A DNA stretch of 64,000 bases from a virus, in IMG/VR virus record IMGVR_UViG_3300025913_000021, positions 1 to 64,000 of that record. The stretch is one strand, 5' to 3'. Positions within the stretch are counted from its first letter, which is position 1. Each line of letters opens with the position of its first letter. Shown here piece by piece: positions 1 to 64,000 of the stretch. Made by a program: the position numbers and the translations under genes. The notes beneath the pieces are model-generated. The model ran no database searches, was not told the origin of the DNA, and was given only the letters and a program-made list of their open reading frames with translations.

Positions 1-350
1 CCCGCGCCGGACATGAGGTCCGAGACGACCTTGAGCGCGGTCGCCGCCTGGTCCTTGTCCTCGTCGTCGCACGTGGCCAGGTACATCGCCAGTGCCTGCC
101 AGGCCGACATGAGCAACTGCTGCTGCTCCGGGGTGTCGTCCTGGTCGGCAGCGTCGGCCACCAACGCCTTCTCGATCAGCTCGGACAGCTCGGCGGTCAG
201 CGTGTAGTCCTGGACCACAGTGGCGACCGGACCCTTGTCCGTGTTGTCGATCCGGATGATCTTCTTCCATTGTGGCGCGCTGGCGCTGACGGCGGCGAAC
301 ACCGACCCGTCGGACGAGGTGCTGGGCACGGCGGCGGCTTCGGTGGTCAT
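1..350 (-). CDS. hypothetical protein, C-terminus cut by window edge
   Basis: Open minus-strand frame starting with ATG at 350 (MTTEAAAVPSTSSDG) and running off the left edge after about 116 codons. A GGAGGG ribosome site lies just upstream. The middle contains QWKKIIRIDNTDKG and the rest is acidic and helical. It is the next gene after the portal and a small structural-like gene on the same strand, so a structural or assembly role is an inference from position only. I do not recognise the family. Confidence 0.7.
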   Translation of the reverse strand, partial: MTTEAAAVPSTSSDGSVFAAVSASAPQWKKIIRIDNTDKGPVATVVQDYTLTAELSELIEKALVADAADQDDTPEQQQLLMSAWQALAMYLATCDDEDKDQAATALKVVSDLMSGA

Positions 351-385
351 GCCCTCCGTATCGGCCTTCGCGGCTGCGCGTTCCA

Positions 386-685
386 CTAGACGAGCCAGAC
401 GGTGCCCGCGCCGGAGCCGGTGCACTCCAGGAACAGGCCGTGCTCGCAGTCGAGTTCGTAGTTCCACGAGTACGTGCCGGGCCCGCCGCAGACGGCCACC
501 ACGTCCCCCGTGGCGTCGGTGCCGTTGTGCACGACGACCTTCGTGAAGCCGTTGTAGGCGATGCCGACGATCTGCTCCTGCGTCGCGCCGACCGGGATCT
601 GCGCGCCGGAGTTCTGGTCGGTCGCGGTGTGCGCTGCGGTGCCCACCTGGCCGGAGCCAGTGAACGCAACGGGCTGAACCTGCAT
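386..685 (-). CDS. small probable virion protein
   Basis: A 99-residue protein (MQVQPVAFTGSGQVG...) with ATG at 685 preceded by AGGAGATCACC. It is rich in Gly, Thr and Val with short alternating beta-like stretches and no membrane segment. Size and composition fit a head decoration or head-fibre-like protein, and it follows the portal gene closely. That role is inferred from place and composition, not from a recognised domain. Confidence 0.65.
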   Translation of the reverse strand: MQVQPVAFTGSGQVGTAAHTATDQNSGAQIPVGATQEQIVGIAYNGFTKVVVHNGTDATGDVVAVCGGPGTYSWNYELDCEHGLFLECTGSGAGTVWLV

Positions 686-694
686 GGTGATCTC

Positions 695-2539
695 CTAGTT
701 CGGGGTGGCGGGCGTCTTGGGTGCGGTCGGTCCCGCAGCCGGGGTTCGGTCACTACCCAGCCCGCCACCGCCCTGCGGACGGCCCCCGGCGTTGCCGGTC
801 TGGAACGGGTTGGTCTCGGGCGAGGAGAACGGCACCGAGGACTTGAACACGTCGTCGATGCCCTTCTCGCGCTTGCGGCGCACGTACTCGACCTGCTGGT
901 CCATCTGGAACTCCTCCAGCTCGGTCTCGCGGCTGATGTCGCCACGGTCGCGGAGCTGGAGCACGAGCTTCATGATGTTCGCGTCCAGGCCGATGACCAC
1001 GCGCTTCGGGTGGAAACTGATGTGCGGCGCTTCGGTCAGCACGGTCTCGTTGCGCTTCATCGTCTGCTCGACGAGGTAGGTCCACAGCGTGTCGGCCAGG
1101 TCGTTGCGCCGCGACTCGATGCCCCGCGCGATCTCGTCGTCCGTGGGCCCGCCGCCGCCCGAGCCGCCCTCCATGCGCGAGCCGGAGCCGTTGAGCTTGA
1201 ACGTGCCGAGCGCCCGCATGATCAGCCGGTGGTCGATCAGGTCGTAGCGCTTCGGATCCAGGACGTGATCGACGGCCGGGGTGACGATTTCGACGGACAG
1301 TCGATGGTCGCCGACGAGGATCGGCATCCTGGCCACGACCCGGCTCTGCTCCCGAAGCTGCTCGACCTCACCGGGCCGCGCGGGGAACTTGTCGCTACCT
1401 CGCTTGAGAACGATGATGAAGTTCGTCGCACCGATCAGCGTCGCTCGGTCCGACGCACGCAGGTGGCTCTTGATGTCCAGGTCCGGCAGCACCGACTTGA
1501 GCCGCACCGACGCGAAGCGCTCGTAGTCCGCGCGGGTCAGCGTGTGCCGGAAGATCGCATCCCGCTTGAACAGCCACAGCCACGCCTTCGTCGCGGGGTC
1601 GCGATGGTTCTCGTGCAGGACGGCCAGCTCCTCGGGCGTCGGCGTGTACGGCCCGTCGAACATCTTGAGCACCAGCGGGTCGGTGCCCTTGCCCTCGAAC
1701 ACGGCCATGAACGCCTGGTGCTCGGCCGGGCTGGCGATGTAGGCGAAGCGCTCGCGGCCGAACATGAGCTGGCCGACCGGCAGGATCTTGGTCGGATCCC
1801 AGATGGTCAGCCCGGCCGGAGCGGTGATGGCGAACTGCTTGCGCCGGGCGCGCTTCTTCGGACCCGGGCGCGGCTCACCACTGGGGTGCAGATCCTCCGC
1901 ACCGGGGATCGGTACGTCGCCCTGCGAGTCGCTGTCCATGTTGGTGAGCGGGATCGTGGGCGTGCGGACCTTGAGGACGAGATCCTGCCAGTCGATGCCG
2001 AAGTACACCTGGCTGACCTTGAACAGCTCGCGCCAGGCGATCTTCATCTTGGTCTGGAGCCGCAGCTTGAGGCCGATCTGGTTCCAGATGTCCTCCTGGT
2101 CTTGATCGACCATCTCGAAGGACACCTGCGAGAAGGCGAGCCCCTCGGTGGCGTCGGCGACGGCCGAGAGGATGTCGTCGAACTCCACGGCGTCGGCCGC
2201 TTGCATCATCTGGTCGTAGACGTTCGTGGTCATCGTGTAGCGGCCACGGAAGAACAGCGAGCTACCCGCGAGGGACGTGCTGTTCATGTTCCGGGTCCAC
2301 TGCGCGACGGCCGAGGCGATCTCGTCTCGAATCGGACGGCCGTCCAAAGTCCGGCCCATCACCATCGCCTGCTCGGCGACCTCCTCCGGCACGCCCGCCT
2401 CGTTGATGTACGAGTAGGAGGCGTTGCCCGGCGCGTCCGTACCGCCCCAGTCCACCTCCAGCGGCAGCACCGTGGTCGGCGGCATGCTGGAGATGTCGAA
2501 CGGTGCGAGCCCCTGGGGCTCGTCGGATAGGACCCTCAC
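695..2539 (-). CDS. putative portal protein
   Basis: A 614-residue protein starting at GTG 2539, which overlaps the upstream stop in a GTGA; longer upstream in-frame starts are unlikely for that reason. Portal proteins form the dodecameric ring through which DNA enters the capsid. Support is contextual: it is long and acidic/helical, directly downstream of the large terminase subunit and one small gene, and it ends in a Gly/Pro-rich tail after a charged helical stretch (EFQMDQQVEYVRRKREKGID). Length is normal to slightly long for siphovirus portals. No single diagnostic motif is visible, so the call is moderate. Confidence 0.6.
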   Translation of the reverse strand: MRVLSDEPQGLAPFDISSMPPTTVLPLEVDWGGTDAPGNASYSYINEAGVPEEVAEQAMVMGRTLDGRPIRDEIASAVAQWTRNMNSTSLAGSSLFFRGRYTMTTNVYDQMMQAADAVEFDDILSAVADATEGLAFSQVSFEMVDQDQEDIWNQIGLKLRLQTKMKIAWRELFKVSQVYFGIDWQDLVLKVRTPTIPLTNMDSDSQGDVPIPGAEDLHPSGEPRPGPKKRARRKQFAITAPAGLTIWDPTKILPVGQLMFGRERFAYIASPAEHQAFMAVFEGKGTDPLVLKMFDGPYTPTPEELAVLHENHRDPATKAWLWLFKRDAIFRHTLTRADYERFASVRLKSVLPDLDIKSHLRASDRATLIGATNFIIVLKRGSDKFPARPGEVEQLREQSRVVARMPILVGDHRLSVEIVTPAVDHVLDPKRYDLIDHRLIMRALGTFKLNGSGSRMEGGSGGGGPTDDEIARGIESRRNDLADTLWTYLVEQTMKRNETVLTEAPHISFHPKRVVIGLDANIMKLVLQLRDRGDISRETELEEFQMDQQVEYVRRKREKGIDDVFKSSVPFSSPETNPFQTGNAGGRPQGGGGLGSDRTPAAGPTAPKTPATPN

Positions 2540-2937
2540 ACCTGACCCCGCCCGCTCGCGTTCCAGTCGAACTCCCGCATCGCGTGCAGCCGCGAGGCAA
2601 CCTGGAACTGGTCCTTCAACGCTGCGATCACCCGCTCGCACTCCTCGCGCACTGGTCGCCACTCGCGTCGGATGTGCTCGATGCGGCTGATCTGGACGAC
2701 GATCTCGACGAGCCGGGCCGAGTGGGCGCTCACGGCGACCATGACCTGATCCGGCTCGAACTTGCTGAACACCTTCATGTCGGCCAGGGCGTCGTCGATC
2801 TCGCTGCGCACGCTCTGCACGCTGCCGAGCGTCGAGTTCACCGGGACGCCCAACGCTGCCGCGCTAGCTGGCGCAAGGGGCGCCTTAGCTTCCGGTAGCC
2901 CTTGGTTAGGTGCCGATTCCAGTTTCAAGGTGGCCAC
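2536..2937 (-). CDS. hypothetical protein between terminase and portal
   Basis: A 133-residue protein from GTG 2937, ending in a GTGA overlap with the portal start. It has an Ala/Pro-rich N-terminus followed by helical segments with evenly spaced hydrophobics (ARLVEIVVQISRIEHIRREW). Translational coupling to the portal suggests a packaging or head-assembly helper, but no family is recognised. The ribosome site before the GTG is weak. Confidence 0.6.
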   Translation of the reverse strand: MATLKLESAPNQGLPEAKAPLAPASAAALGVPVNSTLGSVQSVRSEIDDALADMKVFSKFEPDQVMVAVSAHSARLVEIVVQISRIEHIRREWRPVREECERVIAALKDQFQVASRLHAMREFDWNASGRGQV

Positions 2938-2995
2938 GAGAAACTCATCGGGCTCCGACCTTCACACGATTGAGCCGGAGCTGCCTCTTATAGGT

Positions 2996-3238
2996 ATGAG
3001 CACCTACACCCTGGAGCTGGACGAGCACGACCTGCGCATGCTGATGCACGCGATGAAGGCGTACCGGCGGCAGCTCGACAAGAACCAGCGACGCAACGAG
3101 CGAATCGGATGGACGCCTGAACCTGGGAAGGGAGACCGGCAGAGCGCGCTGATGACGCGCTGGATCGACCTGGACCGACGACTGCGGGCTAGTAGTCGGC
3201 CCAGTCGTACATCGGGTCCATCGGAGCCGCCGCACTGA
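2996..3238 (+). CDS. small plus-strand gene between terminase and portal modules
   Basis: An 80-residue plus-strand frame (MSTYTLELDEHDLRMLMHAM...) in a block otherwise on the minus strand. It fills a gap of about 250 bp that has no minus-strand gene, and its last 50 bases run antisense to the 3' end of the terminase gene. The first 60 residues have normal GC3 bias and a regular helical pattern; the last 15 (SSRPSRTSGPSEPPH) look like read-through into the antisense region. Likely a small inserted gene (moron-like), function unknown. Confidence 0.55.
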   Translation: MSTYTLELDEHDLRMLMHAMKAYRRQLDKNQRRNERIGWTPEPGKGDRQSALMTRWIDLDRRLRASSRPSRTSGPSEPPH

Positions 3239-4877
3239 GGGCCATCGGGTCGTCATCGAACAAGCCGGTGACCAGCACGGAGGTGCGTTCGGGCAGCAGC
3301 TTCATCTGCTTCTCGATCAGCTCCTGGCTGTGCGCGAGAGCGGCCATCCGTGCGGCGTCGAGGGCGTGGAACTTGCCCTTGTTGAACTCCTTCTTGCCGT
3401 ACGGGTTGGTCGCCGACTTGCTGATGTAGTACGCCTGGCCCTGGAACTCCTTGAGCATGTCGATGTCCCACGGCAGCACGAGACGGCCCTGGTCAACGAG
3501 CAGGCGCAGCTCGTCGGAGCTGAACTCCAGCACGTTGCCGAGGATCGCGCGGTCCATCGGGTCGGACCATTCGTTCTCGTCCTCGGGCGGAGGCTCGAAG
3601 CCGACCGGGATCTTCTCCGAGAAGTTGTAGCCCCGAATCGCGTTCCGCAGCTCGTCGCTGACCTCGACGCCCTGGCCGGTGGCCGTGATGAGGTTGAAGA
3701 TCGGCAGGCCGAGACCGGTGCGGTCCATCCCGAAGGCGAGCGGCTTGTAGAACTGCGCGACGTGATCCATCACGCGGAGCTGGTCCATCGTGCCGATGCG
3801 CTCCAGGTGGATGCGCGTGAGGCAGCGCAGCCGCTCGCCGCCGTCCTTGCCCGGCTTGGCCTCTGCGCCGAACACCAGGATCTCGGACGGGTGGTTGGTC
3901 ATACCAACGTCCATCCCGATCCAGAGGCGCTTGAACTGCTTGTGGGAGCCGGGCAGGTCGATCAGTGCCTCGATCGGCAGGCCCGAGTCGCGCAGCGCCT
4001 CGTCGTTGATCCGGATGTGCGTGTAGACGCTGACGTTGTAGTCGCTCTCCTCGCGCGAGTCCACGCAGGCCATGAGGCGGTGCAGCACGAACAGCGAGGA
4101 CATCGCATCGCCGTGCAGGCCCAGGATGTTGCGCCGGTAGTCGGGGTGCTCGCGCGAGCCGTACAGCTCGGCCTTGGCCTTGCGCTCCTTCGCGGTCCAG
4201 TCGGGCCGGTGCATGGCGGTGATGCGGTGGACGTACCAGTCCTCGCTCTGGCTGCGCGTGTAGTAGTCGTCGCGCACGCCTCGGGACACGCCGTGGGCCC
4301 GCCAGCGCGAGGTCTCGTCGCCGTAGCGCAGCGTCTCGGTCAGTTCCACCCATCCGGCATGCGGGTAGTCCTGCGCCTCGTCCATCTCCAGGACGCGGGG
4401 GTGCATGCCCTTGACGCCTCGGCCGTCCTTCTGCGGGATACGGCCGATGATCTTCGCGTCGTTGCGGAACTTCGCCTCGAACGGGCGGTGCGTGATGCCG
4501 GTGGACTGCGAGCCGCTCTTGAGCATTTCCCTGGAGAGGCGAGTGCTGAGCAGGCGATCCTCGATGTGCTTGGTCACCGGGTCGAGGTGGATCATTTCCG
4601 GCGCGGTGATCAGCATGTCGTTGCCAGGGTTCATGAACGGGAAGGCGAACGCCCGCATCTGGATGCCGACCGACTTGCCGATCGCTCGACCGCACTGGTC
4701 GATCTGCTGCTTCGAGTCGTTGCGGTACCAGGCGTACTGGTAGTCGTAGCAGCGGAACAGGTTGTCAGGCTGGTCCGGGTCCTTCCAGAGGAACTCGGCG
4801 ATGTCCACGCCGCTCGAATCCATGAGGATGGCGACGAGGTACTTCTCCCCCTCGGTCAGAGCTTCGAGAACCGCCAT
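3189..4877 (-). CDS. terL: terminase large subunit
   Basis: A 562-residue protein. An N-terminal ATPase part has a Walker A-like GRAIGKS (about residues 63-69) and a Walker B segment VLEMDEAQD (about 162-170). A C-terminal RNase H-like nuclease part begins at LWIGMDVGMTNH (acidic D near 323) and ends with FHALDAARMAALA carrying the late conserved aspartate. The protein drives DNA into the procapsid and cuts concatemers. Length is typical. It is followed by a small gene and the portal, the usual order. The Walker A departs from the classical GxxxxGK[S/T] spacing only at its first residues. A GGACGNNCGTCC palindrome lies just upstream. Confidence 0.9.
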   Translation of the reverse strand: MAVLEALTEGEKYLVAILMDSSGVDIAEFLWKDPDQPDNLFRCYDYQYAWYRNDSKQQIDQCGRAIGKSVGIQMRAFAFPFMNPGNDMLITAPEMIHLDPVTKHIEDRLLSTRLSREMLKSGSQSTGITHRPFEAKFRNDAKIIGRIPQKDGRGVKGMHPRVLEMDEAQDYPHAGWVELTETLRYGDETSRWRAHGVSRGVRDDYYTRSQSEDWYVHRITAMHRPDWTAKERKAKAELYGSREHPDYRRNILGLHGDAMSSLFVLHRLMACVDSREESDYNVSVYTHIRINDEALRDSGLPIEALIDLPGSHKQFKRLWIGMDVGMTNHPSEILVFGAEAKPGKDGGERLRCLTRIHLERIGTMDQLRVMDHVAQFYKPLAFGMDRTGLGLPIFNLITATGQGVEVSDELRNAIRGYNFSEKIPVGFEPPPEDENEWSDPMDRAILGNVLEFSSDELRLLVDQGRLVLPWDIDMLKEFQGQAYYISKSATNPYGKKEFNKGKFHALDAARMAALAHSQELIEKQMKLLPERTSVLVTGLFDDDPMALSAAAPMDPMYDWADY

Positions 4878-4885
4878 ACTTCTTT

Positions 4886-4906
4886 GTTCGGACGCACGTC
4901 CATTCC
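4886..4906. promoter_or_regulatory. candidate operator/promoter element upstream of terL
   Basis: The site contains the perfect 12-bp palindrome GGACGCACGTCC (4890-4901), flanked by GTTC and ATTCC. The same palindrome pattern GGACGNNCGTCC followed by RAA recurs near 30.99, 32.43 and 35.76 kb. Its place 10-30 bp before the terminase start suggests transcriptional control; this is inference. Confidence 0.45.
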
Positions 4907-4920
4907 GACTTAGAAAGCAC

Positions 4921-4955
4921 CGAGCCCCTGGCAGCGGGGGACCGCCAGGGGCTCG
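4921..4955 (-). terminator. strong hairpin terminator upstream of terL
   Basis: A perfect 12-bp stem CGAGCCCCTGGC/GCCAGGGGCTCG with an 11-nt loop. It lies just downstream of the 4992-5486 gene on the minus strand and before the terminase promoter region, so it probably ends the upstream unit. No long U tract follows, as is common in high-GC phages. Confidence 0.7.
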
Positions 4956-4991
4956 ATGCGTCCGGCAGCGGGGGGAGTGCCGGAGTCGTGA

Positions 4992-5486
4992 TCAGGAGAC
5001 GGTCGGAGCCGTCCCGTCACCCGGGGCCGGAGCCGACGGGTCGGTCGTGCCGGTGTCGGTCGTGCCGGTCCCGTCGGTGGCGGTACCGGTCGTGTCCGTG
5101 GTGCCCGGGTCGGTCGTGCCCGGATCGGTGACGACCGTGCCACCGTCGCCGGTGCCGGTGCCGTCGCCCGCCGTGCCCGGATCGACCGGCGTGGTGCCGT
5201 CGGTCGGCGTGGTGCCCGGGTCCGGCGTGGTGCCCGGGTCCGGCGTGGTCGAGCTGCCGGAACCGCCACCGGCCAGCTCGGCGAGCTTGGCGTTCGCGGC
5301 GTTGAGGGCGTCGAGCGCCTTGCTCAGCTCGGCCTCGTCGGCGGCCTCCTGGTTCTGCGACGCGGTGAGCGCGTTCTGGAGGACGGCGGCTGCGGCCTGC
5401 TGAGCGACGATCACGCCGTTGAGCGCGTCGGTCTCGGTGGCGAGCTGGGCGAGAGCAGCGTCCACCTGATCGGTGAGTGCGGACAT
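4992..5486 (-). CDS. coiled-coil protein with Thr/Pro/Gly/Asp repeat tail
   Basis: A 164-residue protein if started at ATG 5486 (MSALTDQVDAALAQL), which has AAAGGAG upstream; an ATG at 5594 would extend it to 200 residues. The first 85 residues form an Ala-rich heptad-like coiled coil. After a GGGSGSS hinge the rest is a low-complexity tail of repeats such as TTPDPGTTPDPG and GTGTTDTGTTDP. The layout resembles small fibrous or linker virion proteins of actinophages, but function is not established. Confidence 0.7.
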   Translation of the reverse strand: MSALTDQVDAALAQLATETDALNGVIVAQQAAAAVLQNALTASQNQEAADEAELSKALDALNAANAKLAELAGGGSGSSTTPDPGTTPDPGTTPTDGTTPVDPGTAGDGTGTGDGGTVVTDPGTTDPGTTDTTGTATDGTGTTDTGTTDPSAPAPGDGTAPTVS

Positions 5487-5669
5487 GAGGAAGTGCAGCT
5501 CCTTTCGGAGTTCGGTGAGCATGTACTGCTCGGCGGGTGAGAGTAGGAGCGCTTCGTAGTCCTCGCGAGGCACTCCGGCGTCCATTTGGGTCACGGGTCT
5601 GACCGTAGCGCAGCAAAGCGACGCATCCTAGTCGTGATCGGCGATTCTCGCGCGTTGATCAAGACAAAA

Positions 5670-5699
5670 CCCCACGCCGCATTAGCAGTGCGGGTGGGG
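5670..5699 (-). terminator. terminator downstream of tRNA-Met
   Basis: Stem CCCCAC + CCGCA paired with TGCGG + GTGGGG, one bulged G and a 7-nt loop. On the minus strand it is followed by GTTTTGTC. It lies about 45 bp past the 3' end of the tRNA gene, in the right place to end its transcript. Confidence 0.65.
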
Positions 5700-5742
5700 C
5701 TCGCGGAGGCTCACAGCAGCCTCTCTAGCTGCCCTCGCCTCG

Positions 5743-5816
5743 TAGCGGGAGCTGGATTCGAACCAGCGACCTACGGATTATGAGTCCGCCGAGCTACCAA
5801 GCTGCTCCATCCCGCC
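5743..5816 (-). tRNA. tRNA-Met (anticodon CAU)
   Basis: A full cloverleaf can be drawn on the minus strand: acceptor GGCGGGA/TCCCGCT (first pair G-U), D stem GAGC/GCTC with GGTA in the loop, anticodon stem GCGGA/TCCGT with loop CTCATAA (anticodon CAT), T stem GCTGG/CCAGC with loop TTCGAAT, and discriminator A. CCA is not encoded. The anticodon stem lacks the three G-C pairs of initiator tRNA, so it looks like an elongator Met tRNA, or a tRNA-Ile with modified CAU. Confidence 0.9.
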
Positions 5817-5821
5817 AGGGT

Positions 5822-5917
5822 GTGCTCCGGGCTGCGGTCTTCCCGATCTGCTGGGCCAGTCGTGAACTGCACCTGCGTGTTCGAGTCACCGCTGGGAGCC
5901 CACTCTCCCCGGAGCAC
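5822..5917. repeat. 10-bp inverted repeat enclosing about 76 bp
   Basis: GTGCTCCGGG (5822-5831) is matched by CCCGGAGCAC (5908-5917). The enclosed sequence has further short pairings and a T-loop-like TTCGAGTC, but no cloverleaf can be closed. It sits between the tRNA and a plus-strand gene and may be part of a structured RNA or a decayed tRNA; no gene is seen here. Confidence 0.4.
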
Positions 5918-5985
5918 GAGGCTGAACATTAGCTCGGGTTGGATGCGCTGTCCATCCCGTTTTCGTCGAAGCCGACGACTCCTGT

Positions 5986-6159
5986 GTGAGCACGACGGAT
6001 CAGCCCAGCGACGATCTTCCGAGTGCCCGGGTGACCTTGGAGACCACCTGGGTGACGACCTGCCCGCACTGCGGGGAGAGGAACCGGACTCATAGCCCGC
6101 CCTCGACGAAACAGCCGTTGGTCTGTTCTGAGTGTGGCTGGAAGTACCTGCCCGCCTGA
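5986..6159 (+). CDS. 57-residue zinc-ribbon protein
   Basis: A GTG-started plus-strand gene (MSTTDQPSDDLPSARVTLE...). It has two CxxC pairs, CPHC and CSEC, about 24 residues apart and ends in GWKYLPA, the pattern of a small zinc ribbon. It points opposite to its neighbours and converges on a shared hairpin with the minus-strand membrane gene at 6287. Function is unknown; nucleic-acid binding is the usual role of such ribbons. Confidence 0.65.
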   Translation: MSTTDQPSDDLPSARVTLETTWVTTCPHCGERNRTHSPPSTKQPLVCSECGWKYLPA

Positions 6160-6233
6160 CCTGGCCGTGTTGTGTGCTGGGGGTGTATGTTCGACTGCGA
6201 TCGGTGCACGGGACACGGTGTGGAACGGGTGAG

Positions 6234-6273
6234 CGAAGGCCGGGCCTGGAGGAAACTCCGGACCCGGCCTTCG
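6234..6273. terminator. bidirectional terminator hairpin
   Basis: CGAAGGCCGGG pairs with CCCGGCCTTCG, with an inner GGAG-GAAA-CTCC stem-loop. It lies between the convergent genes ending at 6159 and 6287 and can serve both. Confidence 0.7.
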
Positions 6274-6286
6274 TCGTTGCTGTAGG

Positions 6287-6451
6287 TCAGACGGGTGTGC
6301 GCGGCCCCCGGCCGATCCCCGTCGCGACGCCCCAGGCGAGGCCGATGACGAGGCACACCAGGCCGATGATCCAGAGCAGACCCACGCCGAAGATCAGGCC
6401 CAGCACCAGCAGCACCACGCCCAGGATGGCGAGACCCCACGGACTCATCAT
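6287..6451 (-). CDS. small two-helix membrane protein
   Basis: About 54 residues (MMSPWGLAILGVVLLVLG...) with two hydrophobic stretches, LAILGVVLLVLGLIFGVG and LLWIIGLVCLVIGLAWG, and a short basic end. ATG at 6451 or 6448, with GGAGGAACTC upstream inside a small hairpin. Small Gly-rich double-spanning proteins occur beside phage lysis genes, but no lysin is seen here, so a holin role is only a possibility. Confidence 0.65.
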   Translation of the reverse strand: MMSPWGLAILGVVLLVLGLIFGVGLLWIIGLVCLVIGLAWGVATGIGRGPRTPV

Positions 6452-6465
6452 GAGTTCCTCCACTC
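6452..6465 (-). promoter_or_regulatory. ribosome site displayed in a hairpin loop
   Basis: Minus-strand GAGT-GGAGGA-ACTC: a 4-bp stem with the Shine-Dalgarno sequence as the loop, directly before the ATG at 6451. One of a set of such hairpins in this window. Confidence 0.45.
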
Positions 6466-6501
6466 TCTCGCCTGAGAGCTTCCCCCGGGACAATCCGAAC
6501 G

Positions 6502-7089
6502 TCACCGAGCGAGGAACGGGCTCTCCTTGCTGACCTGGAGGAAGTCCCGGTAGAGCCGCGTCGCTATCACGGGGCGCTCGGTGATCAGCCGCAAGAACGC
6601 GGCCTGCGCCGCCATCAGCCGGTACTCCAGGAAGTAGCTCGGCGGCTTGTTCAGCGCCTCGGCGATGCGCTCGATGTCCTGCATCGTCGGGTGGTACTTG
6701 TCCGGGTGCGCGTCGGGCAGGAACATCCGCTGGTACATGCGCCGGGACATGAAGATCTTCTCGGCAAACATCTTGTGGTAGCCCTGCCGGACCTTCTTCG
6801 TCAGCACCTCGGTGATCGGGTCGTCCGTGTACTCACCGTGCAGGAGCGCGTTGAGGTTGACCTCCTCCTCCTTGGGCATCGGCCGCTGACCGATGCGCCC
6901 AGGCTTCGCGTACGCCTGCTTGATGAGGTCGGAGAGCATCGTTTCCAACGCCTCGGGGCGCGTGGTGAACGCGGCGACCCAGCTCTTTTCCACGGCCTTC
7001 GCGGTCGGGCCGGTGAGCGTGCGCAGCGAGGGATAGCTGCGCGAGAGGTTGTCGATGTCGTAGTTCGGAGCCTTCTGACGCGTGGTCAT
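6502..7089 (-). CDS. helix-turn-helix regulator-like protein
   Basis: A 195-residue protein from ATG 7089, in an ATGA overlap with the upstream gene. The C-terminal third holds DIERIAEALNKPPSYFLEYR, which matches the second part of Cro/C1-type or EspR-type HTH domains (IAxALxVPPxYFLEYR), followed by a helical LRLITERPVIATRLYRDF. The N-terminal 100 residues are not recognised. It is likely a DNA-binding regulator; co-translation with the 7086-7724 gene may mean a joint role in packaging or control of the late genes. Confidence 0.65.
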   Translation of the reverse strand: MTTRQKAPNYDIDNLSRSYPSLRTLTGPTAKAVEKSWVAAFTTRPEALETMLSDLIKQAYAKPGRIGQRPMPKEEEVNLNALLHGEYTDDPITEVLTKKVRQGYHKMFAEKIFMSRRMYQRMFLPDAHPDKYHPTMQDIERIAEALNKPPSYFLEYRLMAAQAAFLRLITERPVIATRLYRDFLQVSKESPFLAR

Positions 7090-7724
7090 AGGTCGCTGAT
7101 CCAGATCTTCTGGTTGGCGCGAAACGCCTGGTTCAGGCCAGCCCATTCCGGCATCACCTGCTCGCGGACCCACTGGATCATGGAGTCCGAGGACAGGTCC
7201 AGTTCCCGTCTCTCCTGCTCGTCGCAGCGGTCGTAGGTGTTGATCATCGAGATCAACTGCCAGAGGTACGTGACCGCCTTGGCGTACTGCTCGTCCCGGT
7301 GGACCCCGAACTCCTTCGCGCGATCCAGCAGGTTCGCCACGTAGTCGCCGAGGGTCTCGCCCTTGTCCTTCTCTCGTTGTGCCCGGTCGATGCCCAGGCT
7401 GGCCTTCACCAGCCGGATCTCGACGCTGTACTCCTTGATGTTCGACTTCAACTCGGTCTCGTTGACGCGACCGGCGAGGTAGTCGAAGCCCTGCGTGAGC
7501 CAGTTCGACCAACGGTGGACCATGACCTCCAAGGTCAACAACCGACTTAGGTCCTCAACGTCCGAGACGTTGGTGAAGTGGTTGTCGGACATGTACTTGT
7601 CGCGCTGGGACTCGTAGTAGATCGCCTCCCCCTCGTTCTGGAGGTTGATCGTCGAGCCCGACGGCGAGGTGACCTGGTAGAGCTGGAGCCCGTACGGGTT
7701 CTCCACATCGACGGTGGTCGGCAT
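7086..7724 (-). CDS. possible terminase small subunit or packaging helper
   Basis: A 212-residue protein; ATG 7724 has GGGGAGAGC upstream. It is mostly alpha-helical and acidic with the core segment RLVKASLGIDRAQREKDKGE and no zinc or membrane features. It lies two genes upstream of terL on the same strand, and its helical character suits a terminase small subunit or DNA recognition factor. This is inference; the family was not recognised with certainty. Upstream, 7750-7771 holds GAACGAACGTCCGTCC, related to the recurring operator motif. Confidence 0.5.
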   Translation of the reverse strand: MPTTVDVENPYGLQLYQVTSPSGSTINLQNEGEAIYYESQRDKYMSDNHFTNVSDVEDLSRLLTLEVMVHRWSNWLTQGFDYLAGRVNETELKSNIKEYSVEIRLVKASLGIDRAQREKDKGETLGDYVANLLDRAKEFGVHRDEQYAKAVTYLWQLISMINTYDRCDEQERRELDLSSDSMIQWVREQVMPEWAGLNQAFRANQKIWISDL

Positions 7725-7812
7725 GCTCTCTCCCCGACGTTCGTTGGTCGAGAACGAACGTCCGTCCATTCAAGCAGATCATCGGAACTAACGCTCAAAA
7801 TCTGAGCACAGA

Positions 7813-8343
7813 CTAGAACCAGCCGGTCAGCTCGATCTCCACGCCCTCGGGATGCTCGGCGTCGGCGAAGCGCTTGCACGAGTCCATGTCGGTGACCGTC
7901 TTGTCGTTCTCGATGATCCCGACCTTCTGGAGCGCGTCGAGCACGCACTTCTCCAGGTTGTCGAGGTCGCCTGGACGCGAGGTCATCGGGTACTGGACCT
8001 TCTTCGGCAGGCTGGCCGGGCGCTTCACGTTGAAGCGCAGCGACACGACGATGCGCCCCTTGATCGGCAGAACGTCGTACTCGCCGGGGTGGTCCATCAT
8101 CATGGCCGCGAGCGCCTGCTTGGCCTGCCAGGCGATCGTGTCCTCCCAGTTCACCGTCGAGTCCGGCGTGAAGGTCATGATCGCGCCGTTCTTGTCGCGC
8201 ACCGTGCGGGCGCGGGCCTTCGGCTTCGGCGTGCCGACGGCGGTGAACTTGAAGAAGATCAGGGAGTTGGTGCGGATCCATTCGGGCTTGAGCCAACTGG
8301 CTGCGACACCACCTGGAGAGACCTGTGGTGCCGCTCCGCCCAT
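7813..8343 (-). CDS. rusA: RusA-family Holliday junction resolvase
   Basis: A 176-residue protein. It has the RusA fold signature: FKFTAVGTPKPKARAR near the N-terminus, RPGDLDNLEKCVLDALQ (acidic D126, D128, D135), then ENDKTVTDM with a further aspartate and a conserved lysine. RusA enzymes cut four-way junctions symmetrically as dimers; in phages they resolve recombination or branched intermediates before packaging. The N-terminus overlaps the preceding gene by 84 bp, so the true start may be later than 8343. A GC-rich gap with an operator-like sequence follows. Confidence 0.88.
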   Translation of the reverse strand: MGGAAPQVSPGGVAASWLKPEWIRTNSLIFFKFTAVGTPKPKARARTVRDKNGAIMTFTPDSTVNWEDTIAWQAKQALAAMMMDHPGEYDVLPIKGRIVVSLRFNVKRPASLPKKVQYPMTSRPGDLDNLEKCVLDALQKVGIIENDKTVTDMDSCKRFADAEHPEGVEIELTGWF

Positions 8344-8519
8344 GAGACGAGCCCTTCCGTGCGCAACCGGGTGAGGTAGCTGTGCAAGGTCGCCACGGAC
8401 GTATCGGTGACCTCAGCGACCTCGCGCAGTGATGGGGCTCGGCCGTGCTGCTGCGTCAGTCGCTCGATCGCGACGACGATCCCGTCCTTCTTGTAATCGT
8501 AGAGCGACTGGCGCGCCAA
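8259..8519 (-). CDS. LexA-type winged HTH DNA-binding protein
   Basis: An 86-residue protein from TTG 8519, preceded by GAGGAGCAGCC. The pattern IERLTQQHGRAPSLREVAEVTDTS followed by VATLHSYLTRLRTEGLV matches the N-terminal DNA-binding domain of LexA, without the C-terminal autoprotease domain. It probably acts as a small repressor or activator. It is transcribed just before rusA. Recurring CGAAC-type motifs in this genome resemble half of actinobacterial SOS boxes, which makes this protein a candidate reader of those sites, though that is untested. Confidence 0.75.
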   Translation of the reverse strand: MARQSLYDYKKDGIVVAIERLTQQHGRAPSLREVAEVTDTSVATLHSYLTRLRTEGLVSWAERHHRSLQVVSQPVGSSPNGSAPTP

Positions 8520-8600
8520 GGCTGCTCCTCGTTCCGGTCCCCCGAAGCTGTTCCGTCTCCTGTTTCCTCGGCACTTGGTGTTCAGCTTTTGAACAAAGTC

Positions 8601-8634
8601 GTCCCCCAGTGCGGTCGAGGTGGCACTGGGGGAC
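8601..8634 (-). terminator. hairpin terminator
   Basis: Perfect 12-bp stem GTCCCCCAGTGC/GCACTGGGGGAC with a 10-nt loop, just past the stop of the 8641-8844 gene. Confidence 0.7.
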
Positions 8635-8640
8635 GAGGAT

Positions 8641-8844
8641 CTAGTCGTAGGAGACGTACGCGCCGGGCGGCAGCAGCGTGCCTGGCGTACCCGAAGGTAC
8701 GTCGGCCGAAGCCTCGGGCCAGTCGTCGTTGGCCACGGCGGGCGTCGCACTCTCGGACGGATCGAGTTCGATCGCATCCGCTGGCGTCGGCACGTCCGGG
8801 TCCTCGATCTGGCCCTTCGGCGCGCCTGCGTTCCGCTCGCTCAT
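8641..8844 (-). CDS. 67-residue disordered acidic/Pro-rich protein
   Basis: MSERNAGAPKGQIEDPDVPT... is rich in Pro, Ala, Asp and Ser with almost no hydrophobic core, so it is likely disordered. It has its own terminator and a ribosome site held in a hairpin loop, which suggests an independently expressed unit. Function unknown; short disordered proteins near structural genes can be virion-associated. Confidence 0.65.
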   Translation of the reverse strand: MSERNAGAPKGQIEDPDVPTPADAIELDPSESATPAVANDDWPEASADVPSGTPGTLLPPGAYVSYD

Positions 8845-8863
8845 GATCGCCTCCCCTTCGATC
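8845..8863 (-). promoter_or_regulatory. ribosome site in hairpin loop
   Basis: Minus-strand GATCG-AAGGGGAGG-CGATC: a 5-bp stem with the Shine-Dalgarno sequence as the loop, touching the ATG at 8844. Confidence 0.5.
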
Positions 8864-8885
8864 TGAACACTTTATGGGGACAGCA

Positions 8886-8924
8886 CACGGCGGGGCAACA
8901 CGACACGCGCGTTGCCCCGCCGTG
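8886..8924 (-). terminator. hairpin terminator
   Basis: Perfect 14-bp stem CACGGCGGGGCAAC/GTTGCCCCGCCGTG with an 11-nt loop, just past the 8933-9124 gene. Confidence 0.7.
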
Positions 8925-8932
8925 GTTGTCGG

Positions 8933-9124
8933 TCAGGTGCGACCGGGCTGGCCGTCCGCACGCGGATAGCCGTTGGCCCGAGCGGCGGCACCGGGGAAAT
9001 CGGTGTAGTCCGCCGGGTCGTAGTCGTTGCGGTCCGCCGGAGCGAGCGTGCTGTCGGCGTCGCTCACCGCGCGAGCGGCAGCGGCCGAGTAGCTGACCTG
9101 ACCCTGGTAAGCCTGCTGTGCCAT
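8933..9124 (-). CDS. 63-residue hypothetical protein
   Basis: MAQQAYQGQVSYSAAAARAV... has an Ala-rich N-terminal half and an Asp/Tyr/Pro/Gly-rich second half with no recognisable domain. It is bounded by terminators on both sides and preceded by AAAGGAGGAC. Like the preceding gene it looks like a singly transcribed small protein of the virion-side region. Confidence 0.65.
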   Translation of the reverse strand: MAQQAYQGQVSYSAAAARAVSDADSTLAPADRNDYDPADYTDFPGAAARANGYPRADGQPGRT

Positions 9125-9127
9125 GTC

Positions 9128-9144
9128 CGTCCTCCTTTCCGACG
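9128..9144 (-). promoter_or_regulatory. ribosome site in hairpin loop
   Basis: Minus-strand CGTC-GGAAAGGAG-GACG places the Shine-Dalgarno sequence in the loop of a 4-bp stem, 3 nt before the ATG at 9124. Confidence 0.4.
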
Positions 9145-9180
9145 AGAGGCGTGATGTCGATCGACCTCTACTGCATCGGC

Positions 9181-9405
9181 TCAGGAGGCCAGCAGATGCG
9201 CCACTCGATCGGCGTCGCGCACCTCGCCGGTCACGACACGGCTAATTCGACGCTCGTCCAAACGCAGTTCGACCTCCAGCTCGATGATGCGCGTGCCGTG
9301 GTCGAGCAGGAAGTAGAAGTACGAGAGCCCGTCCGCGACGGGCACCTCACCGAGCAGCTCGGCGTCCTCACCCTTCGCCTGGAGGTACTTGGTCGCCGAC
9401 AGCAG
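9181..9405 (-). CDS. hypothetical protein with unusual start
   Basis: The reading frame gives SATKYLQAKGEDAELLGEVP... and ends VRDADRVAHLLAS, with good codon bias and a beta-strand-rich middle (YFYFLLDHGTRIIELEVELR). No ATG, GTG or TTG fits near the natural start. CTG codons at 9405 or 9402, inside the 3' end of the upstream gene, are the best candidates; a frameshift from that gene is the alternative. Function unknown. Confidence 0.5.
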   Translation of the reverse strand: MLSATKYLQAKGEDAELLGEVPVADGLSYFYFLLDHGTRIIELEVELRLDERRISRVVTGEVRDADRVAHLLAS

Positions 9406-9712
9406 GAGCGGATACGGGGAAGTGCTTCCGTTGCAGGGTCTCAGCCACGTTGGTGACGGCGCGCTCGAAGCTGAGGGCGATGGCGCTGAGCCCGTAGACG
9501 ATGGAATCGAGGACGACCTCGCGCTGGATAGGGTCGAGGGTGACACCGGCTGCCTCCCAATACTTGATCATGAGGCCCAGCTCTTGCACGACGAGCTTGG
9601 CATGGTCGTAGCTCACCGCCCTGAGGTGAGCAGCGGCCTTCGGGGACAGCAACCGGATGACGGTCAGAAGTTCCTGACCGTCATCCGGCCCGAGGTCAGG
9701 CTGGTCCGGCAA
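9368..9712 (-). CDS. hypothetical helical protein
   Basis: A 114-residue protein from TTG 9712, overlapping the gene before it by 17 bp. Helical with hydrophobic repeats (AKLVVQELGLMIKYWEAAGV, LDSIVYGLSAIALSFERAV). No domain recognised. It is the middle member of a three-gene overlapping set (10067 to 9181). Confidence 0.65.
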   Translation of the reverse strand: MPDQPDLGPDDGQELLTVIRLLSPKAAAHLRAVSYDHAKLVVQELGLMIKYWEAAGVTLDPIQREVVLDSIVYGLSAIALSFERAVTNVAETLQRKHFPVSAPAVGDQVPPGEG

Positions 9713-10067
9713 CCAGCTCTGCCTGTGCCCGGAGGCTTATCCACGGCCGCGTGAGCTGCTGGACCACGCTCGCCGGGATCATGTCGGCGACGAGGATGGC
9801 CATCACCGCGTCGGCGACCGCGTGCAGCGCCTTGGTGTCAGCAGCCCAATCCTGGTAACGGAACACGGACTCGAACCACCGGCCGTCGATTGCGCGCCCC
9901 GAGACCTCCAGGGCGTCCTGGACCATCGCGCAGTGCGCGAGGTAGTCCCGGTTGGGGTCGCCCTCGTAGGCCCGTGACAACGCGATTGCCTGCTCGCGCG
10001 TCATCGTGAGCGCATCCTCGATGACCTCGTAGCAGTCCTCTGCGTGGGGCCCCGTGAGGGTGCTCAT
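9696..10067 (-). CDS. hypothetical protein heading a three-gene operon
   Basis: A 123-residue protein from ATG 10067 with GGAGGCGAATCACC upstream. Helical, starting MSTLTGPHAEDCYEVIEDAL; the second half includes LHAVADAVMAILVADMIPAS. A palindrome-like CCGAATAACGTTCGG lies 20-35 bp upstream and may be its operator. Function unknown. Confidence 0.65.
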   Translation of the reverse strand: MSTLTGPHAEDCYEVIEDALTMTREQAIALSRAYEGDPNRDYLAHCAMVQDALEVSGRAIDGRWFESVFRYQDWAADTKALHAVADAVMAILVADMIPASVVQQLTRPWISLRAQAELVAGPA

Positions 10068-10152
10068 GGTGATTCGCCTCCTTCCGGCTTACCGAACGTT
10101 ATTCGGATCATCGGTGTCTCGGAAGCGCGAATAGCGAATCGGACATGAAGAA

Positions 10153-10218
10153 GCCAGCCCTGGGAGTCGTGTTGGGCGCTCGCGCAATGCGATTGCCGGT
10201 TCGAGCCGTAGGGCTGGC
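10153..10218. repeat. inverted repeat with inner hairpins in leader region
   Basis: GCCAGCCCT (10153-10161) pairs with AGGGCTGGC (10210-10218). Inside are GCAAT-GCG-ATTGC and CGG-TTCGAG-CCG stem-loops. No tRNA can be folded. The 10068-10247 interval holds no convincing gene, so this is probably a structured leader or regulatory RNA. Confidence 0.4.
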
Positions 10219-10246
10219 AACAAGGTGAACATACTCCGCAGCCCAA

Positions 10247-10275
10247 CCTCGGGCCATCTCAGACATGGCCCGAGG
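10247..10275 (-). terminator. hairpin terminator
   Basis: Perfect 11-bp stem CCTCGGGCCAT/ATGGCCCGAGG with a 7-nt loop, about 65 bp past the last gene (10342) of the minus-strand unit. Confidence 0.7.
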
Positions 10276-10341
10276 CGGGAGATGCGGATCACCCCCTTGA
10301 TCAGGGCTGCGGTGCTGCTATCCAGTTCTGCGCGGCTGGGG

Positions 10342-10536
10342 TCACAGTTCCTCCTCGATGACGTAGGGATGACTCGCTCGGTCCATCTGGAATGGCGAGC
10401 GCTCGGGGCACTTGCTGCACCCCGGCCTGCGGACGCCCTGCTCTGACCACGGAGCCCAGGCGTGGGAGGGTCGCGCCGAGTTCAGCGCGACGATCATGCG
10501 GCGACGACGCTCCTCGGGCGTGACGGCGGTCGTCAT
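10342..10536 (-). CDS. 64-residue protein with EEP-type tail
   Basis: MTTAVTPEERRRRMIVALNS... starts in an ATGA overlap with the upstream gene. It has a CSKC pair and ends SHPYVIEEEL. This is the last gene of its unit; the next start is hundreds of bases away, so the tail cannot be explained as a ribosome site for a following gene. Function unknown, possibly a single-metal zinc finger. Confidence 0.65.
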   Translation of the reverse strand: MTTAVTPEERRRRMIVALNSARPSHAWAPWSEQGVRRPGCSKCPERSPFQMDRASHPYVIEEEL

Positions 10537-10862
10537 GGCTGGATCAGGTTCTCGCTGTCGGCGCGCTCGGAGTTCAGGAACTCGTGCTGCGCGGGCCACT
10601 TCCTCGCGTACTCGTCCAAGAGTCGATCGTGCCACTTGCGAGTGAGGTGCCGGTGGCACGTGGTCCACGCCGTGCCCTCGACGTGGTGCTTGCCGATGCG
10701 GAAGCAGCTCACGCACTTGCGGTGCTGGTAGAACAGCACGACACCCGCGAGCAGCGTGACGTTGCTGATGTTGGCCGCGAAGCCGGACCACCACAGGTAG
10801 TAGGCGCTGTCCGGGCTGTTGACACCCAGAAAGTGCGCCAGCCAGGTCACCCGAGTTCCCAT
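10533..10862 (-). CDS. membrane protein with Cys/His tail
   Basis: A 109-residue protein. The N-terminal MGTRVTWLAHFLGVNSPDSA leads into a predicted membrane span (about residues 24-45, WWSGFAANISNVTLLAGVVL), followed by a CVSCFRIGKHHVEGTAWTTC metal-ligand-like stretch and a charged C-terminus. This arrangement is common among small proteins of actinobacterial phages, where the role is unknown. It overlaps the 10847 gene by 16 bp. Confidence 0.7.
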   Translation of the reverse strand: MGTRVTWLAHFLGVNSPDSAYYLWWSGFAANISNVTLLAGVVLFYQHRKCVSCFRIGKHHVEGTAWTTCHRHLTRKWHDRLLDEYARKWPAQHEFLNSERADSENLIQP

Positions 10863-11221
10863 TCGTGGATGACGTAGAGGTGAGCGCCGGGGTCGTCCAT
10901 GTAGATCGACCCGGCCGCGCAGTCCTGACAGAACAGCCGGTGGTCCATCGCGAAGTCGTAGTACGGACGGCCGTCCGAATCCAGCATCGGGTTGAAGGGA
11001 TGGTCGGGCCGCTCGGAGATCTTCCGCGCCGATTCGACGAGCCCGGGCAGCACCATCGGGAAGCAGCTCGTGCGATCGACGAAGCCACCGCTCGACTGGA
11101 TCGCGGGCTGCTGCCGGATGCGTGGGTCGCCGTTGTAGACGTGACTGGACCCGGCCACGTGCAGGTACCCGTCGGGAGAGCCCGCCGTCGTGATCGTCCA
11201 GGTGACCGTGCTCGTGGCCAT
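10847..11221 (-). CDS. hypothetical protein with EEP-type tail
   Basis: A 124-residue protein from ATG 11221, the first gene after a terminator. Beta-rich start (MATSTVTWTITTAGSPDGYL), a single CQDC pair near residue 104, and the tail HLYVIHEWELG, a variant of the shared tail with two extra residues. It overlaps the next gene by 16 bp rather than 4, so the tail is not tied to the usual NTGA junction. Confidence 0.65.
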   Translation of the reverse strand: MATSTVTWTITTAGSPDGYLHVAGSSHVYNGDPRIRQQPAIQSSGGFVDRTSCFPMVLPGLVESARKISERPDHPFNPMLDSDGRPYYDFAMDHRLFCQDCAAGSIYMDDPGAHLYVIHEWELG

Positions 11222-11273
11222 GCTCTTATCATCGGCCACACACGGAGCTGAGTCACTTGCCCCGGAACGGGCG

Positions 11274-11308
11274 ACAGCCCCCGCCGTTGGAGGACAGGCG
11301 GGGGCTGT
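11274..11308 (-). terminator. hairpin terminator
   Basis: Perfect 12-bp stem ACAGCCCCCGCC/GGCGGGGGCTGT with an 11-nt loop, closing the unit whose last gene ends at 11322. Confidence 0.7.
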
Positions 11309-11321
11309 GCTTGGACCTAGA

Positions 11322-11510
11322 TCATCGGTGCAGACCGGCACCTCGTCCAGAGTCCGACGGCGTGTCGTCGTCCTTCTTCTTCTTCGAGCCGGTCGGCGTC
11401 GCGCTCGCCGCTGCCGTCTCGCTGCCGTTGTCCTGCGGGTCAGGGTTCTTCGGCCCGCTCGCGCTTGCCTGGTCCTGCTTCGACACCTGGGTGCCCTGGT
11501 CGTCAGCCAC
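11322..11510 (-). CDS. 62-residue disordered Lys/Asp/Ser-rich protein
   Basis: From GTG 11510 with AGGAGAGAGAC upstream. Composition is Ser, Ala, Asp and Lys with a KKKKDDD run; no fold expected. It overlaps the end of the 11503 gene and precedes a terminator. Function unknown. Confidence 0.6.
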   Translation of the reverse strand: MADDQGTQVSKQDQASASGPKNPDPQDNGSETAAASATPTGSKKKKDDDTPSDSGRGAGLHR

Positions 11511-11928
11511 GTCTCTCTCCTCGCATCAAGTCCTGGAGGTCAGGCACCTCCTGGATCACGTACTCCGGTGCTCCATGCAGTATGTGCCGCCAGCGACCAC
11601 CGGCAAAGGTCAGCTCGACGGCCACCTGCGACCAGCCGAGGATGTCCTTCGCCCGCACGCGCACACCGGAAGCCTTCCCACCCATCAGCTCGCCACGAAA
11701 CCGAGCAGGCCCCTCGGCGGTGCAGTTGGTGACCATGCCTCGGCCGAGCTTGTTCATGTTCAGCGGCATCCAGCTCGCGCCGCCCGTGTCGGTGATCTCC
11801 AGGACGACGAGTCCACCCTTCTTCTCCGGGTGGAACTCTCCGATCTCGATCAGGAGATTGCCGGTGCCGGTGAAGAACATCGTGATCGCGTCGAAGCTGG
11901 GCACGATCTCCACGCTCGCGCCGATCAC
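11503..11928 (-). CDS. hypothetical protein with extended EEP tail
   Basis: A 141-residue protein from GTG 11928 (GTGA overlap). Beta-rich, with NLLIEIGEFHPEKKGGLVVL. Ends PEYVIQEVPDLQDLMRGERRG: here the shared tail runs on into D-L-Q-D-L, matching the extension seen at 56259 (D-L-M-D-L) and 21825 (D-Q-A-D-L). This supports a real peptide motif rather than a by-product of a ribosome site. Function unknown. Confidence 0.7.
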   Translation of the reverse strand: MIGASVEIVPSFDAITMFFTGTGNLLIEIGEFHPEKKGGLVVLEITDTGGASWMPLNMNKLGRGMVTNCTAEGPARFRGELMGGKASGVRVRAKDILGWSQVAVELTFAGGRWRHILHGAPEYVIQEVPDLQDLMRGERRG

Positions 11929-12290
11929 AGCCCCAGCTCCCGGATCACGTACAGGTGCACCTCGGGCCGGAAGGCGTTGCGGTAGTCGGCGTCCTGCCAG
12001 CAGTCGGCGCACACGATCGCCGGTTCGCTCAGCTCGCCCGCGTCACCGATCGGGTACTGCGCGTCCTTCGGGTGCCACTTGTGCGAGACCTGCGTGGGGG
12101 ACGCGCCGAACGAGCCGAGCGAGGCCCAATCCCTGTCCGCTGGCGCATACACGTTGGGCGGCATGCACACGTGGTCGCGGCGCGCGACGTACGCCTGTCC
12201 TCGATGGACGACGATCGCGCCCGCGTCGTAGCTCTTGGTCGCATCGGCGGTTCCGGCGAAGTGCGTCGGCGCTCCCCTGCTGAATTTCAC
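11925..12290 (-). CDS. hypothetical protein with EEP-type tail
   Basis: A 121-residue protein from GTG 12290 (GTGA overlap). An early segment SYDAGAIVVHRGQAYVARRD looks like a small SH3-like or carbohydrate-binding beta unit of the kind found in tail and chitin-binding modules. CADCW lies near the end and the protein finishes HLYVIRELGL. Role unknown. Confidence 0.65.
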   Translation of the reverse strand: MKFSRGAPTHFAGTADATKSYDAGAIVVHRGQAYVARRDHVCMPPNVYAPADRDWASLGSFGASPTQVSHKWHPKDAQYPIGDAGELSEPAIVCADCWQDADYRNAFRPEVHLYVIRELGL

Positions 12291-12622
12291 GGCTCCTCGT
12301 AGATCACGAAATCTTGCGGGAACGACGAACCGTCCTGTCGGTACGCCAGCACCGGCTGCGTGATCCCGTGCTGGCGCATGAACTCGACCTGCGAGTCGAT
12401 GATCCCCTTCTGCACGTCGCACTCGACCTCCAGCCCGTCGATCCGCTTCTGCAATGCCTCCAGCGTCTGACCCTGCGTCTCCTTCTGGGCATCGAGGCGC
12501 TCGTGCATGCCCTTGATGGCGGCTTCGCGCCGACGCACCAGCTTGAACAGGAGGTGGATCATCCAGCACGCAATCCCCAGGAGGACGGCCAGCACGGCGA
12601 TGATGGTCAGCGCCCACGCCAC
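12287..12622 (-). CDS. membrane-anchored coiled-coil protein with EEP tail
   Basis: A 111-residue protein from GTG 12622. One N-terminal membrane span (about residues 3-27), then a coiled coil with heptads (RREAAIKGMHERLDAQKETQ, LQKRIDGLEVECDVQKGIID), ending QDFVIYEEP. The layout recalls phage spanins or anchored scaffold proteins, but nothing more specific is visible. First gene of its unit, divergent from the plus-strand island. Confidence 0.7.
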   Translation of the reverse strand: MAWALTIIAVLAVLLGIACWMIHLLFKLVRRREAAIKGMHERLDAQKETQGQTLEALQKRIDGLEVECDVQKGIIDSQVEFMRQHGITQPVLAYRQDGSSFPQDFVIYEEP

Positions 12623-12642
12623 GCGACGACTCTAACGTGAGA

Positions 12643-12654
12643 CCGAACATTCCG
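12643..12654. promoter_or_regulatory. CCGAACATTCCG element in divergent promoter region
   Basis: The element sits in the 63-bp gap between the divergent genes starting at 12622 (minus) and 12686 (plus). It is one of the repeated CCGAACA/TGTTCGG sites found at the heads of transcription units in this window. Confidence 0.45.
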
Positions 12655-12685
12655 ACGAGACATTCAGCGAGCAAAGGAGAAGGAC

Positions 12686-12868
12686 ATGGCTTCCGGTAGC
12701 GGCGACCCGCAGTTCGGCCTCCCCTACACCGGCACCCCGGTGCAGCAGGACTCGCGCGACGGCAAGGTCGCCACCGTGCTCGACATGAACCGGATGGCGG
12801 CGCGCACGATCACCGAGCACGCCGACGACGACCACTACACGGACGACGGCAACCTCTACCACGAGTGA
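12686..12868 (+). CDS. 60-residue hypothetical protein
   Basis: Plus-strand gene with AAAGGAGAAGGAC upstream. Starts MASGSGDPQFGLPYTGTPVQ and ends with a very acidic HADDDHYTDDGNLYHE. Probably disordered. First gene of a three-gene plus-strand island inside the minus-strand arm. Confidence 0.65.
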   Translation: MASGSGDPQFGLPYTGTPVQQDSRDGKVATVLDMNRMAARTITEHADDDHYTDDGNLYHE

Positions 12869-12869
12869 A

Positions 12870-13037
12870 GTGATCTGCTCGTCGTGCGGGCTGCGGATCT
12901 TCGCCGACTGGCACGCCATCGCGTCTGATCGACGCGGCCTGCACCACGCGTTCTGCTACTACGACACGACGATGGTGGTCATGCTCGTGCCGCGCATCCG
13001 GCCACCCGTCCGCCGCCCGATCAGGATCTCGCTGTAG
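12870..13037 (+). CDS. 55-residue Cys/His protein
   Basis: GTG start two bases after the previous stop; its TAG stop shares a base with the next GTG (TAGTG). MICSSCGLRIFADWHAIASD... has CSSC and later HHAFC, which could bind one zinc, followed by a hydrophobic strand and a basic Pro/Arg tail. Function unknown. Confidence 0.6.
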   Translation: MICSSCGLRIFADWHAIASDRRGLHHAFCYYDTTMVVMLVPRIRPPVRRPIRISL

Positions 13038-13396
13038 TGGCCCGCCGCCGCATCACGGAGGAGCGCAGGCGCGGATTCGCCCAAGCGATGCGCGAGCACC
13101 CCACCGAGGCCGAGCGAGCCTTGCAGCAGGCGTTCTGGCGGCTACACGTCCGGCCGCGACGCCAAGCGATCGTCTCGGGCTACATCGTGGACTTCTACTT
13201 CCCCCGGGCGAAGCTCATCGTCGAGGTGGACGGCTACTACCACTTCACCTCGAAGGGTCAGTCGGCCGACCGAGTTCGGACGCGCGTCCTTATGAGCAAG
13301 GGCTTCACGGTCATCCGCTTCCCGAACAGTCAAGTCCTCAAGGACCCGGGACGTTGCGCCCGAATCGTGCTGCAAAGGGTTGCGCGAGCCGCATGA
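13037..13396 (+). CDS. DUF559-type endonuclease (Vsr/PD-(D/E)XK-like)
   Basis: A 119-residue protein with the family layout: PTEAERALQQAFW, VRPRRQAIVSGYIVDFYFP (aspartate before FYFP), KLIVEVDGYYH (E and D of the catalytic core), then RVRTRVLMSKGFTVIRFPNS. DUF559 proteins are single-domain relatives of the very-short-patch repair nuclease. In phages they are often mobile or accessory. It lies in a plus-strand island flanked by a promoter-like element and a terminator, consistent with insertion as a unit. Confidence 0.85.
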   Translation: MARRRITEERRRGFAQAMREHPTEAERALQQAFWRLHVRPRRQAIVSGYIVDFYFPRAKLIVEVDGYYHFTSKGQSADRVRTRVLMSKGFTVIRFPNSQVLKDPGRCARIVLQRVARAA

Positions 13397-13415
13397 CGAG
13401 GTAATGTTCGGTTTC

Positions 13416-13480
13416 ACATCGGGCTCGTGGAAGGCGCAGGGTTTCGGGGGGACCTCGGGAGCGATCCACGAGCCCGATGT
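13416..13480. terminator. bidirectional long-stem terminator
   Basis: 15-bp perfect stem ACATCGGGCTCGTGG/CCACGAGCCCGATGT with a 35-nt loop, between the convergent genes ending at 13396 and 13517. A TGTTCGG element lies at its left foot (13403-13411). Confidence 0.65.
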
Positions 13481-13516
13481 CTTGCGTTCGGGGGCGCTCA
13501 GGTTTTGAGCACGAGT

Positions 13517-13711
13517 TCAGTGCACGAAACGCACCATTGAAGCGCCAGTGATGCACGAGAGTCGGTCATTGCAGTAGCGCACGTTCTGCCGGATCGGGAA
13601 ATCCACGCCCTCCACGGCGACATCGAAGCTCAGCACGCTGATCTGTGCATCCGGGCGTTCATCGCCGCACACGTGGCACGTCCAGGTCATCGTCGTGAAG
13701 TCGAGCGTCAT
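13517..13711 (-). CDS. small zinc protein
   Basis: 64 residues with CHVCGDERPD near the start and RYCNDRLSC near the end, giving two Cys pairs about 34 residues apart. Similar small proteins (WTCHVCG.RPD ... VRYCND) are frequent in actinophages, with no known role. Separated from the upstream gene by 17 bp. Confidence 0.7.
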   Translation of the reverse strand: MTLDFTTMTWTCHVCGDERPDAQISVLSFDVAVEGVDFPIRQNVRYCNDRLSCITGASMVRFVH

Positions 13712-13728
13712 CTAACGACCGCCTAACG

Positions 13729-14097
13729 CTAGGGCTGCTCGATGATGACGTAGCCCGGCACGATGTAGGTATCGACGCCAGCAGCGTGCGCGATACCCAC
13801 CATGTGAGCCGTTCCGCGTCCACCCGGGAACGCGATCACCAGATCGGGCTTGAACTCGACCAGCATTCGCTTGTTGCGGATCGCTCCAGCAGCCTTGCCA
13901 TGCTGATCCCAGTCGGCGCGGTACTCACGCCACCGCACCTTGCGATCGACGGCCCAGAACTTGCCCCAGCGGTCGGCACCGGCAGCCCCGCCTTGAGCCA
14001 GTTCCGTGATCGGAGTCGTCTCGTGGATCTTGTCCAGGATCTCGTTGACCCGCTCGTGGTCGGCGTAGTCGCGACCACCGCAGACGAGCACCCTCAT
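13729..14097 (-). CDS. SLOG-family (DUF2493/YspA-like) nucleotide-binding protein with EEP tail
   Basis: A 122-residue protein from ATG 14097, in an ATGA overlap. MRVLVCGGRDYADHERVNEI is the canonical DUF2493 start (VLVCGGRDY). ELAQGGAAGADRWGKFWA and DLVIAFPGGRGTAHMV complete the SLOG Rossmann-like fold, which binds nucleotides or nucleotide-derived ligands. The C-terminus ends PGYVIIEQP, so the shared tail is attached to a well-known fold that normally lacks it. Confidence 0.85.
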   Translation of the reverse strand: MRVLVCGGRDYADHERVNEILDKIHETTPITELAQGGAAGADRWGKFWAVDRKVRWREYRADWDQHGKAAGAIRNKRMLVEFKPDLVIAFPGGRGTAHMVGIAHAAGVDTYIVPGYVIIEQP

Positions 14098-14438
14098 ATG
14101 GACGGACATTCGTGAGCAGGCAGCTCGCAGGGCTCCAACCACCACGCCTGCACCTCGTCGGGACAGCGCAAGAGCTGCTTCATCAGGTCGGCCTCGGTGA
14201 GCTGATAGCCCCGGAACTGCGCCGTAATGATCATCGAGTCGAGACCTTTCTGATCACACGAGGCGTACTTCTCGTAGATCAGATCCAAGACGGCCTGCCG
14301 CTTCGCAGCGTCGATGTCCGGCTGGATCTGCCCCCGCATGACGATGCGGTCGATCGTCTCGTCCAGGGACTTCCGAGCAGCGGCGACCCGTGGGTCACGG
14401 CGTTCCAGCTCCGCCAGGTGTCGTTCCAGGGTGTCCAT
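14094..14438 (-). CDS. hypothetical helical protein
   Basis: A 114-residue protein, MDTLERHLAELERRDPRVAA..., ATG 14438. Mostly charged helices; ends CELPAHECPSI. The ATTCCGAACATTC element lies 17-29 bp upstream, inside the 3' part of the preceding gene's frame. Function unknown. Confidence 0.65.
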   Translation of the reverse strand: MDTLERHLAELERRDPRVAAARKSLDETIDRIVMRGQIQPDIDAAKRQAVLDLIYEKYASCDQKGLDSMIITAQFRGYQLTEADLMKQLLRCPDEVQAWWLEPCELPAHECPSI

Positions 14439-14712
14439 CGAACGTCCTCTCTGCATTCCGAACATTCTTACGTGGACAGCGGGTGTGTGTCACGGGGGCA
14501 GTGCCATCCTTCTTTACCCGCATCCATCGACCACAGGTCGGACAACGCATGTGCCCGCGCAAGCACCGCTTCTGCCAGGGATTCCAGCCACCGTACGGAC
14601 TCGGAAATTCGGACGTTGGTCCATATCCGCGATGACCGCAGACCTGGCACGTCACCTTGCGACTGAGCGGAGTGTCGTAGGCGAACGTGACCTCCGGTCC
14701 AGGAACCGTCAC
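14395..14712 (-). CDS. zinc-ribbon protein
   Basis: A 105-residue protein from GTG 14712 (GTGA overlap). CQVCGHRG, then CLRGHMRCPTCGRWM and TRCPRK give several metal-ligand pairs. The C-terminal 20 residues overlap the next gene by 44 bp and may be poorly conserved. Probable nucleic-acid or protein-binding small zinc protein. Confidence 0.55.
   Translation of the reverse strand: MTVPGPEVTFAYDTPLSRKVTCQVCGHRGYGPTSEFPSPYGGWNPWQKRCLRGHMRCPTCGRWMRVKKDGTAPVTHTRCPRKNVRNAERTFDGHPGTTPGGAGTP
14455..14467. promoter_or_regulatory. ATTCCGAACATTC element
   Basis: The fullest copy of the repeated element, near-palindromic (GAATGTTCGGAAT on the other strand), 17 bp before the ATG at 14438. Confidence 0.45.
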
Positions 14713-14891
14713 GACAGGTTCGGCTGGTACGGCGACGGTCGGCTCATCACGCGACGACGAAGCCACTCGATCTTCTCGAACATGTGCTTCTTGCATGCCC
14801 CCTTGTCGGCCTGGAACGACTTGTACGGGCACCCAGGAACGATGCACGGGTGAGTCGGCTTCTCGTAGCGACCCTCCTTGCCGATGAGCAT
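14709..14891 (-). CDS. C2H2/C2HC-like finger protein
   Basis: 60 residues. CIVPGCPYKSFQADKGACKKH has a Cx4CxnCxxxH arrangement like a single zinc finger, followed by a basic helix EKIEWLRRRVMSR. Starts at ATG 14891, sharing one base with the upstream stop. Probably nucleic-acid binding; role unknown. Confidence 0.65.
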   Translation of the reverse strand: MLIGKEGRYEKPTHPCIVPGCPYKSFQADKGACKKHMFEKIEWLRRRVMSRPSPYQPNLS

Positions 14892-15217
14892 CAGTAGCCA
14901 CGCTCCGCATGGGCATGCTTCTCGAACTCCGAGCGGATGACCTTCTTCCCGCAGGTGTCGCAGACCCAGTAGCCGACCTTGCGATCAGGTCGAAGGTTGA
15001 CGAAGCGCACGAAGCCGCGAGCAGTGGACCACGCCGACTTCTGCACGGTCGGATACGCACGGTCCTGGGAAGGAACGGCGTCCAGGACTCCCAGAATCAC
15101 TTCGGCTTCTCGGAGGAACTGAGCACGGTTCGACTCCCAGTCGTAGTCGTGCTCGCTGTTCGCGATCTCCCACAGCTTCCGCGCGACGACTTCGAGTCGC
15201 TCTTGCTGCTCGTCCAC
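14891..15217 (-). CDS. zinc protein of 108 residues
   Basis: GTG 15217 (MDEQQERLEVVARKLWEIAN) has GAGAGGGG 7 nt upstream. A helical N-terminal two thirds is followed by a zinc finger WVCDTCGKKVIRSEFEKHAH with the C2H2 spacing. The reading frame remains open upstream to about 15541, so a longer protein is possible (see next entry). Confidence 0.65.
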   Translation of the reverse strand: MDEQQERLEVVARKLWEIANSEHDYDWESNRAQFLREAEVILGVLDAVPSQDRAYPTVQKSAWSTARGFVRFVNLRPDRKVGYWVCDTCGKKVIRSEFEKHAHAERGY

Positions 15218-15541
15218 TCCAGGACCCCTCTCCAGGACGGCTCCGCATCCGCAGCGGTGGGCTAGCAGGTGATCATCGTGCCAGCGAGTGCATCCATGCA
15301 CCTCGCCTCGATCATCCCGCCACTCGACCTGCACTCCACCCCGCCCAACTCGCCTCCATGCTCCACGAGCTTTGCATCGAGTGGAGCACCGACGCCGTTG
15401 TCCTCGTCCGCCAGCTCTCCCTGGGTTCCCCACCGCCGAGAAGTCGATCTCGGTGGCCGTCTCCGCCACGTAGCCGTATGGACTGAGGGTTCCGTATGCC
15501 GTACGCCCGCACTCAATACTGCGCCGGGGCCCAACCGGCAT
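15218..15541 (-). other. in-frame open extension upstream of the 14891-15217 gene
   Basis: The same frame continues upstream to an ATG at 15541 (MPVGPRRSIECGRTAYGTLS) with CSTRCKARG and HRCGCGAV Cys clusters. Codon bias is weaker than in neighbouring genes and the ribosome site is poor. It may be a true N-terminal part, a separate older gene fused in frame, or chance. Confidence 0.35.
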
Positions 15542-15630
15542 CGGGCAGTAACCCTGCAACGGGGATCAGTGCCGAGGGTCAATCGGCCCCGGGGCTCGGT
15601 TGACGGTGGCCCGATCACCAAGGTCTCGGT

Positions 15631-15666
15631 TATCGCTGGTATCGCTGTTATCGCTGGTATCGGCTG
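15631..15666. repeat. 9-bp tandem repeat, four copies
   Basis: TATCGCTGG, TATCGCTGT, TATCGCTGG, TATCGGCTG in direct succession in a 290-bp stretch (15542-15830) that has no convincing gene. Could be a protein-binding array or a simple slippage product. Confidence 0.6.
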
Positions 15667-15830
15667 CCCTCGGCGGGACGAAGCTACCACGGCTTCGTTC
15701 GAGATCGGAACATGCTCTCGGGGACGTTTTGACACGCTGAGAGAGCTTGCGACCAAGCATTCGCGTTGGCTACTGTTCGGCTTGCCGGACGGTGACTCGC
15801 ATCCCCCGTGCGCGATCCTCACGGCAACTG

Positions 15831-15871
15831 CGGCCCACCTCGTCGAACCCCACCCCGATAGAGGTGGGCCG
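15831..15871 (-). terminator. hairpin terminator
   Basis: 11-bp stem CGGCCCACCTC/GAGGTGGGCCG with a 19-nt loop, 8 bp past the end of the large minus-strand operon (last gene 15879). Confidence 0.65.
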
Positions 15872-15878
15872 CTCCATG

Positions 15879-16049
15879 TCACGGCTCCTCGGCGATGACG
15901 TACACGCCCTGGAACTCCTCCTCGGTGCTGACGAGCCGGAACCACGAGCCCATCCAGATGTACGCGCAGCCGGTCGCCGGGTCGAACCAGCAGTCGCCCT
16001 CCTCCGGGTTCACCGGCTCCTGGTCACCGACCATCCGCATCGAGATCAC
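15879..16049 (-). CDS. 56-residue protein with EEP tail, last gene of its operon
   Basis: GTG 16049 in GTGA overlap. VNPEEGDCWFDPATGCAYIW followed by MGSWFRLV resembles short tail or cell-surface peptide repeats, then ends GVYVIAEEP. The operon stops here at a terminator, so the tail is not needed to start another gene. Confidence 0.65.
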   Translation of the reverse strand: MISMRMVGDQEPVNPEEGDCWFDPATGCAYIWMGSWFRLVSTEEEFQGVYVIAEEP

Positions 16050-16351
16050 GGCTCCTCCTGGATGGTCGGCGGGTCGAGGTAGCGGCACTCGTACTCGCAC
16101 ATCAGGTAGTCCGGGTGGCCGCACATGCACTGGCCATCGACAGCGGCCGGGTGCATCGACTCGCCGTGGTACTCGAAGTCCGGCTCGTCGATGTCGAAGC
16201 CGATCGGGTCCACGTGCCCTGGGCAAACGCCGAGGATCGCTTCCAGACGAGCGTCGATTTCTTCCTCCGTGATCATCGCGGCCCACTGCTCGGCCAGCTC
16301 GTGCACCTCGGTGAACAGCGCGGCCAGTTCTCTGAGTTCGTCAGCGTCCAT
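16046..16351 (-). CDS. hypothetical protein with EEP tail
   Basis: A 101-residue protein, MDADELRELAALFTEVHELA..., helical first half and CMCGHPDYLMCEYEC near the end (possible zinc site). Ends DPPTIQEEP with CAG GAG GAG CCG TGA, whose last bases give the next GTG start. Confidence 0.7.
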   Translation of the reverse strand: MDADELRELAALFTEVHELAEQWAAMITEEEIDARLEAILGVCPGHVDPIGFDIDEPDFEYHGESMHPAAVDGQCMCGHPDYLMCEYECRYLDPPTIQEEP

Positions 16352-16386
16352 ACCTATTAGGTCCAGCCGACGGCCCAGTCGTGAGG

Positions 16387-16569
16387 TCAGGGCTCCTCTT
16401 GGATCAGATACATGTTGTCGCCGTGCAGCCAGCCGACCTTCTTGGCGATGTCCAGAGCGATCATCCGGTCTCGCGCGCGGCGCAGTTCGTACTCGCTCGT
16501 GAAGATCAGCTCGTGCTCGGTCCCTTCGTGCGTAACCGCCACCAGGATCCAGGTGGGGACGACGGTCAG
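16387..16569 (-). CDS. 60-residue protein with EEP tail and CTG start
   Basis: Frame TVVPTWILVAVTHEGTEHEL... ending NMYLIQEEP. The only junction-type start is CTG 16569, in a CTGA overlap with the upstream EEP-tail gene, which carries GGAGGAG just before it. If correct, all four NTGA overlaps (ATGA, GTGA, TTGA, CTGA) are used in this operon. Function unknown. Confidence 0.55.
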   Translation of the reverse strand: MTVVPTWILVAVTHEGTEHELIFTSEYELRRARDRMIALDIAKKVGWLHGDNMYLIQEEP

Positions 16570-16736
16570 GGCTCCTCCTCGATGATGTAGATCATGAGCG
16601 AGTTGAAGGCGATCGACAGTTCCAAGTACACCTCGTTGAAGGGTCGGTGCTGAGTCGAGGCGACGTTCTCGACCAGCTCGTTGAACAGTTTCCGCGCGTG
16701 CAGATCCTCGTCAAGCGCGGTCTCGATCGGATTCAC
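16566..16736 (-). CDS. 56-residue helical protein with EEP tail
   Basis: GTG 16736 (GTGA overlap). MNPIETALDEDLHARKLFNE..., amphipathic helices, ending LMIYIIEEEP. The last codons GAG GAG GAG CCC TGA carry the ribosome site and CTG start of the following gene. Confidence 0.65.
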   Translation of the reverse strand: MNPIETALDEDLHARKLFNELVENVASTQHRPFNEVYLELSIAFNSLMIYIIEEEP

Positions 16737-17029
16737 ACGAAGGGGCTCAAGGGCGGGAAGTCCATGCGGGCCACGACCATCGTGATGACCTCGATGCTGG
16801 CCGAGCGTGGCCCCATCAGGCCGATGCCCATGAGCTGCGCGTCCATCGGTCGGTCGGCCTCGAAGTGGCTGGAGAACCGCGCGATAGCGAAGCCCTCATT
16901 TGACACGGCCTTCTTCACGACGACGTGCCGTCCTGCCAGGGCTGCCGTCTCCTCGACCCATTTCTGATGCTCGTCCAATTCCGACTCCATGCCGTTCATG
17001 ACGAGTTCGACGTGATACTCCAAACCCAT
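16733..17029 (-). CDS. hypothetical protein
   Basis: A 98-residue protein, ATG 17029 in a TAATG junction. Alpha/beta pattern with ARFSSHFEADRPMDAQLMGI; ends MDFPPLSPFV without the shared tail. Function unknown. Confidence 0.65.
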   Translation of the reverse strand: MGLEYHVELVMNGMESELDEHQKWVEETAALAGRHVVVKKAVSNEGFAIARFSSHFEADRPMDAQLMGIGLMGPRSASIEVITMVVARMDFPPLSPFV

Positions 17030-17304
17030 TAGGGCTCCTCCTGGATGGTGTACTGCCAGGTCGCCCAGCGGTAGATCATGCCGTGCGGTGGCTTGAGGGA
17101 TGGTCGGAAGATCGTCTGTTCACAGCGCAGGCACTCGGCCGTGCTCAGATAGGCCGCGCGCATTTCGTCCACCGGTTCGTGGAACCGCAGTATCCGACCG
17201 TCGAGCGCCTGGCAGAGGAAGCTGAGTCCCCAGCTCCCCGACTTCGGAATGAGCTGGAAGGCTTCGGGCGTCCAGTCCAGATAGATCGTGCGCGTGCCGG
17301 TCAT
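17029..17304 (-). CDS. hypothetical protein with EEP tail
   Basis: A 91-residue protein, ATG 17304 (ATGA). CLRCEQ gives one Cys pair; ends WATWQYTIQEEP. It uses a TAA stop, rare in this window, and still carries the GAGGAG of the tail before the next ATG. Confidence 0.7.
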   Translation of the reverse strand: MTGTRTIYLDWTPEAFQLIPKSGSWGLSFLCQALDGRILRFHEPVDEMRAAYLSTAECLRCEQTIFRPSLKPPHGMIYRWATWQYTIQEEP

Positions 17305-17537
17305 GGCAGCTCCACGATCTCGTAGTCCTCATAGCGCGCCGCGAACTGCTCGTCGGTGTACCAGCGGGAACCGACGACCTTGAGCGCCTTGCAGTGCTGC
17401 CCGCAGTGCGCACACGTGCCCTGGAGGAACGGGAGGGACTCGAACGCGAGCCGTCGCTCTGCCGCCACGCGGTGTAGCCCGTTGACCGCGTAGAAGCAGT
17501 TGACCTCCTCGCGAGGATGGGGGACTTGAATGGTCAC
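17301..17537 (-). CDS. zinc-binding-like protein with EEP-type tail
   Basis: A 78-residue protein, GTG 17537. CAHCGQHCKAL gives a compact metal site; ends YEDYEIVELP, the -ELP form of the tail. Function unknown. Confidence 0.65.
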   Translation of the reverse strand: MTIQVPHPREEVNCFYAVNGLHRVAAERRLAFESLPFLQGTCAHCGQHCKALKVVGSRWYTDEQFAARYEDYEIVELP

Positions 17538-17752
17538 GGCAGCTCCGAGATCACGTACTGCGGCCAGTCGGTTTCCAGGGCCGCGATGTGGTCGGCCTTC
17601 GCCTTCTCAACCCTGGCGACGCGAGCCTCCACGTCGAGTCGGTTCATCAGCACGCTGATCCCGACCTGGACGAGCACGATCGCGACGCAGGCACCGTAGA
17701 TGCAGACGAGCAGCACGTCGCTGATGATGCGACTTGCGAGATCACTGCTCAC
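17534..17752 (-). CDS. membrane-anchored small protein with EEP-type tail
   Basis: A 72-residue protein, GTG 17752. One membrane span (ISDVLLVCIYGACVAIVLVQ), then a short charged helix and the end WPQYVISELP. If the span is inserted N-out, the tail faces the cytoplasm. Confidence 0.7.
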   Translation of the reverse strand: MSSDLASRIISDVLLVCIYGACVAIVLVQVGISVLMNRLDVEARVARVEKAKADHIAALETDWPQYVISELP

Positions 17753-17928
17753 GGTTCCTCCTGGATGACCAGAAGTGGATCTATCTTGCTGTACCGACCG
17801 CGAGAGCTGACCTGCGCCGTATGGGTGATCTTGAAGCCCGGGTAGGGCAGGTGGCACCAACTCAGCGACTGGTCGTCCCAGTAGATGTAGTGGCCGCAGG
17901 TGTAGCACACCCGCATCCAGCGGCTCAC
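17749..17928 (-). CDS. 59-residue zinc-like protein with EEP tail
   Basis: GTG 17928. CYTCGHYIYWDDQSLSWCH gives Cys/Cys/Cys/His ligands; ends DPLLVIQEEP. Function unknown. Confidence 0.7.
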   Translation of the reverse strand: MSRWMRVCYTCGHYIYWDDQSLSWCHLPYPGFKITHTAQVSSRGRYSKIDPLLVIQEEP

Positions 17929-18149
17929 GGTTCTTCCTGGATGACGTACTCCGGGATGCCGGTGCGGTGCTCCATGCACTCGTAGGTCTGTCGAGCGCCG
18001 ACGAACATGCACCCGCAGTGCATCGTGAAGTGGTACTGGTTCACGTTCTTCGCCTCACGCGCGCGGAGCGCTGCGATGCCGAGCGCCTGGTGCACGTCGC
18101 TGCTGACGCGAGGTCGGCGCTGGCCGGTCTCGTACCACTCATCGCTCAC
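17925..18149 (-). CDS. 74-residue protein with EEP tail
   Basis: GTG 18149. Arg-rich helical start, CGCMF and CMEH in the second half, ends GIPEYVIQEEP. Codons TAC GTC ATC CAG GAA GAA CCG show synonymous GAA use for the two glutamates, unlike the GAG GAG in other copies. Confidence 0.7.
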   Translation of the reverse strand: MSDEWYETGQRRPRVSSDVHQALGIAALRAREAKNVNQYHFTMHCGCMFVGARQTYECMEHRTGIPEYVIQEEP

Positions 18150-18439
18150 GGCAGCTCCTCGATGACGAACGGTCGCGTCCGCCACGGTGAGGTGGTGATC
18201 GTGCCTTGGAAGCGCTTGTCCTTCGACGGGTGCGCGGTCACGTCGCGCTCGATGAGTCGCCCGCAGCCGCTACAGGTGGCCTCCTGGCCAACCCGGGGTA
18301 CGGTGCTGGCCGGAGCGCGCTGCGAGTACGCCGCAGGCAAGTGGCCACCGATGCTCGTCGGGCATTCCTCGTTCCACCAGCGCAGCTCCTTGCGGATGCG
18401 TCGGTGCGTGCGCTTGCGCTCGTTGCGGCCACGGGTCAC
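18146..18439 (-). CDS. basic zinc-finger-like protein with EEP-type tail
   Basis: A 97-residue protein, GTG 18439. Very basic N-terminus (RGRNERKRTHRRIRKELRWW), CSGCGRLIERD metal pair, ends RTRPFVIEELP. Probably nucleic-acid binding. Confidence 0.7.
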   Translation of the reverse strand: MTRGRNERKRTHRRIRKELRWWNEECPTSIGGHLPAAYSQRAPASTVPRVGQEATCSGCGRLIERDVTAHPSKDKRFQGTITTSPWRTRPFVIEELP

Positions 18440-18798
18440 GGTTCCTCGCTGATCACGTGGATGCTCTTGCAGCCGACCCAGGCGATCGGCCCACGCTCGT
18501 CGTCGGTCCAGGCGACATCGCGTGCGTCCCAATCGAGGTTGTCGCGATGCACGTCGCGCTCGAACTGGATTGCATCCTCACGATCGAGATCGCACTGCTG
18601 AGCCCAGTCAGGCGTGGGATCTGGACGCACGTCGAAAAGCTCATGGCAGCCGATGCAGCGCCAGGCGGTGCGCTTGCGGATGAAGCCCGCCGACTCCGGG
18701 ATGGTGTTGTGCCGGTGTGGCGTGCCGGTCATCAGCTCCATCTGGTGCTCCTCGATGTGGTCGCACGTCACCGTGCGGCACAGTGGACAGACCCTCAA
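18436..18798 (-). CDS. zinc protein with EEP tail, TTG start
   Basis: A 120-residue protein whose TTG 18798 overlaps the upstream stop as TTGA; a GTG at 18831 is possible but less likely. CPLCRTVTCDH and CIGCHELFD provide metal ligands; ends CKSIHVISEEP. Function unknown. Confidence 0.7.
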   Translation of the reverse strand: MRVCPLCRTVTCDHIEEHQMELMTGTPHRHNTIPESAGFIRKRTAWRCIGCHELFDVRPDPTPDWAQQCDLDREDAIQFERDVHRDNLDWDARDVAWTDDERGPIAWVGCKSIHVISEEP

Positions 18799-19217
18799 AA
18801 CGGGTGATCGTTCGGGTCGGTTTCCCACCACGCAGGCACTGCCTTGTGCGTCTGCGGCGTCTGCGTCTGCGGCGTGTTCATGGCCTGGCGACGCTCGCGG
18901 TCCTCCTTGCGCTTGTAGGCCGCGTCCATGTAGTCCTTCGCCTCCTTGAGTCCGAGGCTGTCGCCGTACGACCCCTTCGTCATGGAGCGACTACGCAGCT
19001 CCTTGATCGCCATGATCTTCTTGTCCGGGAACTCCTCGACCAGCCGGTCGGCGAGCACGACGTTGGGGTCCGGCTGTCCGTACGCCGGGTCGATCGGCGA
19101 ACCGTGGATCAGCTTGCCGAGCCACTCCTGCGTGCCCTCGCGCTGCTGCAAGAGCATGTCGCGCTCCATGCGCAGCGCGGCCACCTCCAGCTCCAGCTCG
19201 CGGCAACGGTCACACAT
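18795..19217 (-). CDS. coiled-coil protein with ribosomal L7/L12 C-terminal-like domain
   Basis: A 140-residue protein, ATG 19217. A coiled-coil N-terminus with CDRC is followed by KKIMAIKELRSRSMTKGSYG and DSLGLKEAKDYMDAAY. The pattern I-x-x-[IV]-[KR]-E-L-R ... LGLKEAKD is that of the bL12 C-terminal domain, which in the ribosome recruits translation factors. Such domains appear in scattered phage proteins; a role at the ribosome is a reasonable but untested inference. Confidence 0.7.
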   Translation of the reverse strand: MCDRCRELELEVAALRMERDMLLQQREGTQEWLGKLIHGSPIDPAYGQPDPNVVLADRLVEEFPDKKIMAIKELRSRSMTKGSYGDSLGLKEAKDYMDAAYKRKEDRERRQAMNTPQTQTPQTHKAVPAWWETDPNDHPF

Positions 19218-19431
19218 GGTGGGTGGTCTCCTTCGGGTCGATCTCGAACTCGGGGACCGTGTAGCCGGTGGGCACCCACTCGGTCGCGCTCACGTTCCCG
19301 TCCCTGTCAATGTTCGGGATGGTGTCCACGTAGTTGCGGCACTCGCGGCAGAACGAGCGCAGCCACTTCGTGCCGTCACGCTCCACGATCATCGCCTCGC
19401 GCACCGAGGCCGAGGTGTGCGGGCAGCTCAC
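19210..19431 (-). CDS. 73-residue protein with Cys pairs
   Basis: GTG 19431 (GTGA). MSCPHTSASVREAMIVERDG..., FCRECRNYVD in the middle, ends DPKETTHHV. Resembles generic small actinophage zinc proteins. Function unknown. Confidence 0.65.
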   Translation of the reverse strand: MSCPHTSASVREAMIVERDGTKWLRSFCRECRNYVDTIPNIDRDGNVSATEWVPTGYTVPEFEIDPKETTHHV

Positions 19432-19622
19432 GGTTCCTCCTGGATGATGTACGGCTGCATCACCTGGAGACCGTGGCCGGGAGGAGTTCTAGGCATGGTG
19501 GCGAACACCTTGCCCAGGTCGCGGAACGCTTGCTGCATCTTCCGGCCGTTCATCGCGAAGTCCACGTAGCTCTTGGTGACCGCATCGTCGGACGGGGGCT
19601 CGACGTTGGAAAGCTCACTCAC
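19428..19622 (-). CDS. 64-residue protein with EEP tail
   Basis: GTG 19622 (GTGA). PPSDDAVTKSYVDFAMNGRK resembles the short phrase VTKSYVD common around tail-fibre repeats, then ends QVMQPYIIQEEP. Function unknown. Confidence 0.65.
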   Translation of the reverse strand: MSELSNVEPPSDDAVTKSYVDFAMNGRKMQQAFRDLGKVFATMPRTPPGHGLQVMQPYIIQEEP

Positions 19623-19975
19623 TCCTTCACCTGACCAGTCCACGGCAGGTGCAGGCCGTCGCCGGGCCGACGAGGCACGTAGTGGATGTGCAGGTGGTAC
19701 ACGCTCTGCGTCGCGTGGAAGCCGTCGCTGGTGATGAGGTTGAAGTCATCGGGCGAGTGAGTGGCGTAGGTGGCAGCAGCCTCGAACACGCGCCCCGTGA
19801 TCATCGGGTCCTCGCTCGCGCGAGCGGTGTGCTTGCGATGGACGAACAGCCGATGACCGGGCACGACGGGGTTCAGCGGCTCGAAGCTCACCACATCGGC
19901 GAACTCGGTGTCCTGGTAGCTGTCCTCCGGCTTCGAGCTGCGCAGCTTCGCGCAGAACACGCAATCAGTCGTCAT
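19619..19975 (-). CDS. HIT-family hydrolase/nucleotide-binding protein
   Basis: A 118-residue protein. CVFCAKL at the N-terminus, the FEPLNPVVPGHRLFVHRKH strand-turn, and the catalytic triad HLHIHYVP near residues 95-102. HIT proteins cleave or transfer nucleoside phosphates (dinucleotide polyphosphates, AMP conjugates). The C-terminal tail is not of the EEP kind. Located within the small-gene operon. Confidence 0.88.
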   Translation of the reverse strand: MTTDCVFCAKLRSSKPEDSYQDTEFADVVSFEPLNPVVPGHRLFVHRKHTARASEDPMITGRVFEAAATYATHSPDDFNLITSDGFHATQSVYHLHIHYVPRRPGDGLHLPWTGQVKE

Positions 19976-20510
19976 CGTGGCTCGACAATCCCATGACGGC
20001 GCGACGAGCGGTGGCGTCGTCCAGGCCGACGAGTCCTACTAACGTGCGTCTGTATTGCTCGTCGAGGTCGGCACGCTGGCACCCTTCGAGGATGCGCACC
20101 GCATGGGTCTGAGCCTGCTCGTAGTCCCACTGACCCTTGTCCTGGCCGTCGATAACGACGGTGAGGAAGGGCTTGCCCTTGATGTTGACACCGGGCCGCA
20201 GACGCAGCCGCTGCACCGAGAGGTTCGGGTTCGAGTAGTCGGCGCGGTCCTTGCGTAGCTCCTGGATGACATCGCCAGCGGCGCGCGGATCATTGGTGGA
20301 GTGGGTGAGCTGACGGAACACCAGGGCGTCGTAGTGCGCGAGCACTGCCTGGTGGAGCACGTACTCGGCCCAGGCCCGCGCCTGGTCTACGTCGAGGAAC
20401 TGGCCGTGGTCCTCGTCGATCTCCAGCTTGAGGCGGTAGGTCCCGCTGGAGTCCGGTTCGGTGCGGACCCAGATGACGCCTGCGCCTTCATCGACGGGTT
20501 GCTGGGTCAA
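19965..20510 (-). CDS. hypothetical protein
   Basis: A 181-residue protein from TTG 20510. Begins MTQQPVDEGAGVIWVRTEPD; has YRLKLEIDEDHGQFLDVDQA and later DLDEQYRRTLVGLVGLDDAT. Two similar halves (a beta hairpin followed by a helix with QA-x-x-x-A) hint at an internal duplication. Function unknown. Confidence 0.65.
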   Translation of the reverse strand: MTQQPVDEGAGVIWVRTEPDSSGTYRLKLEIDEDHGQFLDVDQARAWAEYVLHQAVLAHYDALVFRQLTHSTNDPRAAGDVIQELRKDRADYSNPNLSVQRLRLRPGVNIKGKPFLTVVIDGQDKGQWDYEQAQTHAVRILEGCQRADLDEQYRRTLVGLVGLDDATARRAVMGLSSHDDD

Positions 20511-20766
20511 CGTGCTTCTCCTTCATCGGGGGGATCGGGAACTCGATGGCGAACACGCCGAGCACGTGACGCGCTTCCACGCTCTGCTGCGGACCGCCGA
20601 TCCACGGCGCGAGCACGAAGGACATGAGAGCACCGCTCTCGAAGTAGTGGATGCTGATGACCTTGTGATCGGAGTGCGTGACCCAGCCACGACCGCGCGG
20701 CATCCGAGCGGTGAGGTGAACCCGCATGCCGACCACGATGTCGGTGATCGAGATCTGCCGCCTCAC
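20488..20766 (-). CDS. hypothetical beta-rich protein
   Basis: A 92-residue protein from GTG 20766 (GTGA). ISITDIVVGMRVHLTARMPR then VISIHYFESGALMSFVL, consistent with a small beta barrel. Overlaps the next gene by 23 bp. Function unknown. Confidence 0.65.
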   Translation of the reverse strand: MRRQISITDIVVGMRVHLTARMPRGRGWVTHSDHKVISIHYFESGALMSFVLAPWIGGPQQSVEARHVLGVFAIEFPIPPMKEKHVDPATRR

Positions 20767-21005
20767 AGCGGCGGTGCTCCCCGCTCGGCGCGCTTCTCGT
20801 TCTCGTACGCGCGGCAGTCGTGCTCCGGGTGCTTGACGATGTTGACCTGATGCGAACACCACTCGGTGTGCTCCTGTCCGAGGGTCTCGTACGGCTCGGT
20901 CGGTGTGCGTTGGAGCTGCCGATGGAGTCGCTGGTTGGACTTCCAGGTCGAGCGAGTCGAACTCTCCCGGGCGTTGATGCGGGCCTCACGCCTGCTGATC
21001 GGCAT
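20763..21005 (-). CDS. 80-residue basic protein
   Basis: ATG 21005. MPISRREARINARESSTRST..., Arg/Gln-rich with CSHQVNIVKHPEHDC (possible Cys/His metal site). Probably nucleic-acid binding; no family recognised. Confidence 0.6.
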   Translation of the reverse strand: MPISRREARINARESSTRSTWKSNQRLHRQLQRTPTEPYETLGQEHTEWCSHQVNIVKHPEHDCRAYENEKRAERGAPPL

Positions 21006-21126
21006 CCGACTTCTCCTTGAGCCGACGGTTCCACTCGGTGACGTACTCGGTGAGCTGCTTGCTGAGCACCTCGATCATCCCGGTGATCTGGGCGTCCGTC
21101 AGCCCCTGGATGGAGGGCTTGGCCAC
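20986..21126 (-). CDS. 46-residue helical protein
   Basis: GTG 21126, one base after the previous stop. MAKPSIQGLTDAQITGMIEV... reads as two amphipathic helices; the last 20 bases overlap the next gene. Short but with consistent codon bias and in operon register. Confidence 0.55.
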   Translation of the reverse strand: MAKPSIQGLTDAQITGMIEVLSKQLTEYVTEWNRRLKEKSDADQQA

Positions 21127-21127
21127 C

Positions 21128-21397
21128 TCAGATCTCCTTCCACTGCGTCCCGGGGTTCTCGACCTGCGCCCGGATCGCGAGCTGCGCCGCCACGTCGGCG
21201 GTCGCGGCCGTGGCCATGATCGCGGTCTTGAAGTCGTTCCAGTCGGGGTGCTGCCGCTTCACGATCTCCTCGATGTACGGGTAGAGACCGTGCGGGTCGC
21301 GGCCGGAGTACGGCGTCTCCCAGTACACGCGCAGCACCTCGGCCAGGGCTGCGTCCAGCTCGGCCTGCTTCTCTGGCGACGGGCGCGGGATCTCCAT
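21128..21397 (-). CDS. hypothetical helical protein
   Basis: An 89-residue protein, ATG 21397 (ATGA). MEIPRPSPEKQAELDAALAE..., ends NPGTQWKEI. Charged and helical; function unknown. Confidence 0.65.
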   Translation of the reverse strand: MEIPRPSPEKQAELDAALAEVLRVYWETPYSGRDPHGLYPYIEEIVKRQHPDWNDFKTAIMATAATADVAAQLAIRAQVENPGTQWKEI

Positions 21398-21828
21398 CAG
21401 TTGCTCGGGCAGTCGCTGGAGTGGTCGTACTTGTACGGCGCGATCTCGACGCCACCGCACTTCGGGCAGCGCTCCCTGGGCGTGGCACTGCTCGGGTCGT
21501 GGTAACCCGGCGTGGGCTCGACCTTCTCGGGCGTCGCGTAGCCGGGGATGGTGAAGCCGAGGCTGGCGGCGTTGATGCACTCCATCGCGGTCTGACTGGC
21601 CCACAACGTTGTCCCCTCGCCCGTGACGGCGAAGTGGTGCCGCCCGCCATGCGCGTCGCAGGCCATGATCGAGACGACGGCCAGACGCAGGTCGTGCGAG
21701 TTGCCGAAGGTGATGCCCTCGGTGGCTCCGGCCAGATAGGCGTTGCGCATCCGCGCCGCCTCGATCGCCTTGGCCTGCTGGAGCTGCTCGCTCTCGTCAG
21801 CCGCCGGAATGATGGTCTCGTCGGTCAC
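21397..21828 (-). CDS. hypothetical protein with C-terminal zinc ribbon
   Basis: A 143-residue protein, GTG 21828. The middle has VSIMACDAHGGRHHFAVTGE; the end has RCPKCGGVEIAPYKYDHSSDC. Ribbon-type ligands suggest binding to nucleic acid or a partner protein. Function unknown. Confidence 0.65.
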   Translation of the reverse strand: MTDETIIPAADESEQLQQAKAIEAARMRNAYLAGATEGITFGNSHDLRLAVVSIMACDAHGGRHHFAVTGEGTTLWASQTAMECINAASLGFTIPGYATPEKVEPTPGYHDPSSATPRERCPKCGGVEIAPYKYDHSSDCPSN

Positions 21829-22082
21829 TGCTCTGATCCTTTCGGCTGCTCGTCCAAATCGGCCTGGTCAGGTTCCTCCTGGATCACCTGGCCGAGGATG
21901 AAGGGCGCGAAGATGTCCGCGCCGACGTTCGTCCACATCACGGCCTCGTGGACGCGGAAGTGCTGCTGCGGGTTGGTGACGACGGCGGTGCAGAGATCGC
22001 AGACGAACAGCTCGGGGCTGATCAAGTCGTTGAACGGCGTCGCGGTCAGACGGATCGCGCGCTGGCTGTCGCTGTCGGCCAT
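21825..22082 (-). CDS. zinc protein with extended EEP tail
   Basis: An 85-residue protein, ATG 22082. CDLCTAVVTNPQQHFRVH is a C2H2-type finger; the C-terminus reads GQVIQEEPDQADLDEQ and runs 14 residues past the proline. The D-x-x-D-L extension matches those at 11503 and 56259. First gene of its unit; a GATGTTCGGAAAT element lies upstream. Confidence 0.7.
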   Translation of the reverse strand: MADSDSQRAIRLTATPFNDLISPELFVCDLCTAVVTNPQQHFRVHEAVMWTNVGADIFAPFILGQVIQEEPDQADLDEQPKGSEQ

Positions 22083-22110
22083 GCAGGGACTCCTGATGTT
22101 GCGGTCGAGG

Positions 22111-22123
22111 GATGTTCGGAAAT
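22111..22123. promoter_or_regulatory. GATGTTCGGAAAT element
   Basis: Copy of the repeated CCGAACA/TGTTCGG element, about 30 bp before the ATG at 22082. Confidence 0.4.
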
Positions 22124-22160
22124 GTAGTCGCAGGCGATTACAGCGTCCACCTGCGACTAC
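22124..22160 (-). terminator. hairpin terminator
   Basis: 11-bp stem GTAGTCGCAGG/CCTGCGACTAC with a 15-nt loop, after the 22180-22446 gene. Confidence 0.6.
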
Positions 22161-22179
22161 CTCCGACGACCGCCGACCG

Positions 22180-22446
22180 CTACGGGACGGTGTTGTACTC
22201 CGTCTTGGGCAGGGCGATCTCCACCGTGTCGGTGTCCCACTGGTAGGACCAGTCGTGGCTCAGCACGAGCTGGTCGGCCCAGGGGAACGAGCTGGCAGCG
22301 GCGGAAGCGAGCGCGACCTTGAGCGCGTCCACGGCCTCCTGGACCCGCGTGAAGCGGATGTCCCGGCGCAGGCCCTGCGGCACGCGCAGCTCGGCGGTGA
22401 TGGTGAGAACGCGCGGCGAGTAGCCGTCGTTCGAGGTGCTGGTCAT
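22180..22446 (-). CDS. hypothetical protein
   Basis: An 88-residue protein, ATG 22446 with GGAGGTCTCC upstream and CATTCCGAACAA about 13-24 bp upstream. MTSTSNDGYSPRVLTITAEL..., mixed alpha/beta, ends PKTEYNTVP. Monocistronic between a promoter-like element and a terminator. Confidence 0.65.
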   Translation of the reverse strand: MTSTSNDGYSPRVLTITAELRVPQGLRRDIRFTRVQEAVDALKVALASAAASSFPWADQLVLSHDWSYQWDTDTVEIALPKTEYNTVP

Positions 22447-22520
22447 GGAGACCTCCGGTTGTTCGGAATGGGCTCCGTGAGCATAGGCCAACTCGGCGAG
22501 ATTCGCCAATCTCGGCGAGA

Positions 22521-22853
22521 TTAGTCGCGGCCGGGGAACTCGGGGATCACGTAGATCCGGTACGCGCCGCGCAGGGTGAAGTTGCACCGCTCGCAGTACC
22601 AGAGCTTGGTCACCCGCAGCTCATCGACGGTGTGCGACACCAGCGGCATCGACGCGGCGCAGAAGTCGCACTCTGCCTCGTACTCGCGTAGCGCCTGCCA
22701 CCACGGCATGCTCGCAACCCGACGCCCTGTCGTCGGCCGCTCGCGCTGCTCCTCGGGCGAGTAGATCCCGGTGCGCCGCATCTTCGACCGCTCGGCGGCA
22801 CGACTCATGGCGCGCCGGAGCTGGGCGCGCTCGATCTCGTCCCGCAGAGCCAT
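22521..22853 (-). CDS. zinc protein with EEP-type tail
   Basis: A 110-residue protein, ATG 22853. Basic helical first half, then CDFCAASM and CERCNFTLRG metal pairs, ending RIYVIPEFPGRD. The GRD ending after the proline is shared with the 23943 gene (YVIQEEPGRDG). No gene overlaps its end; the next start is 75 bp away. Confidence 0.7.
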   Translation of the reverse strand: MALRDEIERAQLRRAMSRAAERSKMRRTGIYSPEEQRERPTTGRRVASMPWWQALREYEAECDFCAASMPLVSHTVDELRVTKLWYCERCNFTLRGAYRIYVIPEFPGRD

Positions 22854-22866
22854 ACCGAACATTCTC
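22854..22866. promoter_or_regulatory. ACCGAACATTCTC element abutting a start codon
   Basis: The repeated element lies immediately before the ATG at 22853, where a normal ribosome site would be. Either the element overlaps the leader or the transcript is nearly leaderless. Confidence 0.4.
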
Positions 22867-22880
22867 CCCGGTGGACGCAA

Positions 22881-22914
22881 ACCGGCCCCGGAGCACGACA
22901 ACTCCGGGGCCGGT
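22881..22914 (-). terminator. hairpin terminator
   Basis: 13-bp perfect stem ACCGGCCCCGGAG/CTCCGGGGCCGGT with an 8-nt loop, after the 22927-23118 gene. Confidence 0.7.
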
Positions 22915-22926
22915 TCAGGCACCTCG

Positions 22927-23118
22927 TCAGCGACGGCGAGCGGCGAGCAACTGGCCGTAGCGGACGAGGAAGTACGTGATCACGCCGGTCACGACGATGA
23001 GCGTCGTGCCGATCCAGAAGCTCACTCGGCCCGTCACCGCGACGACGGCGATCAGGACGAGCATCCAAATCGCCAGCCACGCGACGGCGGCGACTGGCCG
23101 GAGACGGACGGTGTGCAT
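22927..23118 (-). CDS. two-span membrane protein
   Basis: 63 residues: VAAVAWLAIWMLVLIAVVAV and IGTTLIVVTGVITYFLV spans with a basic C-terminus AARRR. CATGTTCGGAATCC overlaps its ATG. Holin-like size, but no lysis cassette is visible around it. Confidence 0.65.
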   Translation of the reverse strand: MHTVRLRPVAAVAWLAIWMLVLIAVVAVTGRVSFWIGTTLIVVTGVITYFLVRYGQLLAARRR

Positions 23119-23128
23119 GTTCGGAATC

Positions 23129-23737
23129 CTAGACGTGCCAGAAGAACGTGACCAGACCGCCGACGCAGCCGCCGCCGAGCGTGGCGACCACGCCGATGCC
23201 GGTGGCCTCGCCTGCCGTCTTGAGGATGATCGCCGTGGCACCGCCACCGACCATGCCGCGCGTGCACGCCTGGACGCCCCGGTTGTGGAACAGATGCTTC
23301 ACCACGCTCCACATGCCTTCGGAGTGCGTGATGTTGTACGCCTGGGCTGGACCGCAGTGGTACGGGTAGTAGTAGCCCGACCAATACTGCATGCAGATCA
23401 GGTGCGCGACGCCGCGCGAGTAGCAGCGCTTCACGAGGTGCTTGGCTGCCCACTCACACGACGGTCCGCCTGGACCAGCGGGCTGCATGGTCGTCGCGGG
23501 CTGCACGCTCGGGGCCGGGCTCGCGTAGCGCACGGCAGGGCTGGGCTCCTTGACCGTGTAGACGTCGTAGCGGATGTGGAGGCAGTTGAGGAAGTGCTCC
23601 ATCGCCACGACCTTGCCGGTGAAGCGGTCGGTGCTCTTGCACGCGTACGCCTGCGCCGGGCTGGTGCCGACGACGAGCGGCACGATCAGGGTGGCGATGG
23701 CGAGCGTCAGCGTGGCCAGGATGCGAGAGGTTCTCAC
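23129..23737 (-). CDS. secreted cysteine-rich protein with glycine-rich membrane segment
   Basis: A 202-residue protein from GTG 23737 with AAGGAG upstream. A clear Sec signal peptide (about residues 1-30, ending SPAQA) precedes a mature part with many cysteines (YACKSTDRFTG, NCLHIRYDVY, SCEWAAKHLVKRC, CMQYW, YHCGPAQAYN). A Gly/Ala-rich hydrophobic end follows, MVGGGATAIILKTAGEATGI and GGGCVGGLVTFFW, with GxxxG-type packing. The layout resembles secreted pore-forming or membrane-inserting peptides (holin-like or bacteriocin-like), but homology is not established. It sits next to the triple 31-bp repeats. Confidence 0.7.
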   Translation of the reverse strand: MRTSRILATLTLAIATLIVPLVVGTSPAQAYACKSTDRFTGKVVAMEHFLNCLHIRYDVYTVKEPSPAVRYASPAPSVQPATTMQPAGPGGPSCEWAAKHLVKRCYSRGVAHLICMQYWSGYYYPYHCGPAQAYNITHSEGMWSVVKHLFHNRGVQACTRGMVGGGATAIILKTAGEATGIGVVATLGGGCVGGLVTFFWHV

Positions 23738-23778
23738 GGGACTCCTTCCAGTGATCGGTAGCGCGATCATGGACCCGT

Positions 23779-23793
23779 GATGTTCGGAATGTC
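23779..23793. promoter_or_regulatory. GATGTTCGGAATGTC element
   Basis: Copy of the repeated element about 40-55 bp upstream of the secreted-protein gene, a normal promoter distance. Confidence 0.45.
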
Positions 23794-23859
23794 TGTATGC
23801 GGTAAGTGACCACTTGGTGACTGGCAGCTATTGGACACTAAGACGAGCTTGATTCGACC

Positions 23860-23939
23860 TAACGTCCATTTTTCGGCCCTGAAACTGGCTTAGCGTCCAT
23901 TTTTCGGTACCTAAACCGAGTTAGCGTCCTCTTTTCGGG
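23860..23939. repeat. three 31-bp tandem repeats (iteron-like)
   Basis: Units begin TAACGTCCATTTTTCGG (23860), TAGCGTCCATTTTTCGG (23891) and TAGCGTCCTCTTTTCGG (23922), each followed by a less conserved CCT-AAAC-type spacer. The 31-bp period is three helical turns. The run of T makes this the most AT-rich spot nearby. It lies between genes at 23737 and 23943. Iterons at an origin, or an operator array for the secreted-protein gene, are the main possibilities. Confidence 0.75.
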
Positions 23940-23942
23940 ACC

Positions 23943-24137
23943 TTAGCCGTCACGACCAGGCTCCTCCTGGATGACGTACAGCGTCGGTATGCCGCGATGA
24001 CGCTGCACGATCGTGTGCCGCCAACCGCCCACGATGTGCAGCTCGCCCTCGAAGTCCGGCTGCATGCTGGCGTAGAGCATGTACCCGCACTTCGCACAGG
24101 GCATCTGGATCGACCAGGGCGAGCGGCCGGGCTGCAC
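23943..24137 (-). CDS. 64-residue protein with EEP tail
   Basis: GTG 24137 sharing a base with the TAG stop upstream. CAKCGYMLYASM gives one Cys pair; ends TLYVIQEEPGRDG. Last gene of its operon, so the tail is not followed by another start. Confidence 0.7.
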   Translation of the reverse strand: MQPGRSPWSIQMPCAKCGYMLYASMQPDFEGELHIVGGWRHTIVQRHRGIPTLYVIQEEPGRDG

Positions 24138-24520
24138 TACTGGTGCCAGATGTCCTCGTGGACGTTGTAGAGCAGCGACGCGAGGTCCGGGCGCTCCTGG
24201 CGCAGCATCGAGACCTGTTCGGTCGTCAGGATGCTCCACAGGTGATCGAGTGCCTCGCGCAGCGTCGGCTTCGGGTTCGGATCACCGATCGCGTCGAGCA
24301 CTGCCGGATCGGCCGGGAAGTCCGTGGCTGGAGCCGCGCCGTTCATAGACTCCAGTCGATGCTCGCCGAGCAGGTCGCGGTAATCGCCCTCGGCCACGGC
24401 CATCAGCGCCGCCACCAGCGAGTGCACCGTGAAGCCGTCCACCACGAACGTGCGCCGTCCGAACCACGTCGCCTCGGGCGTGATCCACGAATCGACGATC
24501 ACGCGCCACTGGCCGCTCAT
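24137..24520 (-). CDS. hypothetical protein
   Basis: A 127-residue protein, ATG 24520. MSGQWRVIVDSWITPEATWF..., alpha/beta start and helical, acidic second half (LREALDHLWSILTTEQVSML). No EEP tail. Function unknown. Confidence 0.65.
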   Translation of the reverse strand: MSGQWRVIVDSWITPEATWFGRRTFVVDGFTVHSLVAALMAVAEGDYRDLLGEHRLESMNGAAPATDFPADPAVLDAIGDPNPKPTLREALDHLWSILTTEQVSMLRQERPDLASLLYNVHEDIWHQ

Positions 24521-24705
24521 CGCTTCTTCTTTCCCTTCGAGTTGTCGGACTGCTCCCTCCACCGGACCTCGACCTCCTTGCTGCCGATCCTGGCGGTGCC
24601 GTGGTGGGTGTGACGAGTAGACGGCTCGCCCTCGCAGCGGATGGGGACTCGCCTGCCGATGATCTCGAACTCAGCGTCGCAACGTTCAGTCACAGGAGTG
24701 ACCAT
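24517..24705 (-). CDS. 62-residue protein with Lys-rich tail
   Basis: ATG 24705. RCDAEFEIIGRRVPIRCEGE then HTHHGTA (Cys/His ligands), ends SDNSKGKKKR. Resembles short actinophage proteins that chelate one zinc. Function unknown. Confidence 0.6.
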   Translation of the reverse strand: MVTPVTERCDAEFEIIGRRVPIRCEGEPSTRHTHHGTARIGSKEVEVRWREQSDNSKGKKKR

Positions 24706-24925
24706 CGCACGAGGCGCAATGGTGATGTTCGAGGTGCGCCAGCGACCGGTCGTCGTGCACGTAGTGGACGACCTCGCGGTGCTCGTGCGGGATGCTGGGC
24801 CGACCACAGCTCTCGGACAGGCAGTCGTAGACCTTCGTGCACGGCGCGTTGATCGGTGCCTCGCACAGCTCGTACGGACACGCGGTGGTCGTGATGACCT
24901 CGCGCCGGTACTCGATCAGGTTCAT
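24686..24925 (-). CDS. 79-residue Cys/His-rich zinc protein
   Basis: ATG 24925 (ATGA). CPYELCEAPINAPCTK and CLSESCGRP, then HLEHHHCASCDGHSCD at the end: at least eight Cys and many His, enough for two zinc sites. The CPxxxCxAPxGxPC-like pattern recurs in actinobacterial zinc-finger proteins. Function unknown. Confidence 0.7.
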   Translation of the reverse strand: MNLIEYRREVITTTACPYELCEAPINAPCTKVYDCLSESCGRPSIPHEHREVVHYVHDDRSLAHLEHHHCASCDGHSCD

Positions 24926-25170
24926 CAGCCGATCCTCTCGAAGGTGCCGTCGTCGAGGCCGTCGAGCACCGACTGGATCATCGCGCGGAAGTCGTCCTTG
25001 CTCATGCCGTTCCGACTCCAGATTTCGACGGTCGTCGTTTTCGAGTGCTTGCCGGTCGGGTCCTTGAAGCGCAGCACCAGGATGTCGTCGTCCTGGGGAA
25101 CGGCAGTGCGGGCCTGGTCGCTCAGCTCGCGCAGTCGCGAGCCCGGCACCTCGTACATGGGCTCGCTCAT
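24925..25170 (-). CDS. hypothetical protein
   Basis: An 81-residue protein, ATG 25170. MSEPMYEVPGSRLRELSDQA..., alpha/beta with a charged C-terminal helix. Junctions on both sides are ATGA-like, so it is translationally coupled. Function unknown. Confidence 0.65.
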   Translation of the reverse strand: MSEPMYEVPGSRLRELSDQARTAVPQDDDILVLRFKDPTGKHSKTTTVEIWSRNGMSKDDFRAMIQSVLDGLDDGTFERIG

Positions 25171-25319
25171 CAGTCGATCTCCTTCTCGTAGCGCGTGGTC
25201 GAACCGTCCGGGTACGTGACCTCCAGGTCGATCCGGTCGTCCGGGTGCAGATCGGGGATGCTCAGCTCCATCCAGACGCGCTCGCTCTCGCCGATCACGC
25301 GGATCCGCAGCTCGCTCAT
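25170..25319 (-). CDS. 49-residue hypothetical protein
   Basis: ATG 25319 (ATGA). MSELRIRVIGESERVWMELS..., a short beta-rich peptide with DRIDLEVTYPDGSTT. Possibly a beta sandwich half. Function unknown. Confidence 0.6.
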   Translation of the reverse strand: MSELRIRVIGESERVWMELSIPDLHPDDRIDLEVTYPDGSTTRYEKEID

Positions 25320-25624
25320 CGCGCCACCTCCGGCTTGAAGGGCTTGGCCTCGCCGTTGCGGATATGAACGCACGTCGCTTTCGGTGGGTAGTCGTAGTGG
25401 GTCGCGCACCACTCGCACGACTGCGGCTCCTGGAGGTCGTACGCGTTCGGGTCGCCGACCCACTCCAGGAGCGAGCGCAGCCACGCCTCGATGTGCTCGT
25501 CGCCGTTGTCCTTCTCCCAGCGCGACTTCCAGTAGCTGCTCTCGCGCCGGTCCACGTCGAGCTGGTGCAGCACGCGGCGCACGTCGCGCACGTCCGGCGC
25601 GCGAGTGGGCATGGGCCGCGTCAC
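25316..25624 (-). CDS. hypothetical protein with Cys/His cluster
   Basis: A 102-residue protein starting at 25624. Helical charged N-terminal part, then CEWCATHYDYPPKATCVH giving Cys/Cys/His/Cys/His ligands. Function unknown. Confidence 0.65.
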   Translation of the reverse strand: MTRPMPTRAPDVRDVRRVLHQLDVDRRESSYWKSRWEKDNGDEHIEAWLRSLLEWVGDPNAYDLQEPQSCEWCATHYDYPPKATCVHIRNGEAKPFKPEVAR

Positions 25625-25833
25625 GGCGTCTCCTGGCTGGAGCGATAGGTGACCGGGATCGGCGCGGACGGGCTCCAGGCTTGCAGCGGCAGCACCTGGG
25701 CGAACACGAAGTGGTCGGGGTTCTCCGCGCGCCAGCGGTTGATGAATGCCGTGGTCTCGTCGCCCGACACGACATAAGCGATCTCGCTGGGCGCGCGGTT
25801 CTGCACGATCTTCACTACATGGTCGTTCGTCAT
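25621..25833 (-). CDS. 70-residue hypothetical protein
   Basis: ATG 25833. MTNDHVVKIVQNRAPSEIAY..., alpha/beta; ends VTYRSSQETP, which keeps the Q-E-T-P end seen at 56059 but not the V-I core. Function unknown. Confidence 0.65.
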   Translation of the reverse strand: MTNDHVVKIVQNRAPSEIAYVVSGDETTAFINRWRAENPDHFVFAQVLPLQAWSPSAPIPVTYRSSQETP

Positions 25834-25843
25834 GGCCGTCCCT

Positions 25844-26104
25844 TCATGAGCACGAGTGGTAGTCCTGGCGATGACCAGCCCAGAGCTGGCACTTCCAGGA
25901 GTGATCGACGTTCGGGTCCTGCCAGAGGCACAGTGGCGCTTCGGCCGCTAGGAAGATGAACAAGGGGTTGAGCTGCGCGAACTCGTCCTTCGCGCGCTGC
26001 TCGCCCTTGTCGATGCGATCGGACAGCTCATGGAAGTAGTCCTGCATCGCCTCCAGCAGTCGCGTGAGCGTCGGCGGGTTCGCGCGCGGACTGAGATCCT
26101 TCAC
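25844..26104 (-). CDS. hypothetical protein
   Basis: An 86-residue protein, GTG 26104 (GTGA). Helical start (LTRLLEAMQDYFHELSDRID), then CLWQDPNVDHSWKCQLWAGH, whose Cys/His pairs suggest a metal site. Ends RQDYHSCS. Function unknown. Confidence 0.65.
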   Translation of the reverse strand: MKDLSPRANPPTLTRLLEAMQDYFHELSDRIDKGEQRAKDEFAQLNPLFIFLAAEAPLCLWQDPNVDHSWKCQLWAGHRQDYHSCS

Positions 26105-26358
26105 GGCTTCTTCTCCTCGTCCTCGACGAACCCGTGCAGCTTGTTCCACTCCTCGCTGTCCTGGTCGTGCAGCGACGCCGTGATGAGCCCGAAGATGCCA
26201 CCGAGGATCGCCACGACGAGCCCAGCAGCGATCAGGTCCTTGTGCAGCGGCTTGTGGTGCACGAACTGCGCGGCGACGAACAGTCCGGCCGCGCTCATCG
26301 CCACGAGCGTGAACATCACCGCGAAGAAGATGGTCAGCCCGCGCCAGCGCTTCGTCAC
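26101..26358 (-). CDS. two-span membrane protein
   Basis: An 85-residue protein, GTG 26358. Spans LTIFFAVMFTLVAMSAAGLF and LIAAGLVVAILGGIFGLITA with a charged loop and an acidic/basic C-terminus. Coupled on both sides. Function unknown. Confidence 0.7.
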   Translation of the reverse strand: MTKRWRGLTIFFAVMFTLVAMSAAGLFVAAQFVHHKPLHKDLIAAGLVVAILGGIFGLITASLHDQDSEEWNKLHGFVEDEEKKP

Positions 26359-26858
26359 TCGGGCCTCCGGTCGCGGCGCACCGTCGGGCTCTCCATCGCC
26401 TGCTTGAGTTCGGCCTGGAGGTCGGCCTGCTTGCCCGCCTCGATATAGACGCGCGTCTGATTCGGTTCGGCCTGGTAGACGTCCAGCAGGTCACGGGTCG
26501 CGTCGCCCGAGAGGATCAGCTCCTCGTACTTGCACCCGCCCACGACGCCGGGCGCGAACTTCGTCGTCCAGCGCTGCATCGTGTCGTCCCAGGTCCACGT
26601 GTAGCCCGCTGGGTCGGTGATCTGCTTGATCTCCATGTCTCTCCAGTCCGGTTCGTTCGGCATCCGCCAGCCGTGCAGGTGTCCGTGGGCGTCCACGAGG
26701 AACAGCCGCGCGCAGCCGTCCAGCGCGGCGGGGTGGCATTGGAGCACGCCTCGGTCGGGCGGCGCGGCCCACATCCCGTCGGGTTCGGTCAGCGGCACGC
26801 CGTCGAACGGGCAGTGCGGCAGGCGGAGGTTGTGCAGGAGGTCGTCCTGGAATCTCAC
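26355..26858 (-). CDS. hypothetical protein
   Basis: A 167-residue protein with GTG 26858 preferred (GGAAGGGG upstream); an earlier start at 26897 would overlap the previous gene more. Contains CPFDGVPLTEPDG and CKYEEL, and a helical Gln/Glu-rich end. Possibly one metal site; function unknown. Confidence 0.6.
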   Translation of the reverse strand: MRFQDDLLHNLRLPHCPFDGVPLTEPDGMWAAPPDRGVLQCHPAALDGCARLFLVDAHGHLHGWRMPNEPDWRDMEIKQITDPAGYTWTWDDTMQRWTTKFAPGVVGGCKYEELILSGDATRDLLDVYQAEPNQTRVYIEAGKQADLQAELKQAMESPTVRRDRRPE

Positions 26859-26868
26859 GCGCGGCACC

Positions 26869-27144
26869 CTATTCCCCTTCCGCCAGCGCAGCGGCACTCG
26901 AATTTTTCATTTTCGCCATGTAGAGCGCGGCGCGGTGTTGGAAGCCGGGGTCGTTGCGGCGGGTGTGCAAGTAGGCGTTGATGGCGCGGCGCACGACTTC
27001 GTTCTGGGAGCACTTGTCGATGCGGGCCACCAGTTCCAGTTCTTCGGCCAGCGCCAGCGGCAGTCGCAGCGTGAGGGCTTTCGCGGTTTGTGCAGGCGCT
27101 CCTGCGGAGACGCCTAGCTGACCCGAGGGTTCCGGCTCGCTCAT
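26869..27144 (-). CDS. ribbon-helix-helix DNA-binding protein
   Basis: A 91-residue protein, ATG 27144. ALTLRLPLALAEELELVARI followed by DKCSQNEVVRRAINAYLHTR matches the RHH pattern: a strand with alternating basic residues, then two helices. Such proteins are usually dimeric repressors. With the next gene it forms a pair near the divergent control region at 27.6-28.0 kb, a natural place for early regulators. Confidence 0.75.
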   Translation of the reverse strand: MSEPEPSGQLGVSAGAPAQTAKALTLRLPLALAEELELVARIDKCSQNEVVRRAINAYLHTRRNDPGFQHRAALYMAKMKNSSAAALAEGE

Positions 27145-27332
27145 AGCCCACTCTCCGAGCTGACCTGCTTGAGCCGCTCCTTGAGGGCACGCTGGTTCTG
27201 GAGCGCCACGGAGCACATGACGCGGATGACGACGGCGCGGGGCAGGCCGAACTCGTGGACGAGGGTGTCGATCTCGGCCATCCCCTTGTTCGAGAATCGG
27301 ACGGTCATCAGATTCCCGCGCTGCTGAGCCAC
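27141..27332 (-). CDS. second ribbon-helix-helix-like protein
   Basis: Up to 63 residues (start 27332), or 55 from ATG 27308 (MTVRFSNKGMAEIDTLVHEF). The strand TVRFSNKG and the helices AEIDTLVHEFGLPRAVVIRV fit an RHH fold. Overlaps the first RHH gene by 4 bp, so the two may act together as regulators of the divergent arms. Confidence 0.65.
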   Translation of the reverse strand: MAQQRGNLMTVRFSNKGMAEIDTLVHEFGLPRAVVIRVMCSVALQNQRALKERLKQVSSESGL

Positions 27333-27402
27333 GAGGCGACCTCCCGGGTCGAGTGTTCTGAGGAGTTCTGAGGAAAACCTAGCCCAGCCCCCGTGAGGGC
27401 GT

Positions 27403-27606
27403 CTACGGCCACTCCGGGATCACGTAGGTGACCGAGATGGAGGCCGACCACGGCTCCCCCACGTGCCCCGGGACGGCCCCGAAGCCGTCCTCGTGCCACC
27501 ACCGGTCCTTGTACCCGCTAACCCGAACAAGCACCTCGTGGCAGGTCCTACAGAGGCCCTCGTAGCGCAGACGATCACCGCTTCTCCCGTCGTGAATCCT
27601 GGACAA
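27403..27606 (-). CDS. 67-residue Cys protein with EEP-type tail
   Basis: TTG 27606 with AGGAGGACG upstream. RYEGLCRTCHEVLVR gives a Cys/Cys/His site; ends SVTYVIPEWP. The next gene begins 70 bp further, so the tail is not a junction signal here. It is the most promoter-proximal gene of the left arm. Confidence 0.65.
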   Translation of the reverse strand: MSRIHDGRSGDRLRYEGLCRTCHEVLVRVSGYKDRWWHEDGFGAVPGHVGEPWSASISVTYVIPEWP

Positions 27607-27763
27607 AGAGGGCGTCCTCCTGCCTATGTTCGCCTATTTAGCCGAACGTCCGAATGCTCGGATGATCTCCGCTGATCATCGGAACAAGCACGCGGAGATC
27701 GTATCCCTCCCGATCCCTCTCCAGGGGCAAATGCGTCTGGGCCAGCAAATCTGGGGCCTAGAG

Positions 27764-27776
27764 CATTCCGAACAAG
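27764..27776. promoter_or_regulatory. CATTCCGAACAAG element in the divergent control region
   Basis: Copy of the repeated element about 260 bp before the first right-arm gene; a second, CCGAACGTCCGAATG, lies at about 27645-27659 towards the left arm. Together they bracket the switch point where gene direction changes. Confidence 0.45.
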
Positions 27777-27840
27777 GAAAAACGGGACAGGGTTGCTGCG
27801 TCTAGCTACCACGCGAGTCGTAGATCAGTGGTGTCCGAAA

Positions 27841-27918
27841 TACACCCCAGAAAGGCGGGGGGTGACTTCGAAAACGAATACTCCACCATTTCTGGTCCAG
27901 GTCGAGTATTTGGGGTGT
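27841..27918. repeat. nested inverted repeats in the strand-switch region
   Basis: Outer arms ACACCCCA (27842-27849) and TGGGGTGT (27911-27918); inner arms AATACTC-c-ACC and GGT-c-GAGTATT (27877-27910). They could form a branched stem or cruciform. The 27607-28023 interval contains no convincing gene and separates the leftward from the rightward arm, so a control region or replication start is plausible. Confidence 0.5.
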
Positions 27919-28023
27919 CAGGGCAACACCTGGCACGACGTGAGGCACCCGGGTGGTCACACACCGCGCGTCGCACGCACACCCATCCACGCGCAGATCT
28001 GCGCACACACGAAAGGCACCGCC

Positions 28024-28326
28024 ATGCTCACCATCGAGGCTTGCACCAACGGCACCATCACCCGCGCCTGCGCCCGTGCGTTGAACCGCGCGCTCGGTAC
28101 GGCGTTCTCCGGCTCGACCCTGGTGGACGACGTGCTCGCGCACGTGCACACGCTCGGGCGGGACGACGTGCGCGTCGTTGGCGCTTCGTCGCTCACCGGG
28201 CAGGACAAGGCCCGCCACACCCGCGAGGTCACGCGCTCGCGCAACGCCCAGGCGCGTCGGGTCGAGCGCAAGGCTGCCGAGGCTGCCCCGCGTCGCCCGA
28301 TGCCGTACCCGCGCGCTGCCGCGTGA
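28024..28326 (+). CDS. 100-residue basic protein, first gene of the right arm
   Basis: MLTIEACTNGTITRACARAL... with a helical middle (STLVDDVLAHVHTLGRDDVR) and a strongly basic, Arg/Ala-rich C-terminus ending RRPMPYPRAAA. Probably nucleic-acid binding. Upstream is the divergent control region; no strong ribosome site is visible. Confidence 0.6.
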   Translation: MLTIEACTNGTITRACARALNRALGTAFSGSTLVDDVLAHVHTLGRDDVRVVGASSLTGQDKARHTREVTRSRNAQARRVERKAAEAAPRRPMPYPRAAA

Positions 28327-28426
28327 CGTACGCCCGCAAGGCCGAAACGCGCTCGCCCGACCCGAGCGCGTCCGCACGTACATGCGTGCGCTGACGAGGC
28401 CAGATCGCCCCACGAGAGGACCGACC

Positions 28427-28642
28427 ATGAACCGCACGCTGTCCACCCGCACGCTCGCGCTCACCCACACGCCCGCTCAGGCGCTCGCCTGGTACGAGTG
28501 CGGCGAGTTGGCCACCGAGATCGACCGCCTCAAGGGCCTGCGCGTGCAGCCGGGCGCGAACGTGAGCGCCATCAACGCCCGCATCACCACGCTGGAGGGC
28601 GACCTCGCCGCGCACCTGCGCACGTACGACGCGAGCCTCTAG
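28427..28642 (+). CDS. 71-residue helical protein
   Basis: ATG 28427 with GAGAGGACCGACC upstream. MNRTLSTRTLALTHTPAQAL..., a helical hairpin with ARITTLEGDLAAHLR. Function unknown. A near-palindrome GGACGAGCGTCT follows 8 bp after the stop. Confidence 0.65.
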   Translation: MNRTLSTRTLALTHTPAQALAWYECGELATEIDRLKGLRVQPGANVSAINARITTLEGDLAAHLRTYDASL

Positions 28643-28763
28643 CGCAAACGGACGAGCGTCTGTTTTGATTCCGAGCGCACCTCGTGCGCCTGCCTGCGGG
28701 CGGGCGTACGGCGAGCCGCTCGGCTCACACCCTCGCACGCGCCATCCGAGCGCGCGTGCCCTA

Positions 28764-28778
28764 GTGCCCAGGAGGCAC
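28764..28778 (+). promoter_or_regulatory. Shine-Dalgarno hairpin
   Basis: GTGCC-CAGGA-GGCAC: 5-bp stem, 5-nt loop, with GGAGG spanning loop and 3' strand, before the ATG at 28782. Confidence 0.5.
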
Positions 28779-28781
28779 CAG

Positions 28782-29444
28782 ATGTCCAGCAACACCACCA
28801 CCACGCCCGCCCGCCCGACCGTGCGTCAGGCGCTCGACGAGATCGCGGCCGTCCGCGCCGAGATCGCCGCCTTCCGGGGCGACCTGGCCACCGTGGCGGG
28901 CGCGGTCACCAGCGTGGCCGAGATCGTCGCCCGCTCGCAGGCGTTCGCCCCTGCGGCCGTGGCCGAGGCCACCGTGACGGCGATCGGCGACGCGCCGAGC
29001 GCCAAGCCCGCCCGCAAGAGCGCGCCGCGCAAGGCCGCTGCCAGCAAGGCCACCAGCAAGCCCGCCCGCAAGGCGACCGTGCAGGAGGCCGCGCAGGCGA
29101 CCGTGCAGGGGCTGCCCACGATCGACGAGGCTCGTGCGCTCGTGGACGCGGGCGGGGACGCCTGGAAGATCCGCGTGCTCAGCACCGAGGGCAACCCGAT
29201 CCCGTTCGGGCTCGTGCTGCGCGCCGAGAAGGCCGCTGCGCGCAAGGCCGCGCCTGCGCCCAAGGCCCCGGCCAAGAAGGCTCCGGCCAAGGCGCGCAAG
29301 GGCAAGGCCGCGCAGGTGAGCGCCGAGGACGCCAAGCGCGTGTTCGTGCTCGGCGGCAAGGATCTGGCCGCGCTCGCGGCCAAGGGTGACGCGGCTGCGC
29401 AGGCGGAGATCGACCGCCGCGCCGCCAAGCGCACCGCCAAGTAG
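28782..29444 (+). CDS. Ala/Lys/Pro-rich histone-like protein
   Basis: A 220-residue protein. The N-terminal 60 residues are helical (VRQALDEIAAVRAEIAAFRG). Two blocks rich in Ala-Lys-Pro (KPARKSAPRKAAASKATSK; KAAPAPKAPAKKAPAKARKG) resemble histone H1 or the tails of actinobacterial HupB. Between and after them are two similar short units (LPTIDEARALVDAGGDAWKI; SAEDAKRVFVLGGKDLAALA). Likely binds or compacts DNA; it could also alter host nucleoid structure. No enzymatic motif. Confidence 0.7.
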   Translation: MSSNTTTTPARPTVRQALDEIAAVRAEIAAFRGDLATVAGAVTSVAEIVARSQAFAPAAVAEATVTAIGDAPSAKPARKSAPRKAAASKATSKPARKATVQEAAQATVQGLPTIDEARALVDAGGDAWKIRVLSTEGNPIPFGLVLRAEKAAARKAAPAPKAPAKKAPAKARKGKAAQVSAEDAKRVFVLGGKDLAALAAKGDAAAQAEIDRRAAKRTAK

Positions 29445-29462
29445 CCCGATCCGGGTTGCGCT

Positions 29463-29500
29463 CCAGCGCGCAGGCGTCCACACGGGCGTCTGCGCGCTGG
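29463..29500. repeat. intergenic hairpin
   Basis: CCAGCGCGCAG/CTGCGCGCTGG 11-bp stem with a 16-nt loop, between the stop at 29444 and the ATG at 29545. Either a terminator or part of a structured leader that recurs near 28.7 and 30.1 kb. Confidence 0.5.
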
Positions 29501-29544
29501 CTGAGCTGCCCGGCTCACCCACACCCCCGAGAGAGGACACCACC

Positions 29545-29706
29545 ATGAGCGACACCCTGCGCCTGGCCACGATCGTGCCCGACGGCGTGTACGACGACGG
29601 CATCCACCAGCCGCGCGAGCACACGGTCCCGTGCGCGATCTGCCACCGCCCGACCTGGAACCACAACGCGCACTGCAACGCGCACCAGCCCGTGAGTGCG
29701 AAATGA
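29545..29706 (+). CDS. 53-residue zinc-like protein
   Basis: ATG 29545 with GAGAGAGGACACC upstream. Contains CAICHRPTWNHNAHCNAH: Cys, Cys, His, Cys and His ligands in a compact span. Ends HQPVSAK in an ATGA overlap with the next gene. Function unknown. Confidence 0.7.
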   Translation: MSDTLRLATIVPDGVYDDGIHQPREHTVPCAICHRPTWNHNAHCNAHQPVSAK

Positions 29707-30104
29707 GCGTGTGGCTGCACGACTGCGAATCGTGCGAGTTCCTGGGAACCGTGAACATCGACGGCCGAACGTTCGACCTCTACACGTGCGCGCAGGGCGG
29801 GCTCGGGCGCACGTTCATCGCCCGCTACGGCGACGACGGTCCCGACTACTCGTCGGGGCTCAACTTCCCGAACGTGCCCGCGCTCAACGCTGCAATGGCG
29901 CTGCACCCGGTCGGGCGTGAGCTGATCGGGCTCAACGCGCGGCTGGACGCCTTGCAAGCTGCGATGCGCGCGACGAGCGCGCAGTGGCGCGCAACGCCTC
30001 GTGCCGACCGCGATCGGCGTGAGGCGCTCAACGTGCAGCGCGAGCAGCTCGACACGCTCGCGCACGAGCTTGAGCGCGAGATCGAGAAGCTCCGCAAGGT
30101 CTGA
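29703..30104 (+). CDS. hypothetical coiled-coil protein
   Basis: A 133-residue protein, ATG 29703. CESCEFLGTVNIDGRTFDLY at the N-terminus suggests a small beta unit with one Cys pair. The second half is a long charged coiled coil ending EREIEKLRKV. Function unknown. Confidence 0.65.
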   Translation: MSVWLHDCESCEFLGTVNIDGRTFDLYTCAQGGLGRTFIARYGDDGPDYSSGLNFPNVPALNAAMALHPVGRELIGLNARLDALQAAMRATSAQWRATPRADRDRREALNVQREQLDTLAHELEREIEKLRKV

Positions 30105-30111
30105 GCACTAA

Positions 30112-30138
30112 CCAGCGCACGGCTCGCTCGTGCGTTGG
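30112..30138 (+). terminator. intergenic hairpin, possible terminator
   Basis: CCAGCGCACG/CGTGCGTTGG 10-bp stem (one G-U) with a 7-nt loop, just after the stop at 30104. Confidence 0.5.
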
Positions 30139-30191
30139 CTGGGCTGCTCAGCCCGAACAAACCCCGCACGCAGGATCCGCCTGTGTGCCCA

Positions 30192-30204
30192 TGCCCAGGA
30201 GGCA
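30192..30204 (+). promoter_or_regulatory. Shine-Dalgarno hairpin
   Basis: TGCC-CAGGA-GGCA before the ATG at 30212. Confidence 0.45.
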
Positions 30205-30211
30205 GAGAGCA

Positions 30212-30616
30212 ATGAGCAAGAGCGACCACAGCAAGTCCCGCAAGCAGGAGCGCCCCGGCGCGATGCGCATCAACGGCGAGCTGTTCGCGGTGCCGCGCCG
30301 CTGGCACGCGGCCATGCCTGAGCGCGAGGCCATCGCCGAGAGCCTGGCCGACCACGTGACCGAGGTCGCGGTCACGCCCGAGCACGAGCCGGTGCGCTAC
30401 ACGAGCGAGACCACGCACATGGCCCCGCGCAGCCCGTTCGCGGTGCTCACGCAGCCGATCGCCGCGCCGCGCAAGCGCGTGCAGCACGTGCACAACCGCG
30501 AGCGCACGATCAGCCGCGACCTCACCCGCGCGTCGCACTCGATGGTGGACGCGGGCTGCGACGCGCCCACGCCCATGCAGATGGCCAAGGCGCGCGCCAA
30601 GGCGCTCGGGCTGTGA
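30212..30616 (+). CDS. hypothetical basic protein
   Basis: A 134-residue protein, MSKSDHSKSRKQERPGAMRI..., rich in Arg, His, Lys and Pro with little hydrophobic core. Ends PMQMAKARAKALGL. Likely nucleic-acid associated or disordered; function unknown. Confidence 0.65.
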   Translation: MSKSDHSKSRKQERPGAMRINGELFAVPRRWHAAMPEREAIAESLADHVTEVAVTPEHEPVRYTSETTHMAPRSPFAVLTQPIAAPRKRVQHVHNRERTISRDLTRASHSMVDAGCDAPTPMQMAKARAKALGL

Positions 30617-30981
30617 CCGCCACGGTCACGTACCGCGAGGTTGCGCTCGGCGACGTGATCGTCGGGCGCGACACCGCGCGGCTGTACGAGGTGCTGTCCA
30701 TCGAGCCCGTGGGCGAGCTGCTGCGCGTGAGCACCTGGGAGGACGTGACGCGCCAGGTGCTCACGTTCGACCTGGAGCCCAACCGCACGTGCGTGGTGGA
30801 CAACGACCGGCTGACGCACTGCGAGAAGTGCAACGGCTCGGGCGTGTACGCCTGGGGCGGCACCGTCAACGGCAAGCCCGTGCACGAGGGCGAGTGCTTC
30901 CGCTGCGGTGGCAAGGGCAAGCAGGACGCGGCCGACCGCAAGCGCAACCACAACTACGACCGCTACGGCATCCGCCTGTAG
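30613..30981 (+). CDS. DnaJ-type zinc-finger protein
   Basis: A 122-residue protein from GTG 30613 (GTGA). The second half has CEKCNGSGVYAWGG and CFRCGGKGK, the CxxCxGxG repeats of the DnaJ cysteine-rich domain, in one pair of repeats rather than two. No J domain is present, so this is a stand-alone zinc module that may bind protein clients or RNA. Confidence 0.75.
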   Translation: MTATVTYREVALGDVIVGRDTARLYEVLSIEPVGELLRVSTWEDVTRQVLTFDLEPNRTCVVDNDRLTHCEKCNGSGVYAWGGTVNGKPVHEGECFRCGGKGKQDAADRKRNHNYDRYGIRL

Positions 30982-30987
30982 CGCAAA

Positions 30988-31001
30988 CGGACGCACGTCC
31001 G
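30988..31001. promoter_or_regulatory. GGACGCACGTCC palindrome
   Basis: Perfect palindrome followed by GAATC, 20 bp before the ATG at 31021. A clean copy of the candidate operator; it shares GCAAACGGACG with the near-copy at 28650. Confidence 0.5.
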
Positions 31002-31020
31002 AATCGAAGGGAGCAAGATC

Positions 31021-31443
31021 ATGATGCACATGCGTGGCGGAGGAGGTGGGCACGGGATCGAGGGCATGACGCCCCCGATCGGCCCGATCGCCAGCGCGTC
31101 GAGCATCGGCGCGTTCCTCGCGTTCGTCGCCCTGGTCGTCAAGCACCCGCGTGTCGCGTTCAACTGCGCGCTCACGGGGCTGGGTGTCGCCTGGCTGTTC
31201 GCGCTGTTCGGCGCGGGCACGGGCGGCACGGGCGTGAGCAACAGCGTGTTCACGTTCGTGCTCGTGATCGTCCTGGGCTGCCTGCTCGGCGACGGCAAGA
31301 GCTACTGGCGCAGGCCCGACAAGCCTGCGCGTGTCCAACCGCCTGTCATCGACCCGGTGACCAGGCCCGACCGCATCACCACCAACCACATGCTCGCGTA
31401 CGCAACCGCGATGACGAGCCAATCGAAGGGAAATGACCGATGA
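31021..31443 (+). CDS. membrane protein
   Basis: A 140-residue protein, ATG 31021. Gly/His/Met-rich start (MMHMRGGGGGHGIEGM), then three hydrophobic segments (GAFLAFVALVV, CALTGLGVAWLFALFGAG, FTFVLVIVLGCLLG) and a hydrophilic C-terminus. Function unknown; ATGA overlap with the next gene. Confidence 0.7.
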   Translation: MMHMRGGGGGHGIEGMTPPIGPIASASSIGAFLAFVALVVKHPRVAFNCALTGLGVAWLFALFGAGTGGTGVSNSVFTFVLVIVLGCLLGDGKSYWRRPDKPARVQPPVIDPVTRPDRITTNHMLAYATAMTSQSKGNDR

Positions 31444-32558
31444 CCGCCACGACCGCAGTGTTGCTGCCCGTGCAGAAGAAGCGCGTACGCGCCGCGATCA
31501 TGAACGCGCTGGGACGCCACGGCGTCAGCCAGCAGACCGCCGAGTCGATCTGGACGGACCTGACCACGGGCAACGACCCGCGTCCGGCCAACCTGCCCGA
31601 GAGCTTCCACTATCGGGGCATCGCGCTCATGTGGCCGAACGGGCGTCACCTGCGCCCGGTGCGCAACGACGAGATCAAGTCGCTCAACGCCGCGCTCTCG
31701 TCCGCAGGCGTGCGCAAGAGCAGCGGCAAGCTGCTCGACCAGGACGACAACGCCGCTGGTGCGCGCGCTGCGTACACGTTCCTGTGGACGCACAAGAACG
31801 GCACGCCGAGCACCGAGTACGGGCCGTACAACCCCGAGCCGGTGCGTGCGGCCAAGCTGCGTGCCCTGGTGGAGGAGGCCACCGAGGCTCGCGAGATCGC
31901 CAACGCGCCGATCATCGTGGACGCGCCCGAGCCCGTGTGGGACGAGGACGTGCCGCTGCTGACCGGTCACGACACGTGCACGAGCACGAGCCCGAAGGGC
32001 AAGGCGTGCACCCTGGTCGGCACCCACGACGGCCAGCACGCCAACGGCAGCACGCGCTGGGGCAAGCGTGACCGCGTGTACGTCGAGCCGGTGGCTGAGC
32101 CGGTGCTGGCCACGTGCGGCGTGGCTGGTCCGTTCGAGGGTGTCGCGTGCGAGCGCGAGGCGCACGAGGACGACCAGCACAACGGCAACGGCTACGCCTG
32201 GACGGGCGTGAGCGAGCCCGTGAGCGTGCCGGAGCCGGTGGCCGAGGTCATCGCCTGCCCGTTCGAGCGGGACGAGTGCCTGGCCATGCAAGAGGGCGGC
32301 GAGGGTGCGTGCGACGAGCACCCGATGCCCACGCGGCTGGAGATCCTCTCGGCTGCGATGACGGCCGGGCGCAAGTCGCCCGCACGGGCCAAGGCGAAGG
32401 CTGCCAAGGCCAAGGCCAAGGAACGGACGAACGTCCAAATCGTCACCACGCCTGAGCGCGTGGCCACGGCACAGGCCGTGCCGCTGGAGGCGACCACGGA
32501 CGTGGACGCGCTGCTCGCCGAGCTGCGTGAGCTGAGCATCCGATTGGAGGGCAAGTGA
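31440..32558 (+). CDS. hypothetical multi-region protein
   Basis: A 372-residue protein. The N-terminal third has an alpha/beta look (AAIMNALGRHGVSQQTAESI). The middle has two related Cys/His segments, LLTGHDTCTSTSPKGKACTL and VAGPFEGVACEREAHEDDQH, each with a GxHxG or DDQHNG-like turn (a repeated small zinc motif). The end is Lys/Ala-rich (ARAKAKAAKAKAKERTN). A GGACGAACGTCC palindrome lies inside the gene at 32425-32436. Function unknown. Confidence 0.7.
   Translation: MTATTAVLLPVQKKRVRAAIMNALGRHGVSQQTAESIWTDLTTGNDPRPANLPESFHYRGIALMWPNGRHLRPVRNDEIKSLNAALSSAGVRKSSGKLLDQDDNAAGARAAYTFLWTHKNGTPSTEYGPYNPEPVRAAKLRALVEEATEAREIANAPIIVDAPEPVWDEDVPLLTGHDTCTSTSPKGKACTLVGTHDGQHANGSTRWGKRDRVYVEPVAEPVLATCGVAGPFEGVACEREAHEDDQHNGNGYAWTGVSEPVSVPEPVAEVIACPFERDECLAMQEGGEGACDEHPMPTRLEILSAAMTAGRKSPARAKAKAAKAKAKERTNVQIVTTPERVATAQAVPLEATTDVDALLAELRELSIRLEGK
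32425..32436. promoter_or_regulatory. GGACGAACGTCC palindrome inside coding sequence
   Basis: Perfect copy followed by AAATC, about 120 bp before the GTG at 32555. It may be an internal promoter or operator for the downstream genes. Confidence 0.4.
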
Positions 32559-33031
32559 CTCAGCAGATGATCGACCCCGCCCTTTCGCAGACGCTGATCG
32601 CGGCTGCGTGCGGGACGGGCAACCCACCCACCAGCGACACGCCGGAGGCTCCGGCGACAAACGATCATGCCGAGGCGCTCGCAGAGATCCTGCGCAAGGC
32701 CAAGGGCGTGCGCAGCACGGGCGAGAAGCTCGTGGATGCGTACGTGGATCGGCTCTGGTCCGAGCGCAAGCTGAGCAAGATCGAGGCTGCGCGCATGGGC
32801 CTGGTCGCGGGTGAGCACAACCCCGAGGTCTGGAAGCAACTCCAGACCCTGCGCGGCGAGCTGAAAGCAGCCGTGCGCAAGGACGCGCGTGCTCACGCGC
32901 ACGTCGCACCGAAGATCGCGGCCAGCACGAAGGTGCGCAAGGACGGCCGCACGCCGGAGCTGGATGCGTTCCTGCTCCAACACGCCGATGACCAAGGCGT
33001 GCAACAGCTCGCGCAACTGCTCGGGCTCTGA
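32555..33031 (+). CDS. hypothetical helical protein
   Basis: A 158-residue protein, GTG 32555 (GTGA). Helical and charged, including HAEALAEILRKAKGVRSTGE and ends QQLAQLLGL. It precedes the sigma-like gene by 19 bp, so the two may be linked. Function unknown. Confidence 0.65.
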   Translation: MTQQMIDPALSQTLIAAACGTGNPPTSDTPEAPATNDHAEALAEILRKAKGVRSTGEKLVDAYVDRLWSERKLSKIEAARMGLVAGEHNPEVWKQLQTLRGELKAAVRKDARAHAHVAPKIAASTKVRKDGRTPELDAFLLQHADDQGVQQLAQLLGL

Positions 33032-33050
33032 CACACGGGAAGGCACGCAA

Positions 33051-34415
33051 GTGAACGACACCATCGAGATCGACAACGAACTCGACGAACTCGCACGAGC
33101 GCTCGACGAGCTGGACGCGCAGGTCGCAACCGCGACTGTCGTCGAGGCTGAGGTCGAGGGCACCACCGACGACGACTACCTCGCACGGCTGGACCTGGAC
33201 GCGATCCTGGGTGGCGCGCTGCTGCTCAAGGGCGACCAGACGGCACGCACGTTCGTGAAGTCGAAGGAGATTTACCGCAACCCGGACGTGCTCGCGGCCG
33301 AGCGCGCTGCACGTGAGCGCAACCGCGACAAGCTGCGCAAGCGCATCGCTCGCCAGCGCGTGAAGCGGGCTGCGTTCGACAAGGAGCGCGAGGCCAAGCC
33401 GATCGACCAGGCGCGCATGAGCGCGTGCCTCCAGATGCTCGGCAACCTCTCGCACGTGATCGCGGACCTGACCATGCAGCGGTACAACCGGTTCCGCCGC
33501 ACGCTCGGGGACGTGATGGTCGAGGACATCGCGCAGGACGCGATCATCGCCATTGCCGAGGCCATGTCGCGCTCGGACACGGACCTGAGCGCGTACGCCG
33601 CGTGCTGCCTGTGGCTCAAGCGTGCGCCGCAACCGTTCGTGGCTGCCGACGGGCCGGAGGGCACGGGGCGACTGCTGGGCACGATCATCCGCGTGATCGG
33701 CACGACGATCATCGCGGTCTACCGCAAGTCCACGATCAAGACGTGGACGCTCGCGGTCGGACCCGAGGGCAAGGACGTGTGGGTGCGTCGCGACACGACG
33801 ATCGAGAGCCTCGACAAGCTCGCGACCATCGCGGCCAACACGTACACGGACGTGGACACGCTGATCGCCAAGCACAAGGCGAGCGGCAAGCCCAAGCAGA
33901 AGTCCACGCCCCCGGGCATGCGCGAGAAGCGCCTGTTCGCACGTGCGGTGATCGACTCGGCGATCGAGGCGCGTGGACTCGGCTGGCTGGCGACGATGCT
34001 CCTGGACGACGACCGCAGGCGCACGGACGGCAGCTTCAAGTGGACCGAGAACGCGGACACGGTGTGGGCTGGCTTCGGCTTCCCGCCGATGACCGTGGAC
34101 AGCCCGCGCCTGCGCGCTGACTTCGCACGTCAGGCGGTCAAGCTCGCGTTCGCGGACATGCCCGCGATCGTCAGCGAGGTCTACGGGCTGATCGACTCGC
34201 CCGAGCTGATGTGGTTCATCGACGTGTTCGGCGACAACGCCGCGCACGTGGTGGCGGGCAAGATCATCGCCAACCGCGCCAACCAGGAGCACCAGTGGGC
34301 GATCGACGGTGGGCGCTCGCTGGAGATGACCATGCGCATGATCGAGGACCCGGCCTACCGGCAGGACTCGCTCGCATGCATCATCGCGGCCGAGTTGGAC
34401 GATGACGACGAGTGA
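33051..34415 (+). CDS. sigma-70-like protein (distant)
   Basis: A 454-residue protein from GTG 33051. After an acidic N-terminus, residues about 140-200 read MQRYNRFRRTLGDVMVEDIA then QDAIIAIAEAMSR. The segment [ED]D[IL][AV]QDAIIAIAEA resembles region 2 of sigma-70 factors (DLxQEAxLAxxxA). The middle is a beta-rich insert (GTTIIAVYRKSTIKTWTLAV) and the C-terminal 200 residues are helical without an obvious region 4. If the resemblance is real, this is a divergent phage sigma factor that could read the recurring promoter-like motifs. Moderate to low certainty. Confidence 0.5.
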   Translation: MNDTIEIDNELDELARALDELDAQVATATVVEAEVEGTTDDDYLARLDLDAILGGALLLKGDQTARTFVKSKEIYRNPDVLAAERAARERNRDKLRKRIARQRVKRAAFDKEREAKPIDQARMSACLQMLGNLSHVIADLTMQRYNRFRRTLGDVMVEDIAQDAIIAIAEAMSRSDTDLSAYAACCLWLKRAPQPFVAADGPEGTGRLLGTIIRVIGTTIIAVYRKSTIKTWTLAVGPEGKDVWVRRDTTIESLDKLATIAANTYTDVDTLIAKHKASGKPKQKSTPPGMREKRLFARAVIDSAIEARGLGWLATMLLDDDRRRTDGSFKWTENADTVWAGFGFPPMTVDSPRLRADFARQAVKLAFADMPAIVSEVYGLIDSPELMWFIDVFGDNAAHVVAGKIIANRANQEHQWAIDGGRSLEMTMRMIEDPAYRQDSLACIIAAELDDDDE

Positions 34416-34591
34416 GCCCGTGGGTCGCGTCGTACCGCACGTGTGCCTGGTGTGGTCGCCAGTGCACCGTGCGGGACGACGAATGGGTGCACGTCCTGGA
34501 CAACGACCGCAGGTGTTGGCCCAACGTCCACACGACGGGCGAGTACGTGCGGTTCGCCACTCCGGAGTACCTGATCCGCGAGGAGCCTTAG
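34412..34591 (+). CDS. 59-residue zinc protein with EEP tail
   Basis: GTG 34412 (GTGA). CAWCGRQCTVRDD provides Cys ligands; ends TPEYLIREEP and stops with TAG. The next gene is on the opposite strand, converging with a 4-bp overlap, so the GAGGAG in the tail codons serves no downstream start. This is a key case for peptide-level conservation of the tail. Confidence 0.75.
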   Translation: MSPWVASYRTCAWCGRQCTVRDDEWVHVLDNDRRCWPNVHTTGEYVRFATPEYLIREEP

Positions 34592-34938
34592 AGCGAGTCG
34601 TACCAGTCGAGAAACCGACGCGCGTCCGTAGCGCGTCGGTTTCCCAACCACGGAAGGAGGTCGCGAATCACATGCGCGATGTCATCACGACGACGCACGA
34701 CCCAAACCCACTGCGGCTTCCATCCCACCTGCCGACGCGGGAGCGCGTAGACGTAGCCAACCCCGGCGATCTCGTGCGCACGACGCACGGTGTCCTCGTC
34801 GGTCATCGGCAGGCGCAGGTGATAGCTCACCGAGCCATTGCGCGCGTCTGTCTGGCGATACAGGGTGCCTTCACCTTCGTACAGCCCGGCAAGCCAAGCG
34901 CACTGCGCGTCACGCGTCAGGCGTGCGGGTCGCGTCAC
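34588..34938 (-). CDS. LAGLIDADG homing endonuclease-like protein
   Basis: A 116-residue protein, GTG 34938, on the minus strand within a plus-strand arm. CAWLAGLYEGEGTLYRQTDA is a LAGLIDADG motif in which the catalytic position is the E of GEGT. It is followed by SYHLRLPMTDEDTVRRAHEI and ends RRFLDWYDSL, the usual single-motif homodimer size. Free-standing, with repeats and hairpins next to it, consistent with a mobile insertion. Confidence 0.85.
   Translation of the reverse strand: MTRPARLTRDAQCAWLAGLYEGEGTLYRQTDARNGSVSYHLRLPMTDEDTVRRAHEIAGVGYVYALPRRQVGWKPQWVWVVRRRDDIAHVIRDLLPWLGNRRATDARRFLDWYDSL
34611..34643. terminator. hairpin between convergent genes
   Basis: Perfect 13-bp stem GAAACCGACGCGC/GCGCGTCGGTTTC with a 7-nt loop. 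It lies in the 3' coding part of the LAGLIDADG gene and just past the stop of the plus-strand EEP-tail gene, so it can terminate rightward transcription. Confidence 0.55.
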
Positions 34939-34980
34939 GCGTCACACGTTACGCGACGTTACGCGGCGCATCACGTGACG
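34908..34980. repeat. cluster of TCACGCG/TTACGCG repeats
   Basis: At least six close copies of [GC][TC][TC]ACGCG with phrases such as GCGTCACGCGTCA and GTTACGCGACGTTACGCGG, followed by GCCGGACAG. A similar but shorter cluster with the same GCCGGACAG end occurs at 48348-48405. The position at the 5' end of the homing nuclease gene suggests an element boundary. Confidence 0.5.
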
Positions 34981-35024
34981 ACTCGACGGGACAGCCGGAC
35001 AGTTTCGCTATTACCCAGTGTCAG

Positions 35025-35073
35025 CCCAGCAACCCGCTGGGTACGCCGCACGCACCGTGCACGACGCACGGTG
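35025..35073. repeat. two small hairpins in a gene-free stretch
   Basis: CCCAGC-AACCC-GCTGGG (35025-35041) and CACCGTGC-ACGAC-GCACGGTG (35053-35073). The 34939-35144 interval has no gene; it holds the repeat cluster and these hairpins. Confidence 0.5.
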
Positions 35074-35144
35074 TGAGCGATCCATCCACCACGACGCGCA
35101 AGGCGCGCGTCAGGGCCTGGTGCCCATCACACGAGGAGGCGCAC

Positions 35145-35540
35145 ATGAGCGCATCGAACCCGACCAAGGCCGAACTCGCGGCGTTGGTCGCCCAGCAGGC
35201 GCAGGCCATCGCGGAGCTGCGTGGCCAGCTCGCCACGCCCGCCGCCGTCGCCGAGGTCGCCGCCGCCGCGACCGAGGTCGTCAAGCCCGAGAGCGCGAGC
35301 GACAAGCTCAAGGCGTTCGTCGAGAGCAACGGCCACCTGTTCGCGCGGGGCGGTCGCACGATCTGGACCATCGCGAACCTCAAGGCCGCGACCAAGGTGC
35401 TCCAGACCGGCGAGCCCACGATCCTGCCCGTCGAGGGCCTCGGCTCGCTCGCCAAGCGCGGCGTGTCCGGCATCGCGGTCGGCCGCGCGGACGACGGCAA
35501 GTCGATCATCACGCAGAACGTCTACACGCCCGAGGTCTGA
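35145..35540 (+). CDS. hypothetical protein
   Basis: A 131-residue protein, ATG 35145, ACGAGGAGGCGCAC upstream. Coiled-coil N-terminus (LAALVAQQAQAIAELRGQLA), a Val/Ala linker, then an alpha/beta part (HLFARGGRTIWTIANLKAAT). Plain ending NVYTPEV. Function unknown. Confidence 0.7.
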   Translation: MSASNPTKAELAALVAQQAQAIAELRGQLATPAAVAEVAAAATEVVKPESASDKLKAFVESNGHLFARGGRTIWTIANLKAATKVLQTGEPTILPVEGLGSLAKRGVSGIAVGRADDGKSIITQNVYTPEV

Positions 35541-35753
35541 GCGTGTACGTGCTGCTCTCGTGGTGGTACCAGATGCGCGGCCGCAACGCCGACTGGTAGC
35601 CACCACGGCGCGCAGGTGACCCATGTGGCTGCGCACAACCGGACCGGGTGACCGTCACTAGCCCGTGTCCACCTCAACGCAACGCGCGCACGCGCGTACG
35701 GCACGAACTGCTTTTCCCGCCCAGGTACGAACTACGCGGCCCTGAGCGGTGAT

Positions 35754-35765
35754 GGACGTTCGTCC
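35754..35765. promoter_or_regulatory. GGACGTTCGTCC palindrome before a double hairpin
   Basis: Perfect copy followed by AAATC. It is the last feature before the hairpin/terminator structure at 35774-35864, so it is well placed to drive that short RNA. The 35600-35753 stretch shows no gene. Confidence 0.5.
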
Positions 35766-35773
35766 AAATCTGT

Positions 35774-35864
35774 GCTGGCCGTGGTCGGTCTGTCGGGATC
35801 ACCACGGCCAGCGCGTAGGCCGGAGAGTGCACGCTTCGCGCGTGTGCTTTCCGGCCTTTTTTTT
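35774..35864 (+). terminator. double hairpin with U8 tract: terminator, attenuator or short RNA
   Basis: First stem GCTGGCCGTGGT/ACCACGGCCAGC (12 bp, 35774-35812). Second stem AGGCCGGA + inner pairs closing at TCCGGCCT (35817-35857), followed by eight T (35857-35864). This is the clearest intrinsic terminator in the window. It lies about 100 bp before the next ATG and just after the GGACGTTCGTCC element. Confidence 0.8.
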
Positions 35865-35962
35865 GTGCCTTTTTCCGGGCGCGCGAACGCGTCCGGGAGG
35901 TCGTTCCCAAAATGCCCTATAGGCGATTTTCCTAGGGGCCCGACCCGACCGGAGGAGATCCT

Positions 35963-36166
35963 ATGGCCTTCTATCAGACGCTCGGCGAGTTGGTCGAGGC
36001 GATCAAGCACAAGCGCGAGGTCGAGGTCGTCGCGATGATCGACAACGACAACGTGACGTTCTACTCGCGCCAGGACGACTACTCGCGCGACCTGCTCGAA
36101 CTGCACCCGTACGACCTGCAACAGCAGGCGCTTACGCTCCTGGGCATCGAGAGCGAAAGCGTCTGA
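35963..36166 (+). CDS. 67-residue hypothetical protein
   Basis: ATG 35963 with CCGGAGGAGATCCT upstream. MAFYQTLGELVEAIKHKREV..., alpha/beta, acidic; includes YSRDLLELHPYDLQQQALTL. Function unknown. Confidence 0.7.
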   Translation: MAFYQTLGELVEAIKHKREVEVVAMIDNDNVTFYSRQDDYSRDLLELHPYDLQQQALTLLGIESESV

Positions 36167-36324
36167 TGGCCGCGTGCCGCTGCTACGAGGGCGGCTACTA
36201 CACATCCTGCCCAGTGCACCGCGAACGAAAGGAACGTCCATGCCCATCACGCGCATCGTCAGCTTCGAACTCAAGCCGAACGACGAGATCGAACTCGCCT
36301 TCGGTCACGGCACCACGAACGTAG
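36166..36324 (+). CDS. small Cys-rich frame, uncertain
   Basis: ATG 36166 in a TGATG junction. The first 20 residues (MAACRCYEGGYYTSCPVHRE) look like a small metal-binding peptide, but the frame then runs 84 bp into the next gene with poor composition. The gene may be real with an overlapping tail, or only the remains of one. Confidence 0.4.
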   Translation: MAACRCYEGGYYTSCPVHRERKERPCPSRASSASNSSRTTRSNSPSVTAPRT

Positions 36325-36794
36325 TCACCCGCCAGGGCTTGAGCGACATGTACCAGCTCAAGCTGATCTTCGTGGTCACCATCGAGCCCACGGGCGGCGA
36401 GGGTGGCGTCGGCGGCTTCGAGTGGCGCACCGAGTACCGCGCTGCCGAGGAGTTCTACGTCGGGCTCGTGCAGGATCTCCAGCGCTTGCACGACCCGAAC
36501 CTGCTCACGCTGTGGGCATGCCTGGTGCCCGACTCGCTCGTGCCCGAGGAGATCAGCAACTACGTGGACGACGGGTTCATCACCAACGACCCGGAGACCG
36601 CCGTGCCGTACGTCAAGAAGATCAACGAGACGGTCACCGAGCCTCCGCACGTGGTCATGGTCGGCAACCCGATCGACGGCATTGAGCTGTTCGGCCCGTT
36701 CGGCACGGGCGCGGAGGCGACCGAGTACGCCGAGCAGCAGCGCTTCCAGAGCGACTGGTGGGTCGCGCCGATCACCCGCCCGGCCGAGTCGTGA
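36241..36794 (+). CDS. hypothetical protein
   Basis: A 184-residue protein, ATG 36241, AAAGGAACGTCC upstream. MPITRIVSFELKPNDEIELA..., a beta-rich N-terminus and a helical, acidic middle with DPNLLTLWACLVPDSLVPEE; ends APITRPAES. Function unknown. Confidence 0.65.
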
Positions 36795-36883
36795 AGGCGT
36801 TCGCCTGGGGTATCGCGCTCGGATTCGTGTTCGGCGCGTCGTTCTGGCCCCTGTTCTACATCCTCGGCGGCAATGGCTCGTGA
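36791..36883 (+). CDS. 30-residue single-span membrane peptide
   Basis: GTG 36791 (GTGA). MKAFAWGIALGFVFGASFWP then LFYILGGNGS: one membrane helix with almost no soluble part. Coupled to the preceding gene. Short but in the overlap register of real genes here. Confidence 0.55.
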   Translation: MKAFAWGIALGFVFGASFWPLFYILGGNGS

Positions 36884-36924
36884 GCGACCCCAACACCCAA
36901 TAACCCACGAGAGCACCGCTCTCA

Positions 36925-36937
36925 GTCCCAGGAGGAC
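36925..36937 (+). promoter_or_regulatory. Shine-Dalgarno hairpin
   Basis: GTCC-CAGGA-GGAC before the ATG at 36942; an additional GAGAGC-ACC-GCTCTC hairpin lies just upstream. Confidence 0.5.
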
Positions 36938-36941
36938 AGCA

Positions 36942-37421
36942 ATGCAGATCACCGGAGTGACCCCTAGCCAGCTCGCGTTCGCCGTCAACTGGGCGAACGA
37001 GCAGCGCTACGAGGGCAACCTCGCCATCGCCGAGATCACCGACCACCACGGCGTGCGTCGGCCGCGCCTGACCGCGCGCATCGGCACGCACGAGGGCAAG
37101 GGTGAGGGTCGTGACCCCGCAATCGGCGCTCGCAAGTCGTCGTCGGGTCGCCGTGGCCCGTGGGCGTGCTGGCACGCCATCCGCGACGTGCTCAACGTGA
37201 TGTTCGAGCAGGTGCCGGACGCCGTGGTCATCGCGGGCATCCACTGGCGCGTGAAGTACGAGGGACTCGACGGCTTCCGCGAGGTCTACCCCGAGACCGC
37301 GTACAAGAACGTCGGCTCGATGATCGAGTTCACGACGATGCCGGATCTATGCGTGTGTACCGACTGGCGACGTGAGGCGCTCAGCGCGCCGCCCGCCTAC
37401 GTCATCACCTTCCCGGTCTGA
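36942..37421 (+). CDS. hypothetical protein
   Basis: A 159-residue protein. Early alpha/beta (LAFAVNWANEQRYEGNLAIA), then basic GKGEGRDPAIGARKSSSGRR and an aromatic-rich middle (GPWACWHAIRDVLNVMFEQV). Ends PPAYVITFPV, which keeps only the YVI core of the shared tail. Function unknown. Confidence 0.7.
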   Translation: MQITGVTPSQLAFAVNWANEQRYEGNLAIAEITDHHGVRRPRLTARIGTHEGKGEGRDPAIGARKSSSGRRGPWACWHAIRDVLNVMFEQVPDAVVIAGIHWRVKYEGLDGFREVYPETAYKNVGSMIEFTTMPDLCVCTDWRREALSAPPAYVITFPV

Positions 37422-37430
37422 GGAGGAGCC

Positions 37431-38111
37431 GTGAGCTACTGGGCAGGGGTCAGTAACCGTCCACCCAACACGTTCCAGGGCCGCACGTACGCCGCTGCCA
37501 AGGAGTATTTGGACGGGGGTCTGAATCCGAAGAACCGGCGTGTCGGCAAGACGAGCTACCTGGCCATGCAGCCGGACGACTCGATCTCGCTGGTGCTGCA
37601 CCGCACGAGCGTGGTGACGTACATGCCGGACGGGACGTTCATCCTCGACCACGGCGGCTTCCGCACCGTGACCACGCAGACGTGGATCAACACGTTCTCG
37701 CCCTTCTACGTCGGCTCGACGCACGACCGCAAGAACAAGGGCTGGACGGTCGGCGACACCGACGAGCTGACTCCGCCGCGCGTGCAGAAGTGCCGCACGT
37801 GCTCGGGTACCGGCTGGGATCCCTGGTGCATGGCGCAGTCGCGCAAGACGCCAGGCGGCTGGCCCAACAGCAAGATGACCAAGTGCTACCGCTGCGACGG
37901 GGCGAAGGTCGTGGACTACGGCTCGCGACCGATCCCGATCATGTTCGAGTGGCCGATCCAGTTGGCCGAGGGCGCGGAGTGGCGCAAGCCGATCGTCATC
38001 GACGACCACGTGATCCGGCACTACCCGCCGGAGTACGAGCCGTACGAGCGCTGGCGTCCGACGTACGTGATCTCGGGCTACAGCAACTCGATGCTCAAGG
38101 CGATGGCCTGA
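37431..38111 (+). CDS. conserved phage protein with two zinc-type pairs
   Basis: A 226-residue protein from GTG 37431. The first half (YLDGGLNPKNRRVGKTSYLA, then LVLHRTSVVTYMPDGTFILD and GGFRTVTTQTWIN) matches a widespread actinophage pattern of unknown function. The second half has CRTCSGTGWDP and CYRCDGAK. No enzyme motif. It might be a nucleic-acid-binding regulator, which is inference. Confidence 0.75.
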   Translation: MSYWAGVSNRPPNTFQGRTYAAAKEYLDGGLNPKNRRVGKTSYLAMQPDDSISLVLHRTSVVTYMPDGTFILDHGGFRTVTTQTWINTFSPFYVGSTHDRKNKGWTVGDTDELTPPRVQKCRTCSGTGWDPWCMAQSRKTPGGWPNSKMTKCYRCDGAKVVDYGSRPIPIMFEWPIQLAEGAEWRKPIVIDDHVIRHYPPEYEPYERWRPTYVISGYSNSMLKAMA

Positions 38112-38149
38112 GCATGCACGGCCCAGCGGGGTTACGCTCCGCTGGTACT

Positions 38150-38216
38150 GGCCCGGCAAGGCAGGCATTGGGGCTTTATATCCCTAAATGCGTGGGTTCG
38201 AATCCCACCTGGGCCT
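38150..38216 (+). tRNA. tRNA-like element with aberrant D arm
   Basis: The 3' half is a perfect tRNA: T arm GTGGG-TTCGAAT-CCCAC and acceptor CTGGGCC. The acceptor can pair with GGCCCGG at 38150-38156 or, exactly, with GGCCCAG at 38120-38126. An anticodon-like arm GGGG-CTTTATA-TCCC would place UUA at the anticodon, reading the stop codon UAA, with an unusual U at position 37. The D arm is too short in the first version and cannot be folded in the second. A decayed tRNA, a tRNA mimic, or an attachment-site-like remnant are all possible. Confidence 0.45.
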
Positions 38217-38232
38217 CCTAGCTCATGTTCCA

Positions 38233-38256
38233 CGGATGTTCGCCGATCGAACATTC
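38233..38256. promoter_or_regulatory. double GTTCG/CGAAC element
   Basis: GGATGTTCGCCGATCGAACATTC contains two opposed copies of the recurring element, directly before an ATG at 38257 and 140 bp before the 38394 gene. Confidence 0.45.
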
Positions 38257-38487
38257 ATGGTGCAATTGCTTCTCGCGTCCGTGATCGTTGTGGAGATCGC
38301 AGGCGTGGGAGTCCTGCTGCTGATAGGGCAGCGGCGGGACAGCACCACCTCGGCACGACATGGAGTCGAGCCGCAGACCCTCTGGAGGTCATCATGTCCA
38401 ACACCCGCGTCGCCTACCGCTCCAGCACGGGCGCTCTCACCGGAGCCCAGCGTGCCGAGCAGCGCGAGAAGCGCATCCAGTTCGTGA
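38257..38487 (+). CDS. possible small membrane protein
   Basis: MVQLLLASVIVVEIAGVGVL... reads as a membrane span followed by a basic then Ser/Pro-rich region. The second half overlaps the 38394 gene by 94 bp with poor composition, and no ribosome site is visible, so the gene is uncertain. Confidence 0.4.
   Translation: MVQLLLASVIVVEIAGVGVLLLIGQRRDSTTSARHGVEPQTLWRSSCPTPASPTAPARALSPEPSVPSSARSASSS
38376..38390 (+). promoter_or_regulatory. Shine-Dalgarno hairpin
   Basis: GACC-CTCTGGA-GGTC before the ATG at 38394. Confidence 0.45.
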
Positions 38488-38699
38488 CGGCGCGCAACAC
38501 CGCGCTCATGGGCCAGCGCTCGCTGGCCGCGCACCGGCTCGCCGTGCTGCGCCACGACATCGCCAACGTGCACCGCGCGATCGTCAGCGGTGCCGAGCTG
38601 AGCGACGCGCAGATGGTCGAGCGCGTGCTGGAGCACGCCCGGGCCTCCGAGCGCAAGCTCGTGGACGAGATCACCCGCCTCAGCAGCAAGATCCGCTGA
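38394..38699 (+). CDS. hypothetical helical protein
   Basis: A 101-residue protein. MSNTRVAYRSSTGALTGAQR..., then a long helical hairpin (AHRLAVLRHDIANVHRAIVS; HARASERKLVDEITRLSSKI). Likely oligomeric; function unknown. It directly precedes the surface-protein gene. Confidence 0.7.
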   Translation: MSNTRVAYRSSTGALTGAQRAEQREKRIQFVTARNTALMGQRSLAAHRLAVLRHDIANVHRAIVSGAELSDAQMVERVLEHARASERKLVDEITRLSSKIR

Positions 38700-38722
38700 C
38701 CACCACCAACGAAGGGAACTAC

Positions 38723-39802
38723 ATGAAGCGAACCAGGGTCATCCCCGGCGTCATCGCGTTCGTCCTCGGCGTCCTGCTGCTGACGTTCGCGATGCCGGGC
38801 CTGTCCGACGCGCACACGCCGTCGGCCAAGGGCACGTCGTCCTGCAAGAACCCCAACGACGGGTCCTGGACGGCGAAGTTCACGGTCTACAACGACCCGA
38901 ACTCGTCCTACGGCCAGGCCACGATCAGCGGTACCGGCACCGGGCTCGACGGCCAGACCATCACGGCCGGTGGGCACATCGCGCTCGACATCGACGAGCC
39001 CAGCTCGGTCACCAGCGTGACCCTGAGCGGCACACTGACGTGGACGAAGGACAACTACTCCGCCCCGTTCAGCGCCACGGCCACGCCGCCCAACGGCTGC
39101 AAGCCGAGTGCCACCCAGACGGCCACCACGACCGTCACGGCCACGGCCACGGTGCCCGGCCCCACGGTGACGGTGCCCGGCCCGACGCAGACCGCGACGG
39201 TGGTCGTCAGCAACACGGTGACCGTGACCGACACGCCTCCGGCCAGCACCGTCACGGTGCCCGGCCCGACCTCGACGGTGATCGTGCCCGGCCCGACCGT
39301 GACGGTTACCAAGACCGACACCGCGACCGAGACCGCCACGGCGACCGAGACTCAGACGGCGACCGAGACGGCCACGGCCACGGAGACCGCCACGGAGACG
39401 GCTACCGCGACCGCGACGGAGACTGCGACCGAGACCCAGACGGCCACTGCCACGGTCACCGCCGTGCAGACCGTCACGGCCACGGAGACGGTCAACAACA
39501 CCGTCACGGCCACGGTGACCCAGACGGTCGCTGGCCCGGCCACCACGGTCACCGTGACGGCTTCGGGCGGCAAGGTCACCGAGACCAAGACGGAGACCGC
39601 CACGGTCACGCAGACGGCGACGGTGACCAAGTACCAGTGCCCGCCGAACTCGACCACGCACAACGGTCACACCACGTATCTGGCCTCCACGGGTCCGGCC
39701 AACGCTGGCTGGCTCAGCGCGGTCGGCGGTGGCCTGCTCGTGCTCGGCATGGCGCTGACGTTCTCGGGTCGTTCGCGTCGAACGAAGCCGAATCACGCCT
39801 GA
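38723..39802 (+). CDS. sortase-anchored surface protein (LAXTG) with Thr/Val/Ala stalk
   Basis: A 359-residue protein. Signal peptide about residues 1-30 (IPGVIAFVLGVLLLTFAMPG, cut near SDA-HT). Then a globular region of about 110 residues with CKNPNDGSWTAKFTVYNDPN and NGCKP. Next is a stalk of about 180 residues made of T-V/A/E-T repeats and PGPTVTVPGPT units. Finally come LASTG (about 320-324), a hydrophobic span and an RSRRTKPNHA tail. LAXTG plus span plus basic tail is the cell-wall sorting signal used by class E sortases of Streptomyces-like actinobacteria. The product should end up on the host cell wall, where it could block further infection or alter the surface. Confidence 0.85.
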   Translation: MKRTRVIPGVIAFVLGVLLLTFAMPGLSDAHTPSAKGTSSCKNPNDGSWTAKFTVYNDPNSSYGQATISGTGTGLDGQTITAGGHIALDIDEPSSVTSVTLSGTLTWTKDNYSAPFSATATPPNGCKPSATQTATTTVTATATVPGPTVTVPGPTQTATVVVSNTVTVTDTPPASTVTVPGPTSTVIVPGPTVTVTKTDTATETATATETQTATETATATETATETATATATETATETQTATATVTAVQTVTATETVNNTVTATVTQTVAGPATTVTVTASGGKVTETKTETATVTQTATVTKYQCPPNSTTHNGHTTYLASTGPANAGWLSAVGGGLLVLGMALTFSGRSRRTKPNHA

Positions 39803-39832
39803 CGCGGAGCGTAAGTTCCGTGTAAGGTCCGG

Positions 39833-39870
39833 GTGGGCGGCGGTTACCTGCGGGGGGAACCGCCGCCCAC
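39833..39870 (+). terminator. strong hairpin terminator after the surface-protein gene
   Basis: 13-bp perfect stem GTGGGCGGCGGTT/AACCGCCGCCCAC with a 12-nt loop, 30 bp past the stop. Confidence 0.75.
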
Positions 39871-39895
39871 TCTCGTCTTGCGAGAGAGGTCGCGC

Positions 39896-40138
39896 ATGAC
39901 CAAGGCCAAGCTCACCGTGTGGATCAACTGGGATCCGGACGGTACGGGCGTCGGGGCAGACCTGCCCGGCCCGGACGCGATGGAGTTCGACATCGAGGTC
40001 ACCAAGCCCGAGGACACCATCACGATCACCATCGACCACGAGAAGGTGTCGATGACCACCCCTCACGAGCCCAGGTTCGTGACCTTGCCCCAGGAGGCAA
40101 CCGATGGCACCCACCAGGAATCGGACGAACATCCGTAG
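39896..40138 (+). CDS. 80-residue beta-rich protein
   Basis: ATG 39896, MTKAKLTVWINWDPDGTGVG..., alternating strands (FDIEVTKPEDTITITIDHEK) like a small beta sandwich, then a loose acidic end. The ribosome hairpin of the next gene lies within its coding sequence (40085-40100). Function unknown. Confidence 0.65.
   Translation: MTKAKLTVWINWDPDGTGVGADLPGPDAMEFDIEVTKPEDTITITIDHEKVSMTTPHEPRFVTLPQEATDGTHQESDEHP
40085..40100 (+). promoter_or_regulatory. Shine-Dalgarno hairpin inside coding sequence
   Basis: TTGCC-CCAGGA-GGCAA (5-bp stem) before the ATG at 40104. It is preserved although it also encodes part of the previous protein. Confidence 0.5.
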
Positions 40139-40352
40139 CGTTCCGGCGCTCACGGACGCGCCCGTCGGCACCAAGATCAGCTTCAAGGGCCTGCGCACCG
40201 AGTTCCGCTACGCCAAGCAGGACGACGGCATGTGGCGCGAGACCGCGCCGCTCATCGCCGGAGCGCAGAACGCCCGCGTGTGCGGCTCCGAGGAGCTGAA
40301 CCGGACCATCGACCGGACCACGCACGGCGGCTGGGCGCAGGTGCTCCAGTGA
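40104..40352 (+). CDS. 82-residue hypothetical protein
   Basis: MAPTRNRTNIRSVPALTDAP..., basic start, then RYAKQDDGMWRETAPLIAGA. A GGACGAACATCC near-palindrome lies inside its beginning (40123-40134). GTGA overlap at its end. Function unknown. Confidence 0.65.
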   Translation: MAPTRNRTNIRSVPALTDAPVGTKISFKGLRTEFRYAKQDDGMWRETAPLIAGAQNARVCGSEELNRTIDRTTHGGWAQVLQ

Positions 40353-40660
40353 CCACGCCCGCGCCTGACCCGCGCTTCCCGGATCGCCCCGACCACCCGG
40401 ACTTCTGGCGGCTCTCGCGGGCCGTCATCGCCAACGACACCCTGGCCGACAAGGGCATGCCGATCGAGGCGATCCTGGTCAGCCGAGGGCTCGACAACAT
40501 CGAGTCGCTGAGGTACATGGCCGAGCAGCGCGTCTTGCGCGCCTTCGGCCACAACTTCATCAGCACCGATGCCAAGGCGCTCATGGTCTCGCTCTACATG
40601 GACGCCTTCGCGGCTGCGCTCGGCTACGTCCAGGAGCGCGCGATCGAGGAGGGCAAGTGA
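40349..40660 (+). CDS. hypothetical helical protein
   Basis: A 103-residue protein, GTG 40349. PDPRFPDRPDHPDFWRLSRA is a common opening in actinophage proteins. Helical thereafter; ends VQERAIEEGK. Function unknown. Confidence 0.7.
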   Translation: MTTPAPDPRFPDRPDHPDFWRLSRAVIANDTLADKGMPIEAILVSRGLDNIESLRYMAEQRVLRAFGHNFISTDAKALMVSLYMDAFAAALGYVQERAIEEGK

Positions 40661-41214
40661 AGATCGCACACACCGACTTCGACACGCAGCACCCGTGGCC
40701 CGAGGGCATGTTCATCCAGGGTGGTAGCTCGGGCCTGGTGATCCGGCCGCAGAGCAAGGGCGGCAACTACGGCACGGCGTTCGTCGAGGCGTTCCCCGAC
40801 GGCACGTTCATCCGTGGCGAGGGCGCGACCGTGCCCGAGGCGGAGACGGCGTGCTGGGAGAAGTACCAGCGCTACGAGAACTGCCCCGGCCTGAACGGGC
40901 ACGAGTATGTGCCTCACAACAAGGCCGGGCACGTCTACCGCAACGGCGCTGGCTTCTGCAAGCACTGCTGGCGGTTCGCCTCGCAGGTGTTCACGCCCGA
41001 GCAGCTCGGCTGCTTCTGCAAGACGTGCGGCACGCCGACGTTCTGGTCCCGGATCGGCGAGGACATGTTCTGCGAGGAACACGCCGACGACCCGGACACG
41101 CGGTGGCTCAAGCGTGAGCGGCTGCGTGCGGTTGAAGGTACCGAGGAGACCGTCACCGGCTCCGTGCTCGGGGACTTCTTCGAGCGCCTGGACCTGGAGA
41201 GGGAGGGCGGATGA
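40657..41214 (+). CDS. zinc-binding hypothetical protein
   Basis: A 185-residue protein, GTG 40657. A beta-rich first third (GSSGLVIRPQSKGGNYGTAF), then three Cys pairs: CKHCWRFASQ, CFCKTCGTPTFW and FCEEH. At least two zinc sites are likely. Function unknown; coupled on both sides. Confidence 0.7.
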   Translation: MKIAHTDFDTQHPWPEGMFIQGGSSGLVIRPQSKGGNYGTAFVEAFPDGTFIRGEGATVPEAETACWEKYQRYENCPGLNGHEYVPHNKAGHVYRNGAGFCKHCWRFASQVFTPEQLGCFCKTCGTPTFWSRIGEDMFCEEHADDPDTRWLKRERLRAVEGTEETVTGSVLGDFFERLDLEREGG

Positions 41215-41594
41215 CCACCTTCGACGACCTCACGCCCGGCCCGCTCATCATCGACGACAAGCTCGTCGAGGTGGCGCTCGTGGGCGACCGTGAACTCACG
41301 ATCACGTGGACCAAGGAGGACGGCTCGAAGCACACCACGTCGCTGTCCTGGCCGACCACGCAGGAGCGCGAGGCCAACTGGCGCAACGCCGTGAAGCTGT
41401 GGGCCGAGCGGCGGATCAGCGGCTGGTTCGAGGTCGCTGGCCAGGCGCAGTTCACGCGGCGGCTCGGGCACGGCTGGTACTTCGCCGTGCTGTCCGGCCC
41501 GCCGACGTGGTGGCTGCCGCGCGTGAAGGTCAAGCGCTGGCGGCTCATGGTGGGCTGGCTGCGACGGGGCTACGTTCTCAGCCGTGCCCGGTGA
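41211..41594 (+). CDS. hypothetical protein
   Basis: A 127-residue protein, ATG 41211 (ATGA). Alpha/beta start (PLIIDDKLVEVALVGDRELT) and a Trp/Arg-rich C-terminus (WWLPRVKVKRWRLMVGWLRR) that may bind a membrane or nucleic acid. Function unknown. Confidence 0.65.
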   Translation: MTTFDDLTPGPLIIDDKLVEVALVGDRELTITWTKEDGSKHTTSLSWPTTQEREANWRNAVKLWAERRISGWFEVAGQAQFTRRLGHGWYFAVLSGPPTWWLPRVKVKRWRLMVGWLRRGYVLSRAR

Positions 41595-41835
41595 CCCGCT
41601 CGAAGAAATACTGACGAGCATCGAAAACGGCGAGCATGCCACGACCGGCCGAGACTTCGGTCGTGGCATGGCCTACGCCGTGCGCCTGATCCGCGCCGCA
41701 CTCAATCCGAACGAGCCTGGTGCCGCTGAGGAAGTCGAACGTTCGACGACCTCGGGAGCTGGAAATGCCACTGCTCGTTCTGATGAACACGCCCTGCACG
41801 ACCTGCGGAAGCCAGGACGCCAGGCTGGTCGATGA
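41584..41835 (+). CDS. hypothetical protein
   Basis: GTG 41584, 83 residues: MPGDPLEEILTSIENGEHAT... and DFGRGMAYAVRLIRAALNPN. The last third overlaps the next gene by 71 bp. The first 55 residues have normal bias. A GAACGTTCGA palindrome sits at about 41738-41747. Confidence 0.5.
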   Translation: MPGDPLEEILTSIENGEHATTGRDFGRGMAYAVRLIRAALNPNEPGAAEEVERSTTSGAGNATARSDEHALHDLRKPGRQAGR

Positions 41836-41950
41836 CGACCGCTGCCTGGAGCGCTACCTGGACGCCGGTGGCGAGCTGGACGACTACAACCCGGTGGAGC
41901 ACTGCGAGCACTTCGAGTGCACGAACTGCGGGAGCCGTTTCGACGGCTGA
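41765..41950 (+). CDS. 61-residue zinc-ribbon protein
   Basis: ATG 41765 with GGGAGCTGGAA upstream. CTTCGSQDARLVDDDRC and CEHFECTNCGSRFDG give four to five Cys at ribbon spacing. It overlaps the preceding frame by 71 bp. Function unknown, probably nucleic-acid binding. Confidence 0.7.
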   Translation: MPLLVLMNTPCTTCGSQDARLVDDDRCLERYLDAGGELDDYNPVEHCEHFECTNCGSRFDG

Positions 41951-41974
41951 CTAGCCCGCCTCTCCACTGGCATG

Positions 41975-41990
41975 ATTCAATCCGAACAAG
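41975..41990. promoter_or_regulatory. ATTCAATCCGAACAAG element
   Basis: Copy of the repeated element in the 58-bp gap before the ATG at 42009, following the stop of the previous unit. Confidence 0.45.
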
Positions 41991-42008
41991 CCGGAGAGAG
42001 AGGCAGCC

Positions 42009-42881
42009 ATGACGATGTGGGGTGGGGGTGGATTCGACCCCGGCCTGAGCAGCAAGATCGACCAGATGCTCGCAGGGAAGCCCAGCGCGAAACAGCGTGT
42101 CGAGGAGTTCCTGGTCGATGAGCTGCACGTGGACCCGAGCAAGATCCCGCTGTCGTTCAAGGACGCCCGTGTTCTGATCAATCAGAAGATGGGCGAGCGC
42201 GACGCGGGATCTGCTCGTCTCCAGGGCAACTCGATGGGCCTGGTCTACGTCGAGTTCTTCAAGCAGGACCAGGATGAGCCCGACTCGTGCCCGAACTGCT
42301 CGGCCACGCGCATGGGCGGGGCCTACTTCTACCGATCCGGCAAGGACTGGATGTGCGACGACTGCGAGCAGTCGTTCACCTGGACGCCGACGAAGGCAGG
42401 CGGCGAGAAGGTCACCGAGCGCACCCACGCCTCGCTGTGGCCGGACCTGCTGCGCGTCTACACGTCCTTCCTCAAGCACGTCGAGCCCGAGGCCGTGGGC
42501 GATGCGCCCGACTGCGAGGGCTGCGGCGCATCCAACGCCGGTAGTCGTCGTGCACCGCACCTGTGTGACACGTGCGAGAAGCGACTCCAGGGTGGCAAGC
42601 CGATCGTACGGCCACCGGCCTTCACGAAGTTCATGGTCACGCACTCGTGGGCCGAGGCCGACGTGACCGGCGTGCCGGACAAGAAGCCCAAGTGGAAGCG
42701 GGCCGACAAGTACCCGACCGGCGCTCAGCTTCGGATCACCGACGGCACGGAGTTGATCTACGTGCGCATCGGCGGGCTGTTCTCGGATACCGATGTCGTC
42801 AACCTGGCCACGATGAAGCCGATCCAGAAGGTATCGGCCTGGACCGTCGTGGAGGTGCTCGATGACGAAGCCACTGGATGA
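42009..42881 (+). CDS. multi-zinc hypothetical protein
   Basis: A 290-residue protein, ATG 42009, GGAGAGAGAGGCAGCC upstream. The middle has CPNCSATRMGGAYFY and MCDDCEQSFTW (a zinc ribbon), then CEGCGASNAG and CDTCEKRLQ (a second). The flanks are alpha/beta without enzyme motifs. Two ribbons with long linkers suggest a nucleic-acid or transcription-related scaffold, which is inference. The element at 41975 heads this unit. Confidence 0.7.
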   Translation: MTMWGGGGFDPGLSSKIDQMLAGKPSAKQRVEEFLVDELHVDPSKIPLSFKDARVLINQKMGERDAGSARLQGNSMGLVYVEFFKQDQDEPDSCPNCSATRMGGAYFYRSGKDWMCDDCEQSFTWTPTKAGGEKVTERTHASLWPDLLRVYTSFLKHVEPEAVGDAPDCEGCGASNAGSRRAPHLCDTCEKRLQGGKPIVRPPAFTKFMVTHSWAEADVTGVPDKKPKWKRADKYPTGAQLRITDGTELIYVRIGGLFSDTDVVNLATMKPIQKVSAWTVVEVLDDEATG

Positions 42882-43098
42882 CAACCTGCACGAAATGGAG
42901 CCGCTCTCCACGGCCGACCGCTGCGATCGTTGCGGCGCTCAGGCGTGGGTGCGCGTCGGGATCGGCGACAGCAGCCTGCTGTTCTGCGGGCACCACTTCG
43001 CCGAGAGCGAGGACCGGCTGCGGCCGATCGCTTCCTACGTGCACGACGAGAGGGAGCACCTCCGTGCGAGCGAGAAGAAGGCTGCGACCGTCGGTTAG
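42862..43098 (+). CDS. DUF7455-like zinc protein
   Basis: A 78-residue protein, ATG 42862. TADRCDRCGAQAWVRVGIGD then SSLLFCGHHFAESEDRL is the pattern of a small actinobacterial protein family often annotated near sigma-factor genes and also found in phages; it holds one zinc through two CxxC/CxHH pairs. Function not established. Confidence 0.75.
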   Translation: MTKPLDDNLHEMEPLSTADRCDRCGAQAWVRVGIGDSSLLFCGHHFAESEDRLRPIASYVHDEREHLRASEKKAATVG

Positions 43099-43168
43099 CT
43101 TCCGCATCCGCGCCTGGCTGCATCGCCGGGCTCGGGAACGGGAGATCGCGGCCCTGCGCCGCCAGTGA
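43064..43168 (+). CDS. 34-residue very basic peptide
   Basis: GTG 43064, overlapping the previous gene and joining the next in a GTGA. Reads MRARRRLRPSVSFRIRAWLH..., mostly Arg. It fills the register between two genes, so translation is plausible, but its composition could be chance. Confidence 0.4.
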   Translation: MRARRRLRPSVSFRIRAWLHRRAREREIAALRRQ

Positions 43169-43533
43169 CCACCTACGACCTGTCCACCGCCGTCCGTGAC
43201 GAGTGGGACGACGGATTCGAGGACTGCGACGACTGCGCAGAACCGTGGGAGCAGCCCAAGTGGGACTGCGGCTGCTCACGATGCAAGCCCGGCCTTCGCG
43301 ACTCGGAGCGCTGCATCTGTCCCGCCAATCTCGTCATCAACGACGACGGCACCCGCCAGTGGCACGGCACCCTCAAGGGCAATACGGACGGGTGTCCAAT
43401 TCACATCCAGCCTGGTTGCCCACAATGCGGCGAGACCTGGATCAAGTCTTGGCGCTGGCCGAAGTGCGACTCGTGCGGCTGGACCGCACCGATCATCGAA
43501 GAAGAACCATCCGCGCTCGACCTGAGCGCCTAG
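43165..43533 (+). CDS. zinc-rich protein with extended EEP tail
   Basis: A 122-residue protein, GTG 43165. CDDCAEPWEQPKWDCGCSRC, CICPANL and CPQCGETW/CDSCGW make three or more zinc pairs. The C-terminus reads APIIEEEPSALDLSA: the shared tail plus the S-x-x-D-L form of the extension. The next ATG is 17 bp away, with its own hairpin ribosome site. Function unknown. Confidence 0.75.
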   Translation: MTTYDLSTAVRDEWDDGFEDCDDCAEPWEQPKWDCGCSRCKPGLRDSERCICPANLVINDDGTRQWHGTLKGNTDGCPIHIQPGCPQCGETWIKSWRWPKCDSCGWTAPIIEEEPSALDLSA

Positions 43534-43546
43534 GACCCTGGAGGTC
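43534..43546 (+). promoter_or_regulatory. Shine-Dalgarno hairpin
   Basis: GACC-CTGGA-GGTC before the ATG at 43551. Confidence 0.5.
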
Positions 43547-43550
43547 ACTC

Positions 43551-44030
43551 ATGGGAATGTCCCTGTCCGTCAACCGCGAGAAGCTGCTCGCCCAGTTGAC
43601 CGAGAAACTCGACAAGATCGACAAGTTCTACGACGACGAGAAGGTCAAGCTCGAAGCGGCACTCACCGCGCTGACCACCGGCAAGGACGCCTGGGCCAAC
43701 TACCACCGCGAGATTGCCGAGGGTCTCGACAACGGCGACTACGTGTACGACAACGGCCGCATCAAGGTGGCGCGGGACCGGCACGGTCGCCAGGCGACCG
43801 GCAAGCCGTTGCCCGACAAGCCGGACAGCAAGCAGGCCAACAACTACGGCAACCGCCAGCAGATCGAGAACAACCTGGAGTGGCTGGAGCAGTACCGCCA
43901 GCGTGACCTGGAACCGGTGCGCGCCGCGATCAGCATCCTGAACCTCTCCGAGGACGAGTCGATCACCATCGAGGGCTCGGACTACGACCGGCTGCTCTCG
44001 CAGTCCGTCGGCCGCAACTTCGCCTGGTAG
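43551..44030 (+). CDS. coiled-coil hypothetical protein
   Basis: A 159-residue protein. MGMSLSVNREKLLAQLTEKL... is a charged coiled coil over the first 60 residues. A Lys/Asp/Asn-rich loop and a second helical part follow, ending QSVGRNFAW. Function unknown; its own hairpin ribosome site suggests separate control. Confidence 0.7.
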   Translation: MGMSLSVNREKLLAQLTEKLDKIDKFYDDEKVKLEAALTALTTGKDAWANYHREIAEGLDNGDYVYDNGRIKVARDRHGRQATGKPLPDKPDSKQANNYGNRQQIENNLEWLEQYRQRDLEPVRAAISILNLSEDESITIEGSDYDRLLSQSVGRNFAW

Positions 44031-44033
44031 ATC

Positions 44034-44402
44034 GTGATCTCCATCGAGGTCACCTCGCGCAACCGCATGGTGACCCTGCGTCGTAACCCGCCGAGGATGA
44101 TCTTCCTCACGGATCGGCCGATCGGCTTCTGGAAGCGCATGCAGCGCCTGCTCAACCGGTTCCCGCTCAACCCGACCCGTCGTCACCACGAGACCCTCAA
44201 GCCGCTGTTCGGCACCCAACGAGGTACGAGCAACGAGCCGGTCGCGAGCCGCAACGACCACCTGATGAAGCAGACCAACTGCTACACGTGGCTCGGCTTC
44301 GAACTCCTGATCTCCACGCGTTACCCGCTCACCGCAGAGGAGAGCGCGCAGTGGACGAGTCCGAGTCACCGAGACCGCTCGACGGCACTTCGCCACTTCT
44401 GA
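44034..44402 (+). CDS. hypothetical protein
   Basis: A 122-residue protein, GTG 44034. Basic first half (NRMVTLRRNPPRMIFLTDRP), aromatic middle (QTNCYTWLGFELLISTRYPL). Good third-position GC over most of its length. Function unknown. It directly precedes the Ku gene. Confidence 0.6.
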   Translation: MISIEVTSRNRMVTLRRNPPRMIFLTDRPIGFWKRMQRLLNRFPLNPTRRHHETLKPLFGTQRGTSNEPVASRNDHLMKQTNCYTWLGFELLISTRYPLTAEESAQWTSPSHRDRSTALRHF

Positions 44403-44430
44403 TCCGACCCGACGGCACCTGCCGTCCTGA

Positions 44431-44443
44431 GTCCCTGGAGGAC
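44431..44443 (+). promoter_or_regulatory. Shine-Dalgarno hairpin of the Ku gene
   Basis: GTCC-CTGGA-GGAC before the ATG at 44446. The same sequence precedes the MoxR gene at 48497. Confidence 0.5.
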
Positions 44444-44445
44444 AC

Positions 44446-45243
44446 ATGCCCGCACCCGCACCCGGCAAGGCGACCATGAAGCTCACGCTCACCATCGGGA
44501 TGATCCCGCTGGCCCTGGACGTGTTCAGCGCGGTCGAGGAGTCCAACATCAGCCGATCCATGTACGTCAAGGACGGCGGCACCCTGCACAAGGTCGGCAT
44601 GACGACCTACGACACCGTGACCGGCAAGAACGTCGAGCGCAGCGACGTGATCAAGTGCGTCGAGACGCCCGAGGGTGACCTCGTGGAGGTCAGCGACGAC
44701 GAGTTGCAGGCCATGCTCGCCAGCGAGAACGGCACCTGCTCGTTCCTCGGCTTCCTGCCCCAGGACCAGTTCGACTACTCGACCGAGAAGCCGTACCAGG
44801 TGCGCCCGCAGCGGGCCAAGACGAAGCAGAACCCGTACGAGAAGCCGTTCGTGCTCATCATGGAAGCCATGCGCGAGACCAGCACCGTCGCGCTGCTCAG
44901 CTTCGTCAGCCGGGGCAAGACGCGCTACGCCGCGATCGACTGCGACGGCCACCTCGCCACGCTGCGCTTCGATGAGGAGGTGCGCGCCGAGCGGCCGATG
45001 CCGACCGTCACGCTCACCGCCCAGGAGAAGGCGATGGGCGTGTCGTTCATCGACAACTTCAAGGTGGACGAGGCCCCGGTGTTCCACGACGACGACTCCG
45101 AGCGCCTCATGCAGTTCGCCGTCCAGAAGGTCAAGACGCTGGCCGAGGGCGGCGAGGTCGTGATCCCGACGGTCGAGAGCGCGGCTCCGGCTGCCGGTGA
45201 CGACCTCATGGCGCTCATGGCCGCGAGCCTCCAGCAGAAGTGA
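44446..45243 (+). CDS. ku: Ku-family DNA end-binding protein
   Basis: A 265-residue protein. The order of segments follows bacterial Ku: a first strand MKLTLTIGMIPLALDVFSAV; MYVKDGGTLHKVGMTTYDTV; VIKCVETPEGDLVEVSDDEL; a beta-barrel segment YEKPFVLIMEAMRETSTVAL then LSFVSRGKTRYAAIDCDGHL; and TLRFDEEVR, the hallmark of the ring-forming core. Length matches short bacterial Ku with a minimal C-terminus. Ku dimers thread onto DNA ends and recruit LigD for end joining; phage Ku has been linked to genome circularisation in some mycobacteriophages. No ligase is in this window. It heads a short overlapping operon. Confidence 0.88.
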   Translation: MPAPAPGKATMKLTLTIGMIPLALDVFSAVEESNISRSMYVKDGGTLHKVGMTTYDTVTGKNVERSDVIKCVETPEGDLVEVSDDELQAMLASENGTCSFLGFLPQDQFDYSTEKPYQVRPQRAKTKQNPYEKPFVLIMEAMRETSTVALLSFVSRGKTRYAAIDCDGHLATLRFDEEVRAERPMPTVTLTAQEKAMGVSFIDNFKVDEAPVFHDDDSERLMQFAVQKVKTLAEGGEVVIPTVESAAPAAGDDLMALMAASLQQK

Positions 45244-45491
45244 CCGAGGAACGCAGCCCGGCCGCACTCAGGGCGTGGAAGCAGTCGCAACCACCGAGGC
45301 CAGCGAACCGATCGTTCGCGTCGCTGGCCGAGCTGGGCGCGTACCTCGACCAACTCGCGCCGGACGTGATCATCAAGTTCCACCTCGATCTCCTGGACAA
45401 CGCACGAGAGCGAGCGCTCTACACGATCGCCACGCTATTCGAGGGCACCTACACGGTCCACGTTCACGCCGAGGTCAAGGAGACACCCTGA
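45240..45491 (+). CDS. hypothetical protein coupled to Ku
   Basis: An 83-residue protein, GTG 45240 (GTGA with the Ku stop). Includes SFASLAELGAYLDQLAPDVI and a beta segment ending VHVHAEVKETP. Coupling suggests it is made with Ku, but no link in function can be shown. Confidence 0.65.
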   Translation: MTEERSPAALRAWKQSQPPRPANRSFASLAELGAYLDQLAPDVIIKFHLDLLDNARERALYTIATLFEGTYTVHVHAEVKETP

Positions 45492-45661
45492 TGCAGGGCG
45501 AGATCATCAGTCACTCGAAGATGCGACAGGCGAGTGACATTGCCGACCGGCTTCGGGCTCAAGCACAGCAGATCGCCGTGCTCCCGAAGCCCCTCTACGA
45601 CGCGATCCAGGAGGCCCAGCGCTTCCTGGACGAGATCGCGTGGCTAGGAGCCGAACGATGA
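45491..45661 (+). CDS. 56-residue helical protein
   Basis: ATG 45491. MQGEIISHSKMRQASDIADR..., a charged helical hairpin ending ARGAER-like (EIAWLGAER). ATGA overlap at its 3' end. Function unknown. Confidence 0.65.
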   Translation: MQGEIISHSKMRQASDIADRLRAQAQQIAVLPKPLYDAIQEAQRFLDEIAWLGAER

Positions 45662-45861
45662 GCGCAACACCGCTGGAGCTGCTCCAGTCGATCGTGCAGA
45701 CGGCGTACGACCTCCAGCAGGCTCCCGACGACCTGCTGGCCAACTACGCCAAGGGCCTGAGCGACGTGGACGACATGCTCGACAGCATCAGCTCGGCCGT
45801 CGAGGACGAGAAGAACGAGCGCGAGGTCCCCGGTGACCTGCTCGGGAGGGACCTGCCATGA
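45658..45861 (+). CDS. 67-residue acidic helical protein
   Basis: ATG 45658 (ATGA). MSATPLELLQSIVQTAYDLQ..., acidic throughout, ends LLGRDLP with an ATGA overlap. Function unknown. Confidence 0.65.
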   Translation: MSATPLELLQSIVQTAYDLQQAPDDLLANYAKGLSDVDDMLDSISSAVEDEKNEREVPGDLLGRDLP

Positions 45862-46112
45862 CCACCATCAAGATCACCGATCCGGTGATCGAGGAGCGAC
45901 GGGCGAAGCGACAGACGCTCGTGTTCGTAATGCTCACGATTCTGACGGCCGTCGTAATCGTCTGCGACCTGCTCAGCGACATCTTCCTCCGGCCGCGTCA
46001 CCAGACGGCCGCGTACCACGTCGTCAACATCGCCACCGACTACGACCTCCAGGCGAGCGCGTTCGTGCTCGCTTGGATCATCGTGGCCGTCCGGGTCTGG
46101 AGGCGTCGGTGA
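45858..46112 (+). CDS. two-span membrane protein
   Basis: An 84-residue protein, ATG 45858. Hydrophobic spans TLVFVMLTILTAVVIVCDLL and SAFVLAWIIVAVRVW with a basic end WRRR. Function unknown. Confidence 0.7.
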   Translation: MTTIKITDPVIEERRAKRQTLVFVMLTILTAVVIVCDLLSDIFLRPRHQTAAYHVVNIATDYDLQASAFVLAWIIVAVRVWRRR

Positions 46113-46285
46113 CCAGCGAGGACATCGTGGAGAGCGTCCACAACCTCGCGGTCGAACTGAGCGATCTCGACGGCATGACCGCCCGGGTGTTCCAGGCTGA
46201 CGACTGGTTGAAGGAGCGCGAGGAGCTGCGCAGTCGGCTGGAGACCGTACGCAACGACATCAGCGCGATCCTGGACGAGATCTGA
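46109..46285 (+). CDS. 58-residue helical protein
   Basis: GTG 46109 (GTGA). MTSEDIVESVHNLAVELSDL..., acidic amphipathic helices, ends NDISAILDEI. Function unknown. Confidence 0.65.
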   Translation: MTSEDIVESVHNLAVELSDLDGMTARVFQADDWLKEREELRSRLETVRNDISAILDEI

Positions 46286-46641
46286 TGGCCAGTGCACGAC
46301 CCGGCCCGAAGCAGTTCAGCGCGCCGATGCCGGAGATCCTGTTCGTGCTCGACAACGACTTCGAGCAGCGGTACTACCGCTCGCCGGAGACGGCTGCGCG
46401 GGGCATGGGTTGGCTCGCCAGGGACTACGGCCAGGTCGTTGCCTACCGGCGCATCGACGAGGGTGGGCCGAACATGGCGCAGGTCCGGAAGATCATGACC
46501 GACGCCGAGGCCGACTTCGCGAAGAAGTACCCGCGCGGTTGGCAACCAGGGATCTCGCAGGCCGACTTCCAGAAGGACTCGCAAGCGATGGACAAGCGCG
46601 TCCGCGAGGAGCTGGCGAAGCTGTTCGCGCAAGTGCGCTGA
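46285..46641 (+). CDS. hypothetical protein
   Basis: A 118-residue protein, ATG 46285 (TGATG). EILFVLDNDFEQRYYRSPET suggests an alpha/beta start; the end is basic and helical (RVREELAKLFAQVR). Last gene of the Ku unit. Function unknown. Confidence 0.65.
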   Translation: MASARPGPKQFSAPMPEILFVLDNDFEQRYYRSPETAARGMGWLARDYGQVVAYRRIDEGGPNMAQVRKIMTDAEADFAKKYPRGWQPGISQADFQKDSQAMDKRVREELAKLFAQVR

Positions 46642-46653
46642 ACCTATCCACAT

Positions 46654-46689
46654 GATCGGACTCGGGGGCTAGTATTCCCGAGTCCGATC
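46654..46689 (+). terminator. hairpin terminator
   Basis: 13-bp perfect stem GATCGGACTCGGG/CCCGAGTCCGATC with a 10-nt loop, 12 bp past the stop at 46641. CGAATGTTCG at 46689-46698 abuts it, so one unit ends where the next promoter-like element begins. Confidence 0.7.
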
Positions 46690-46739
46690 GAATGTTCGTG
46701 ATCGCGAGGAAACAGCCCCGCGATCTTGGGGAGGAACCC

Positions 46740-47132
46740 GTGTCACAACCCCACATCACCGAGCTGGGGGCATTCGATCCGATCCAGGCGTTCTACGAGA
46801 CGTTCTCCAACCTGACGCGGCTGTTCGACGGCCTCAACCAGGACCCGGAGGCATTGCCTCCCGAGGAGATCATCCGCGCGACGATCGTGTCGGTGGATCT
46901 CCTGGAAGCGATCACGGAGACGACGCTGCACTCGATGCTCCTGATGCTGGCGAAGTTCGTGCCGCCCGAGGTCTACGAGGCCGCACGTACCGAGTACATG
47001 CTCGCCAAGGAGACGCGCACTCCCGACGAGGCGCGCGAGTACAAGATGACGTTGATGCGCAAGATCACGACGTTCATCCCGCACGAGGCTGCCTATCCGA
47101 AGGACGAGCCGCCTCCGGCACCCGACGCCTGA
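46740..47132 (+). CDS. hypothetical protein
   Basis: A 130-residue protein, GTG 46740 with GGGGAGGAACCC upstream (the Shine-Dalgarno sits between GGG and CCC, a possible 3-bp stem). Helical and acidic: MSQPHITELGAFDPIQAFYE ... LLEAITETTLHSMLLMLAKF, Pro-rich end. Function unknown. Confidence 0.7.
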   Translation: MSQPHITELGAFDPIQAFYETFSNLTRLFDGLNQDPEALPPEEIIRATIVSVDLLEAITETTLHSMLLMLAKFVPPEVYEAARTEYMLAKETRTPDEAREYKMTLMRKITTFIPHEAAYPKDEPPPAPDA

Positions 47133-47155
47133 TCCATCCACGTGCTTCGGCACCC

Positions 47156-47170
47156 TGACCCTGGAGGTCA
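47156..47170 (+). promoter_or_regulatory. Shine-Dalgarno hairpin
   Basis: TGACC-CTGGA-GGTCA (5-bp stem) before the TTG at 47173. Confidence 0.5.
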
Positions 47171-47172
47171 AC

Positions 47173-48354
47173 TTGGGAAAGACCGCCTGGCGACCCGCAC
47201 CGTGGTTCGGACGGGGGAGCTGGCTGTTCACGGACGGAACCATCGAGCAGGCCCCCACGGTCGAGACCACGCCGTCGCAGCGGCGGTGGCGGATCAGCGG
47301 GACCGACATGTCCGTCCAGAAATACGACCTGCGCGACAAGATCGTCGCCTACATGCAGAACCGGGCGCGTGCGGCCGGGACGACGCTGTGGATGGAACTG
47401 ACGGACGACGAGGACAACGACGTGGCCCTGCACGAGAAGGTCGCGTGCGGCACCCACCAGAAGTTCTCGTTCGACAAGACGCCGCCCGTCAGCCTGGAGC
47501 GCGGGAAGATCCTCCCGATCGCCTTCGAATTCCGGCACGCCACCTACCCGCTGCGCGCGATGATCTGGGTGGTGCTCCGTACCGACGCGTACGGCGCGGC
47601 ATCGGTGTCCGCTGGCATCACCTACCGCGCCGGGGACACCATGCGCGCTGGCGATCACAGCGTGTCGCTCTACAACAAGGACCGTGGTTGGGCGCTGAAC
47701 CAGAAGTTCAAGCCCGACCTCGGATTCGAGTTGACCGAGACGCGCTTCGGTAGTCGGCCACGACAGGCGGCGGCGAAGTTCGTCGAGCTGTTGCAGCAGG
47801 CGCAGGAGGTCGATACGGTCCAGATCCCCGACGGTCGTGACCCGAAGGGACGCACGACGCTGGAGTTCCAGTTCGTGCGATCGAACTACACGCAGGACTT
47901 CTATCGCCAGTTGCTCGACATCGTGCAGTCGGGCCCGGCGATGGAGCGTTTGGCCGAGCATCTGAAAGGCATCCGCCGCGAGTTGAGCAACCTCGGCCTG
48001 GTCGCCCAGGACAAGGACGGCTTCGATCTCAACGCGCTGCTCAACGGCAAGCTCTCCGAGTTCCAGGTGCAGCTCGTCCCGCAAGAGCCGAGCGACACCG
48101 ACAAGGACGGCCACGGTCGCGACCCGCACCACAAGGTCCACCTGGACCTGGCGCACGGCGTGTTCGCCGTGAGCTGCAACCGGCACGACCTGGAGGAGGT
48201 CGCGGAGCAGTGGAACATCGCCAAGTTCAAGGCGGAGGTGACGGGCGAGACCGATGCGCTGCTGGCCTACGCTGAGGCGTACAACGACCCAGCCGAACGT
48301 GCTCGGATCAAGAAGATCGTCAACGAGCGACGGCTCCCCGCGCGTGGCGCGTGA
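47173..48354 (+). CDS. large hypothetical protein
   Basis: A 393-residue protein from TTG 47173. N-terminal half beta-rich (GISYRAGD-like turns, RAMIWVVLRTDAYGAASVSA). Second half helical (AAAKFVELLQQAQEVDTVQI, AEHLKGIRRELSNLGL) with a DTDKDGHGRDPHHK loop that could hold a metal. No family recognised. It lies just upstream of the MoxR/VWA pair but is separated from it by 160 bp with its own promoter-like element. Confidence 0.65.
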   Translation: MGKTAWRPAPWFGRGSWLFTDGTIEQAPTVETTPSQRRWRISGTDMSVQKYDLRDKIVAYMQNRARAAGTTLWMELTDDEDNDVALHEKVACGTHQKFSFDKTPPVSLERGKILPIAFEFRHATYPLRAMIWVVLRTDAYGAASVSAGITYRAGDTMRAGDHSVSLYNKDRGWALNQKFKPDLGFELTETRFGSRPRQAAAKFVELLQQAQEVDTVQIPDGRDPKGRTTLEFQFVRSNYTQDFYRQLLDIVQSGPAMERLAEHLKGIRRELSNLGLVAQDKDGFDLNALLNGKLSEFQVQLVPQEPSDTDKDGHGRDPHHKVHLDLAHGVFAVSCNRHDLEEVAEQWNIAKFKAEVTGETDALLAYAEAYNDPAERARIKKIVNERRLPARGA

Positions 48355-48405
48355 CGCATGACGTGACGTTACGTGCACCTCACGTAGCGACGCGAGGCAC
48401 CGCCG
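48348..48405. repeat. ACG-rich repeat cluster, second copy
   Basis: GACGCATGACGTGACGTTACGTGCACCTCACGTAGCGACGCG, followed by GCCGGACAG. It shares both the TnACG units and the GCCGGACAG end with 34908-34998, next to the LAGLIDADG gene. No gene lies in 48355-48514. Confidence 0.45.
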
Positions 48406-48463
48406 GACAGAAATCCCACTTTCCACTGGACCCAAATCGTCAGACCCAAGCCGTACCATCCAA

Positions 48464-48477
48464 CCCGAACGTTCGAG
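48464..48477. promoter_or_regulatory. CCCGAACGTTCGAG element
   Basis: A palindromic copy (CGAACGTTCG) of the repeated element, about 40-50 bp before the GTG of the MoxR gene. Confidence 0.45.
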
Positions 48478-48496
48478 ACTTCACCCGTCTCCCTGA

Positions 48497-48509
48497 GTCC
48501 CTGGAGGAC
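48497..48509 (+). promoter_or_regulatory. Shine-Dalgarno hairpin of the MoxR gene
   Basis: GTCC-CTGGA-GGAC before the GTG at 48515. Confidence 0.5.
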
Positions 48510-48514
48510 ACACC

Positions 48515-49765
48515 GTGACCAGTACCGTCAAGAGCAAGCCCGTCGCCGCCGCCGCTACCCCGGCGACGGAGAACACCCAGCAGCAGATCCAGCGCATCAT
48601 CGCCGAGATGGGCGAGACGCACTTCGAGCGCCGCGAGATCATCGAGGCGATCTGGACCGCCGCCGTCAGCCAGCAGCACCTGCTCATGGTCGGCCCGGGC
48701 GGCACCGGCAAGTCGATGATCTCCCGCGACTTCGCCTCCCGCGTGGACGGCGCGGCGTACTTCGAGATCGCGATGGACGAGACCACCACGCCCGACCAGA
48801 TCCTCGGCCCGCCGGACATCAAGAGCATGGTCGAGGAGGGCAAGACCCGTCGGGTCACCGACGGCATGCTGCCGACGGCGCACTACGCCTTCCTGGACGA
48901 GTTCTTCAACGCCAACGGCCCGGCGCTGCACTGCTGCATGCCGATCCTCAACGAGCGGATCGTGCACAACAACGGCAAGCCGGTCCCGACGCCGCTGCGC
49001 TCGGCCGTCATGGGCACCAACAAGCTCAACGCCGACCAGGACCAGGCGGCGCTCTGGGACCGGGTGCACCTGCGGCACCAGATCGGCTACGTCACCGACC
49101 GCGACAACCTGAACGCGCTGCTCAACGCGGCCGTCCTGCGCTCGGTGTCCACGTTCCAGACGCCGCAGCGGACCACGGTCAGCCTCGGTGACCTGGACAT
49201 GGCGCACGACGAGGCCATGCTCCTGCCGTACAGCGACCTCGCGGCCGAGACGTTCCTCAACCTCTACGAGGAGCTGGCGCGCAAGGGCATCGTGATCTCG
49301 ACCCGGCGTGCCGTCGAGGGCCGCAAGGCCGTGCTGGCGAGCGCGTGGCTCAACGGCCACGACGAGGTGCTCGTCGGCGACCTGTCGATCCTCCGGCACC
49401 TGTTCTGGAACCGGCAGGAGGAGGTCAACGAGGTCAAGAACACGATCCTCTCGGCCTGCAACCCGGGCGAGAAGGCGGCGCTGGAGTTCCTGGAGCAGCT
49501 CGACAAGCTCAAGGTGGACTACCAGGCGGCGTGCGACCTGGACGACATCAAGCGCAACACCGCCGCGATCGACGTGTTCAAGAAGGCGCAGGGCCTGATC
49601 GACAAGGCCGCGCCGCTCCGGGACACCGCCGTCGCGGCCGGTGCGGGCACGCAGCGCATCGACGACCTGATCGAGTCCAGCAAGGCGCTGCGGCTCAAGA
49701 TCGGCGTCGAGTGCTTCGACATGGACCCGAGCGACATCGACAAGGTGCCGTCCGGCCGTCGATGA
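48515..49765 (+). CDS. MoxR-type AAA+ ATPase
   Basis: A 416-residue protein. Walker A GPGGTGKS (about 60-67), Walker B YAFLDEFF (about 124-131), a following NERIVHNNGKPV segment, sensor region MGTNKLNADQDQAALWDRVH with an arginine finger candidate, and a C-terminal lid. MoxR ATPases act as chaperones, typically paired with a von Willebrand A protein that binds the substrate (as in RavA-ViaA or CobS-CobT). The VWA partner is two genes downstream. In the phage this pair may remodel host or virion complexes; the target is unknown. Confidence 0.88.
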   Translation: MTSTVKSKPVAAAATPATENTQQQIQRIIAEMGETHFERREIIEAIWTAAVSQQHLLMVGPGGTGKSMISRDFASRVDGAAYFEIAMDETTTPDQILGPPDIKSMVEEGKTRRVTDGMLPTAHYAFLDEFFNANGPALHCCMPILNERIVHNNGKPVPTPLRSAVMGTNKLNADQDQAALWDRVHLRHQIGYVTDRDNLNALLNAAVLRSVSTFQTPQRTTVSLGDLDMAHDEAMLLPYSDLAAETFLNLYEELARKGIVISTRRAVEGRKAVLASAWLNGHDEVLVGDLSILRHLFWNRQEEVNEVKNTILSACNPGEKAALEFLEQLDKLKVDYQAACDLDDIKRNTAAIDVFKKAQGLIDKAAPLRDTAVAAGAGTQRIDDLIESSKALRLKIGVECFDMDPSDIDKVPSGRR

Positions 49766-49983
49766 GCAGGATGGTCATGGTCGCGCTGACGGACGAGCAG
49801 GTAGCTGTTCTCCGTCAGCGCGGCCTCACCTCCGACGAGGAGATCCGCCAGGTCATGCTCAAGGGCATGGGCACGCTGTTCGACCTCTACGACGTGACCA
49901 ACGACGGCCAGCTCGTGGTTCTTCGGCCAGGCGCGAAGGTCCGTGGCCGATTCCGCCGCATCACCCTCGACATCGACACCTGA
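49762..49983 (+). CDS. hypothetical protein between MoxR and VWA genes
   Basis: A 73-residue protein, ATG 49762 (ATGA). MSRMVMVALTDEQVAVLRQR..., alpha then beta (DGQLVVLRPGAKVRGRFRRI). It is made together with the ATPase and may be a small adaptor, inferred only from position. Confidence 0.65.
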   Translation: MSRMVMVALTDEQVAVLRQRGLTSDEEIRQVMLKGMGTLFDLYDVTNDGQLVVLRPGAKVRGRFRRITLDIDT

Positions 49984-50005
49984 CACGACGGCGAGCACCC
50001 GTCTC

Positions 50006-50020
50006 TAGCCCTGGAGGCTA
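50006..50020 (+). promoter_or_regulatory. Shine-Dalgarno hairpin of the VWA gene
   Basis: TAGCC-CTGGA-GGCTA (5-bp stem) before the ATG at 50024. Confidence 0.5.
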
Positions 50021-50023
50021 CGC

Positions 50024-51973
50024 ATGACCAACCCCAACCTGCCCAGTCCGCTCAACTTCGCCGACAAGTTCGCGGCCAAGGCCGGGCGCGCCGGGCGGAT
50101 CCTCAACCCGTTCCGGCAGAAGGTGAAGCGCGAGTTCACCCGCCAGATCATCAAGACGACCTCCTGGGACGAGTTCGACTGGAAAACCGTCCGCAAGGAC
50201 AAGGAGATCGACAAGGCGATCACCGACCTGTACCTCGGCGACCTCAAGAACCCCGAGGAGCGGCCCGGCTACCTCAACGCGCCGGAGCTGATCCAGGACA
50301 TCTTCATGTGCTTCCTCAAGCCCGTGCCGATGCTGCACAAGAAGCACGAGGTGAAAAGGGACGCCCGCCTGAATGGCAAGTTCGTGGAGCAGCTCATGGC
50401 TCTCACGGACTACGAGCGGCTGCACGACCAGACCATGACCGACGTGATGCTGTCCCGCATGGCGACGATCGTCGTCATCGAGGCGCTCCAGGAAATGATC
50501 AAGCAGCACCGCGAGGCCGTGAAGGCTGCCAACGAGGAGCGCCGCAAGCAGGGCGACATCCCGCAGGACAAGCTGCCGCCCAGCAACGGTGGCGACTCCT
50601 GGGACGAGGAGAGTGGCCAGGGCCAGTCCAAGTCCAGCGGCTCGGGCGGCGGCGAGGGCAACGCGGAGGGCACGCCCGGCAAGAACGAGAACACCGGCCA
50701 GTCCCAGCAGCAGGGCCAGGACCCCGGCGAGCCCGGCCAGGAGAACGAGCAGCCGGAGACGCCGTGGGACAACGAGCAGGAAATGCGCGAGCAGATGCGC
50801 AAGGAGCTGGAGGAGCAGCGCAAGCGCGAGCAGGAGTCCGGCGCGTCCCAGGGCGAGTTCTCCGGTCAGAACGACGCGACCGGCGAGCACGGCGAGGGCG
50901 AGGGCGACGAGTCCGAGGGTGAGGGCGAGGGCGACGACGAGGGCAACCTCGACGACCTGGAGCGCGAGTTCGACGACATGGACCTGGACGAGATCGAGGA
51001 GACCGACTGGGAGCAGATGTTCGAGGGCGTGGACTTCGGTCGGCACGTCAACTCGGCTCTCGGCAAGGCGGCGGACTCGATCCAGGAACTCGACGACCTG
51101 CGCAAGGGCGTCGGCATCGACGACGCCGAGTGGAAGGCGATGGACCCCACCGAGCGGCTCAAGATCGCCGAGCGGCTCAACACGCCACGGATGAAGCAGA
51201 TCGCCGACATGGTGGGCCGGATGAAGCGCTTCGCGCTGTCCAAGCAGGCCACGAAGGTGATCGACGCGCCCCACGAGATCTACGACGTGGAAATGGGCAA
51301 CGACATCCGGCGCGTGCTGCGCAGCGAGTTCGCGTTCCTCGGTCACCCGGACACGAAGATCCTGTTCTACAAGAAGTACATCGACCACGAGCTGCTCCAG
51401 TACAAGGAGCGTGGGCACGAGGACGTGGGCAAGGGCCCGATGATCGTGTGCATCGACAACTCGGGCTCGATGGGTGGAGCGCCGGAGAACTGGGCGAAGG
51501 GCGTGGCCGAGGCGATGCGTCGCGTCTGCGCCGACCAGCGCCGGGACTTCTACGCGATGTACTTCGAGACCAACCGACACCGTGAGCGGTTCGACTTCCC
51601 GATGGGCCAGGGCCCGTTCGAGAAGGTGCTCTCGTTCCTGGCGGTCAGCGCGGGTGGTGGCACCGAGTTCGACGGCGTGCTCACCGAGGCGCTCCAGCGG
51701 TGCGAGACGATGTTCGAGTCCGAGGGCAAGGGCAAGGCCGACATCGTGTTCATCACCGACGGCGAGGCGTACCTCGACCAGGCGTGGATCGACAAGTTCG
51801 TGAAGCGGCGGGACGAGATCGGTGCCCGGATCTTCGGCATCTACATCAGCGCCTACGACTCCAGCCGGGGCAGCGCCACGCGCCTGCTGGAGAAGTTCTG
51901 CCAGGTGGTCGTGCCCGTCAAGGCCCTGGAGGTCAACGACGACGCCAGCGACCTGCTGTTCAGCTCGCTGTGA
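50024..51973 (+). CDS. VWA-domain (CobT/ViaA-like) partner of the MoxR ATPase
   Basis: A 649-residue protein. Helical N-terminal 170 residues. A Gln/Gly/Glu-rich acidic linker follows at about 180-330 (EGEGDESEGEGEGDDEGNLD). Then comes a helical part and a C-terminal von Willebrand A domain with the metal-ion-dependent adhesion site IDNSGSMGG (about 476-484), later T and D positions (GGGTEFDGVL, IVFITDGEAYLD). This three-part layout, including the acidic linker, is that of CobT-type proteins that work with MoxR/CobS ATPases. Confidence 0.88.
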   Translation: MTNPNLPSPLNFADKFAAKAGRAGRILNPFRQKVKREFTRQIIKTTSWDEFDWKTVRKDKEIDKAITDLYLGDLKNPEERPGYLNAPELIQDIFMCFLKPVPMLHKKHEVKRDARLNGKFVEQLMALTDYERLHDQTMTDVMLSRMATIVVIEALQEMIKQHREAVKAANEERRKQGDIPQDKLPPSNGGDSWDEESGQGQSKSSGSGGGEGNAEGTPGKNENTGQSQQQGQDPGEPGQENEQPETPWDNEQEMREQMRKELEEQRKREQESGASQGEFSGQNDATGEHGEGEGDESEGEGEGDDEGNLDDLEREFDDMDLDEIEETDWEQMFEGVDFGRHVNSALGKAADSIQELDDLRKGVGIDDAEWKAMDPTERLKIAERLNTPRMKQIADMVGRMKRFALSKQATKVIDAPHEIYDVEMGNDIRRVLRSEFAFLGHPDTKILFYKKYIDHELLQYKERGHEDVGKGPMIVCIDNSGSMGGAPENWAKGVAEAMRRVCADQRRDFYAMYFETNRHRERFDFPMGQGPFEKVLSFLAVSAGGGTEFDGVLTEALQRCETMFESEGKGKADIVFITDGEAYLDQAWIDKFVKRRDEIGARIFGIYISAYDSSRGSATRLLEKFCQVVVPVKALEVNDDASDLLFSSL

Positions 51974-52203
51974 CCGAGAAGTCGCCCGCCGAGCTGCGCG
52001 CCGAGGGCCTCCAGATGATCGACGAGTCGCGTGTTCGTAACGCGGCTCATCGTCTGGAGGTCCAGCGCGCGCTCGGCAGTGCCTACATCCAGTGGAAATA
52101 CTGCCCGCGCCGCTACTGGCGCGAGCGGGGTCGTCTGCGGCGCGCCTTCCGAGCGATCGAGGCGGAGGCGCGCCGCATCTACGGCGGACGGCTGTTCCAG
52201 TGA
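51970..52203 (+). CDS. 77-residue basic helical protein
   Basis: GTG 51970 (GTGA). MTEKSPAELRAEGLQMIDES..., Arg-rich second half (YWRERGRLRRAFRAIEAEAR). Coupled to the VWA gene. Function unknown. Confidence 0.65.
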   Translation: MTEKSPAELRAEGLQMIDESRVRNAAHRLEVQRALGSAYIQWKYCPRRYWRERGRLRRAFRAIEAEARRIYGGRLFQ

Positions 52204-52538
52204 CCACGCGGATGACGTACGCCGAGGCGCAGCGGGCCAACCGTCTGTACTCGGTGCTACCGACCCTGCCCAAGACCAACCGGCCCGAGTGGGCCACGTT
52301 CATCTACGGTCGATCGCCGGAGTTCAAGCAGCACAGCAACATCGGACACGCCAAGAGCGCGATCCACTCGGCTGGGCACGGCGTGCTCTACCGCTGGATG
52401 ACCTGGGACCACGAGGAGCCGAATTGGACGCCCGTCGCAATCGTCGAGAAGGGCGAGGTCAAGACCCACCCGGCAATGCAGACGGGGGCGAAGCCGATGA
52501 CTCCGGCGGTCGCGCACATGATCGAGGAGGAGCCGTGA
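52200..52538 (+). CDS. hypothetical protein with EEP tail
   Basis: A 112-residue protein, GTG 52200 (GTGA). Mixed fold with FIYGRSPEFKQHSNIGHAKS and WTPVAIVEKGEVKTHPAMQT; ends PAVAHMIEEEP. The codons ATG ATC GAG GAG GAG CCG TGA include the ribosome site and GTG of the next gene. Confidence 0.7.
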   Translation: MTTRMTYAEAQRANRLYSVLPTLPKTNRPEWATFIYGRSPEFKQHSNIGHAKSAIHSAGHGVLYRWMTWDHEEPNWTPVAIVEKGEVKTHPAMQTGAKPMTPAVAHMIEEEP

Positions 52539-52957
52539 AGCGACTAGCCCGCGCGTTTCCTCGGGCGATCTTCGCCGCTGCGTCGGTCGCGTTCGTGTTC
52601 ATGGCGGTCAGCCATGCCGTGCACCTCGTACATGACCCGACAAGGTTCTACTACAGGGACTCCGAGCGAGCATTGGCCCTGTTCACGGTCATCGTCGTTT
52701 CGTGGGTCCTGGGCCTGTTGAGCTGCTACGTGCTGTTCCAGTACCAGCTCCGGAAGCGTCGGCGGGCCAACCCGCCGATCATGACGTTGCAGTGCCCACG
52801 ATGTCGAAACCCGTTCCCGATCACCGAGATCGCTGCTCACGTCGATGAGCACATCGCCGAGGCGCGTGCACTGTCCACGCACAACGGACCACCGATCACG
52901 GCGATCGTGCGCAACCCGAGCGACTCGGAGTGGCGCATCATCCAGGAGGGAGTCTGA
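52535..52957 (+). CDS. membrane protein with zinc finger and EEP-like tail
   Basis: A 140-residue protein, GTG 52535. Two spans (FPRAIFAAASVAFVFMAVSH; LALFTVIVVSWVLGLLSCYV), then CPRCRNPFPITEIAAHVDEH, a C2H2 finger, and the end SEWRIIQEGV, a drifted tail. The cytoplasmic finger may bind nucleic acid near the membrane. Confidence 0.7.
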   Translation: MKRLARAFPRAIFAAASVAFVFMAVSHAVHLVHDPTRFYYRDSERALALFTVIVVSWVLGLLSCYVLFQYQLRKRRRANPPIMTLQCPRCRNPFPITEIAAHVDEHIAEARALSTHNGPPITAIVRNPSDSEWRIIQEGV

Positions 52958-53874
52958 TGGCGAAGGTCTATTGCCCAGGCTGCAAGCAACTGCTCGAACA
53001 CGATCGCGGCCACCTGCCGCTGCACATGACCGACATCCAGCGCGGCCTGCTCGTCACCGGCTCGAAGGTGTGCGACTACAGCAACAAGAAGATCGTCACC
53101 GAGAAGGCGACCGCCGAGTACACGTACGACTGCCCGGACTGCGGGATGGAGACCTCGCTCAAGATCACCGAGGACTACCCGGGCGCATTCACCGACGGCA
53201 TCAAGCCCTGGATCGAGATCGACTGCATCGGCTGCTCGGTGAGCCACGACGGCTACTACTGCTCGAACCCGGGCTGTGGCATCGAAGTCCTGGAGCGGAC
53301 GAACGAGTTCTACCGCGTGTCCGATTCCGAGGGCAGATACCTGCCGAAGGAAACCGGCGAGGACAAGCCGGTCATGCACCGGGACTTCGACACCGAGGCC
53401 GACGCGGGGTCCTACATCGCGTCGATCACTCAGCCGGACGACGAGCCGGATCGGTACAACCTCGACGCCATGCCCTCGGGCTGGTACGAGGTACGCAACG
53501 GCGTCGCTGGTGACAGCGACTGCCGAGCAGCGCTGCACGACCCGAAGCTGCTGCTGATGTCCGGTGGCAGCGCCTACCACGTGGGCGTGCTCAGGCCCGA
53601 GTTCCACAAGACGGTGCGCGTGACCGACGGTCACGTCATCGACGAGGAGCCCGAGCCCGGCGAGGTCATCCTGGCCACGGACGCCGAACCGGTCGCAGTG
53701 GACGGGATGCTCATCTGCGACTGCTGCAACCTTGCTCGACCCGAACTGCCCTACGAACACCAGTACGACGACGGGCGTCCCTCGCAGGTCTACTGCCAGG
53801 AGTGCTACGACGCCGGATGTGACGACGAATGCGCCGTGCGCGCCCGAGCCCGACAGGGGAGGACCCATGCCTGA
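52957..53874 (+). CDS. large multi-zinc protein
   Basis: A 305-residue protein, ATG 52957. CPGCKQLLEHDRGHLPLH (finger), CPDCGMETS, CIGCSVSHDGYYCSNPGC, then an acidic middle and CDCCNLARPELPYEHQ with CQECYDAGCDDEC. Four or more zinc sites. An internal GHVIDEEPEPGEVIL echoes the shared tail inside the chain. Probably a scaffold or nucleic-acid-binding protein; function unknown. Confidence 0.7.
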   Translation: MAKVYCPGCKQLLEHDRGHLPLHMTDIQRGLLVTGSKVCDYSNKKIVTEKATAEYTYDCPDCGMETSLKITEDYPGAFTDGIKPWIEIDCIGCSVSHDGYYCSNPGCGIEVLERTNEFYRVSDSEGRYLPKETGEDKPVMHRDFDTEADAGSYIASITQPDDEPDRYNLDAMPSGWYEVRNGVAGDSDCRAALHDPKLLLMSGGSAYHVGVLRPEFHKTVRVTDGHVIDEEPEPGEVILATDAEPVAVDGMLICDCCNLARPELPYEHQYDDGRPSQVYCQECYDAGCDDECAVRARARQGRTHA

Positions 53875-54247
53875 CAAGAGCACCCTCACGAAGATCGAAA
53901 TCCGCTACATCCCGAACGCCAAGGTCGGGCCGTTGTTCATGAAGGCGCAGCTCGGTGACCCGAGCGCGTTCCTTCCGGTCAACGAGCTGGACCTGATCGA
54001 CATGCCCGGCATGGACGCCAGCCGCCGGGCCGTCTCCCACCCGAAGAACCTGGAGACGATCTACAAGCACTACCAGCGCATCGACGACACGCCGGACGAG
54101 CGCTGCACGCAGCTCAAGGTCCGCTCGATGTCGGTCGGGGATGCGATCGTCGTGAAGGGCAAGGCGTACTACGTCGTGTCCGACGGCTTCGCCTTCAAGG
54201 ACGAGAGCGGTGCTCTCGTGCCGGTGACCCCCGAGAACTGCGGCTGA
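53867..54247 (+). CDS. hypothetical protein
   Basis: A 126-residue protein, ATG 53867 within GGGGAGGACCC (Shine-Dalgarno between GGG and CCC). Beta-rich (YIPNAKVGPLFMKAQLGDPS; SVGDAIVVKGKAYYVVSDGF), a compact small-barrel look. Function unknown. Confidence 0.7.
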   Translation: MPDKSTLTKIEIRYIPNAKVGPLFMKAQLGDPSAFLPVNELDLIDMPGMDASRRAVSHPKNLETIYKHYQRIDDTPDERCTQLKVRSMSVGDAIVVKGKAYYVVSDGFAFKDESGALVPVTPENCG

Positions 54248-54259
54248 TCGGAGACCGTC

Positions 54260-54625
54260 GTGTCCGCACCCACCGTCGTCGGCACCTTCCGGTGCACCTG
54301 CTGCTGTAGCGGCAACCGGATCGAGCACACCGACGAGGACTGCGAAGTTGGCTACATGCGCTGCTCTGGATGCAATTGCGTCAAGGCACGCATGGGGTCG
54401 GCCACGCAGATCACGCTGCGGGTGCAGGTGTCGGGCGCACTCACGATCGACACCGTAGAGCGGGCTGCCGAGCTGGCGCGAGCGCTCGGAGCCACGGACG
54501 ACCTGGCGATGGTCCGTGGCTCCGACAACGTGCACTACTTCGAGGTCTCCGGCCAGGGCGCGGTCAACGCGCTGGAGATCGCGAAGCTGCGTCGTGACCA
54601 CCACGGCAGGGCACACAGGAGCTGA
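54260..54625 (+). CDS. hypothetical protein with zinc cluster
   Basis: A 121-residue protein, GTG 54260. RCTCCCSGNRIEHTDEDC and MRCSGCNCVK give a dense Cys/His site. The second half is alpha/beta (ITLRVQVSGALTIDTVERAA). Function unknown. Confidence 0.65.
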   Translation: MSAPTVVGTFRCTCCCSGNRIEHTDEDCEVGYMRCSGCNCVKARMGSATQITLRVQVSGALTIDTVERAAELARALGATDDLAMVRGSDNVHYFEVSGQGAVNALEIAKLRRDHHGRAHRS

Positions 54626-54626
54626 G

Positions 54627-55013
54627 TTGCCGAAGCTGACCCTCCAGGGGTGTAAGCATCCGATCCTCCAACCGTGGGGAGCGGACTACGACCCGTGGAC
54701 GAGCGAGGGCTCGAAGCAGGTCACCTGCATGGTCTGCTACGAGCGCCTGATCGTCGAGGACGACCAGCCCGCCAACCGCATCTTTGGTCGTCGCGGCGGC
54801 GCAATGGACAACTCGAAGCTGCCTCGCGCCCAGCCAGCTCTGCCGTGCGAGCACCGAAGCAAGACGCCCATCCAGAAGCCCGAGAAGTTCACTCACGGCG
54901 ACTACACCGATGCGCTCTGCGAGACGTGCGGCGTCGTGCTGCGTCACCCCGAAGGCCCCGGCCAGTGGGAGGAGGTGATCTTCAATGGCTATGTCATCCG
55001 AGAGGAGCCCTGA
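54627..55013 (+). CDS. zinc protein with EEP tail
   Basis: A 128-residue protein, TTG 54627 with AGGAG upstream. CKHPILQPWGADYDPW, CMVCYERLIVEDD, CEHRSK and CETCGVVLRHPEG suggest two zinc sites; ends FNGYVIREEP. The next GTG lies 1 bp past the stop and uses the GAGAGGAG of the tail codons. Confidence 0.7.
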   Translation: MPKLTLQGCKHPILQPWGADYDPWTSEGSKQVTCMVCYERLIVEDDQPANRIFGRRGGAMDNSKLPRAQPALPCEHRSKTPIQKPEKFTHGDYTDALCETCGVVLRHPEGPGQWEEVIFNGYVIREEP

Positions 55014-55014
55014 C

Positions 55015-55323
55015 GTGCCCACCTGCATGCGCTGCGAGCGGACGTTCAGCTCGCATCGGGGTTTGGACATCCATCGAAATCGGGCTCACCCGGTCTCGGA
55101 CAACTTCGTCATCGACTTCCTCAACCTCCCGCACGCACAGCAGGAGGAGGTTCTGCGCATCGTCGCGCCGGACGGCAAGCCGATCGACCTGGACCAGATC
55201 GTGCCTCGGATGCTGGCGATCGTCAGTTCACCGCAGAGCCGTGCCGAGAACACGACACTGCGCTCGGCGCTGGCGAAGATCACCGGAGTCGAGTACCGCT
55301 ACATGATTTCGGAGGAGCCGTGA
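55015..55323 (+). CDS. C2H2 zinc-finger protein with EEP tail
   Basis: A 102-residue protein, GTG 55015. CMRCERTFSSHRGLDIHRNR with AH is a textbook C2H2 finger (C-x2-C-x12-H-x4/5-H). Then a helical acidic part with DLDQIVPRMLAIVSS; ends YRYMISEEP. Likely DNA or RNA binding. Confidence 0.75.
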   Translation: MPTCMRCERTFSSHRGLDIHRNRAHPVSDNFVIDFLNLPHAQQEEVLRIVAPDGKPIDLDQIVPRMLAIVSSPQSRAENTTLRSALAKITGVEYRYMISEEP

Positions 55324-55589
55324 CGATGACACTGCCTCCGGCGATGCCCGCCTGGCAGCCCCAGGACAAGCGCCCACTGCCTGATGCGATCGGCACGGGC
55401 ACGCAGTACGTCAAGGAGTGCGCCAACAGCCAGCGCGACAACGGCTACCACTTCCCGAAGTGCGGCGTGCTGATGTCACCGGACGAGCGCTCGGACTGGT
55501 GCGCGTCCTGCGGTCTGCGGATCTTCTTCCACCCGGCTTCGCAGAACTGGTACAGCGCCACGTGGCACCTGATCATCGAGGAACCATGA
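55320..55589 (+). CDS. zinc protein with EEP tail
   Basis: An 89-residue protein, GTG 55320 (GTGA). CANSQRDNGYHFPKCGVLMS and CASCGLRIFFH give metal pairs; ends ATWHLIIEEP. Codons ATC ATC GAG GAA CCA TGA provide the next ATG. Confidence 0.7.
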   Translation: MTMTLPPAMPAWQPQDKRPLPDAIGTGTQYVKECANSQRDNGYHFPKCGVLMSPDERSDWCASCGLRIFFHPASQNWYSATWHLIIEEP

Positions 55590-56062
55590 GCGGCGTCGGG
55601 CACGCGGCACTCACGTGGTACTGCATCGACTGCGCGCACTACTTCGACGACCCGATGGACTCCAACGCTCACGTCCGCAAGACCGGGCACACCGCGCGCT
55701 GCGTCAACATGGCCGATCACGACACGTGGGTCCATGACGAACGCGACGACGTACCGCTCACCCGCAAGACGCAGCTCGTCAGAAAGGCTGCTCGTCAGTT
55801 TCGGACGGGCGAGGTGCTGTACCTGTTCGGGTGCGACACCGGGCCGGAACTCTACGGCGTGCTGCGCGGCGCGTTCGTCATCACCGAGAAGAAGCACCAG
55901 TCCGACACGGGCGTGAGCTTCTTCCTGCGTCACCAGTACGTCCAGCCCAACAAGCCGTGGTCGGGTCCGGGTCGCAGCTACTTGGTCGAGTTCGCACGCG
56001 ACCAGTTGCTGTACCGGCTCTCGGGCACGCCGGTCACATTCGTCATTCGGGAACTGCCGTGA
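55586..56062 (+). CDS. hypothetical protein with EEP-type tail
   Basis: A 158-residue protein, ATG 55586 (ATGA). YCIDCAHYFDDPMDSNAHVR resembles a Cys/His finger; the second half is beta-rich (GELYGVLRGAFVI-like; SYLVEFARDQLLYRLSGTPV) and ends VTFVIRELP. Function unknown. Confidence 0.7.
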   Translation: MSGVGHAALTWYCIDCAHYFDDPMDSNAHVRKTGHTARCVNMADHDTWVHDERDDVPLTRKTQLVRKAARQFRTGEVLYLFGCDTGPELYGVLRGAFVITEKKHQSDTGVSFFLRHQYVQPNKPWSGPGRSYLVEFARDQLLYRLSGTPVTFVIRELP

Positions 56063-56262
56063 CCGCCGAACTGCCACAGCTACGCGATGCGCTCGTGGAG
56101 CTATTCAGAGAGCACGAAGATGAGATCACCGAGGAGTACGGCGACTACGGCTACGGCGGCGAATGGCACGACCTCGGTCGTCGTCTCGTTCCCGAGTCTG
56201 CTGCCGACTTGGTGATCCGATTCCTGGCTTCCAGGACGTACGTCATACAGGAGACGCCATGA
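56059..56262 (+). CDS. 67-residue protein with EEP-type tail
   Basis: GTG 56059 (GTGA). Helical and acidic, MTAELPQLRDALVELFREHE..., ends LASRTYVIQETP; the ACG CCA TGA end gives the next ATG. Function unknown. Confidence 0.7.
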   Translation: MTAELPQLRDALVELFREHEDEITEEYGDYGYGGEWHDLGRRLVPESAADLVIRFLASRTYVIQETP

Positions 56263-56693
56263 CGAGACCAGCAAGCAAACGCGCCCGCATCCTGGTCAAG
56301 GGGACGGCGCTGCACTTCTTCGACGCGGGCCTCGGCCAGCGCGGCAGTGACAAGTTCTATCGGGCTTTCGTGTACGAGCACCCGGCGGGCCAGTGGCACG
56401 CCGTAATGTGCTGGGGCCGCGACGGCACCTACGGCCAGAGCAAGGCCGAGGACTTCCCCACCGAGTACGACGCCAACAAGGTGATCCAGCGGAAGATCGC
56501 CGAGAAGATGCGCCACGGCTACGAGATCATCGGCAACGGCGACGCGGTGCTCGACATCGCCTCGTCCATCCGGCTGGAAATGCTCGGCGTGGAGTTCATG
56601 CACGCCGTCGCGCAGCGCGACCCGGACAAGAGCCGGATGAGTGGAGGCATCATCATCCAGGAGGAACCGGACCTGATGGACTTGCTGGGCTGA
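56259..56693 (+). CDS. WGR-domain-like protein with extended EEP tail
   Basis: A 144-residue protein, ATG 56259 (ATGA). KFYRAFVYEHPAGQWHAVMC, WGRDGTYGQSKAEDF, then a helix with KVIQRKIAEKMRHGYE follow the WGR domain order seen in PARP-type and bacterial nucleic-acid-binding proteins. The C-terminus reads GGIIIQEEPDLMDLLG, the fullest version of the extended tail, followed only by a unit boundary. It stands out as a case where the tail continues past the proline. Confidence 0.75.
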   Translation: MTRPASKRARILVKGTALHFFDAGLGQRGSDKFYRAFVYEHPAGQWHAVMCWGRDGTYGQSKAEDFPTEYDANKVIQRKIAEKMRHGYEIIGNGDAVLDIASSIRLEMLGVEFMHAVAQRDPDKSRMSGGIIIQEEPDLMDLLG

Positions 56694-56704
56694 GCCCCTA
56701 GTCC

Positions 56705-56718
56705 AATCCGAACATCGG
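56705..56718. promoter_or_regulatory. AATCCGAACATCGG element in a small stem
   Basis: TAGTCC-AATCCGAACATC-GGACTA (56699-56722): the repeated element lies in the loop of a 6-bp inverted repeat, 40-50 bp before the ATG at 56759. Confidence 0.45.
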
Positions 56719-56758
56719 ACTACGCTCAACCTCAACTTCACCCGTCGATAGGACTCCG

Positions 56759-57118
56759 ATGAACAAGATCGCCTCAACACGTCAGGTCGCCCAAGTCGCT
56801 CAAGGACTGAGCGACGCGTTCCTGCGGTGCCGCGACATCGGCCACCAGTGGAGGCTCTACTACCAGCACCGCGAAGGCTCCGTGATCGTGCGGAAGATGT
56901 GGTGCCCATCGTGCAAGACGAACCGCAAGACGAAGATCAACCGCTACGGCGAGGTCGTGTCCAACAGCTACGACTACGACGACGGTTACCTCATCGAGGG
57001 ACTCGGCCGCGTGCAGGGTCGCAGCAAGGCGCTGCTCCGAGCCGAAGCGATCAACCGCACACCCGAGATCGACCTCGACTACCGCATCTTCGAGGAACCC
57101 AGCACTGCCGACCTGTAG
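56759..57118 (+). CDS. zinc protein with extended EEP-type tail
   Basis: A 119-residue protein, ATG 56759. Helical start, CRDIGHQWRLYYQH and CPSCKTNRKTKINR (metal pair), ends DYRIFEEPSTADL, which is the tail plus S-x-x-D-L. First gene of its unit; the next ATG is 9 bp away with GTAGGAGGCCGAC. Confidence 0.7.
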   Translation: MNKIASTRQVAQVAQGLSDAFLRCRDIGHQWRLYYQHREGSVIVRKMWCPSCKTNRKTKINRYGEVVSNSYDYDDGYLIEGLGRVQGRSKALLRAEAINRTPEIDLDYRIFEEPSTADL

Positions 57119-57127
57119 GAGGCCGAC

Positions 57128-58009
57128 ATGACCGAGCCCACGGCTCCCACGCCCACGGAGGCGACCCCGTACAACCCGGGTGGCGACATGACCCAGGGCG
57201 TCGCCCGAGCGCACATCGAGACGCCCGAGGAGATCGCCGCCAACCCGATCGACGACGAGCCCAACACAACCTGCATGGCCTGCCTCGGCGGCGGCTCCGA
57301 CCTGGACGAGCCCTGCCCGGCCAGTGAGTCCGGCGAGCACGTGTTCGACGCGACCGAGGACGAGCTGCCGACGCCGTACCCGACCGACGAGGACGACGAG
57401 CGCACCCGCCGCGAGTGGCAGGAGGCGCACCCGGAGGCTCGTGAGCGTCCGACCGCTCCGCCGACCACGACGACCCCGCCGACCGAACTGCCGATCAGTG
57501 ATCTCGCCGACCAGGCCAAGGGTCTCCTCAACCAGTGGAAGGACCAGCCTGCCGAGCCGTACAGCACCCAGCACGCCAAGGTGCTGCGCTTCGAGCTGAG
57601 CATCGGCAAGAACGACGACGCCCGCACGCTGGAGCGCTTCGAACAGGACATCCGCGCCGCCCTGGCGAAGATCGAGGGCGAGCCGATCCACAACGTCACG
57701 CTCCAGGGCGGCTACTACATCATCGACGGCAAGGTCTGCCTCCCGGCCGACTACGACCCGGCGACGAAGAACCGCAAGCCCGGCACGTACCCGCCCTCGT
57801 GGGCCGGTGGCCCGGAGAAGGGCAAGGAGCGCGAGTACCTCGCCGCCCAGGACGACGAGCCGGTGGCCAGTCTGCCCCCGGTGAAGGCGCAGCCCGCCAA
57901 GACCCGCAAGCCGCGTGCGAAGCGCGAGGAGCCCGCTCCGACCGACTCCGCCGAGGACGTGGTGGCGAAGCTGGCCGGGAACATGACCCGAGAGGTGCAG
58001 GCACAGTGA
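57128..58009 (+). CDS. Pro/Thr/Glu-rich hypothetical protein
   Basis: A 293-residue protein, ATG 57128. N-terminal disordered acidic region with TCMACLGGGSDLDEPC (zinc-knuckle-like). A folded middle follows (HAKVLRFELSIGKNDDARTL, then EPIHNVTLQGGYYIIDGKVC). The C-terminus is basic and Lys/Pro-rich (AQPAKTRKPRAKREEPAPTD). Function unknown; could be a virion or scaffold protein. Confidence 0.65.
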   Translation: MTEPTAPTPTEATPYNPGGDMTQGVARAHIETPEEIAANPIDDEPNTTCMACLGGGSDLDEPCPASESGEHVFDATEDELPTPYPTDEDDERTRREWQEAHPEARERPTAPPTTTTPPTELPISDLADQAKGLLNQWKDQPAEPYSTQHAKVLRFELSIGKNDDARTLERFEQDIRAALAKIEGEPIHNVTLQGGYYIIDGKVCLPADYDPATKNRKPGTYPPSWAGGPEKGKEREYLAAQDDEPVASLPPVKAQPAKTRKPRAKREEPAPTDSAEDVVAKLAGNMTREVQAQ

Positions 58010-58392
58010 CCGAGGCGACCGCAGCGCCGGACGAGCGTCCGGTCGAGGAGCAGGACGAACCGCAGCCGTACGTCGTGCGTCTGCTGGCCACGGTGCCCGC
58101 TCACAGCCCCGAGGAGGCGGTGCTCGGCTTCATCGAGCAACTCACTGCCAACGGGCTGCGTAACTGGGTGTACGGCGTCCTGGACGCTGAGACCGGCGAG
58201 ACGGTCGCCGAACTGAACGGCTACGCCCAGGACCAGAGCGAGCTGATCGAGCGGCTCAGCGCCGAGCAGGAGGCCGCAGAGCGCGACCGAGAGCCCGACG
58301 ACGACGAGCCCGAGCCGGACGAGGCTGCCACGCCGGACAGCGACGAGGAGCTGACCCGACTCGCGGAGGGCCTCAATGCCGGACAGCAGTGA
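58006..58392 (+). CDS. acidic hypothetical protein
   Basis: A 128-residue protein, GTG 58006 (GTGA). Folded core PYVVRLLATVPAHSPEEAVL with NWVYGVLDAETGETVAELNG (a ferredoxin-like alpha/beta unit), then a very acidic C-terminus (DREPDDDEPEPDEAATPDSD). Function unknown. Confidence 0.7.
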   Translation: MTEATAAPDERPVEEQDEPQPYVVRLLATVPAHSPEEAVLGFIEQLTANGLRNWVYGVLDAETGETVAELNGYAQDQSELIERLSAEQEAAERDREPDDDEPEPDEAATPDSDEELTRLAEGLNAGQQ

Positions 58393-58597
58393 TCTCGGTG
58401 CCCTGCCGGAGCCCCGGGCCAGCGAGGACGAGGAGTACGCGCGACTCCTCGCGGCCCGGCGGCAGGCGGTCGCCGCGATCATGGACGCCGAGCAGATCGA
58501 GCGCGAGGCAAGTGCGGCCCGGCGCAAAGCCGCACGACTGACGAAAACGTACGAAAGACTCCTTCTGGAGTGGCACGGCCAGCAACGGTTGCTCTAG
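58376..58597 (+). CDS. 73-residue coiled-coil protein
   Basis: ATG 58376, MPDSSDLGALPEPRASEDEE..., then a charged coiled coil (AVAAIMDAEQIEREASAARR). Shares one base of its TAG stop with the GTG of the HNH gene. Function unknown. Confidence 0.65.
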   Translation: MPDSSDLGALPEPRASEDEEYARLLAARRQAVAAIMDAEQIEREASAARRKAARLTKTYERLLLEWHGQQRLL

Positions 58598-58950
58598 TGG
58601 TCAAGACATTCAGCCGCGTGCCCATTTTCGATCGGCTCATGGCCCGATCGGAGTACCGGCCGTCTCCACCAGGCATCCCGACGCCGTGCCTCGTATGGAC
58701 GGGCGCGAGGACCAAGTTCGGATACGGCAACATCCGCTACCAGGGTCGAGTCGTGCTGATCCACCGCCTCGTCTGGGAGCTGCGCAACGGGCCGATTCCG
58801 CCCGGTATGCACGTCCTCCATCGGTGCGACAATCCGCCCTGCTGGGCGGAGGGGCATCACTGGCTGGGCACCAACGCCGAGAACACGGCGGATCGACAGC
58901 GAAAGGGTCGCTTCAAGGCTCGCGGGCCGAATAGAGTGCGGCCAAACTGA
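58597..58950 (+). CDS. HNH homing-type endonuclease
   Basis: A 117-residue protein, GTG 58597. PCLVWTGARTKFGYGNIRYQ then HRLVWELRNGPIPPGMHVLH, RCDNPPCWAEGHHWLGTNAE and NTADRQRKGR match the HNH_3 family: H-R-x-x-[WY] ... HxCDNPxC ... H-LxxGTxxENxxD. These nick DNA and are often mobile. The neighbourhood shows no split host gene, so it appears free-standing. Confidence 0.9.
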   Translation: MVKTFSRVPIFDRLMARSEYRPSPPGIPTPCLVWTGARTKFGYGNIRYQGRVVLIHRLVWELRNGPIPPGMHVLHRCDNPPCWAEGHHWLGTNAENTADRQRKGRFKARGPNRVRPN

Positions 58951-59008
58951 ATCAATGATCGGATTGCGCGGCAGGTCCGCCGCCGATTTTCACCAGAGGG
59001 AGAAGCCG

Positions 59009-59737
59009 ATGACCGACCTCACGGCGCGCAAGAAGATGCTCGACACCCTCAGCGACGATCTCGTCTACGAGGGCTGGGACCTACCGTGCAAGCTCTGGAT
59101 GGTCCTGGGCAGCAACGAGGACCCGTACCTGGAGTTCGTCGGGAACTACAACATGGACCCGAACCACTGGTGGATGCACCGCGCCGAGGAGGGCTCCGTC
59201 AAGGACCACGTGATCGGCCTGGTGACGTGCTGGGAGTCGTGGTGCTACCCGAAGGCGCTCGGCGACTACTTCGACCAGCACCGCGAGAAGGGCGGCGTCG
59301 CGCTCCAGGCGTACAGCGCGATCATCGGCCCGCAGGGCCACCCGGACCACGGGAACCTGCGCTCGATGATGGCCGTGTTCCGCGACGGCGAGGTCATCAA
59401 GGTCGAGCACTTCGACACGGGCGAGAAGAAGTTCAACGCGATGTCCGATCACCCGCTCACCGGGTCCGTCGGCGACGAACTCGTGGACTACATGCGCTGC
59501 GTCATCGGCATCCACTCCTACGACCCGAACCCGCTGCACCGGATCTCGGAGCTGTTCACCAGCAGCGCGGAGATCCAGTCGATCATCGACACGGCGAAGC
59601 GCGAGAACTGGCCGTCGGTGCGGCTCTCGGCCGAGATCTTCAAGCACGCCCCCGAGGACGTGCAGCAGGAGCTGGCCCGCACGATGCCGGAGGAAGTGCG
59701 GAGGTACCTCGATGCCGAGTCCCACCCGCAACCCTGA
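59009..59737 (+). CDS. hypothetical protein
   Basis: A 242-residue protein, ATG 59009. Begins MTDLTARKKMLDTLSDDLVY; alpha/beta with LVTCWESWCYPKALGDYFDQ and SMMAVFRDGEVIKVEHFDTG, then a helical end (AEIFKHAPEDVQQELARTMP). No zinc pairs and no EEP tail. Function unknown. Confidence 0.7.
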   Translation: MTDLTARKKMLDTLSDDLVYEGWDLPCKLWMVLGSNEDPYLEFVGNYNMDPNHWWMHRAEEGSVKDHVIGLVTCWESWCYPKALGDYFDQHREKGGVALQAYSAIIGPQGHPDHGNLRSMMAVFRDGEVIKVEHFDTGEKKFNAMSDHPLTGSVGDELVDYMRCVIGIHSYDPNPLHRISELFTSSAEIQSIIDTAKRENWPSVRLSAEIFKHAPEDVQQELARTMPEEVRRYLDAESHPQP

Positions 59738-60068
59738 GGCGCTGAACCAGCGCTGCCTGGAGCTGCTCACGGAGCAGCCAAACGCGCAGATCATGGCGTG
59801 CCGTCCTGCCGACTGGAACGACTACCCGCCCGAATGTCAGCCGGAGGCGATGGGACTCACTCTCGCTCCACTCGACCCGGGCTGGATCGACGTGCCGTGC
59901 CAGGTCTGTGGCATCACCTGCCGGATGGGGCCACGTCAGCGCACGCAGTACGAGGCGTTCCCGAACTCCTTCCTGATCGGCGACTTCCTGTGCGCTGCCC
60001 GGATCGCAGCGATCTGCGACGCGCAACCCGGTGGCTCGGCGTCGATTCGCCACCTCGGCGGGCGCTGA
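59712..60068 (+). CDS. hypothetical protein with Cys pairs
   Basis: A 118-residue protein, ATG 59712, overlapping the previous gene by 26 bp. CQVCGITCRMGPRQRTQYEA offers one metal site; ends SIRHLGGR. Function unknown. Confidence 0.65.
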   Translation: MPSPTRNPEALNQRCLELLTEQPNAQIMACRPADWNDYPPECQPEAMGLTLAPLDPGWIDVPCQVCGITCRMGPRQRTQYEAFPNSFLIGDFLCAARIAAICDAQPGGSASIRHLGGR

Positions 60069-60244
60069 TGCCCGGCCGTCAGTACGAGGTCGTCGCCTAC
60101 GACCGGGAGACGCGCCAGATCACGCTGTGCTCGAAGGACACGCACGAACTGACCACGGTCACGTGCATGGACGACACCCTCATCAACGCCCTGACCGCCC
60201 TGGAGAGGACACCGCATGGCCCAGTGGGGAACGACGGAATCTGA
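60068..60244 (+). CDS. 58-residue hypothetical protein
   Basis: ATG 60068 (TGATG). A beta-rich start, MPGRQYEVVAYDRETRQITL..., with CSKDTHELTTVTC; the last 10 residues overlap the next gene. Function unknown. Confidence 0.65.
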   Translation: MPGRQYEVVAYDRETRQITLCSKDTHELTTVTCMDDTLINALTALERTPHGPVGNDGI

Positions 60245-60800
60245 CGAGCAGCCGATTCGGGGACAGCGCATCTTCGCTCCCTGGACCGACGAGCAGGTGA
60301 CACAGCTCAACGCTTGGCAGCAGTCCGGGTACATGCATCCCTTTACGTGCGGCGGCTCCGTGCACGACGGCAACGTGCACGGCGAGCGACCCACGCTGTT
60401 CGCCGAGCGTGACGGCTGGGTCTGTCCCGACACGAACTGCGACTATCGGCAGAACTGGGCGCACTCGTTCATGGCGAGCCCGGAAGTGCTGACCAACATG
60501 GACGACCAGCACAACCGACTGCTCAGTGAGTTCTTCGACGCCCAGCGTCAGCGGGCACGGGCATCCGCCAAGCGTCTGCCGTCCCCCGAGCCGGAACCCC
60601 AGTGGGCTCCGACGGAGCAGCTCATCGAGGAAGCGTGCGAGGTCATGCACGACGCCTACGAGAAGGCCGCTCTCGGCACTGGTTGGGCCACGAATCCCGC
60701 ATCACGCAAGCCGTGGGCGGACGTGCCCGAGGCCAACAAGGAGACGATGCGTGCTGCCGTTCACGCGCTGCTCGTCTGGCTCCAGAAGGGGGCGCCATGA
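60216..60800 (+). CDS. hypothetical protein
   Basis: A 194-residue protein, ATG 60216 with GGAGAGGACACCGC upstream. Early FAPWTDEQVTQLNAWQQSGY, a common actinophage phrase, then TCGGSVHDGNVHGERPTLFA and a CPDTNCDY zinc pair. Helical second half (LIEEACEVMHDAYEKAALGT). Function unknown; widely seen pattern in actinophages. Confidence 0.75.
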   Translation: MAQWGTTESDEQPIRGQRIFAPWTDEQVTQLNAWQQSGYMHPFTCGGSVHDGNVHGERPTLFAERDGWVCPDTNCDYRQNWAHSFMASPEVLTNMDDQHNRLLSEFFDAQRQRARASAKRLPSPEPEPQWAPTEQLIEEACEVMHDAYEKAALGTGWATNPASRKPWADVPEANKETMRAAVHALLVWLQKGAP

Positions 60801-61126
60801 GGCAGGTCAAGACGAAAGAGGACTTCGCCGAGATCACGGCGATGGGCTGGTCGGGCTGCATGCACGACAGCGACTGCGCGTGCAGCGACGCCACGCAGGA
60901 GCGCGACCGCAGGATCTTGAACGATTGGGCGCAGCGTCCTCGTCGTCGTCGGCGCACTCCAGCCAAGCCGAAACCCGATCGCACCCTGCTCGACGGTGAG
61001 TCGATGATGATCCAGACACCGCACGGCCTCGTCTGGATCAGCGCGCTGGTCGGCACGAGCGTCGTTGTCTACGACAACCCGGAGCACAACCCGGTAGCGA
61101 TGATCAACCTGCCGAGCCACGCATGA
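60797..61126 (+). CDS. hypothetical protein
   Basis: A 109-residue protein, ATG 60797 (ATGA). CMHDSDCACSDATQERDRRI gives a Cys cluster; a basic stretch RPRRRRRTPAKPKP follows and a beta-rich end (GLVWISALVGTSVVVYDNPE). Function unknown. Confidence 0.65.
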   Translation: MRQVKTKEDFAEITAMGWSGCMHDSDCACSDATQERDRRILNDWAQRPRRRRRTPAKPKPDRTLLDGESMMIQTPHGLVWISALVGTSVVVYDNPEHNPVAMINLPSHA

Positions 61127-61311
61127 GCAGCAAGATCAAGGACGTGATCAACGGCCCGTGGCCGTTCGTCGCGCCGACACCCATAGGTGAGGGCTGGGGC
61201 TGGGGCTCACGCCTCATCGAGATCGCCTTCACTCCGGTCGGCATCGTCTTTTGGACGTGCGTCTGGATCGGACGTGGCTTCATGTGGATCGGCGAACGGC
61301 TGTTCCGATGA
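61123..61311 (+). CDS. 62-residue membrane-associated protein
   Basis: ATG 61123 (ATGA). Trp/Gly-rich: GEGWGWGSRLIEIAFTPVGI and VFWTCVWIGRGFMWIGERLF, probably one or two membrane segments. Function unknown. Confidence 0.65.
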   Translation: MSSKIKDVINGPWPFVAPTPIGEGWGWGSRLIEIAFTPVGIVFWTCVWIGRGFMWIGERLFR

Positions 61312-61478
61312 AGGCGTATCCGTATATCCCAGGCGTTCCCGCCGCTGGTCACGTAACGTCGTCCGGCTACTGGCATCCAGGAGCGATTCACAACTGCTGC
61401 AAGTGCGAACCCAAGGAGACACGTGACCGCCGTCCGACTCGACAATCCGTACTGGCGGATCGTCGAGAAGTTCCCTAA
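61308..61478 (+). CDS. 56-residue hypothetical protein
   Basis: ATG 61308 (ATGA). MKAYPYIPGVPAAGHVTSSG..., Cys pair in HNCCKCEPKE. The last third overlaps the next gene by 56 bp, so the C-terminus is uncertain. Confidence 0.5.
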   Translation: MKAYPYIPGVPAAGHVTSSGYWHPGAIHNCCKCEPKETRDRRPTRQSVLADRREVP

Positions 61479-62154
61479 CTCGGGCCTGCGCTGGAGTAAG
61501 GGCAGGTTCGAGCCTGAGAGTTACCCCATCATCAGCGACCTGATGGAAGCCCATCGCAAGGGCACGCCACTGCCGGACCTCGCGAACTTCGACGAGAACA
61601 AGAGCCCGACGCGCTCGTCGCTGGTGAAGCAGTTCGCCTGGGCGATCCCGTCGGATCAGACGCTCGCCTGGATTCGCAAGAGGCTGCTCGGCCGCGAGGT
61701 CGTGGAGATCGGCGCGGGTCGTGGCTACTGGGCGTGGATGTTGGAGCAGGTCGGCATCCCGGTCACCGCCTACGACGAGAAGCTGCTCGGCCTGGGCGAG
61801 GAGATCGGCTACTTCAAGGACGCGGGCGAGCACACGTACCACGAGATCCTGCGTGGTGGTCCGGAGAAGGCGGCGCTGCACCCGGACAAGGTGCTGTTCC
61901 TGTGCTGGCCTCCGTACGACGACGACATGGCCGTGAACTGCCTGCGCGCCTACCAGGGCGACACGCTGATGTTCGAAGGCGAGGGCGAGGGTGGCTGCAC
62001 GGCCAACGACGCCTTCTTCACCGAGCTGGCGGTCAACTGGGTGGAAGTCGATCAGCACTACCCGACGCAGTGGTCGGGCATCCACGACTTCCTGACGATC
62101 TACCGACGCAGCGAGCGCCAGATCGACCTGACGATCATCCGAGAGGAGCCCTGA
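61423..62154 (+). CDS. SAM-dependent methyltransferase-like protein with EEP tail
   Basis: A 243-residue protein, GTG 61423. VVEIGAGRGYWAWMLEQVGI is motif I of class I methyltransferases (E-x-G-x-G-x-G), VTAYDE follows as the acidic residue after strand 2, and VLFLCWPPYDDDMA is a motif IV-like stretch. Length suits a single domain. The C-terminus ends QIDLTIIREEP. Target not visible (nucleic acid or small molecule). A methyltransferase fold carrying the shared tail is a further case of tail plus known domain. Confidence 0.8.
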   Translation: MTAVRLDNPYWRIVEKFPNSGLRWSKGRFEPESYPIISDLMEAHRKGTPLPDLANFDENKSPTRSSLVKQFAWAIPSDQTLAWIRKRLLGREVVEIGAGRGYWAWMLEQVGIPVTAYDEKLLGLGEEIGYFKDAGEHTYHEILRGGPEKAALHPDKVLFLCWPPYDDDMAVNCLRAYQGDTLMFEGEGEGGCTANDAFFTELAVNWVEVDQHYPTQWSGIHDFLTIYRRSERQIDLTIIREEP

Positions 62155-62555
62155 TGAGCTTCGACAGCACCACGAGGGTGCACGTCACCGACCCGGCCTT
62201 CATGAACGCCCTGCTCGGTCGTCGCATCGTGGCCATCGACGACGAGGCGACCACGCTGATCCTGGACAACGGGGTCCGCATGGAGTTCGAGGTCGATATC
62301 TCGGACTGCTGCTCGTCGGTCGTGCTCAAGAGCCTGGCCACCGACGAGAACGTCATCACCAACGTCGAGGTCGCCGACAACGAGGACGAGACCGGTGGCG
62401 AGGGTGCGTACCGCGCGTGGATCCACGTGATCACCGAGGCGGGCGAGCTGAACATCGCCGAGGCCGAGGGCGACGCCTCGAACGGCTACTACCTGCACGG
62501 CTTCGCACTCGCCGTCACCATCACCACTCCGCACCTCATCCAGGAGCACCCATGA
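62154..62555 (+). CDS. DUF7448-like protein with EEP-type tail
   Basis: A 133-residue protein, ATG 62154 (TGATG). IVAIDDEATTLILDNGVRME, DISDCCSSVVLKSL and ITNVEVADNEDETGGEGAYR match a beta-rich family common in actinophages. Ends TTPHLIQEHP; the CAC CCA TGA end gives the next ATG. Function unknown. Confidence 0.7.
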   Translation: MSFDSTTRVHVTDPAFMNALLGRRIVAIDDEATTLILDNGVRMEFEVDISDCCSSVVLKSLATDENVITNVEVADNEDETGGEGAYRAWIHVITEAGELNIAEAEGDASNGYYLHGFALAVTITTPHLIQEHP

Positions 62556-63184
62556 CCACACCGATCGAGACGCCCACCAAGACCCACAACGACGTGCGCC
62601 TGGAGATCCGCGCTGGCTTCGGCGGGATGCCGCTGAGCATGGCCGGGTTCCTGCTCCAGGCGATCGGCACCGCCTACCCGCACACGCAGATCGAGACCCA
62701 GCACGCGACGGGCATCAACCTGCGCATCCCGTACGAGGACTTCCTCGACTTCGAGGGCCTGCCCGAGGGCGCGCTCGACGAGGTGCTGCCCGGCAAGGAC
62801 GACCCGGAGACCATCGCGTTCACGAACGGCTTCACGAAGGGCGGCGCGGGGATCAGCCCGCCGCCGTGGCTGGCACAACTGCTGGCCACGACGGCGGGCA
62901 TGCTGGAGGAGCAGCTCACCGACGACGTGGCTCCGAACTACATGGAGCTGACGATCATGCCGCAGGACGGCGGCGAGCCCTTCAAGTGGATCATCTGCAA
63001 GCGGGGCAAGCCGTCGCCGCACGATTTCAGACGAGCAGCCGAATCCCAGGTCGAGGCTCTGCTCCAGTGCATCCGCGACGCGATGGCCGAGATCGAGATC
63101 CAGGTGAACGAGGTCGAGGCCGCTGGCCTGAACGCCCTGCACCTCAAGAAGGCGTGGGGAAACCTCAACTCGCTGATCTCGTGA
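62552..63184 (+). CDS. hypothetical protein
   Basis: A 210-residue protein, ATG 62552 (ATGA). Contains ISPPPWLAQLLATTAGMLEE and IMPQDGGEPFKWIICKRGKP, mixed fold, with a helical end. No recognised motif. Function unknown. Confidence 0.65.
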   Translation: MTTPIETPTKTHNDVRLEIRAGFGGMPLSMAGFLLQAIGTAYPHTQIETQHATGINLRIPYEDFLDFEGLPEGALDEVLPGKDDPETIAFTNGFTKGGAGISPPPWLAQLLATTAGMLEEQLTDDVAPNYMELTIMPQDGGEPFKWIICKRGKPSPHDFRRAAESQVEALLQCIRDAMAEIEIQVNEVEAAGLNALHLKKAWGNLNSLIS

Positions 63185-63390
63185 AGGGTCCGCCGTCCGG
63201 CGACCCAGCCGCGCTCCAGAGGTGGTGCGAGGACGTGCGCTCACGCAACGAGCGAGAGCGGCAAGACCGCTGGTGGCACGAGATCGCACTCGAACGAGCC
63301 CGTCGCTACTGGGATGACGGCACCGGCTACGGCGCGGAGGTCTGGGATCAGAACATGCCGATCCTCGTGATCGTCGAACTGCCCAGCTAG
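63181..63390 (+). CDS. 69-residue protein with EEP-type tail
   Basis: GTG 63181 (GTGA). Arg/Trp/Glu-rich helices (RNERERQDRWWHEIALERAR), ends MPILVIVELPS. Last gene of its unit; the next start is 75 bp away, so this tail is not a junction signal. Confidence 0.65.
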   Translation: MKGPPSGDPAALQRWCEDVRSRNERERQDRWWHEIALERARRYWDDGTGYGAEVWDQNMPILVIVELPS

Positions 63391-63398
63391 TATCCGAG

Positions 63399-63413
63399 CG
63401 AATGTTCCGAATG
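63399..63413. promoter_or_regulatory. CGAATGTTCCGAATG element
   Basis: Copy of the repeated element in the gap between 63390 and 63465. Confidence 0.45.
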
Positions 63414-63447
63414 ACCTGACACCCGCCCGCCGATTTTTGGTAGGCCC

Positions 63448-63463
63448 TGGCCCGAGGAGGCCA
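63448..63463 (+). promoter_or_regulatory. Shine-Dalgarno hairpin
   Basis: TGGCC-CGAGGA-GGCCA (5-bp stem) before the ATG at 63465. Confidence 0.5.
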
Positions 63464-63464
63464 C

Positions 63465-63743
63465 ATGAAGAAGGACCCGCGAAACAAGAGCGGCTACGAG
63501 AAGGCCGTGCTGCTCGAACTGATCATCGCCCGCGTCTGTGCCTGGGTGCTGTACCTGGCAGTGGTCACCGTCATCGCCCTCGCCGCGAGCGGCATCGCCA
63601 AGATCAGCTTCTGGCAGGGGGTGACGACCTGCCTTGTACTCGCATGGGCTGCCGGGATGTCGGCCCGCTGCGAGTACAAGGCCGAGAAGCAGCTCAAGGA
63701 CATCTGGGAGGCCGACGGCCTGGAGCGGCTGGTGAACGGATGA
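63465..63743 (+). CDS. membrane protein
   Basis: A 92-residue protein, ATG 63465. Charged start MKKDPRNKSGYEKAVLLELI, hydrophobic segments (VLYLAVVTVIALAAS; GVTTCLVLAWAAGM), charged end. Function unknown. Confidence 0.7.
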   Translation: MKKDPRNKSGYEKAVLLELIIARVCAWVLYLAVVTVIALAASGIAKISFWQGVTTCLVLAWAAGMSARCEYKAEKQLKDIWEADGLERLVNG

Positions 63744-63838
63744 GACGCCGCCGCGACGAGGCCGAGGAGAAGGTGGACCGCCGCGAGCTGTATCGCACCA
63801 TGTCAGCCGACCTGATGGACGAGGAGGTCAAGCCGTGA
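63740..63838 (+). CDS. 32-residue charged peptide
   Basis: ATG 63740 (ATGA), MRRRRDEAEEKVDRRELYRT..., a helical charged peptide ending with a GTGA overlap. Short but fully in operon register. Confidence 0.5.
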   Translation: MRRRRDEAEEKVDRRELYRTMSADLMDEEVKP

Positions 63839-64000
63839 CCGTTGCCAACGACACGATCAAGGACCTGGACGCAGCGATCAAGCGCTTCGGGACCTACCAG
63901 CTCCACGACAAGGGCGCGTCCGAGGTCATGGACGTGAAGAAGATCGAGCTGCGCCTGTCGCACGCCGGGATCGAGCCCACCATCGAGACGCTCCGTGCGC
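63835..64000 (+). CDS. hypothetical protein, cut by window edge
   Basis: GTG 63835 (GTGA), running off the right edge. MTVANDTIKDLDAAIKRFGT..., then ASEVMDVKKIELRLSHAGIE. Cannot be classified from 55 residues. Confidence 0.65.
   Translation, partial: MTVANDTIKDLDAAIKRFGTYQLHDKGASEVMDVKKIELRLSHAGIEPTIETLRA

Follow-up and report, generated by a model that had tools for sequence, protein, structure and literature searches.

Why should dozens of small phage proteins with unrelated bodies end in the same few residues? This question is raised by the IMG/VR record IMGVR_UViG_3300025913_000021, the first 64,000 nucleotides of which are referred to here as the window. A sequence-only reading of the window had claimed that a shared C-terminal peptide is carried by many unrelated small proteins. 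The claim was borne out, and there are more carriers than were reported: a PSSM scan finds 46 tail ORFs in the 149,260-bp record, 35 of them inside the window.

The tail and its carriers

The motif, Y-[VI]-I-x-E-E-P, either forms the C-terminal end of the ORF or lies no more than 14 residues upstream of it. The tail stands at the stop in 34 of the 46 ORFs and is followed by 1-14 extra residues in the other 12; in all 46 the whole tail is confined to the last 21 residues or to the C-terminus itself. Position 5 is Glu in 46/46, position 3 is Ile or Val in 46/46 (Ile in 44), and position 7 is Pro in 42/46. Position 1 is Tyr in 26/46, with His (8), Phe (3) and others making up the rest. The consensus is [Y/H/F]-[V/I/L]-I-x-E-E-P, after which x-L-x-D-L is found in some carriers, and the carriers are small (median 99 aa). 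Third-order Markov sequences of the same composition give about 1.4 tail matches (range 0-3) versus the 46 observed. Among the called genes 32 end in [VILMTER][IV]xExP; when the last 20 residues were shuffled 1000 times, the mean was 0.11 and the maximum 2. The objection that the tails might be out of frame fails. The listed endings are in frame, at the stop or a few codons before it, and lie where they had been placed, by the stop end for minus-strand genes and by the ORF start for plus-strand genes; the gene entered at 52200 is ORF 52212-52538.

On the minus strand, the ORF at 10342-11256 ends YVIEEEL and is a member of the tail family through its C-terminal ~80 aa (44% identity to a body in the relative L012, E=7e-12). 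A CxxC protein ending YVIHEWELG is encoded at 10847-11221. The gene at 11503-11928 has the extended tail YVIQEVPDLQDLMRGERRG, and its homolog in the relative G003 ends YLIDEEMGLEDLFNP; the gene at 11925-12290 encodes a CBM5/12-like small beta domain ending YVIRELGL, and its G003 homolog ends YVIQEMP. The protein from 12287-12622 (FVIYEEP) has a membrane helix at its N-terminus with basic residues after it, and a SLOG (YAcAr) protein ending YVIIEQP is encoded at 13729-14145. Then come the genes at 15879-16049 (YVIAEEP), 16046-16351 (PTIQEEP), 16387-16542 (YLIQEEP), 16566-16736 (YIIEEEP), 17029-17304 (YTIQEEP), 17301-17537 (YEIVELP), 17534-17752 (YVISELP, with an N-terminal membrane helix), 17749-17928 (LVIQEEP, CxxC), 17925-18149 (YVIQEEP), 18146-18439 (FVIEELP, CxxC), 18436-18771 (HVISEEP, CxxC) and 19428-19622 (YIIQEEP). 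Extensions follow the tail at 21825-22082 (QVIQEEP plus DQADLDEQPKGSEQ, from the PSSM scan), 22521-22862 (YVIPEFP plus GRD, two CxxC) and 23943-24137 (YVIQEEP plus GRDG, CxxC). The ORF ending YVIPEWP at 27403-27606 was found by the PSSM scan and is absent from the called genes.

On the plus strand, the gene at 34469-34591 (YLIREEP) has a weak body match to a G003 tail protein at 16500-16688 that ends YEIQEEAL, and a Cys-rich ORF ending PIIEEEPSALDLSA (43165-43533, PSSM scan) occupies a gap between called genes. Further tail genes lie at 52212-52538 (HMIEEEP), 54627-55013 (YVIREEP, Cys-rich), 55015-55323 (YMISEEP), 55320-55589 (HLIIEEP), 55586-56062 (FVIRELP), 56059-56262 (YVIQETP), 56259-56693 (a WGR-domain protein with the extended tail IIIQEEPDLMDLLG) and 56759-57118 (YRIFEEPSTADL). 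A phrog_19090 protein ending TIIREEP (61423-62154) precedes a DUF7448/phrog_2131 protein ending HLIQEHP (62154-62555), and the ORF at 62866-63390, ending LVIVELPS, is a weak member (PSSM score 12.2).

Once the tail is removed, the 46 bodies show no pairwise resemblance at E<=0.01, and common ancestry of the carriers was rejected on this basis. Recognised bodies are SLOG, WGR, DUF7448 and CBM-like. The SLOG and WGR assignments made earlier stand; the methyltransferase is not confirmed, the protein at 61423-62154 having only a weak PHROG match (E=0.048). In the SLOG carrier the tail substitutes for the C-terminal segment of the homologs, the DUF7448 domain ends before the tail, and the phrog_19090 family profile stops at residue 229 of 243, upstream of the tail. 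Judged from these alignments, the tail is an addition beyond the domain in the few recognisable bodies. In one modelled carrier the tail is predicted to be disordered (pLDDT below 50 at residues 115-121 and as high as 86 in the body). The positive-inside rule and a simple hydropathy reading place the tail in the cytoplasm in the membrane-anchored carriers 12287-12622, 17534-17752 and G003 19760-19993. Defence-system models run against ten proteins gave no match.

Distribution within the phage and among its relatives

Neither the PSSM scan nor the called genes place a tail in the terminase/portal block, as had been noted earlier. The structural module has no tail and the replication module only two. 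The earlier proposal of a genome-wide protein tag therefore survives as a tag and not as a genome-wide one, since the tail is distributed in accessory-gene arrays; which of the roles proposed with it applies is not settled. One array lies on the minus strand upstream of, and co-directional with, the terminase and head genes, and another is distant from the head genes.

Distant relatives (59-62% GC, terminase 73-78% identical) have this tail too, for the most part on other bodies. G003 has 14 tail ORFs and L012 has 5, versus approximately none expected. Five body families are common to this phage and G003, L012 or L025, with body identities of about 27-45%, and the tail is kept in all five. The C-terminal ~80 aa of 10342-11256 represent the only tail family found in all relatives whose array is covered by the available sequence (G003, L012, L025 and the near-identical G001). 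In G002 a tail gene directly follows the major capsid gene. GX15bay, a cousin with shared head genes, has no tails in 576 ORFs, and the control phages have none. A strict pattern scan of IMG/VR gave matches in this lineage only. A looser scan added three further contigs with one match each and no other tails, and a second scan for stop variants gave no matches. Bacterial genomes gave 3 single matches, about the number expected by chance. Terminase relatives were not found in bacterial genomes, and therefore no host is assigned. Searches for further lineage members gave only distant matches without tails when based on the ligase and no matches when based on the VWA protein. Within the collections searched, the tail is lineage-restricted and is kept while the bodies are replaced.

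What the tail may do

It is suggested that the tail is a short linear motif specific to this lineage and placed at the C-terminus, and that it most likely serves to dock its carriers to one common cytoplasm-facing partner. The partner, the binding and the function are all inferred, and belief and doubt in this reading are evenly balanced. The phage lineage would append the tail to small accessory proteins that turn over fast. A single partner facing the cytoplasm, either a phage product or a conserved host component, would bind the tail through its hydrophobic Y-V-I strand and its invariant Glu. Dozens of binding modules, among them zinc ribbons, SLOG, WGR and membrane-anchored helices, may in this way be gathered at one machine or one place in the course of infection. 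As a first, speculative candidate for the partner, the phage's own MoxR AAA+ ATPase (48515-49765) and VWA protein (50024-51973; PF13519, E=3e-8) can be named. The VWA domain has a complete MIDAS motif, DNSGS...GGGTEFD...ITDG; sites of this kind typically hold on to a client by an acidic side chain. MoxR and VWA genes were not seen in other tail-bearing contigs, which are partial and lack that region. It is possible, although doubtful, that this is a "plug-in" system in which newly acquired small proteins gain the tail and dock to one phage machine, for example a MoxR-VWA remodeller, so that roughly one in six genes of the phage would encode an interchangeable adaptor for a single hub.

To our knowledge the function of most small phage accessory proteins is unknown. 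A tag on dozens of them offers one handle, one peptide and one pull-down, toward a common partner. It also provides a compact C-terminal tag, and a means of finding the accessory genes of the lineage from sequence alone. If the docking reading is true, a phage can send its accessory proteins, as a modular set, to one hub or compartment. Such modular addressing is known only in outline, from a few capsid-targeted T4 proteins. Our literature search for such a phage tag found nothing relevant, and none is described in the literature searched.

The main rival is a capsid-targeting role, which we consider unlikely. In this view the tail would direct its small carriers to the prohead interior or the capsid surface, a prohead protease would trim them at I-x-E, and they would be injected with the DNA against host defences. 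There is precedent in T4: variable internal proteins with no relation to one another are packaged by means of a 10-residue sequence, which is cleaved after L/I-x-E (PMC9026906). The invariant residues of the tail are exactly I/V-x-E, the minus-strand array has the position and direction described above, and the G002 tail gene immediately follows the capsid gene. The carriers at 15879 and 11925 have a weak likeness to tail-fibre modules of virions, which fits packaging better than docking. However, cutting a C-terminal tag after I-x-E would free only 2 residues, some carriers are membrane-anchored, the head genes are common to the tail-less GX15bay, and the second array is distant from the head genes. 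No prohead protease was recognised with sequence profiles, and structure prediction was uninformative; a candidate of 262 aa, encoded at 147686-148474 of the record, matches nothing in Pfam or the PDB and nothing convincingly in PHROG, and its model was too poor.

The tail could also be a stability signal, either a degron recognised by a protease of the host or the phage, or a cap that shields small proteins from tail-specific proteases; the accessory proteins would then share one lifetime. The C-terminal location and the small size of the carriers would suit this, and acidic-Pro endings could resist carboxypeptidases. Yet a protective cap needs neither an invariant I3 and E5 nor Y/H/F at position 1, and as many as 14 residues can follow the tail. 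We regard this role as improbable.

Very little support is left for the view that the tail is a by-product of translation coupling, in which the peptide merely translates either GAGGAGCC-TGA, serving the following gene as a ribosome-binding site, or a start-associated DNA repeat. It is true that the Shine-Dalgarno core is present within the tail codons GAG GAG CC and that the next gene is overlapped by 1 or 4 bases in 21 of 41 called tail genes. The E6 codons also depart from genome usage (GAA 12 versus 3.2 expected), from which it follows that this end of the tail is probably tuned for both purposes, peptide and Shine-Dalgarno. At positions 1-5, however, synonymous codons match genome usage, so selection acts on the residues, and the 12 tails with extra residues beside the 34 at the stop indicate that the motif is kept and not the stop context. 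Outside the tag-bearing regions none of 76 genes with the next gene at the stop has a tail, whereas inside the arrays 14 of 44 genes without a close next gene have one. The start-associated 13-mer GGGATAGGAGCCC has no match in the window with up to 2 mismatches allowed. A ribosome-binding-site or DNA-repeat origin was rejected as the main cause because of the free codons, the tails without a next gene and the absence of the repeat; the null of Shine-Dalgarno-containing gene ends raised earlier is defeated by the free codons, by the two sets of gene ends and by the tail-free control phages.

A Type VII secretion signal (Y-x-x-x-D/E; PMC5311947) for export from an actinobacterial host is formally matched by Y-V-I-x-E, but hardly any credence can be given to it, since Tyr is not conserved (26/46, versus 44/46 for Ile), the bodies are zinc ribbons, SLOG, WGR and membrane-anchored proteins, and the host is unknown.

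Comparison with known systems

In Type VII substrates the motif comes immediately after helix two of a WXG100/PE-type helical hairpin. The few tail bodies that are recognisable are SLOG, WGR, DUF7448 and CBM-like. The start-associated sequences of cluster K mycobacteriophages, like the tails, are a repeated element at the junctions of small non-structural genes and overlap the Shine-Dalgarno core. They are, however, a 13-bp DNA repeat with conserved nucleotides, whereas in the tails the peptide is conserved and the codons vary, and their adjacency to a downstream start codon is absent for 14 array tail genes.

The T4 capsid-targeting sequence of IPI-III and Alt is also a short peptide with an I-x-E core on unrelated, variable accessory proteins. 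It differs in being N-terminal and removed by the prohead protease gp21, whereas the tails are C-terminal, and in being found on a handful of proteins with a proven virion location, versus 46 proteins for which location and cleavage are unproven.

The docking-tag reading can be compared with the CbbQO-type MoxR-VWA remodelling machines. In CbbQO the grip of the VWA MIDAS on an acidic residue of the client is established (PMC4660213), and the present phage encodes both a MoxR and a MIDAS-bearing VWA protein. CbbQO clients, however, have no shared peptide tag, and a connection of the tail to the VWA protein is unproven in this phage. In the phage protein sorting described in PMC11087766, as in the tail proposal, a phage directs proteins of its own to one shared location; there, recognition does not depend on an N- or C-terminal signal sequence but occurs through surface patches.

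Occurrence and position of the tail

The tail phenomenon itself is secure, while its function is left open. The source record is a viral sequence of 149,260 bases with 66% GC, of which the window comprises bases 1-64000; the remaining stretches were also analysed. Gene calling with a purpose-written model of codon usage and start sites gave 259 genes. A seven-residue position-specific score, applied at any place in the last 24 residues of ORFs of at least 30 aa, found 46 good matches (score of at least 12) in the record, 35 of them inside the window, versus 0-3 in a third-order Markov null of the same composition. Counted independently of this score, 32 called genes have [VILMTER][IV]xExP endings. 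The sequence-only reading, which claimed a tail on about 36 small proteins, had proposed a test of enrichment against shuffled genomes; here, with the final 20 residues of each protein shuffled, the mean was 0.11 such endings and the maximum 2 in 1000 trials. Every ending quoted in that reading is in frame at its coordinate.

Position 3 is I or V and position 5 is E in all 46 tails; position 7 is P in 42 and position 1 is Y, H or F in 37. The tail is directly before the stop in 34 cases and is followed by 1-14 further residues in 12. Several of these extensions fit x-L-x-D-L (DLQDLM, DLMDLL, SALDL), and relatives have like extensions (ELMDLL, GLEDLF). Internal tail-like stretches, HVIDEEPEP and VIEEEPGRED, were seen 73-80 residues before the C-terminus at 52957-53874 (+) and at record positions 94842-95363; they are either chance occurrences or displaced motifs.

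Genes with a tail have a median size of only 99 aa (called genes only) and form arrays among accessory genes at 10.3-27.6 kb (- strand), 52-63 kb (+ strand) and, past the window, 66-91 kb (+ strand). No tails occur in the structural block, as had been stated earlier for the portal/terminase genes, and the replication arm has two, at 34591 and 43533. This arm also holds a Ku protein (PF02735; 44446-45243, +), which may form an end-joining pair with an ATP-dependent DNA ligase in the stretch past the window (record 64481-65491; L003:481-1491); a homolog of each is present in G003, a contig of a related phage. A 454-aa protein at 33051-34415 (+), 43% identical in G003, resembles sigma region 2 in one stretch on visual inspection and has no Pfam, PHROG or PDB match.

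Conservation of the peptide on changing bodies

Conservation acts on the peptide and not on the DNA. Synonymous codon usage at tail positions 1-5 matches the rest of the genome: V is encoded by GTC 13 and GTG 10 times (expected 10.9 and 11.0), and I by ATC/ATT/ATA 41/2/1 times (expected 42.2/1.5/0.4). Deviation is limited to positions 6 and 7, with GAA in 12 of 30 codons at position 6 (expected 3.2), an excess that may serve to tune the next gene's Shine-Dalgarno sequence where it overlaps the tail. A ribosome-binding site as the main cause of the tail, named beforehand as a potential refutation, is ruled out: none of 76 gene ends with the next gene at the stop has a tail outside the tag-bearing regions, whereas inside them a tail is present on 14 of the 44 genes that no other gene closely follows. 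The cluster K start-associated 13-mer was not found, and four tail-less control phages, including the distant cousin GX15bay, had 0 tails in about 1750 ORFs.

The bodies were said to differ completely, and no similar pair was found among the 46 once the tails were trimmed (E<=0.01). Those identified are the SLOG and WGR proteins already named in the sequence-only reading, DUF7448, phrog_19090 and, weakly, a CBM5/12-like module. Many of the remaining carriers have CxxC zinc-ribbon patterns, and two carriers have an N-terminal membrane helix. The phrog_19090 profile stops at residue 229 of 243, ahead of the tail, a DUF7448 homolog from a Corynebacterium phage is without it, and SLOG homologs from three phages have different endings. 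The tail falls outside the known family in all three.

The same tails are present in terminase relatives (73-78% identity, 59-62% GC): G003 has 14 within 30 kb, and a second contig, L012, has 5 within 12.7 kb (about 0 expected in each). Their carriers are mostly other proteins than those in the window's phage, and the five body families common to the lineages each keep the tail; thus the tail persists while the bodies are replaced. One common family occurs with its tail in every relative whose array sequence was covered. When viral and bacterial collections were scanned with tail patterns, the matches outside the lineage were all single ones, about as many as chance would give, and terminase relatives at a greater distance had 0 tails in the stretches examined.

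Other genes in and beside the arrays were also noted. A lone + strand gene of 60 aa (12686-12868) within the - strand array is kept in G003, L012 and two further related contigs (L014, L025), ending in HYTxxGxxYHE; the L012 copy has a large beta-type insertion. A 63-aa protein of no known function adjoining the array (8933-9124, -) is 53-77% identical across the lineage. The L012 array contains an AAA+ protein of 417 aa (L012:7702-8955, -) that has a Walker A motif and for which no homolog was found in the window's phage.

Proposed docking and competing functions

In the one carrier modelled, the body is folded (pLDDT up to 86) and the tail is disordered (pLDDT <50), a prediction in line with what a short linear motif should show. 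Membrane-anchored carriers occur in two lineages (12287-12622 and 17534-17752; G003 19760-19993), and their basic side, hence the tail, is predicted to be in the cytoplasm. Docking to a cytoplasm-facing partner is favoured because of this disorder and the cytoplasmic position, and we infer that the tails may dock to one common partner there. The phage MoxR/VWA pair is put forward as a candidate for a first test. It consists of a MoxR-type AAA+ ATPase (bpMoxR, PF20030; 48515-49765) and, after it, a 649-aa VWA protein (50024-51973) whose MIDAS is intact and which has no close relative in IMG/VR. It is proposed because VWA MIDAS sites grip the acidic side chains of clients (PMC4660213) and Glu 5 of the tail is invariant, but the link is a guess.

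The strongest rival to docking is a capsid-targeting signal like that of T4; there, proteins unrelated to one another are packaged by means of a short peptide that ends in L/I-x-E (PMC9026906). The tail has an I-x-E core, the array adjoins head genes and two carriers have weak fibre-like similarity; however, the tail is C-terminal, some carriers are membrane-anchored, no protease was recognised and the head genes are common to the tail-less cousin. The tail could also be a stability signal. A role in type VII secretion is unlikely because Tyr occurs in only 26 of the 46 tails.

No comparable phage tag was found in the open-access literature, subscription journals and preprints being outside the scope of the search. 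Phage-nucleus import differs from the system described here in that it is known to work without a terminal signal of this kind (PMC11087766).
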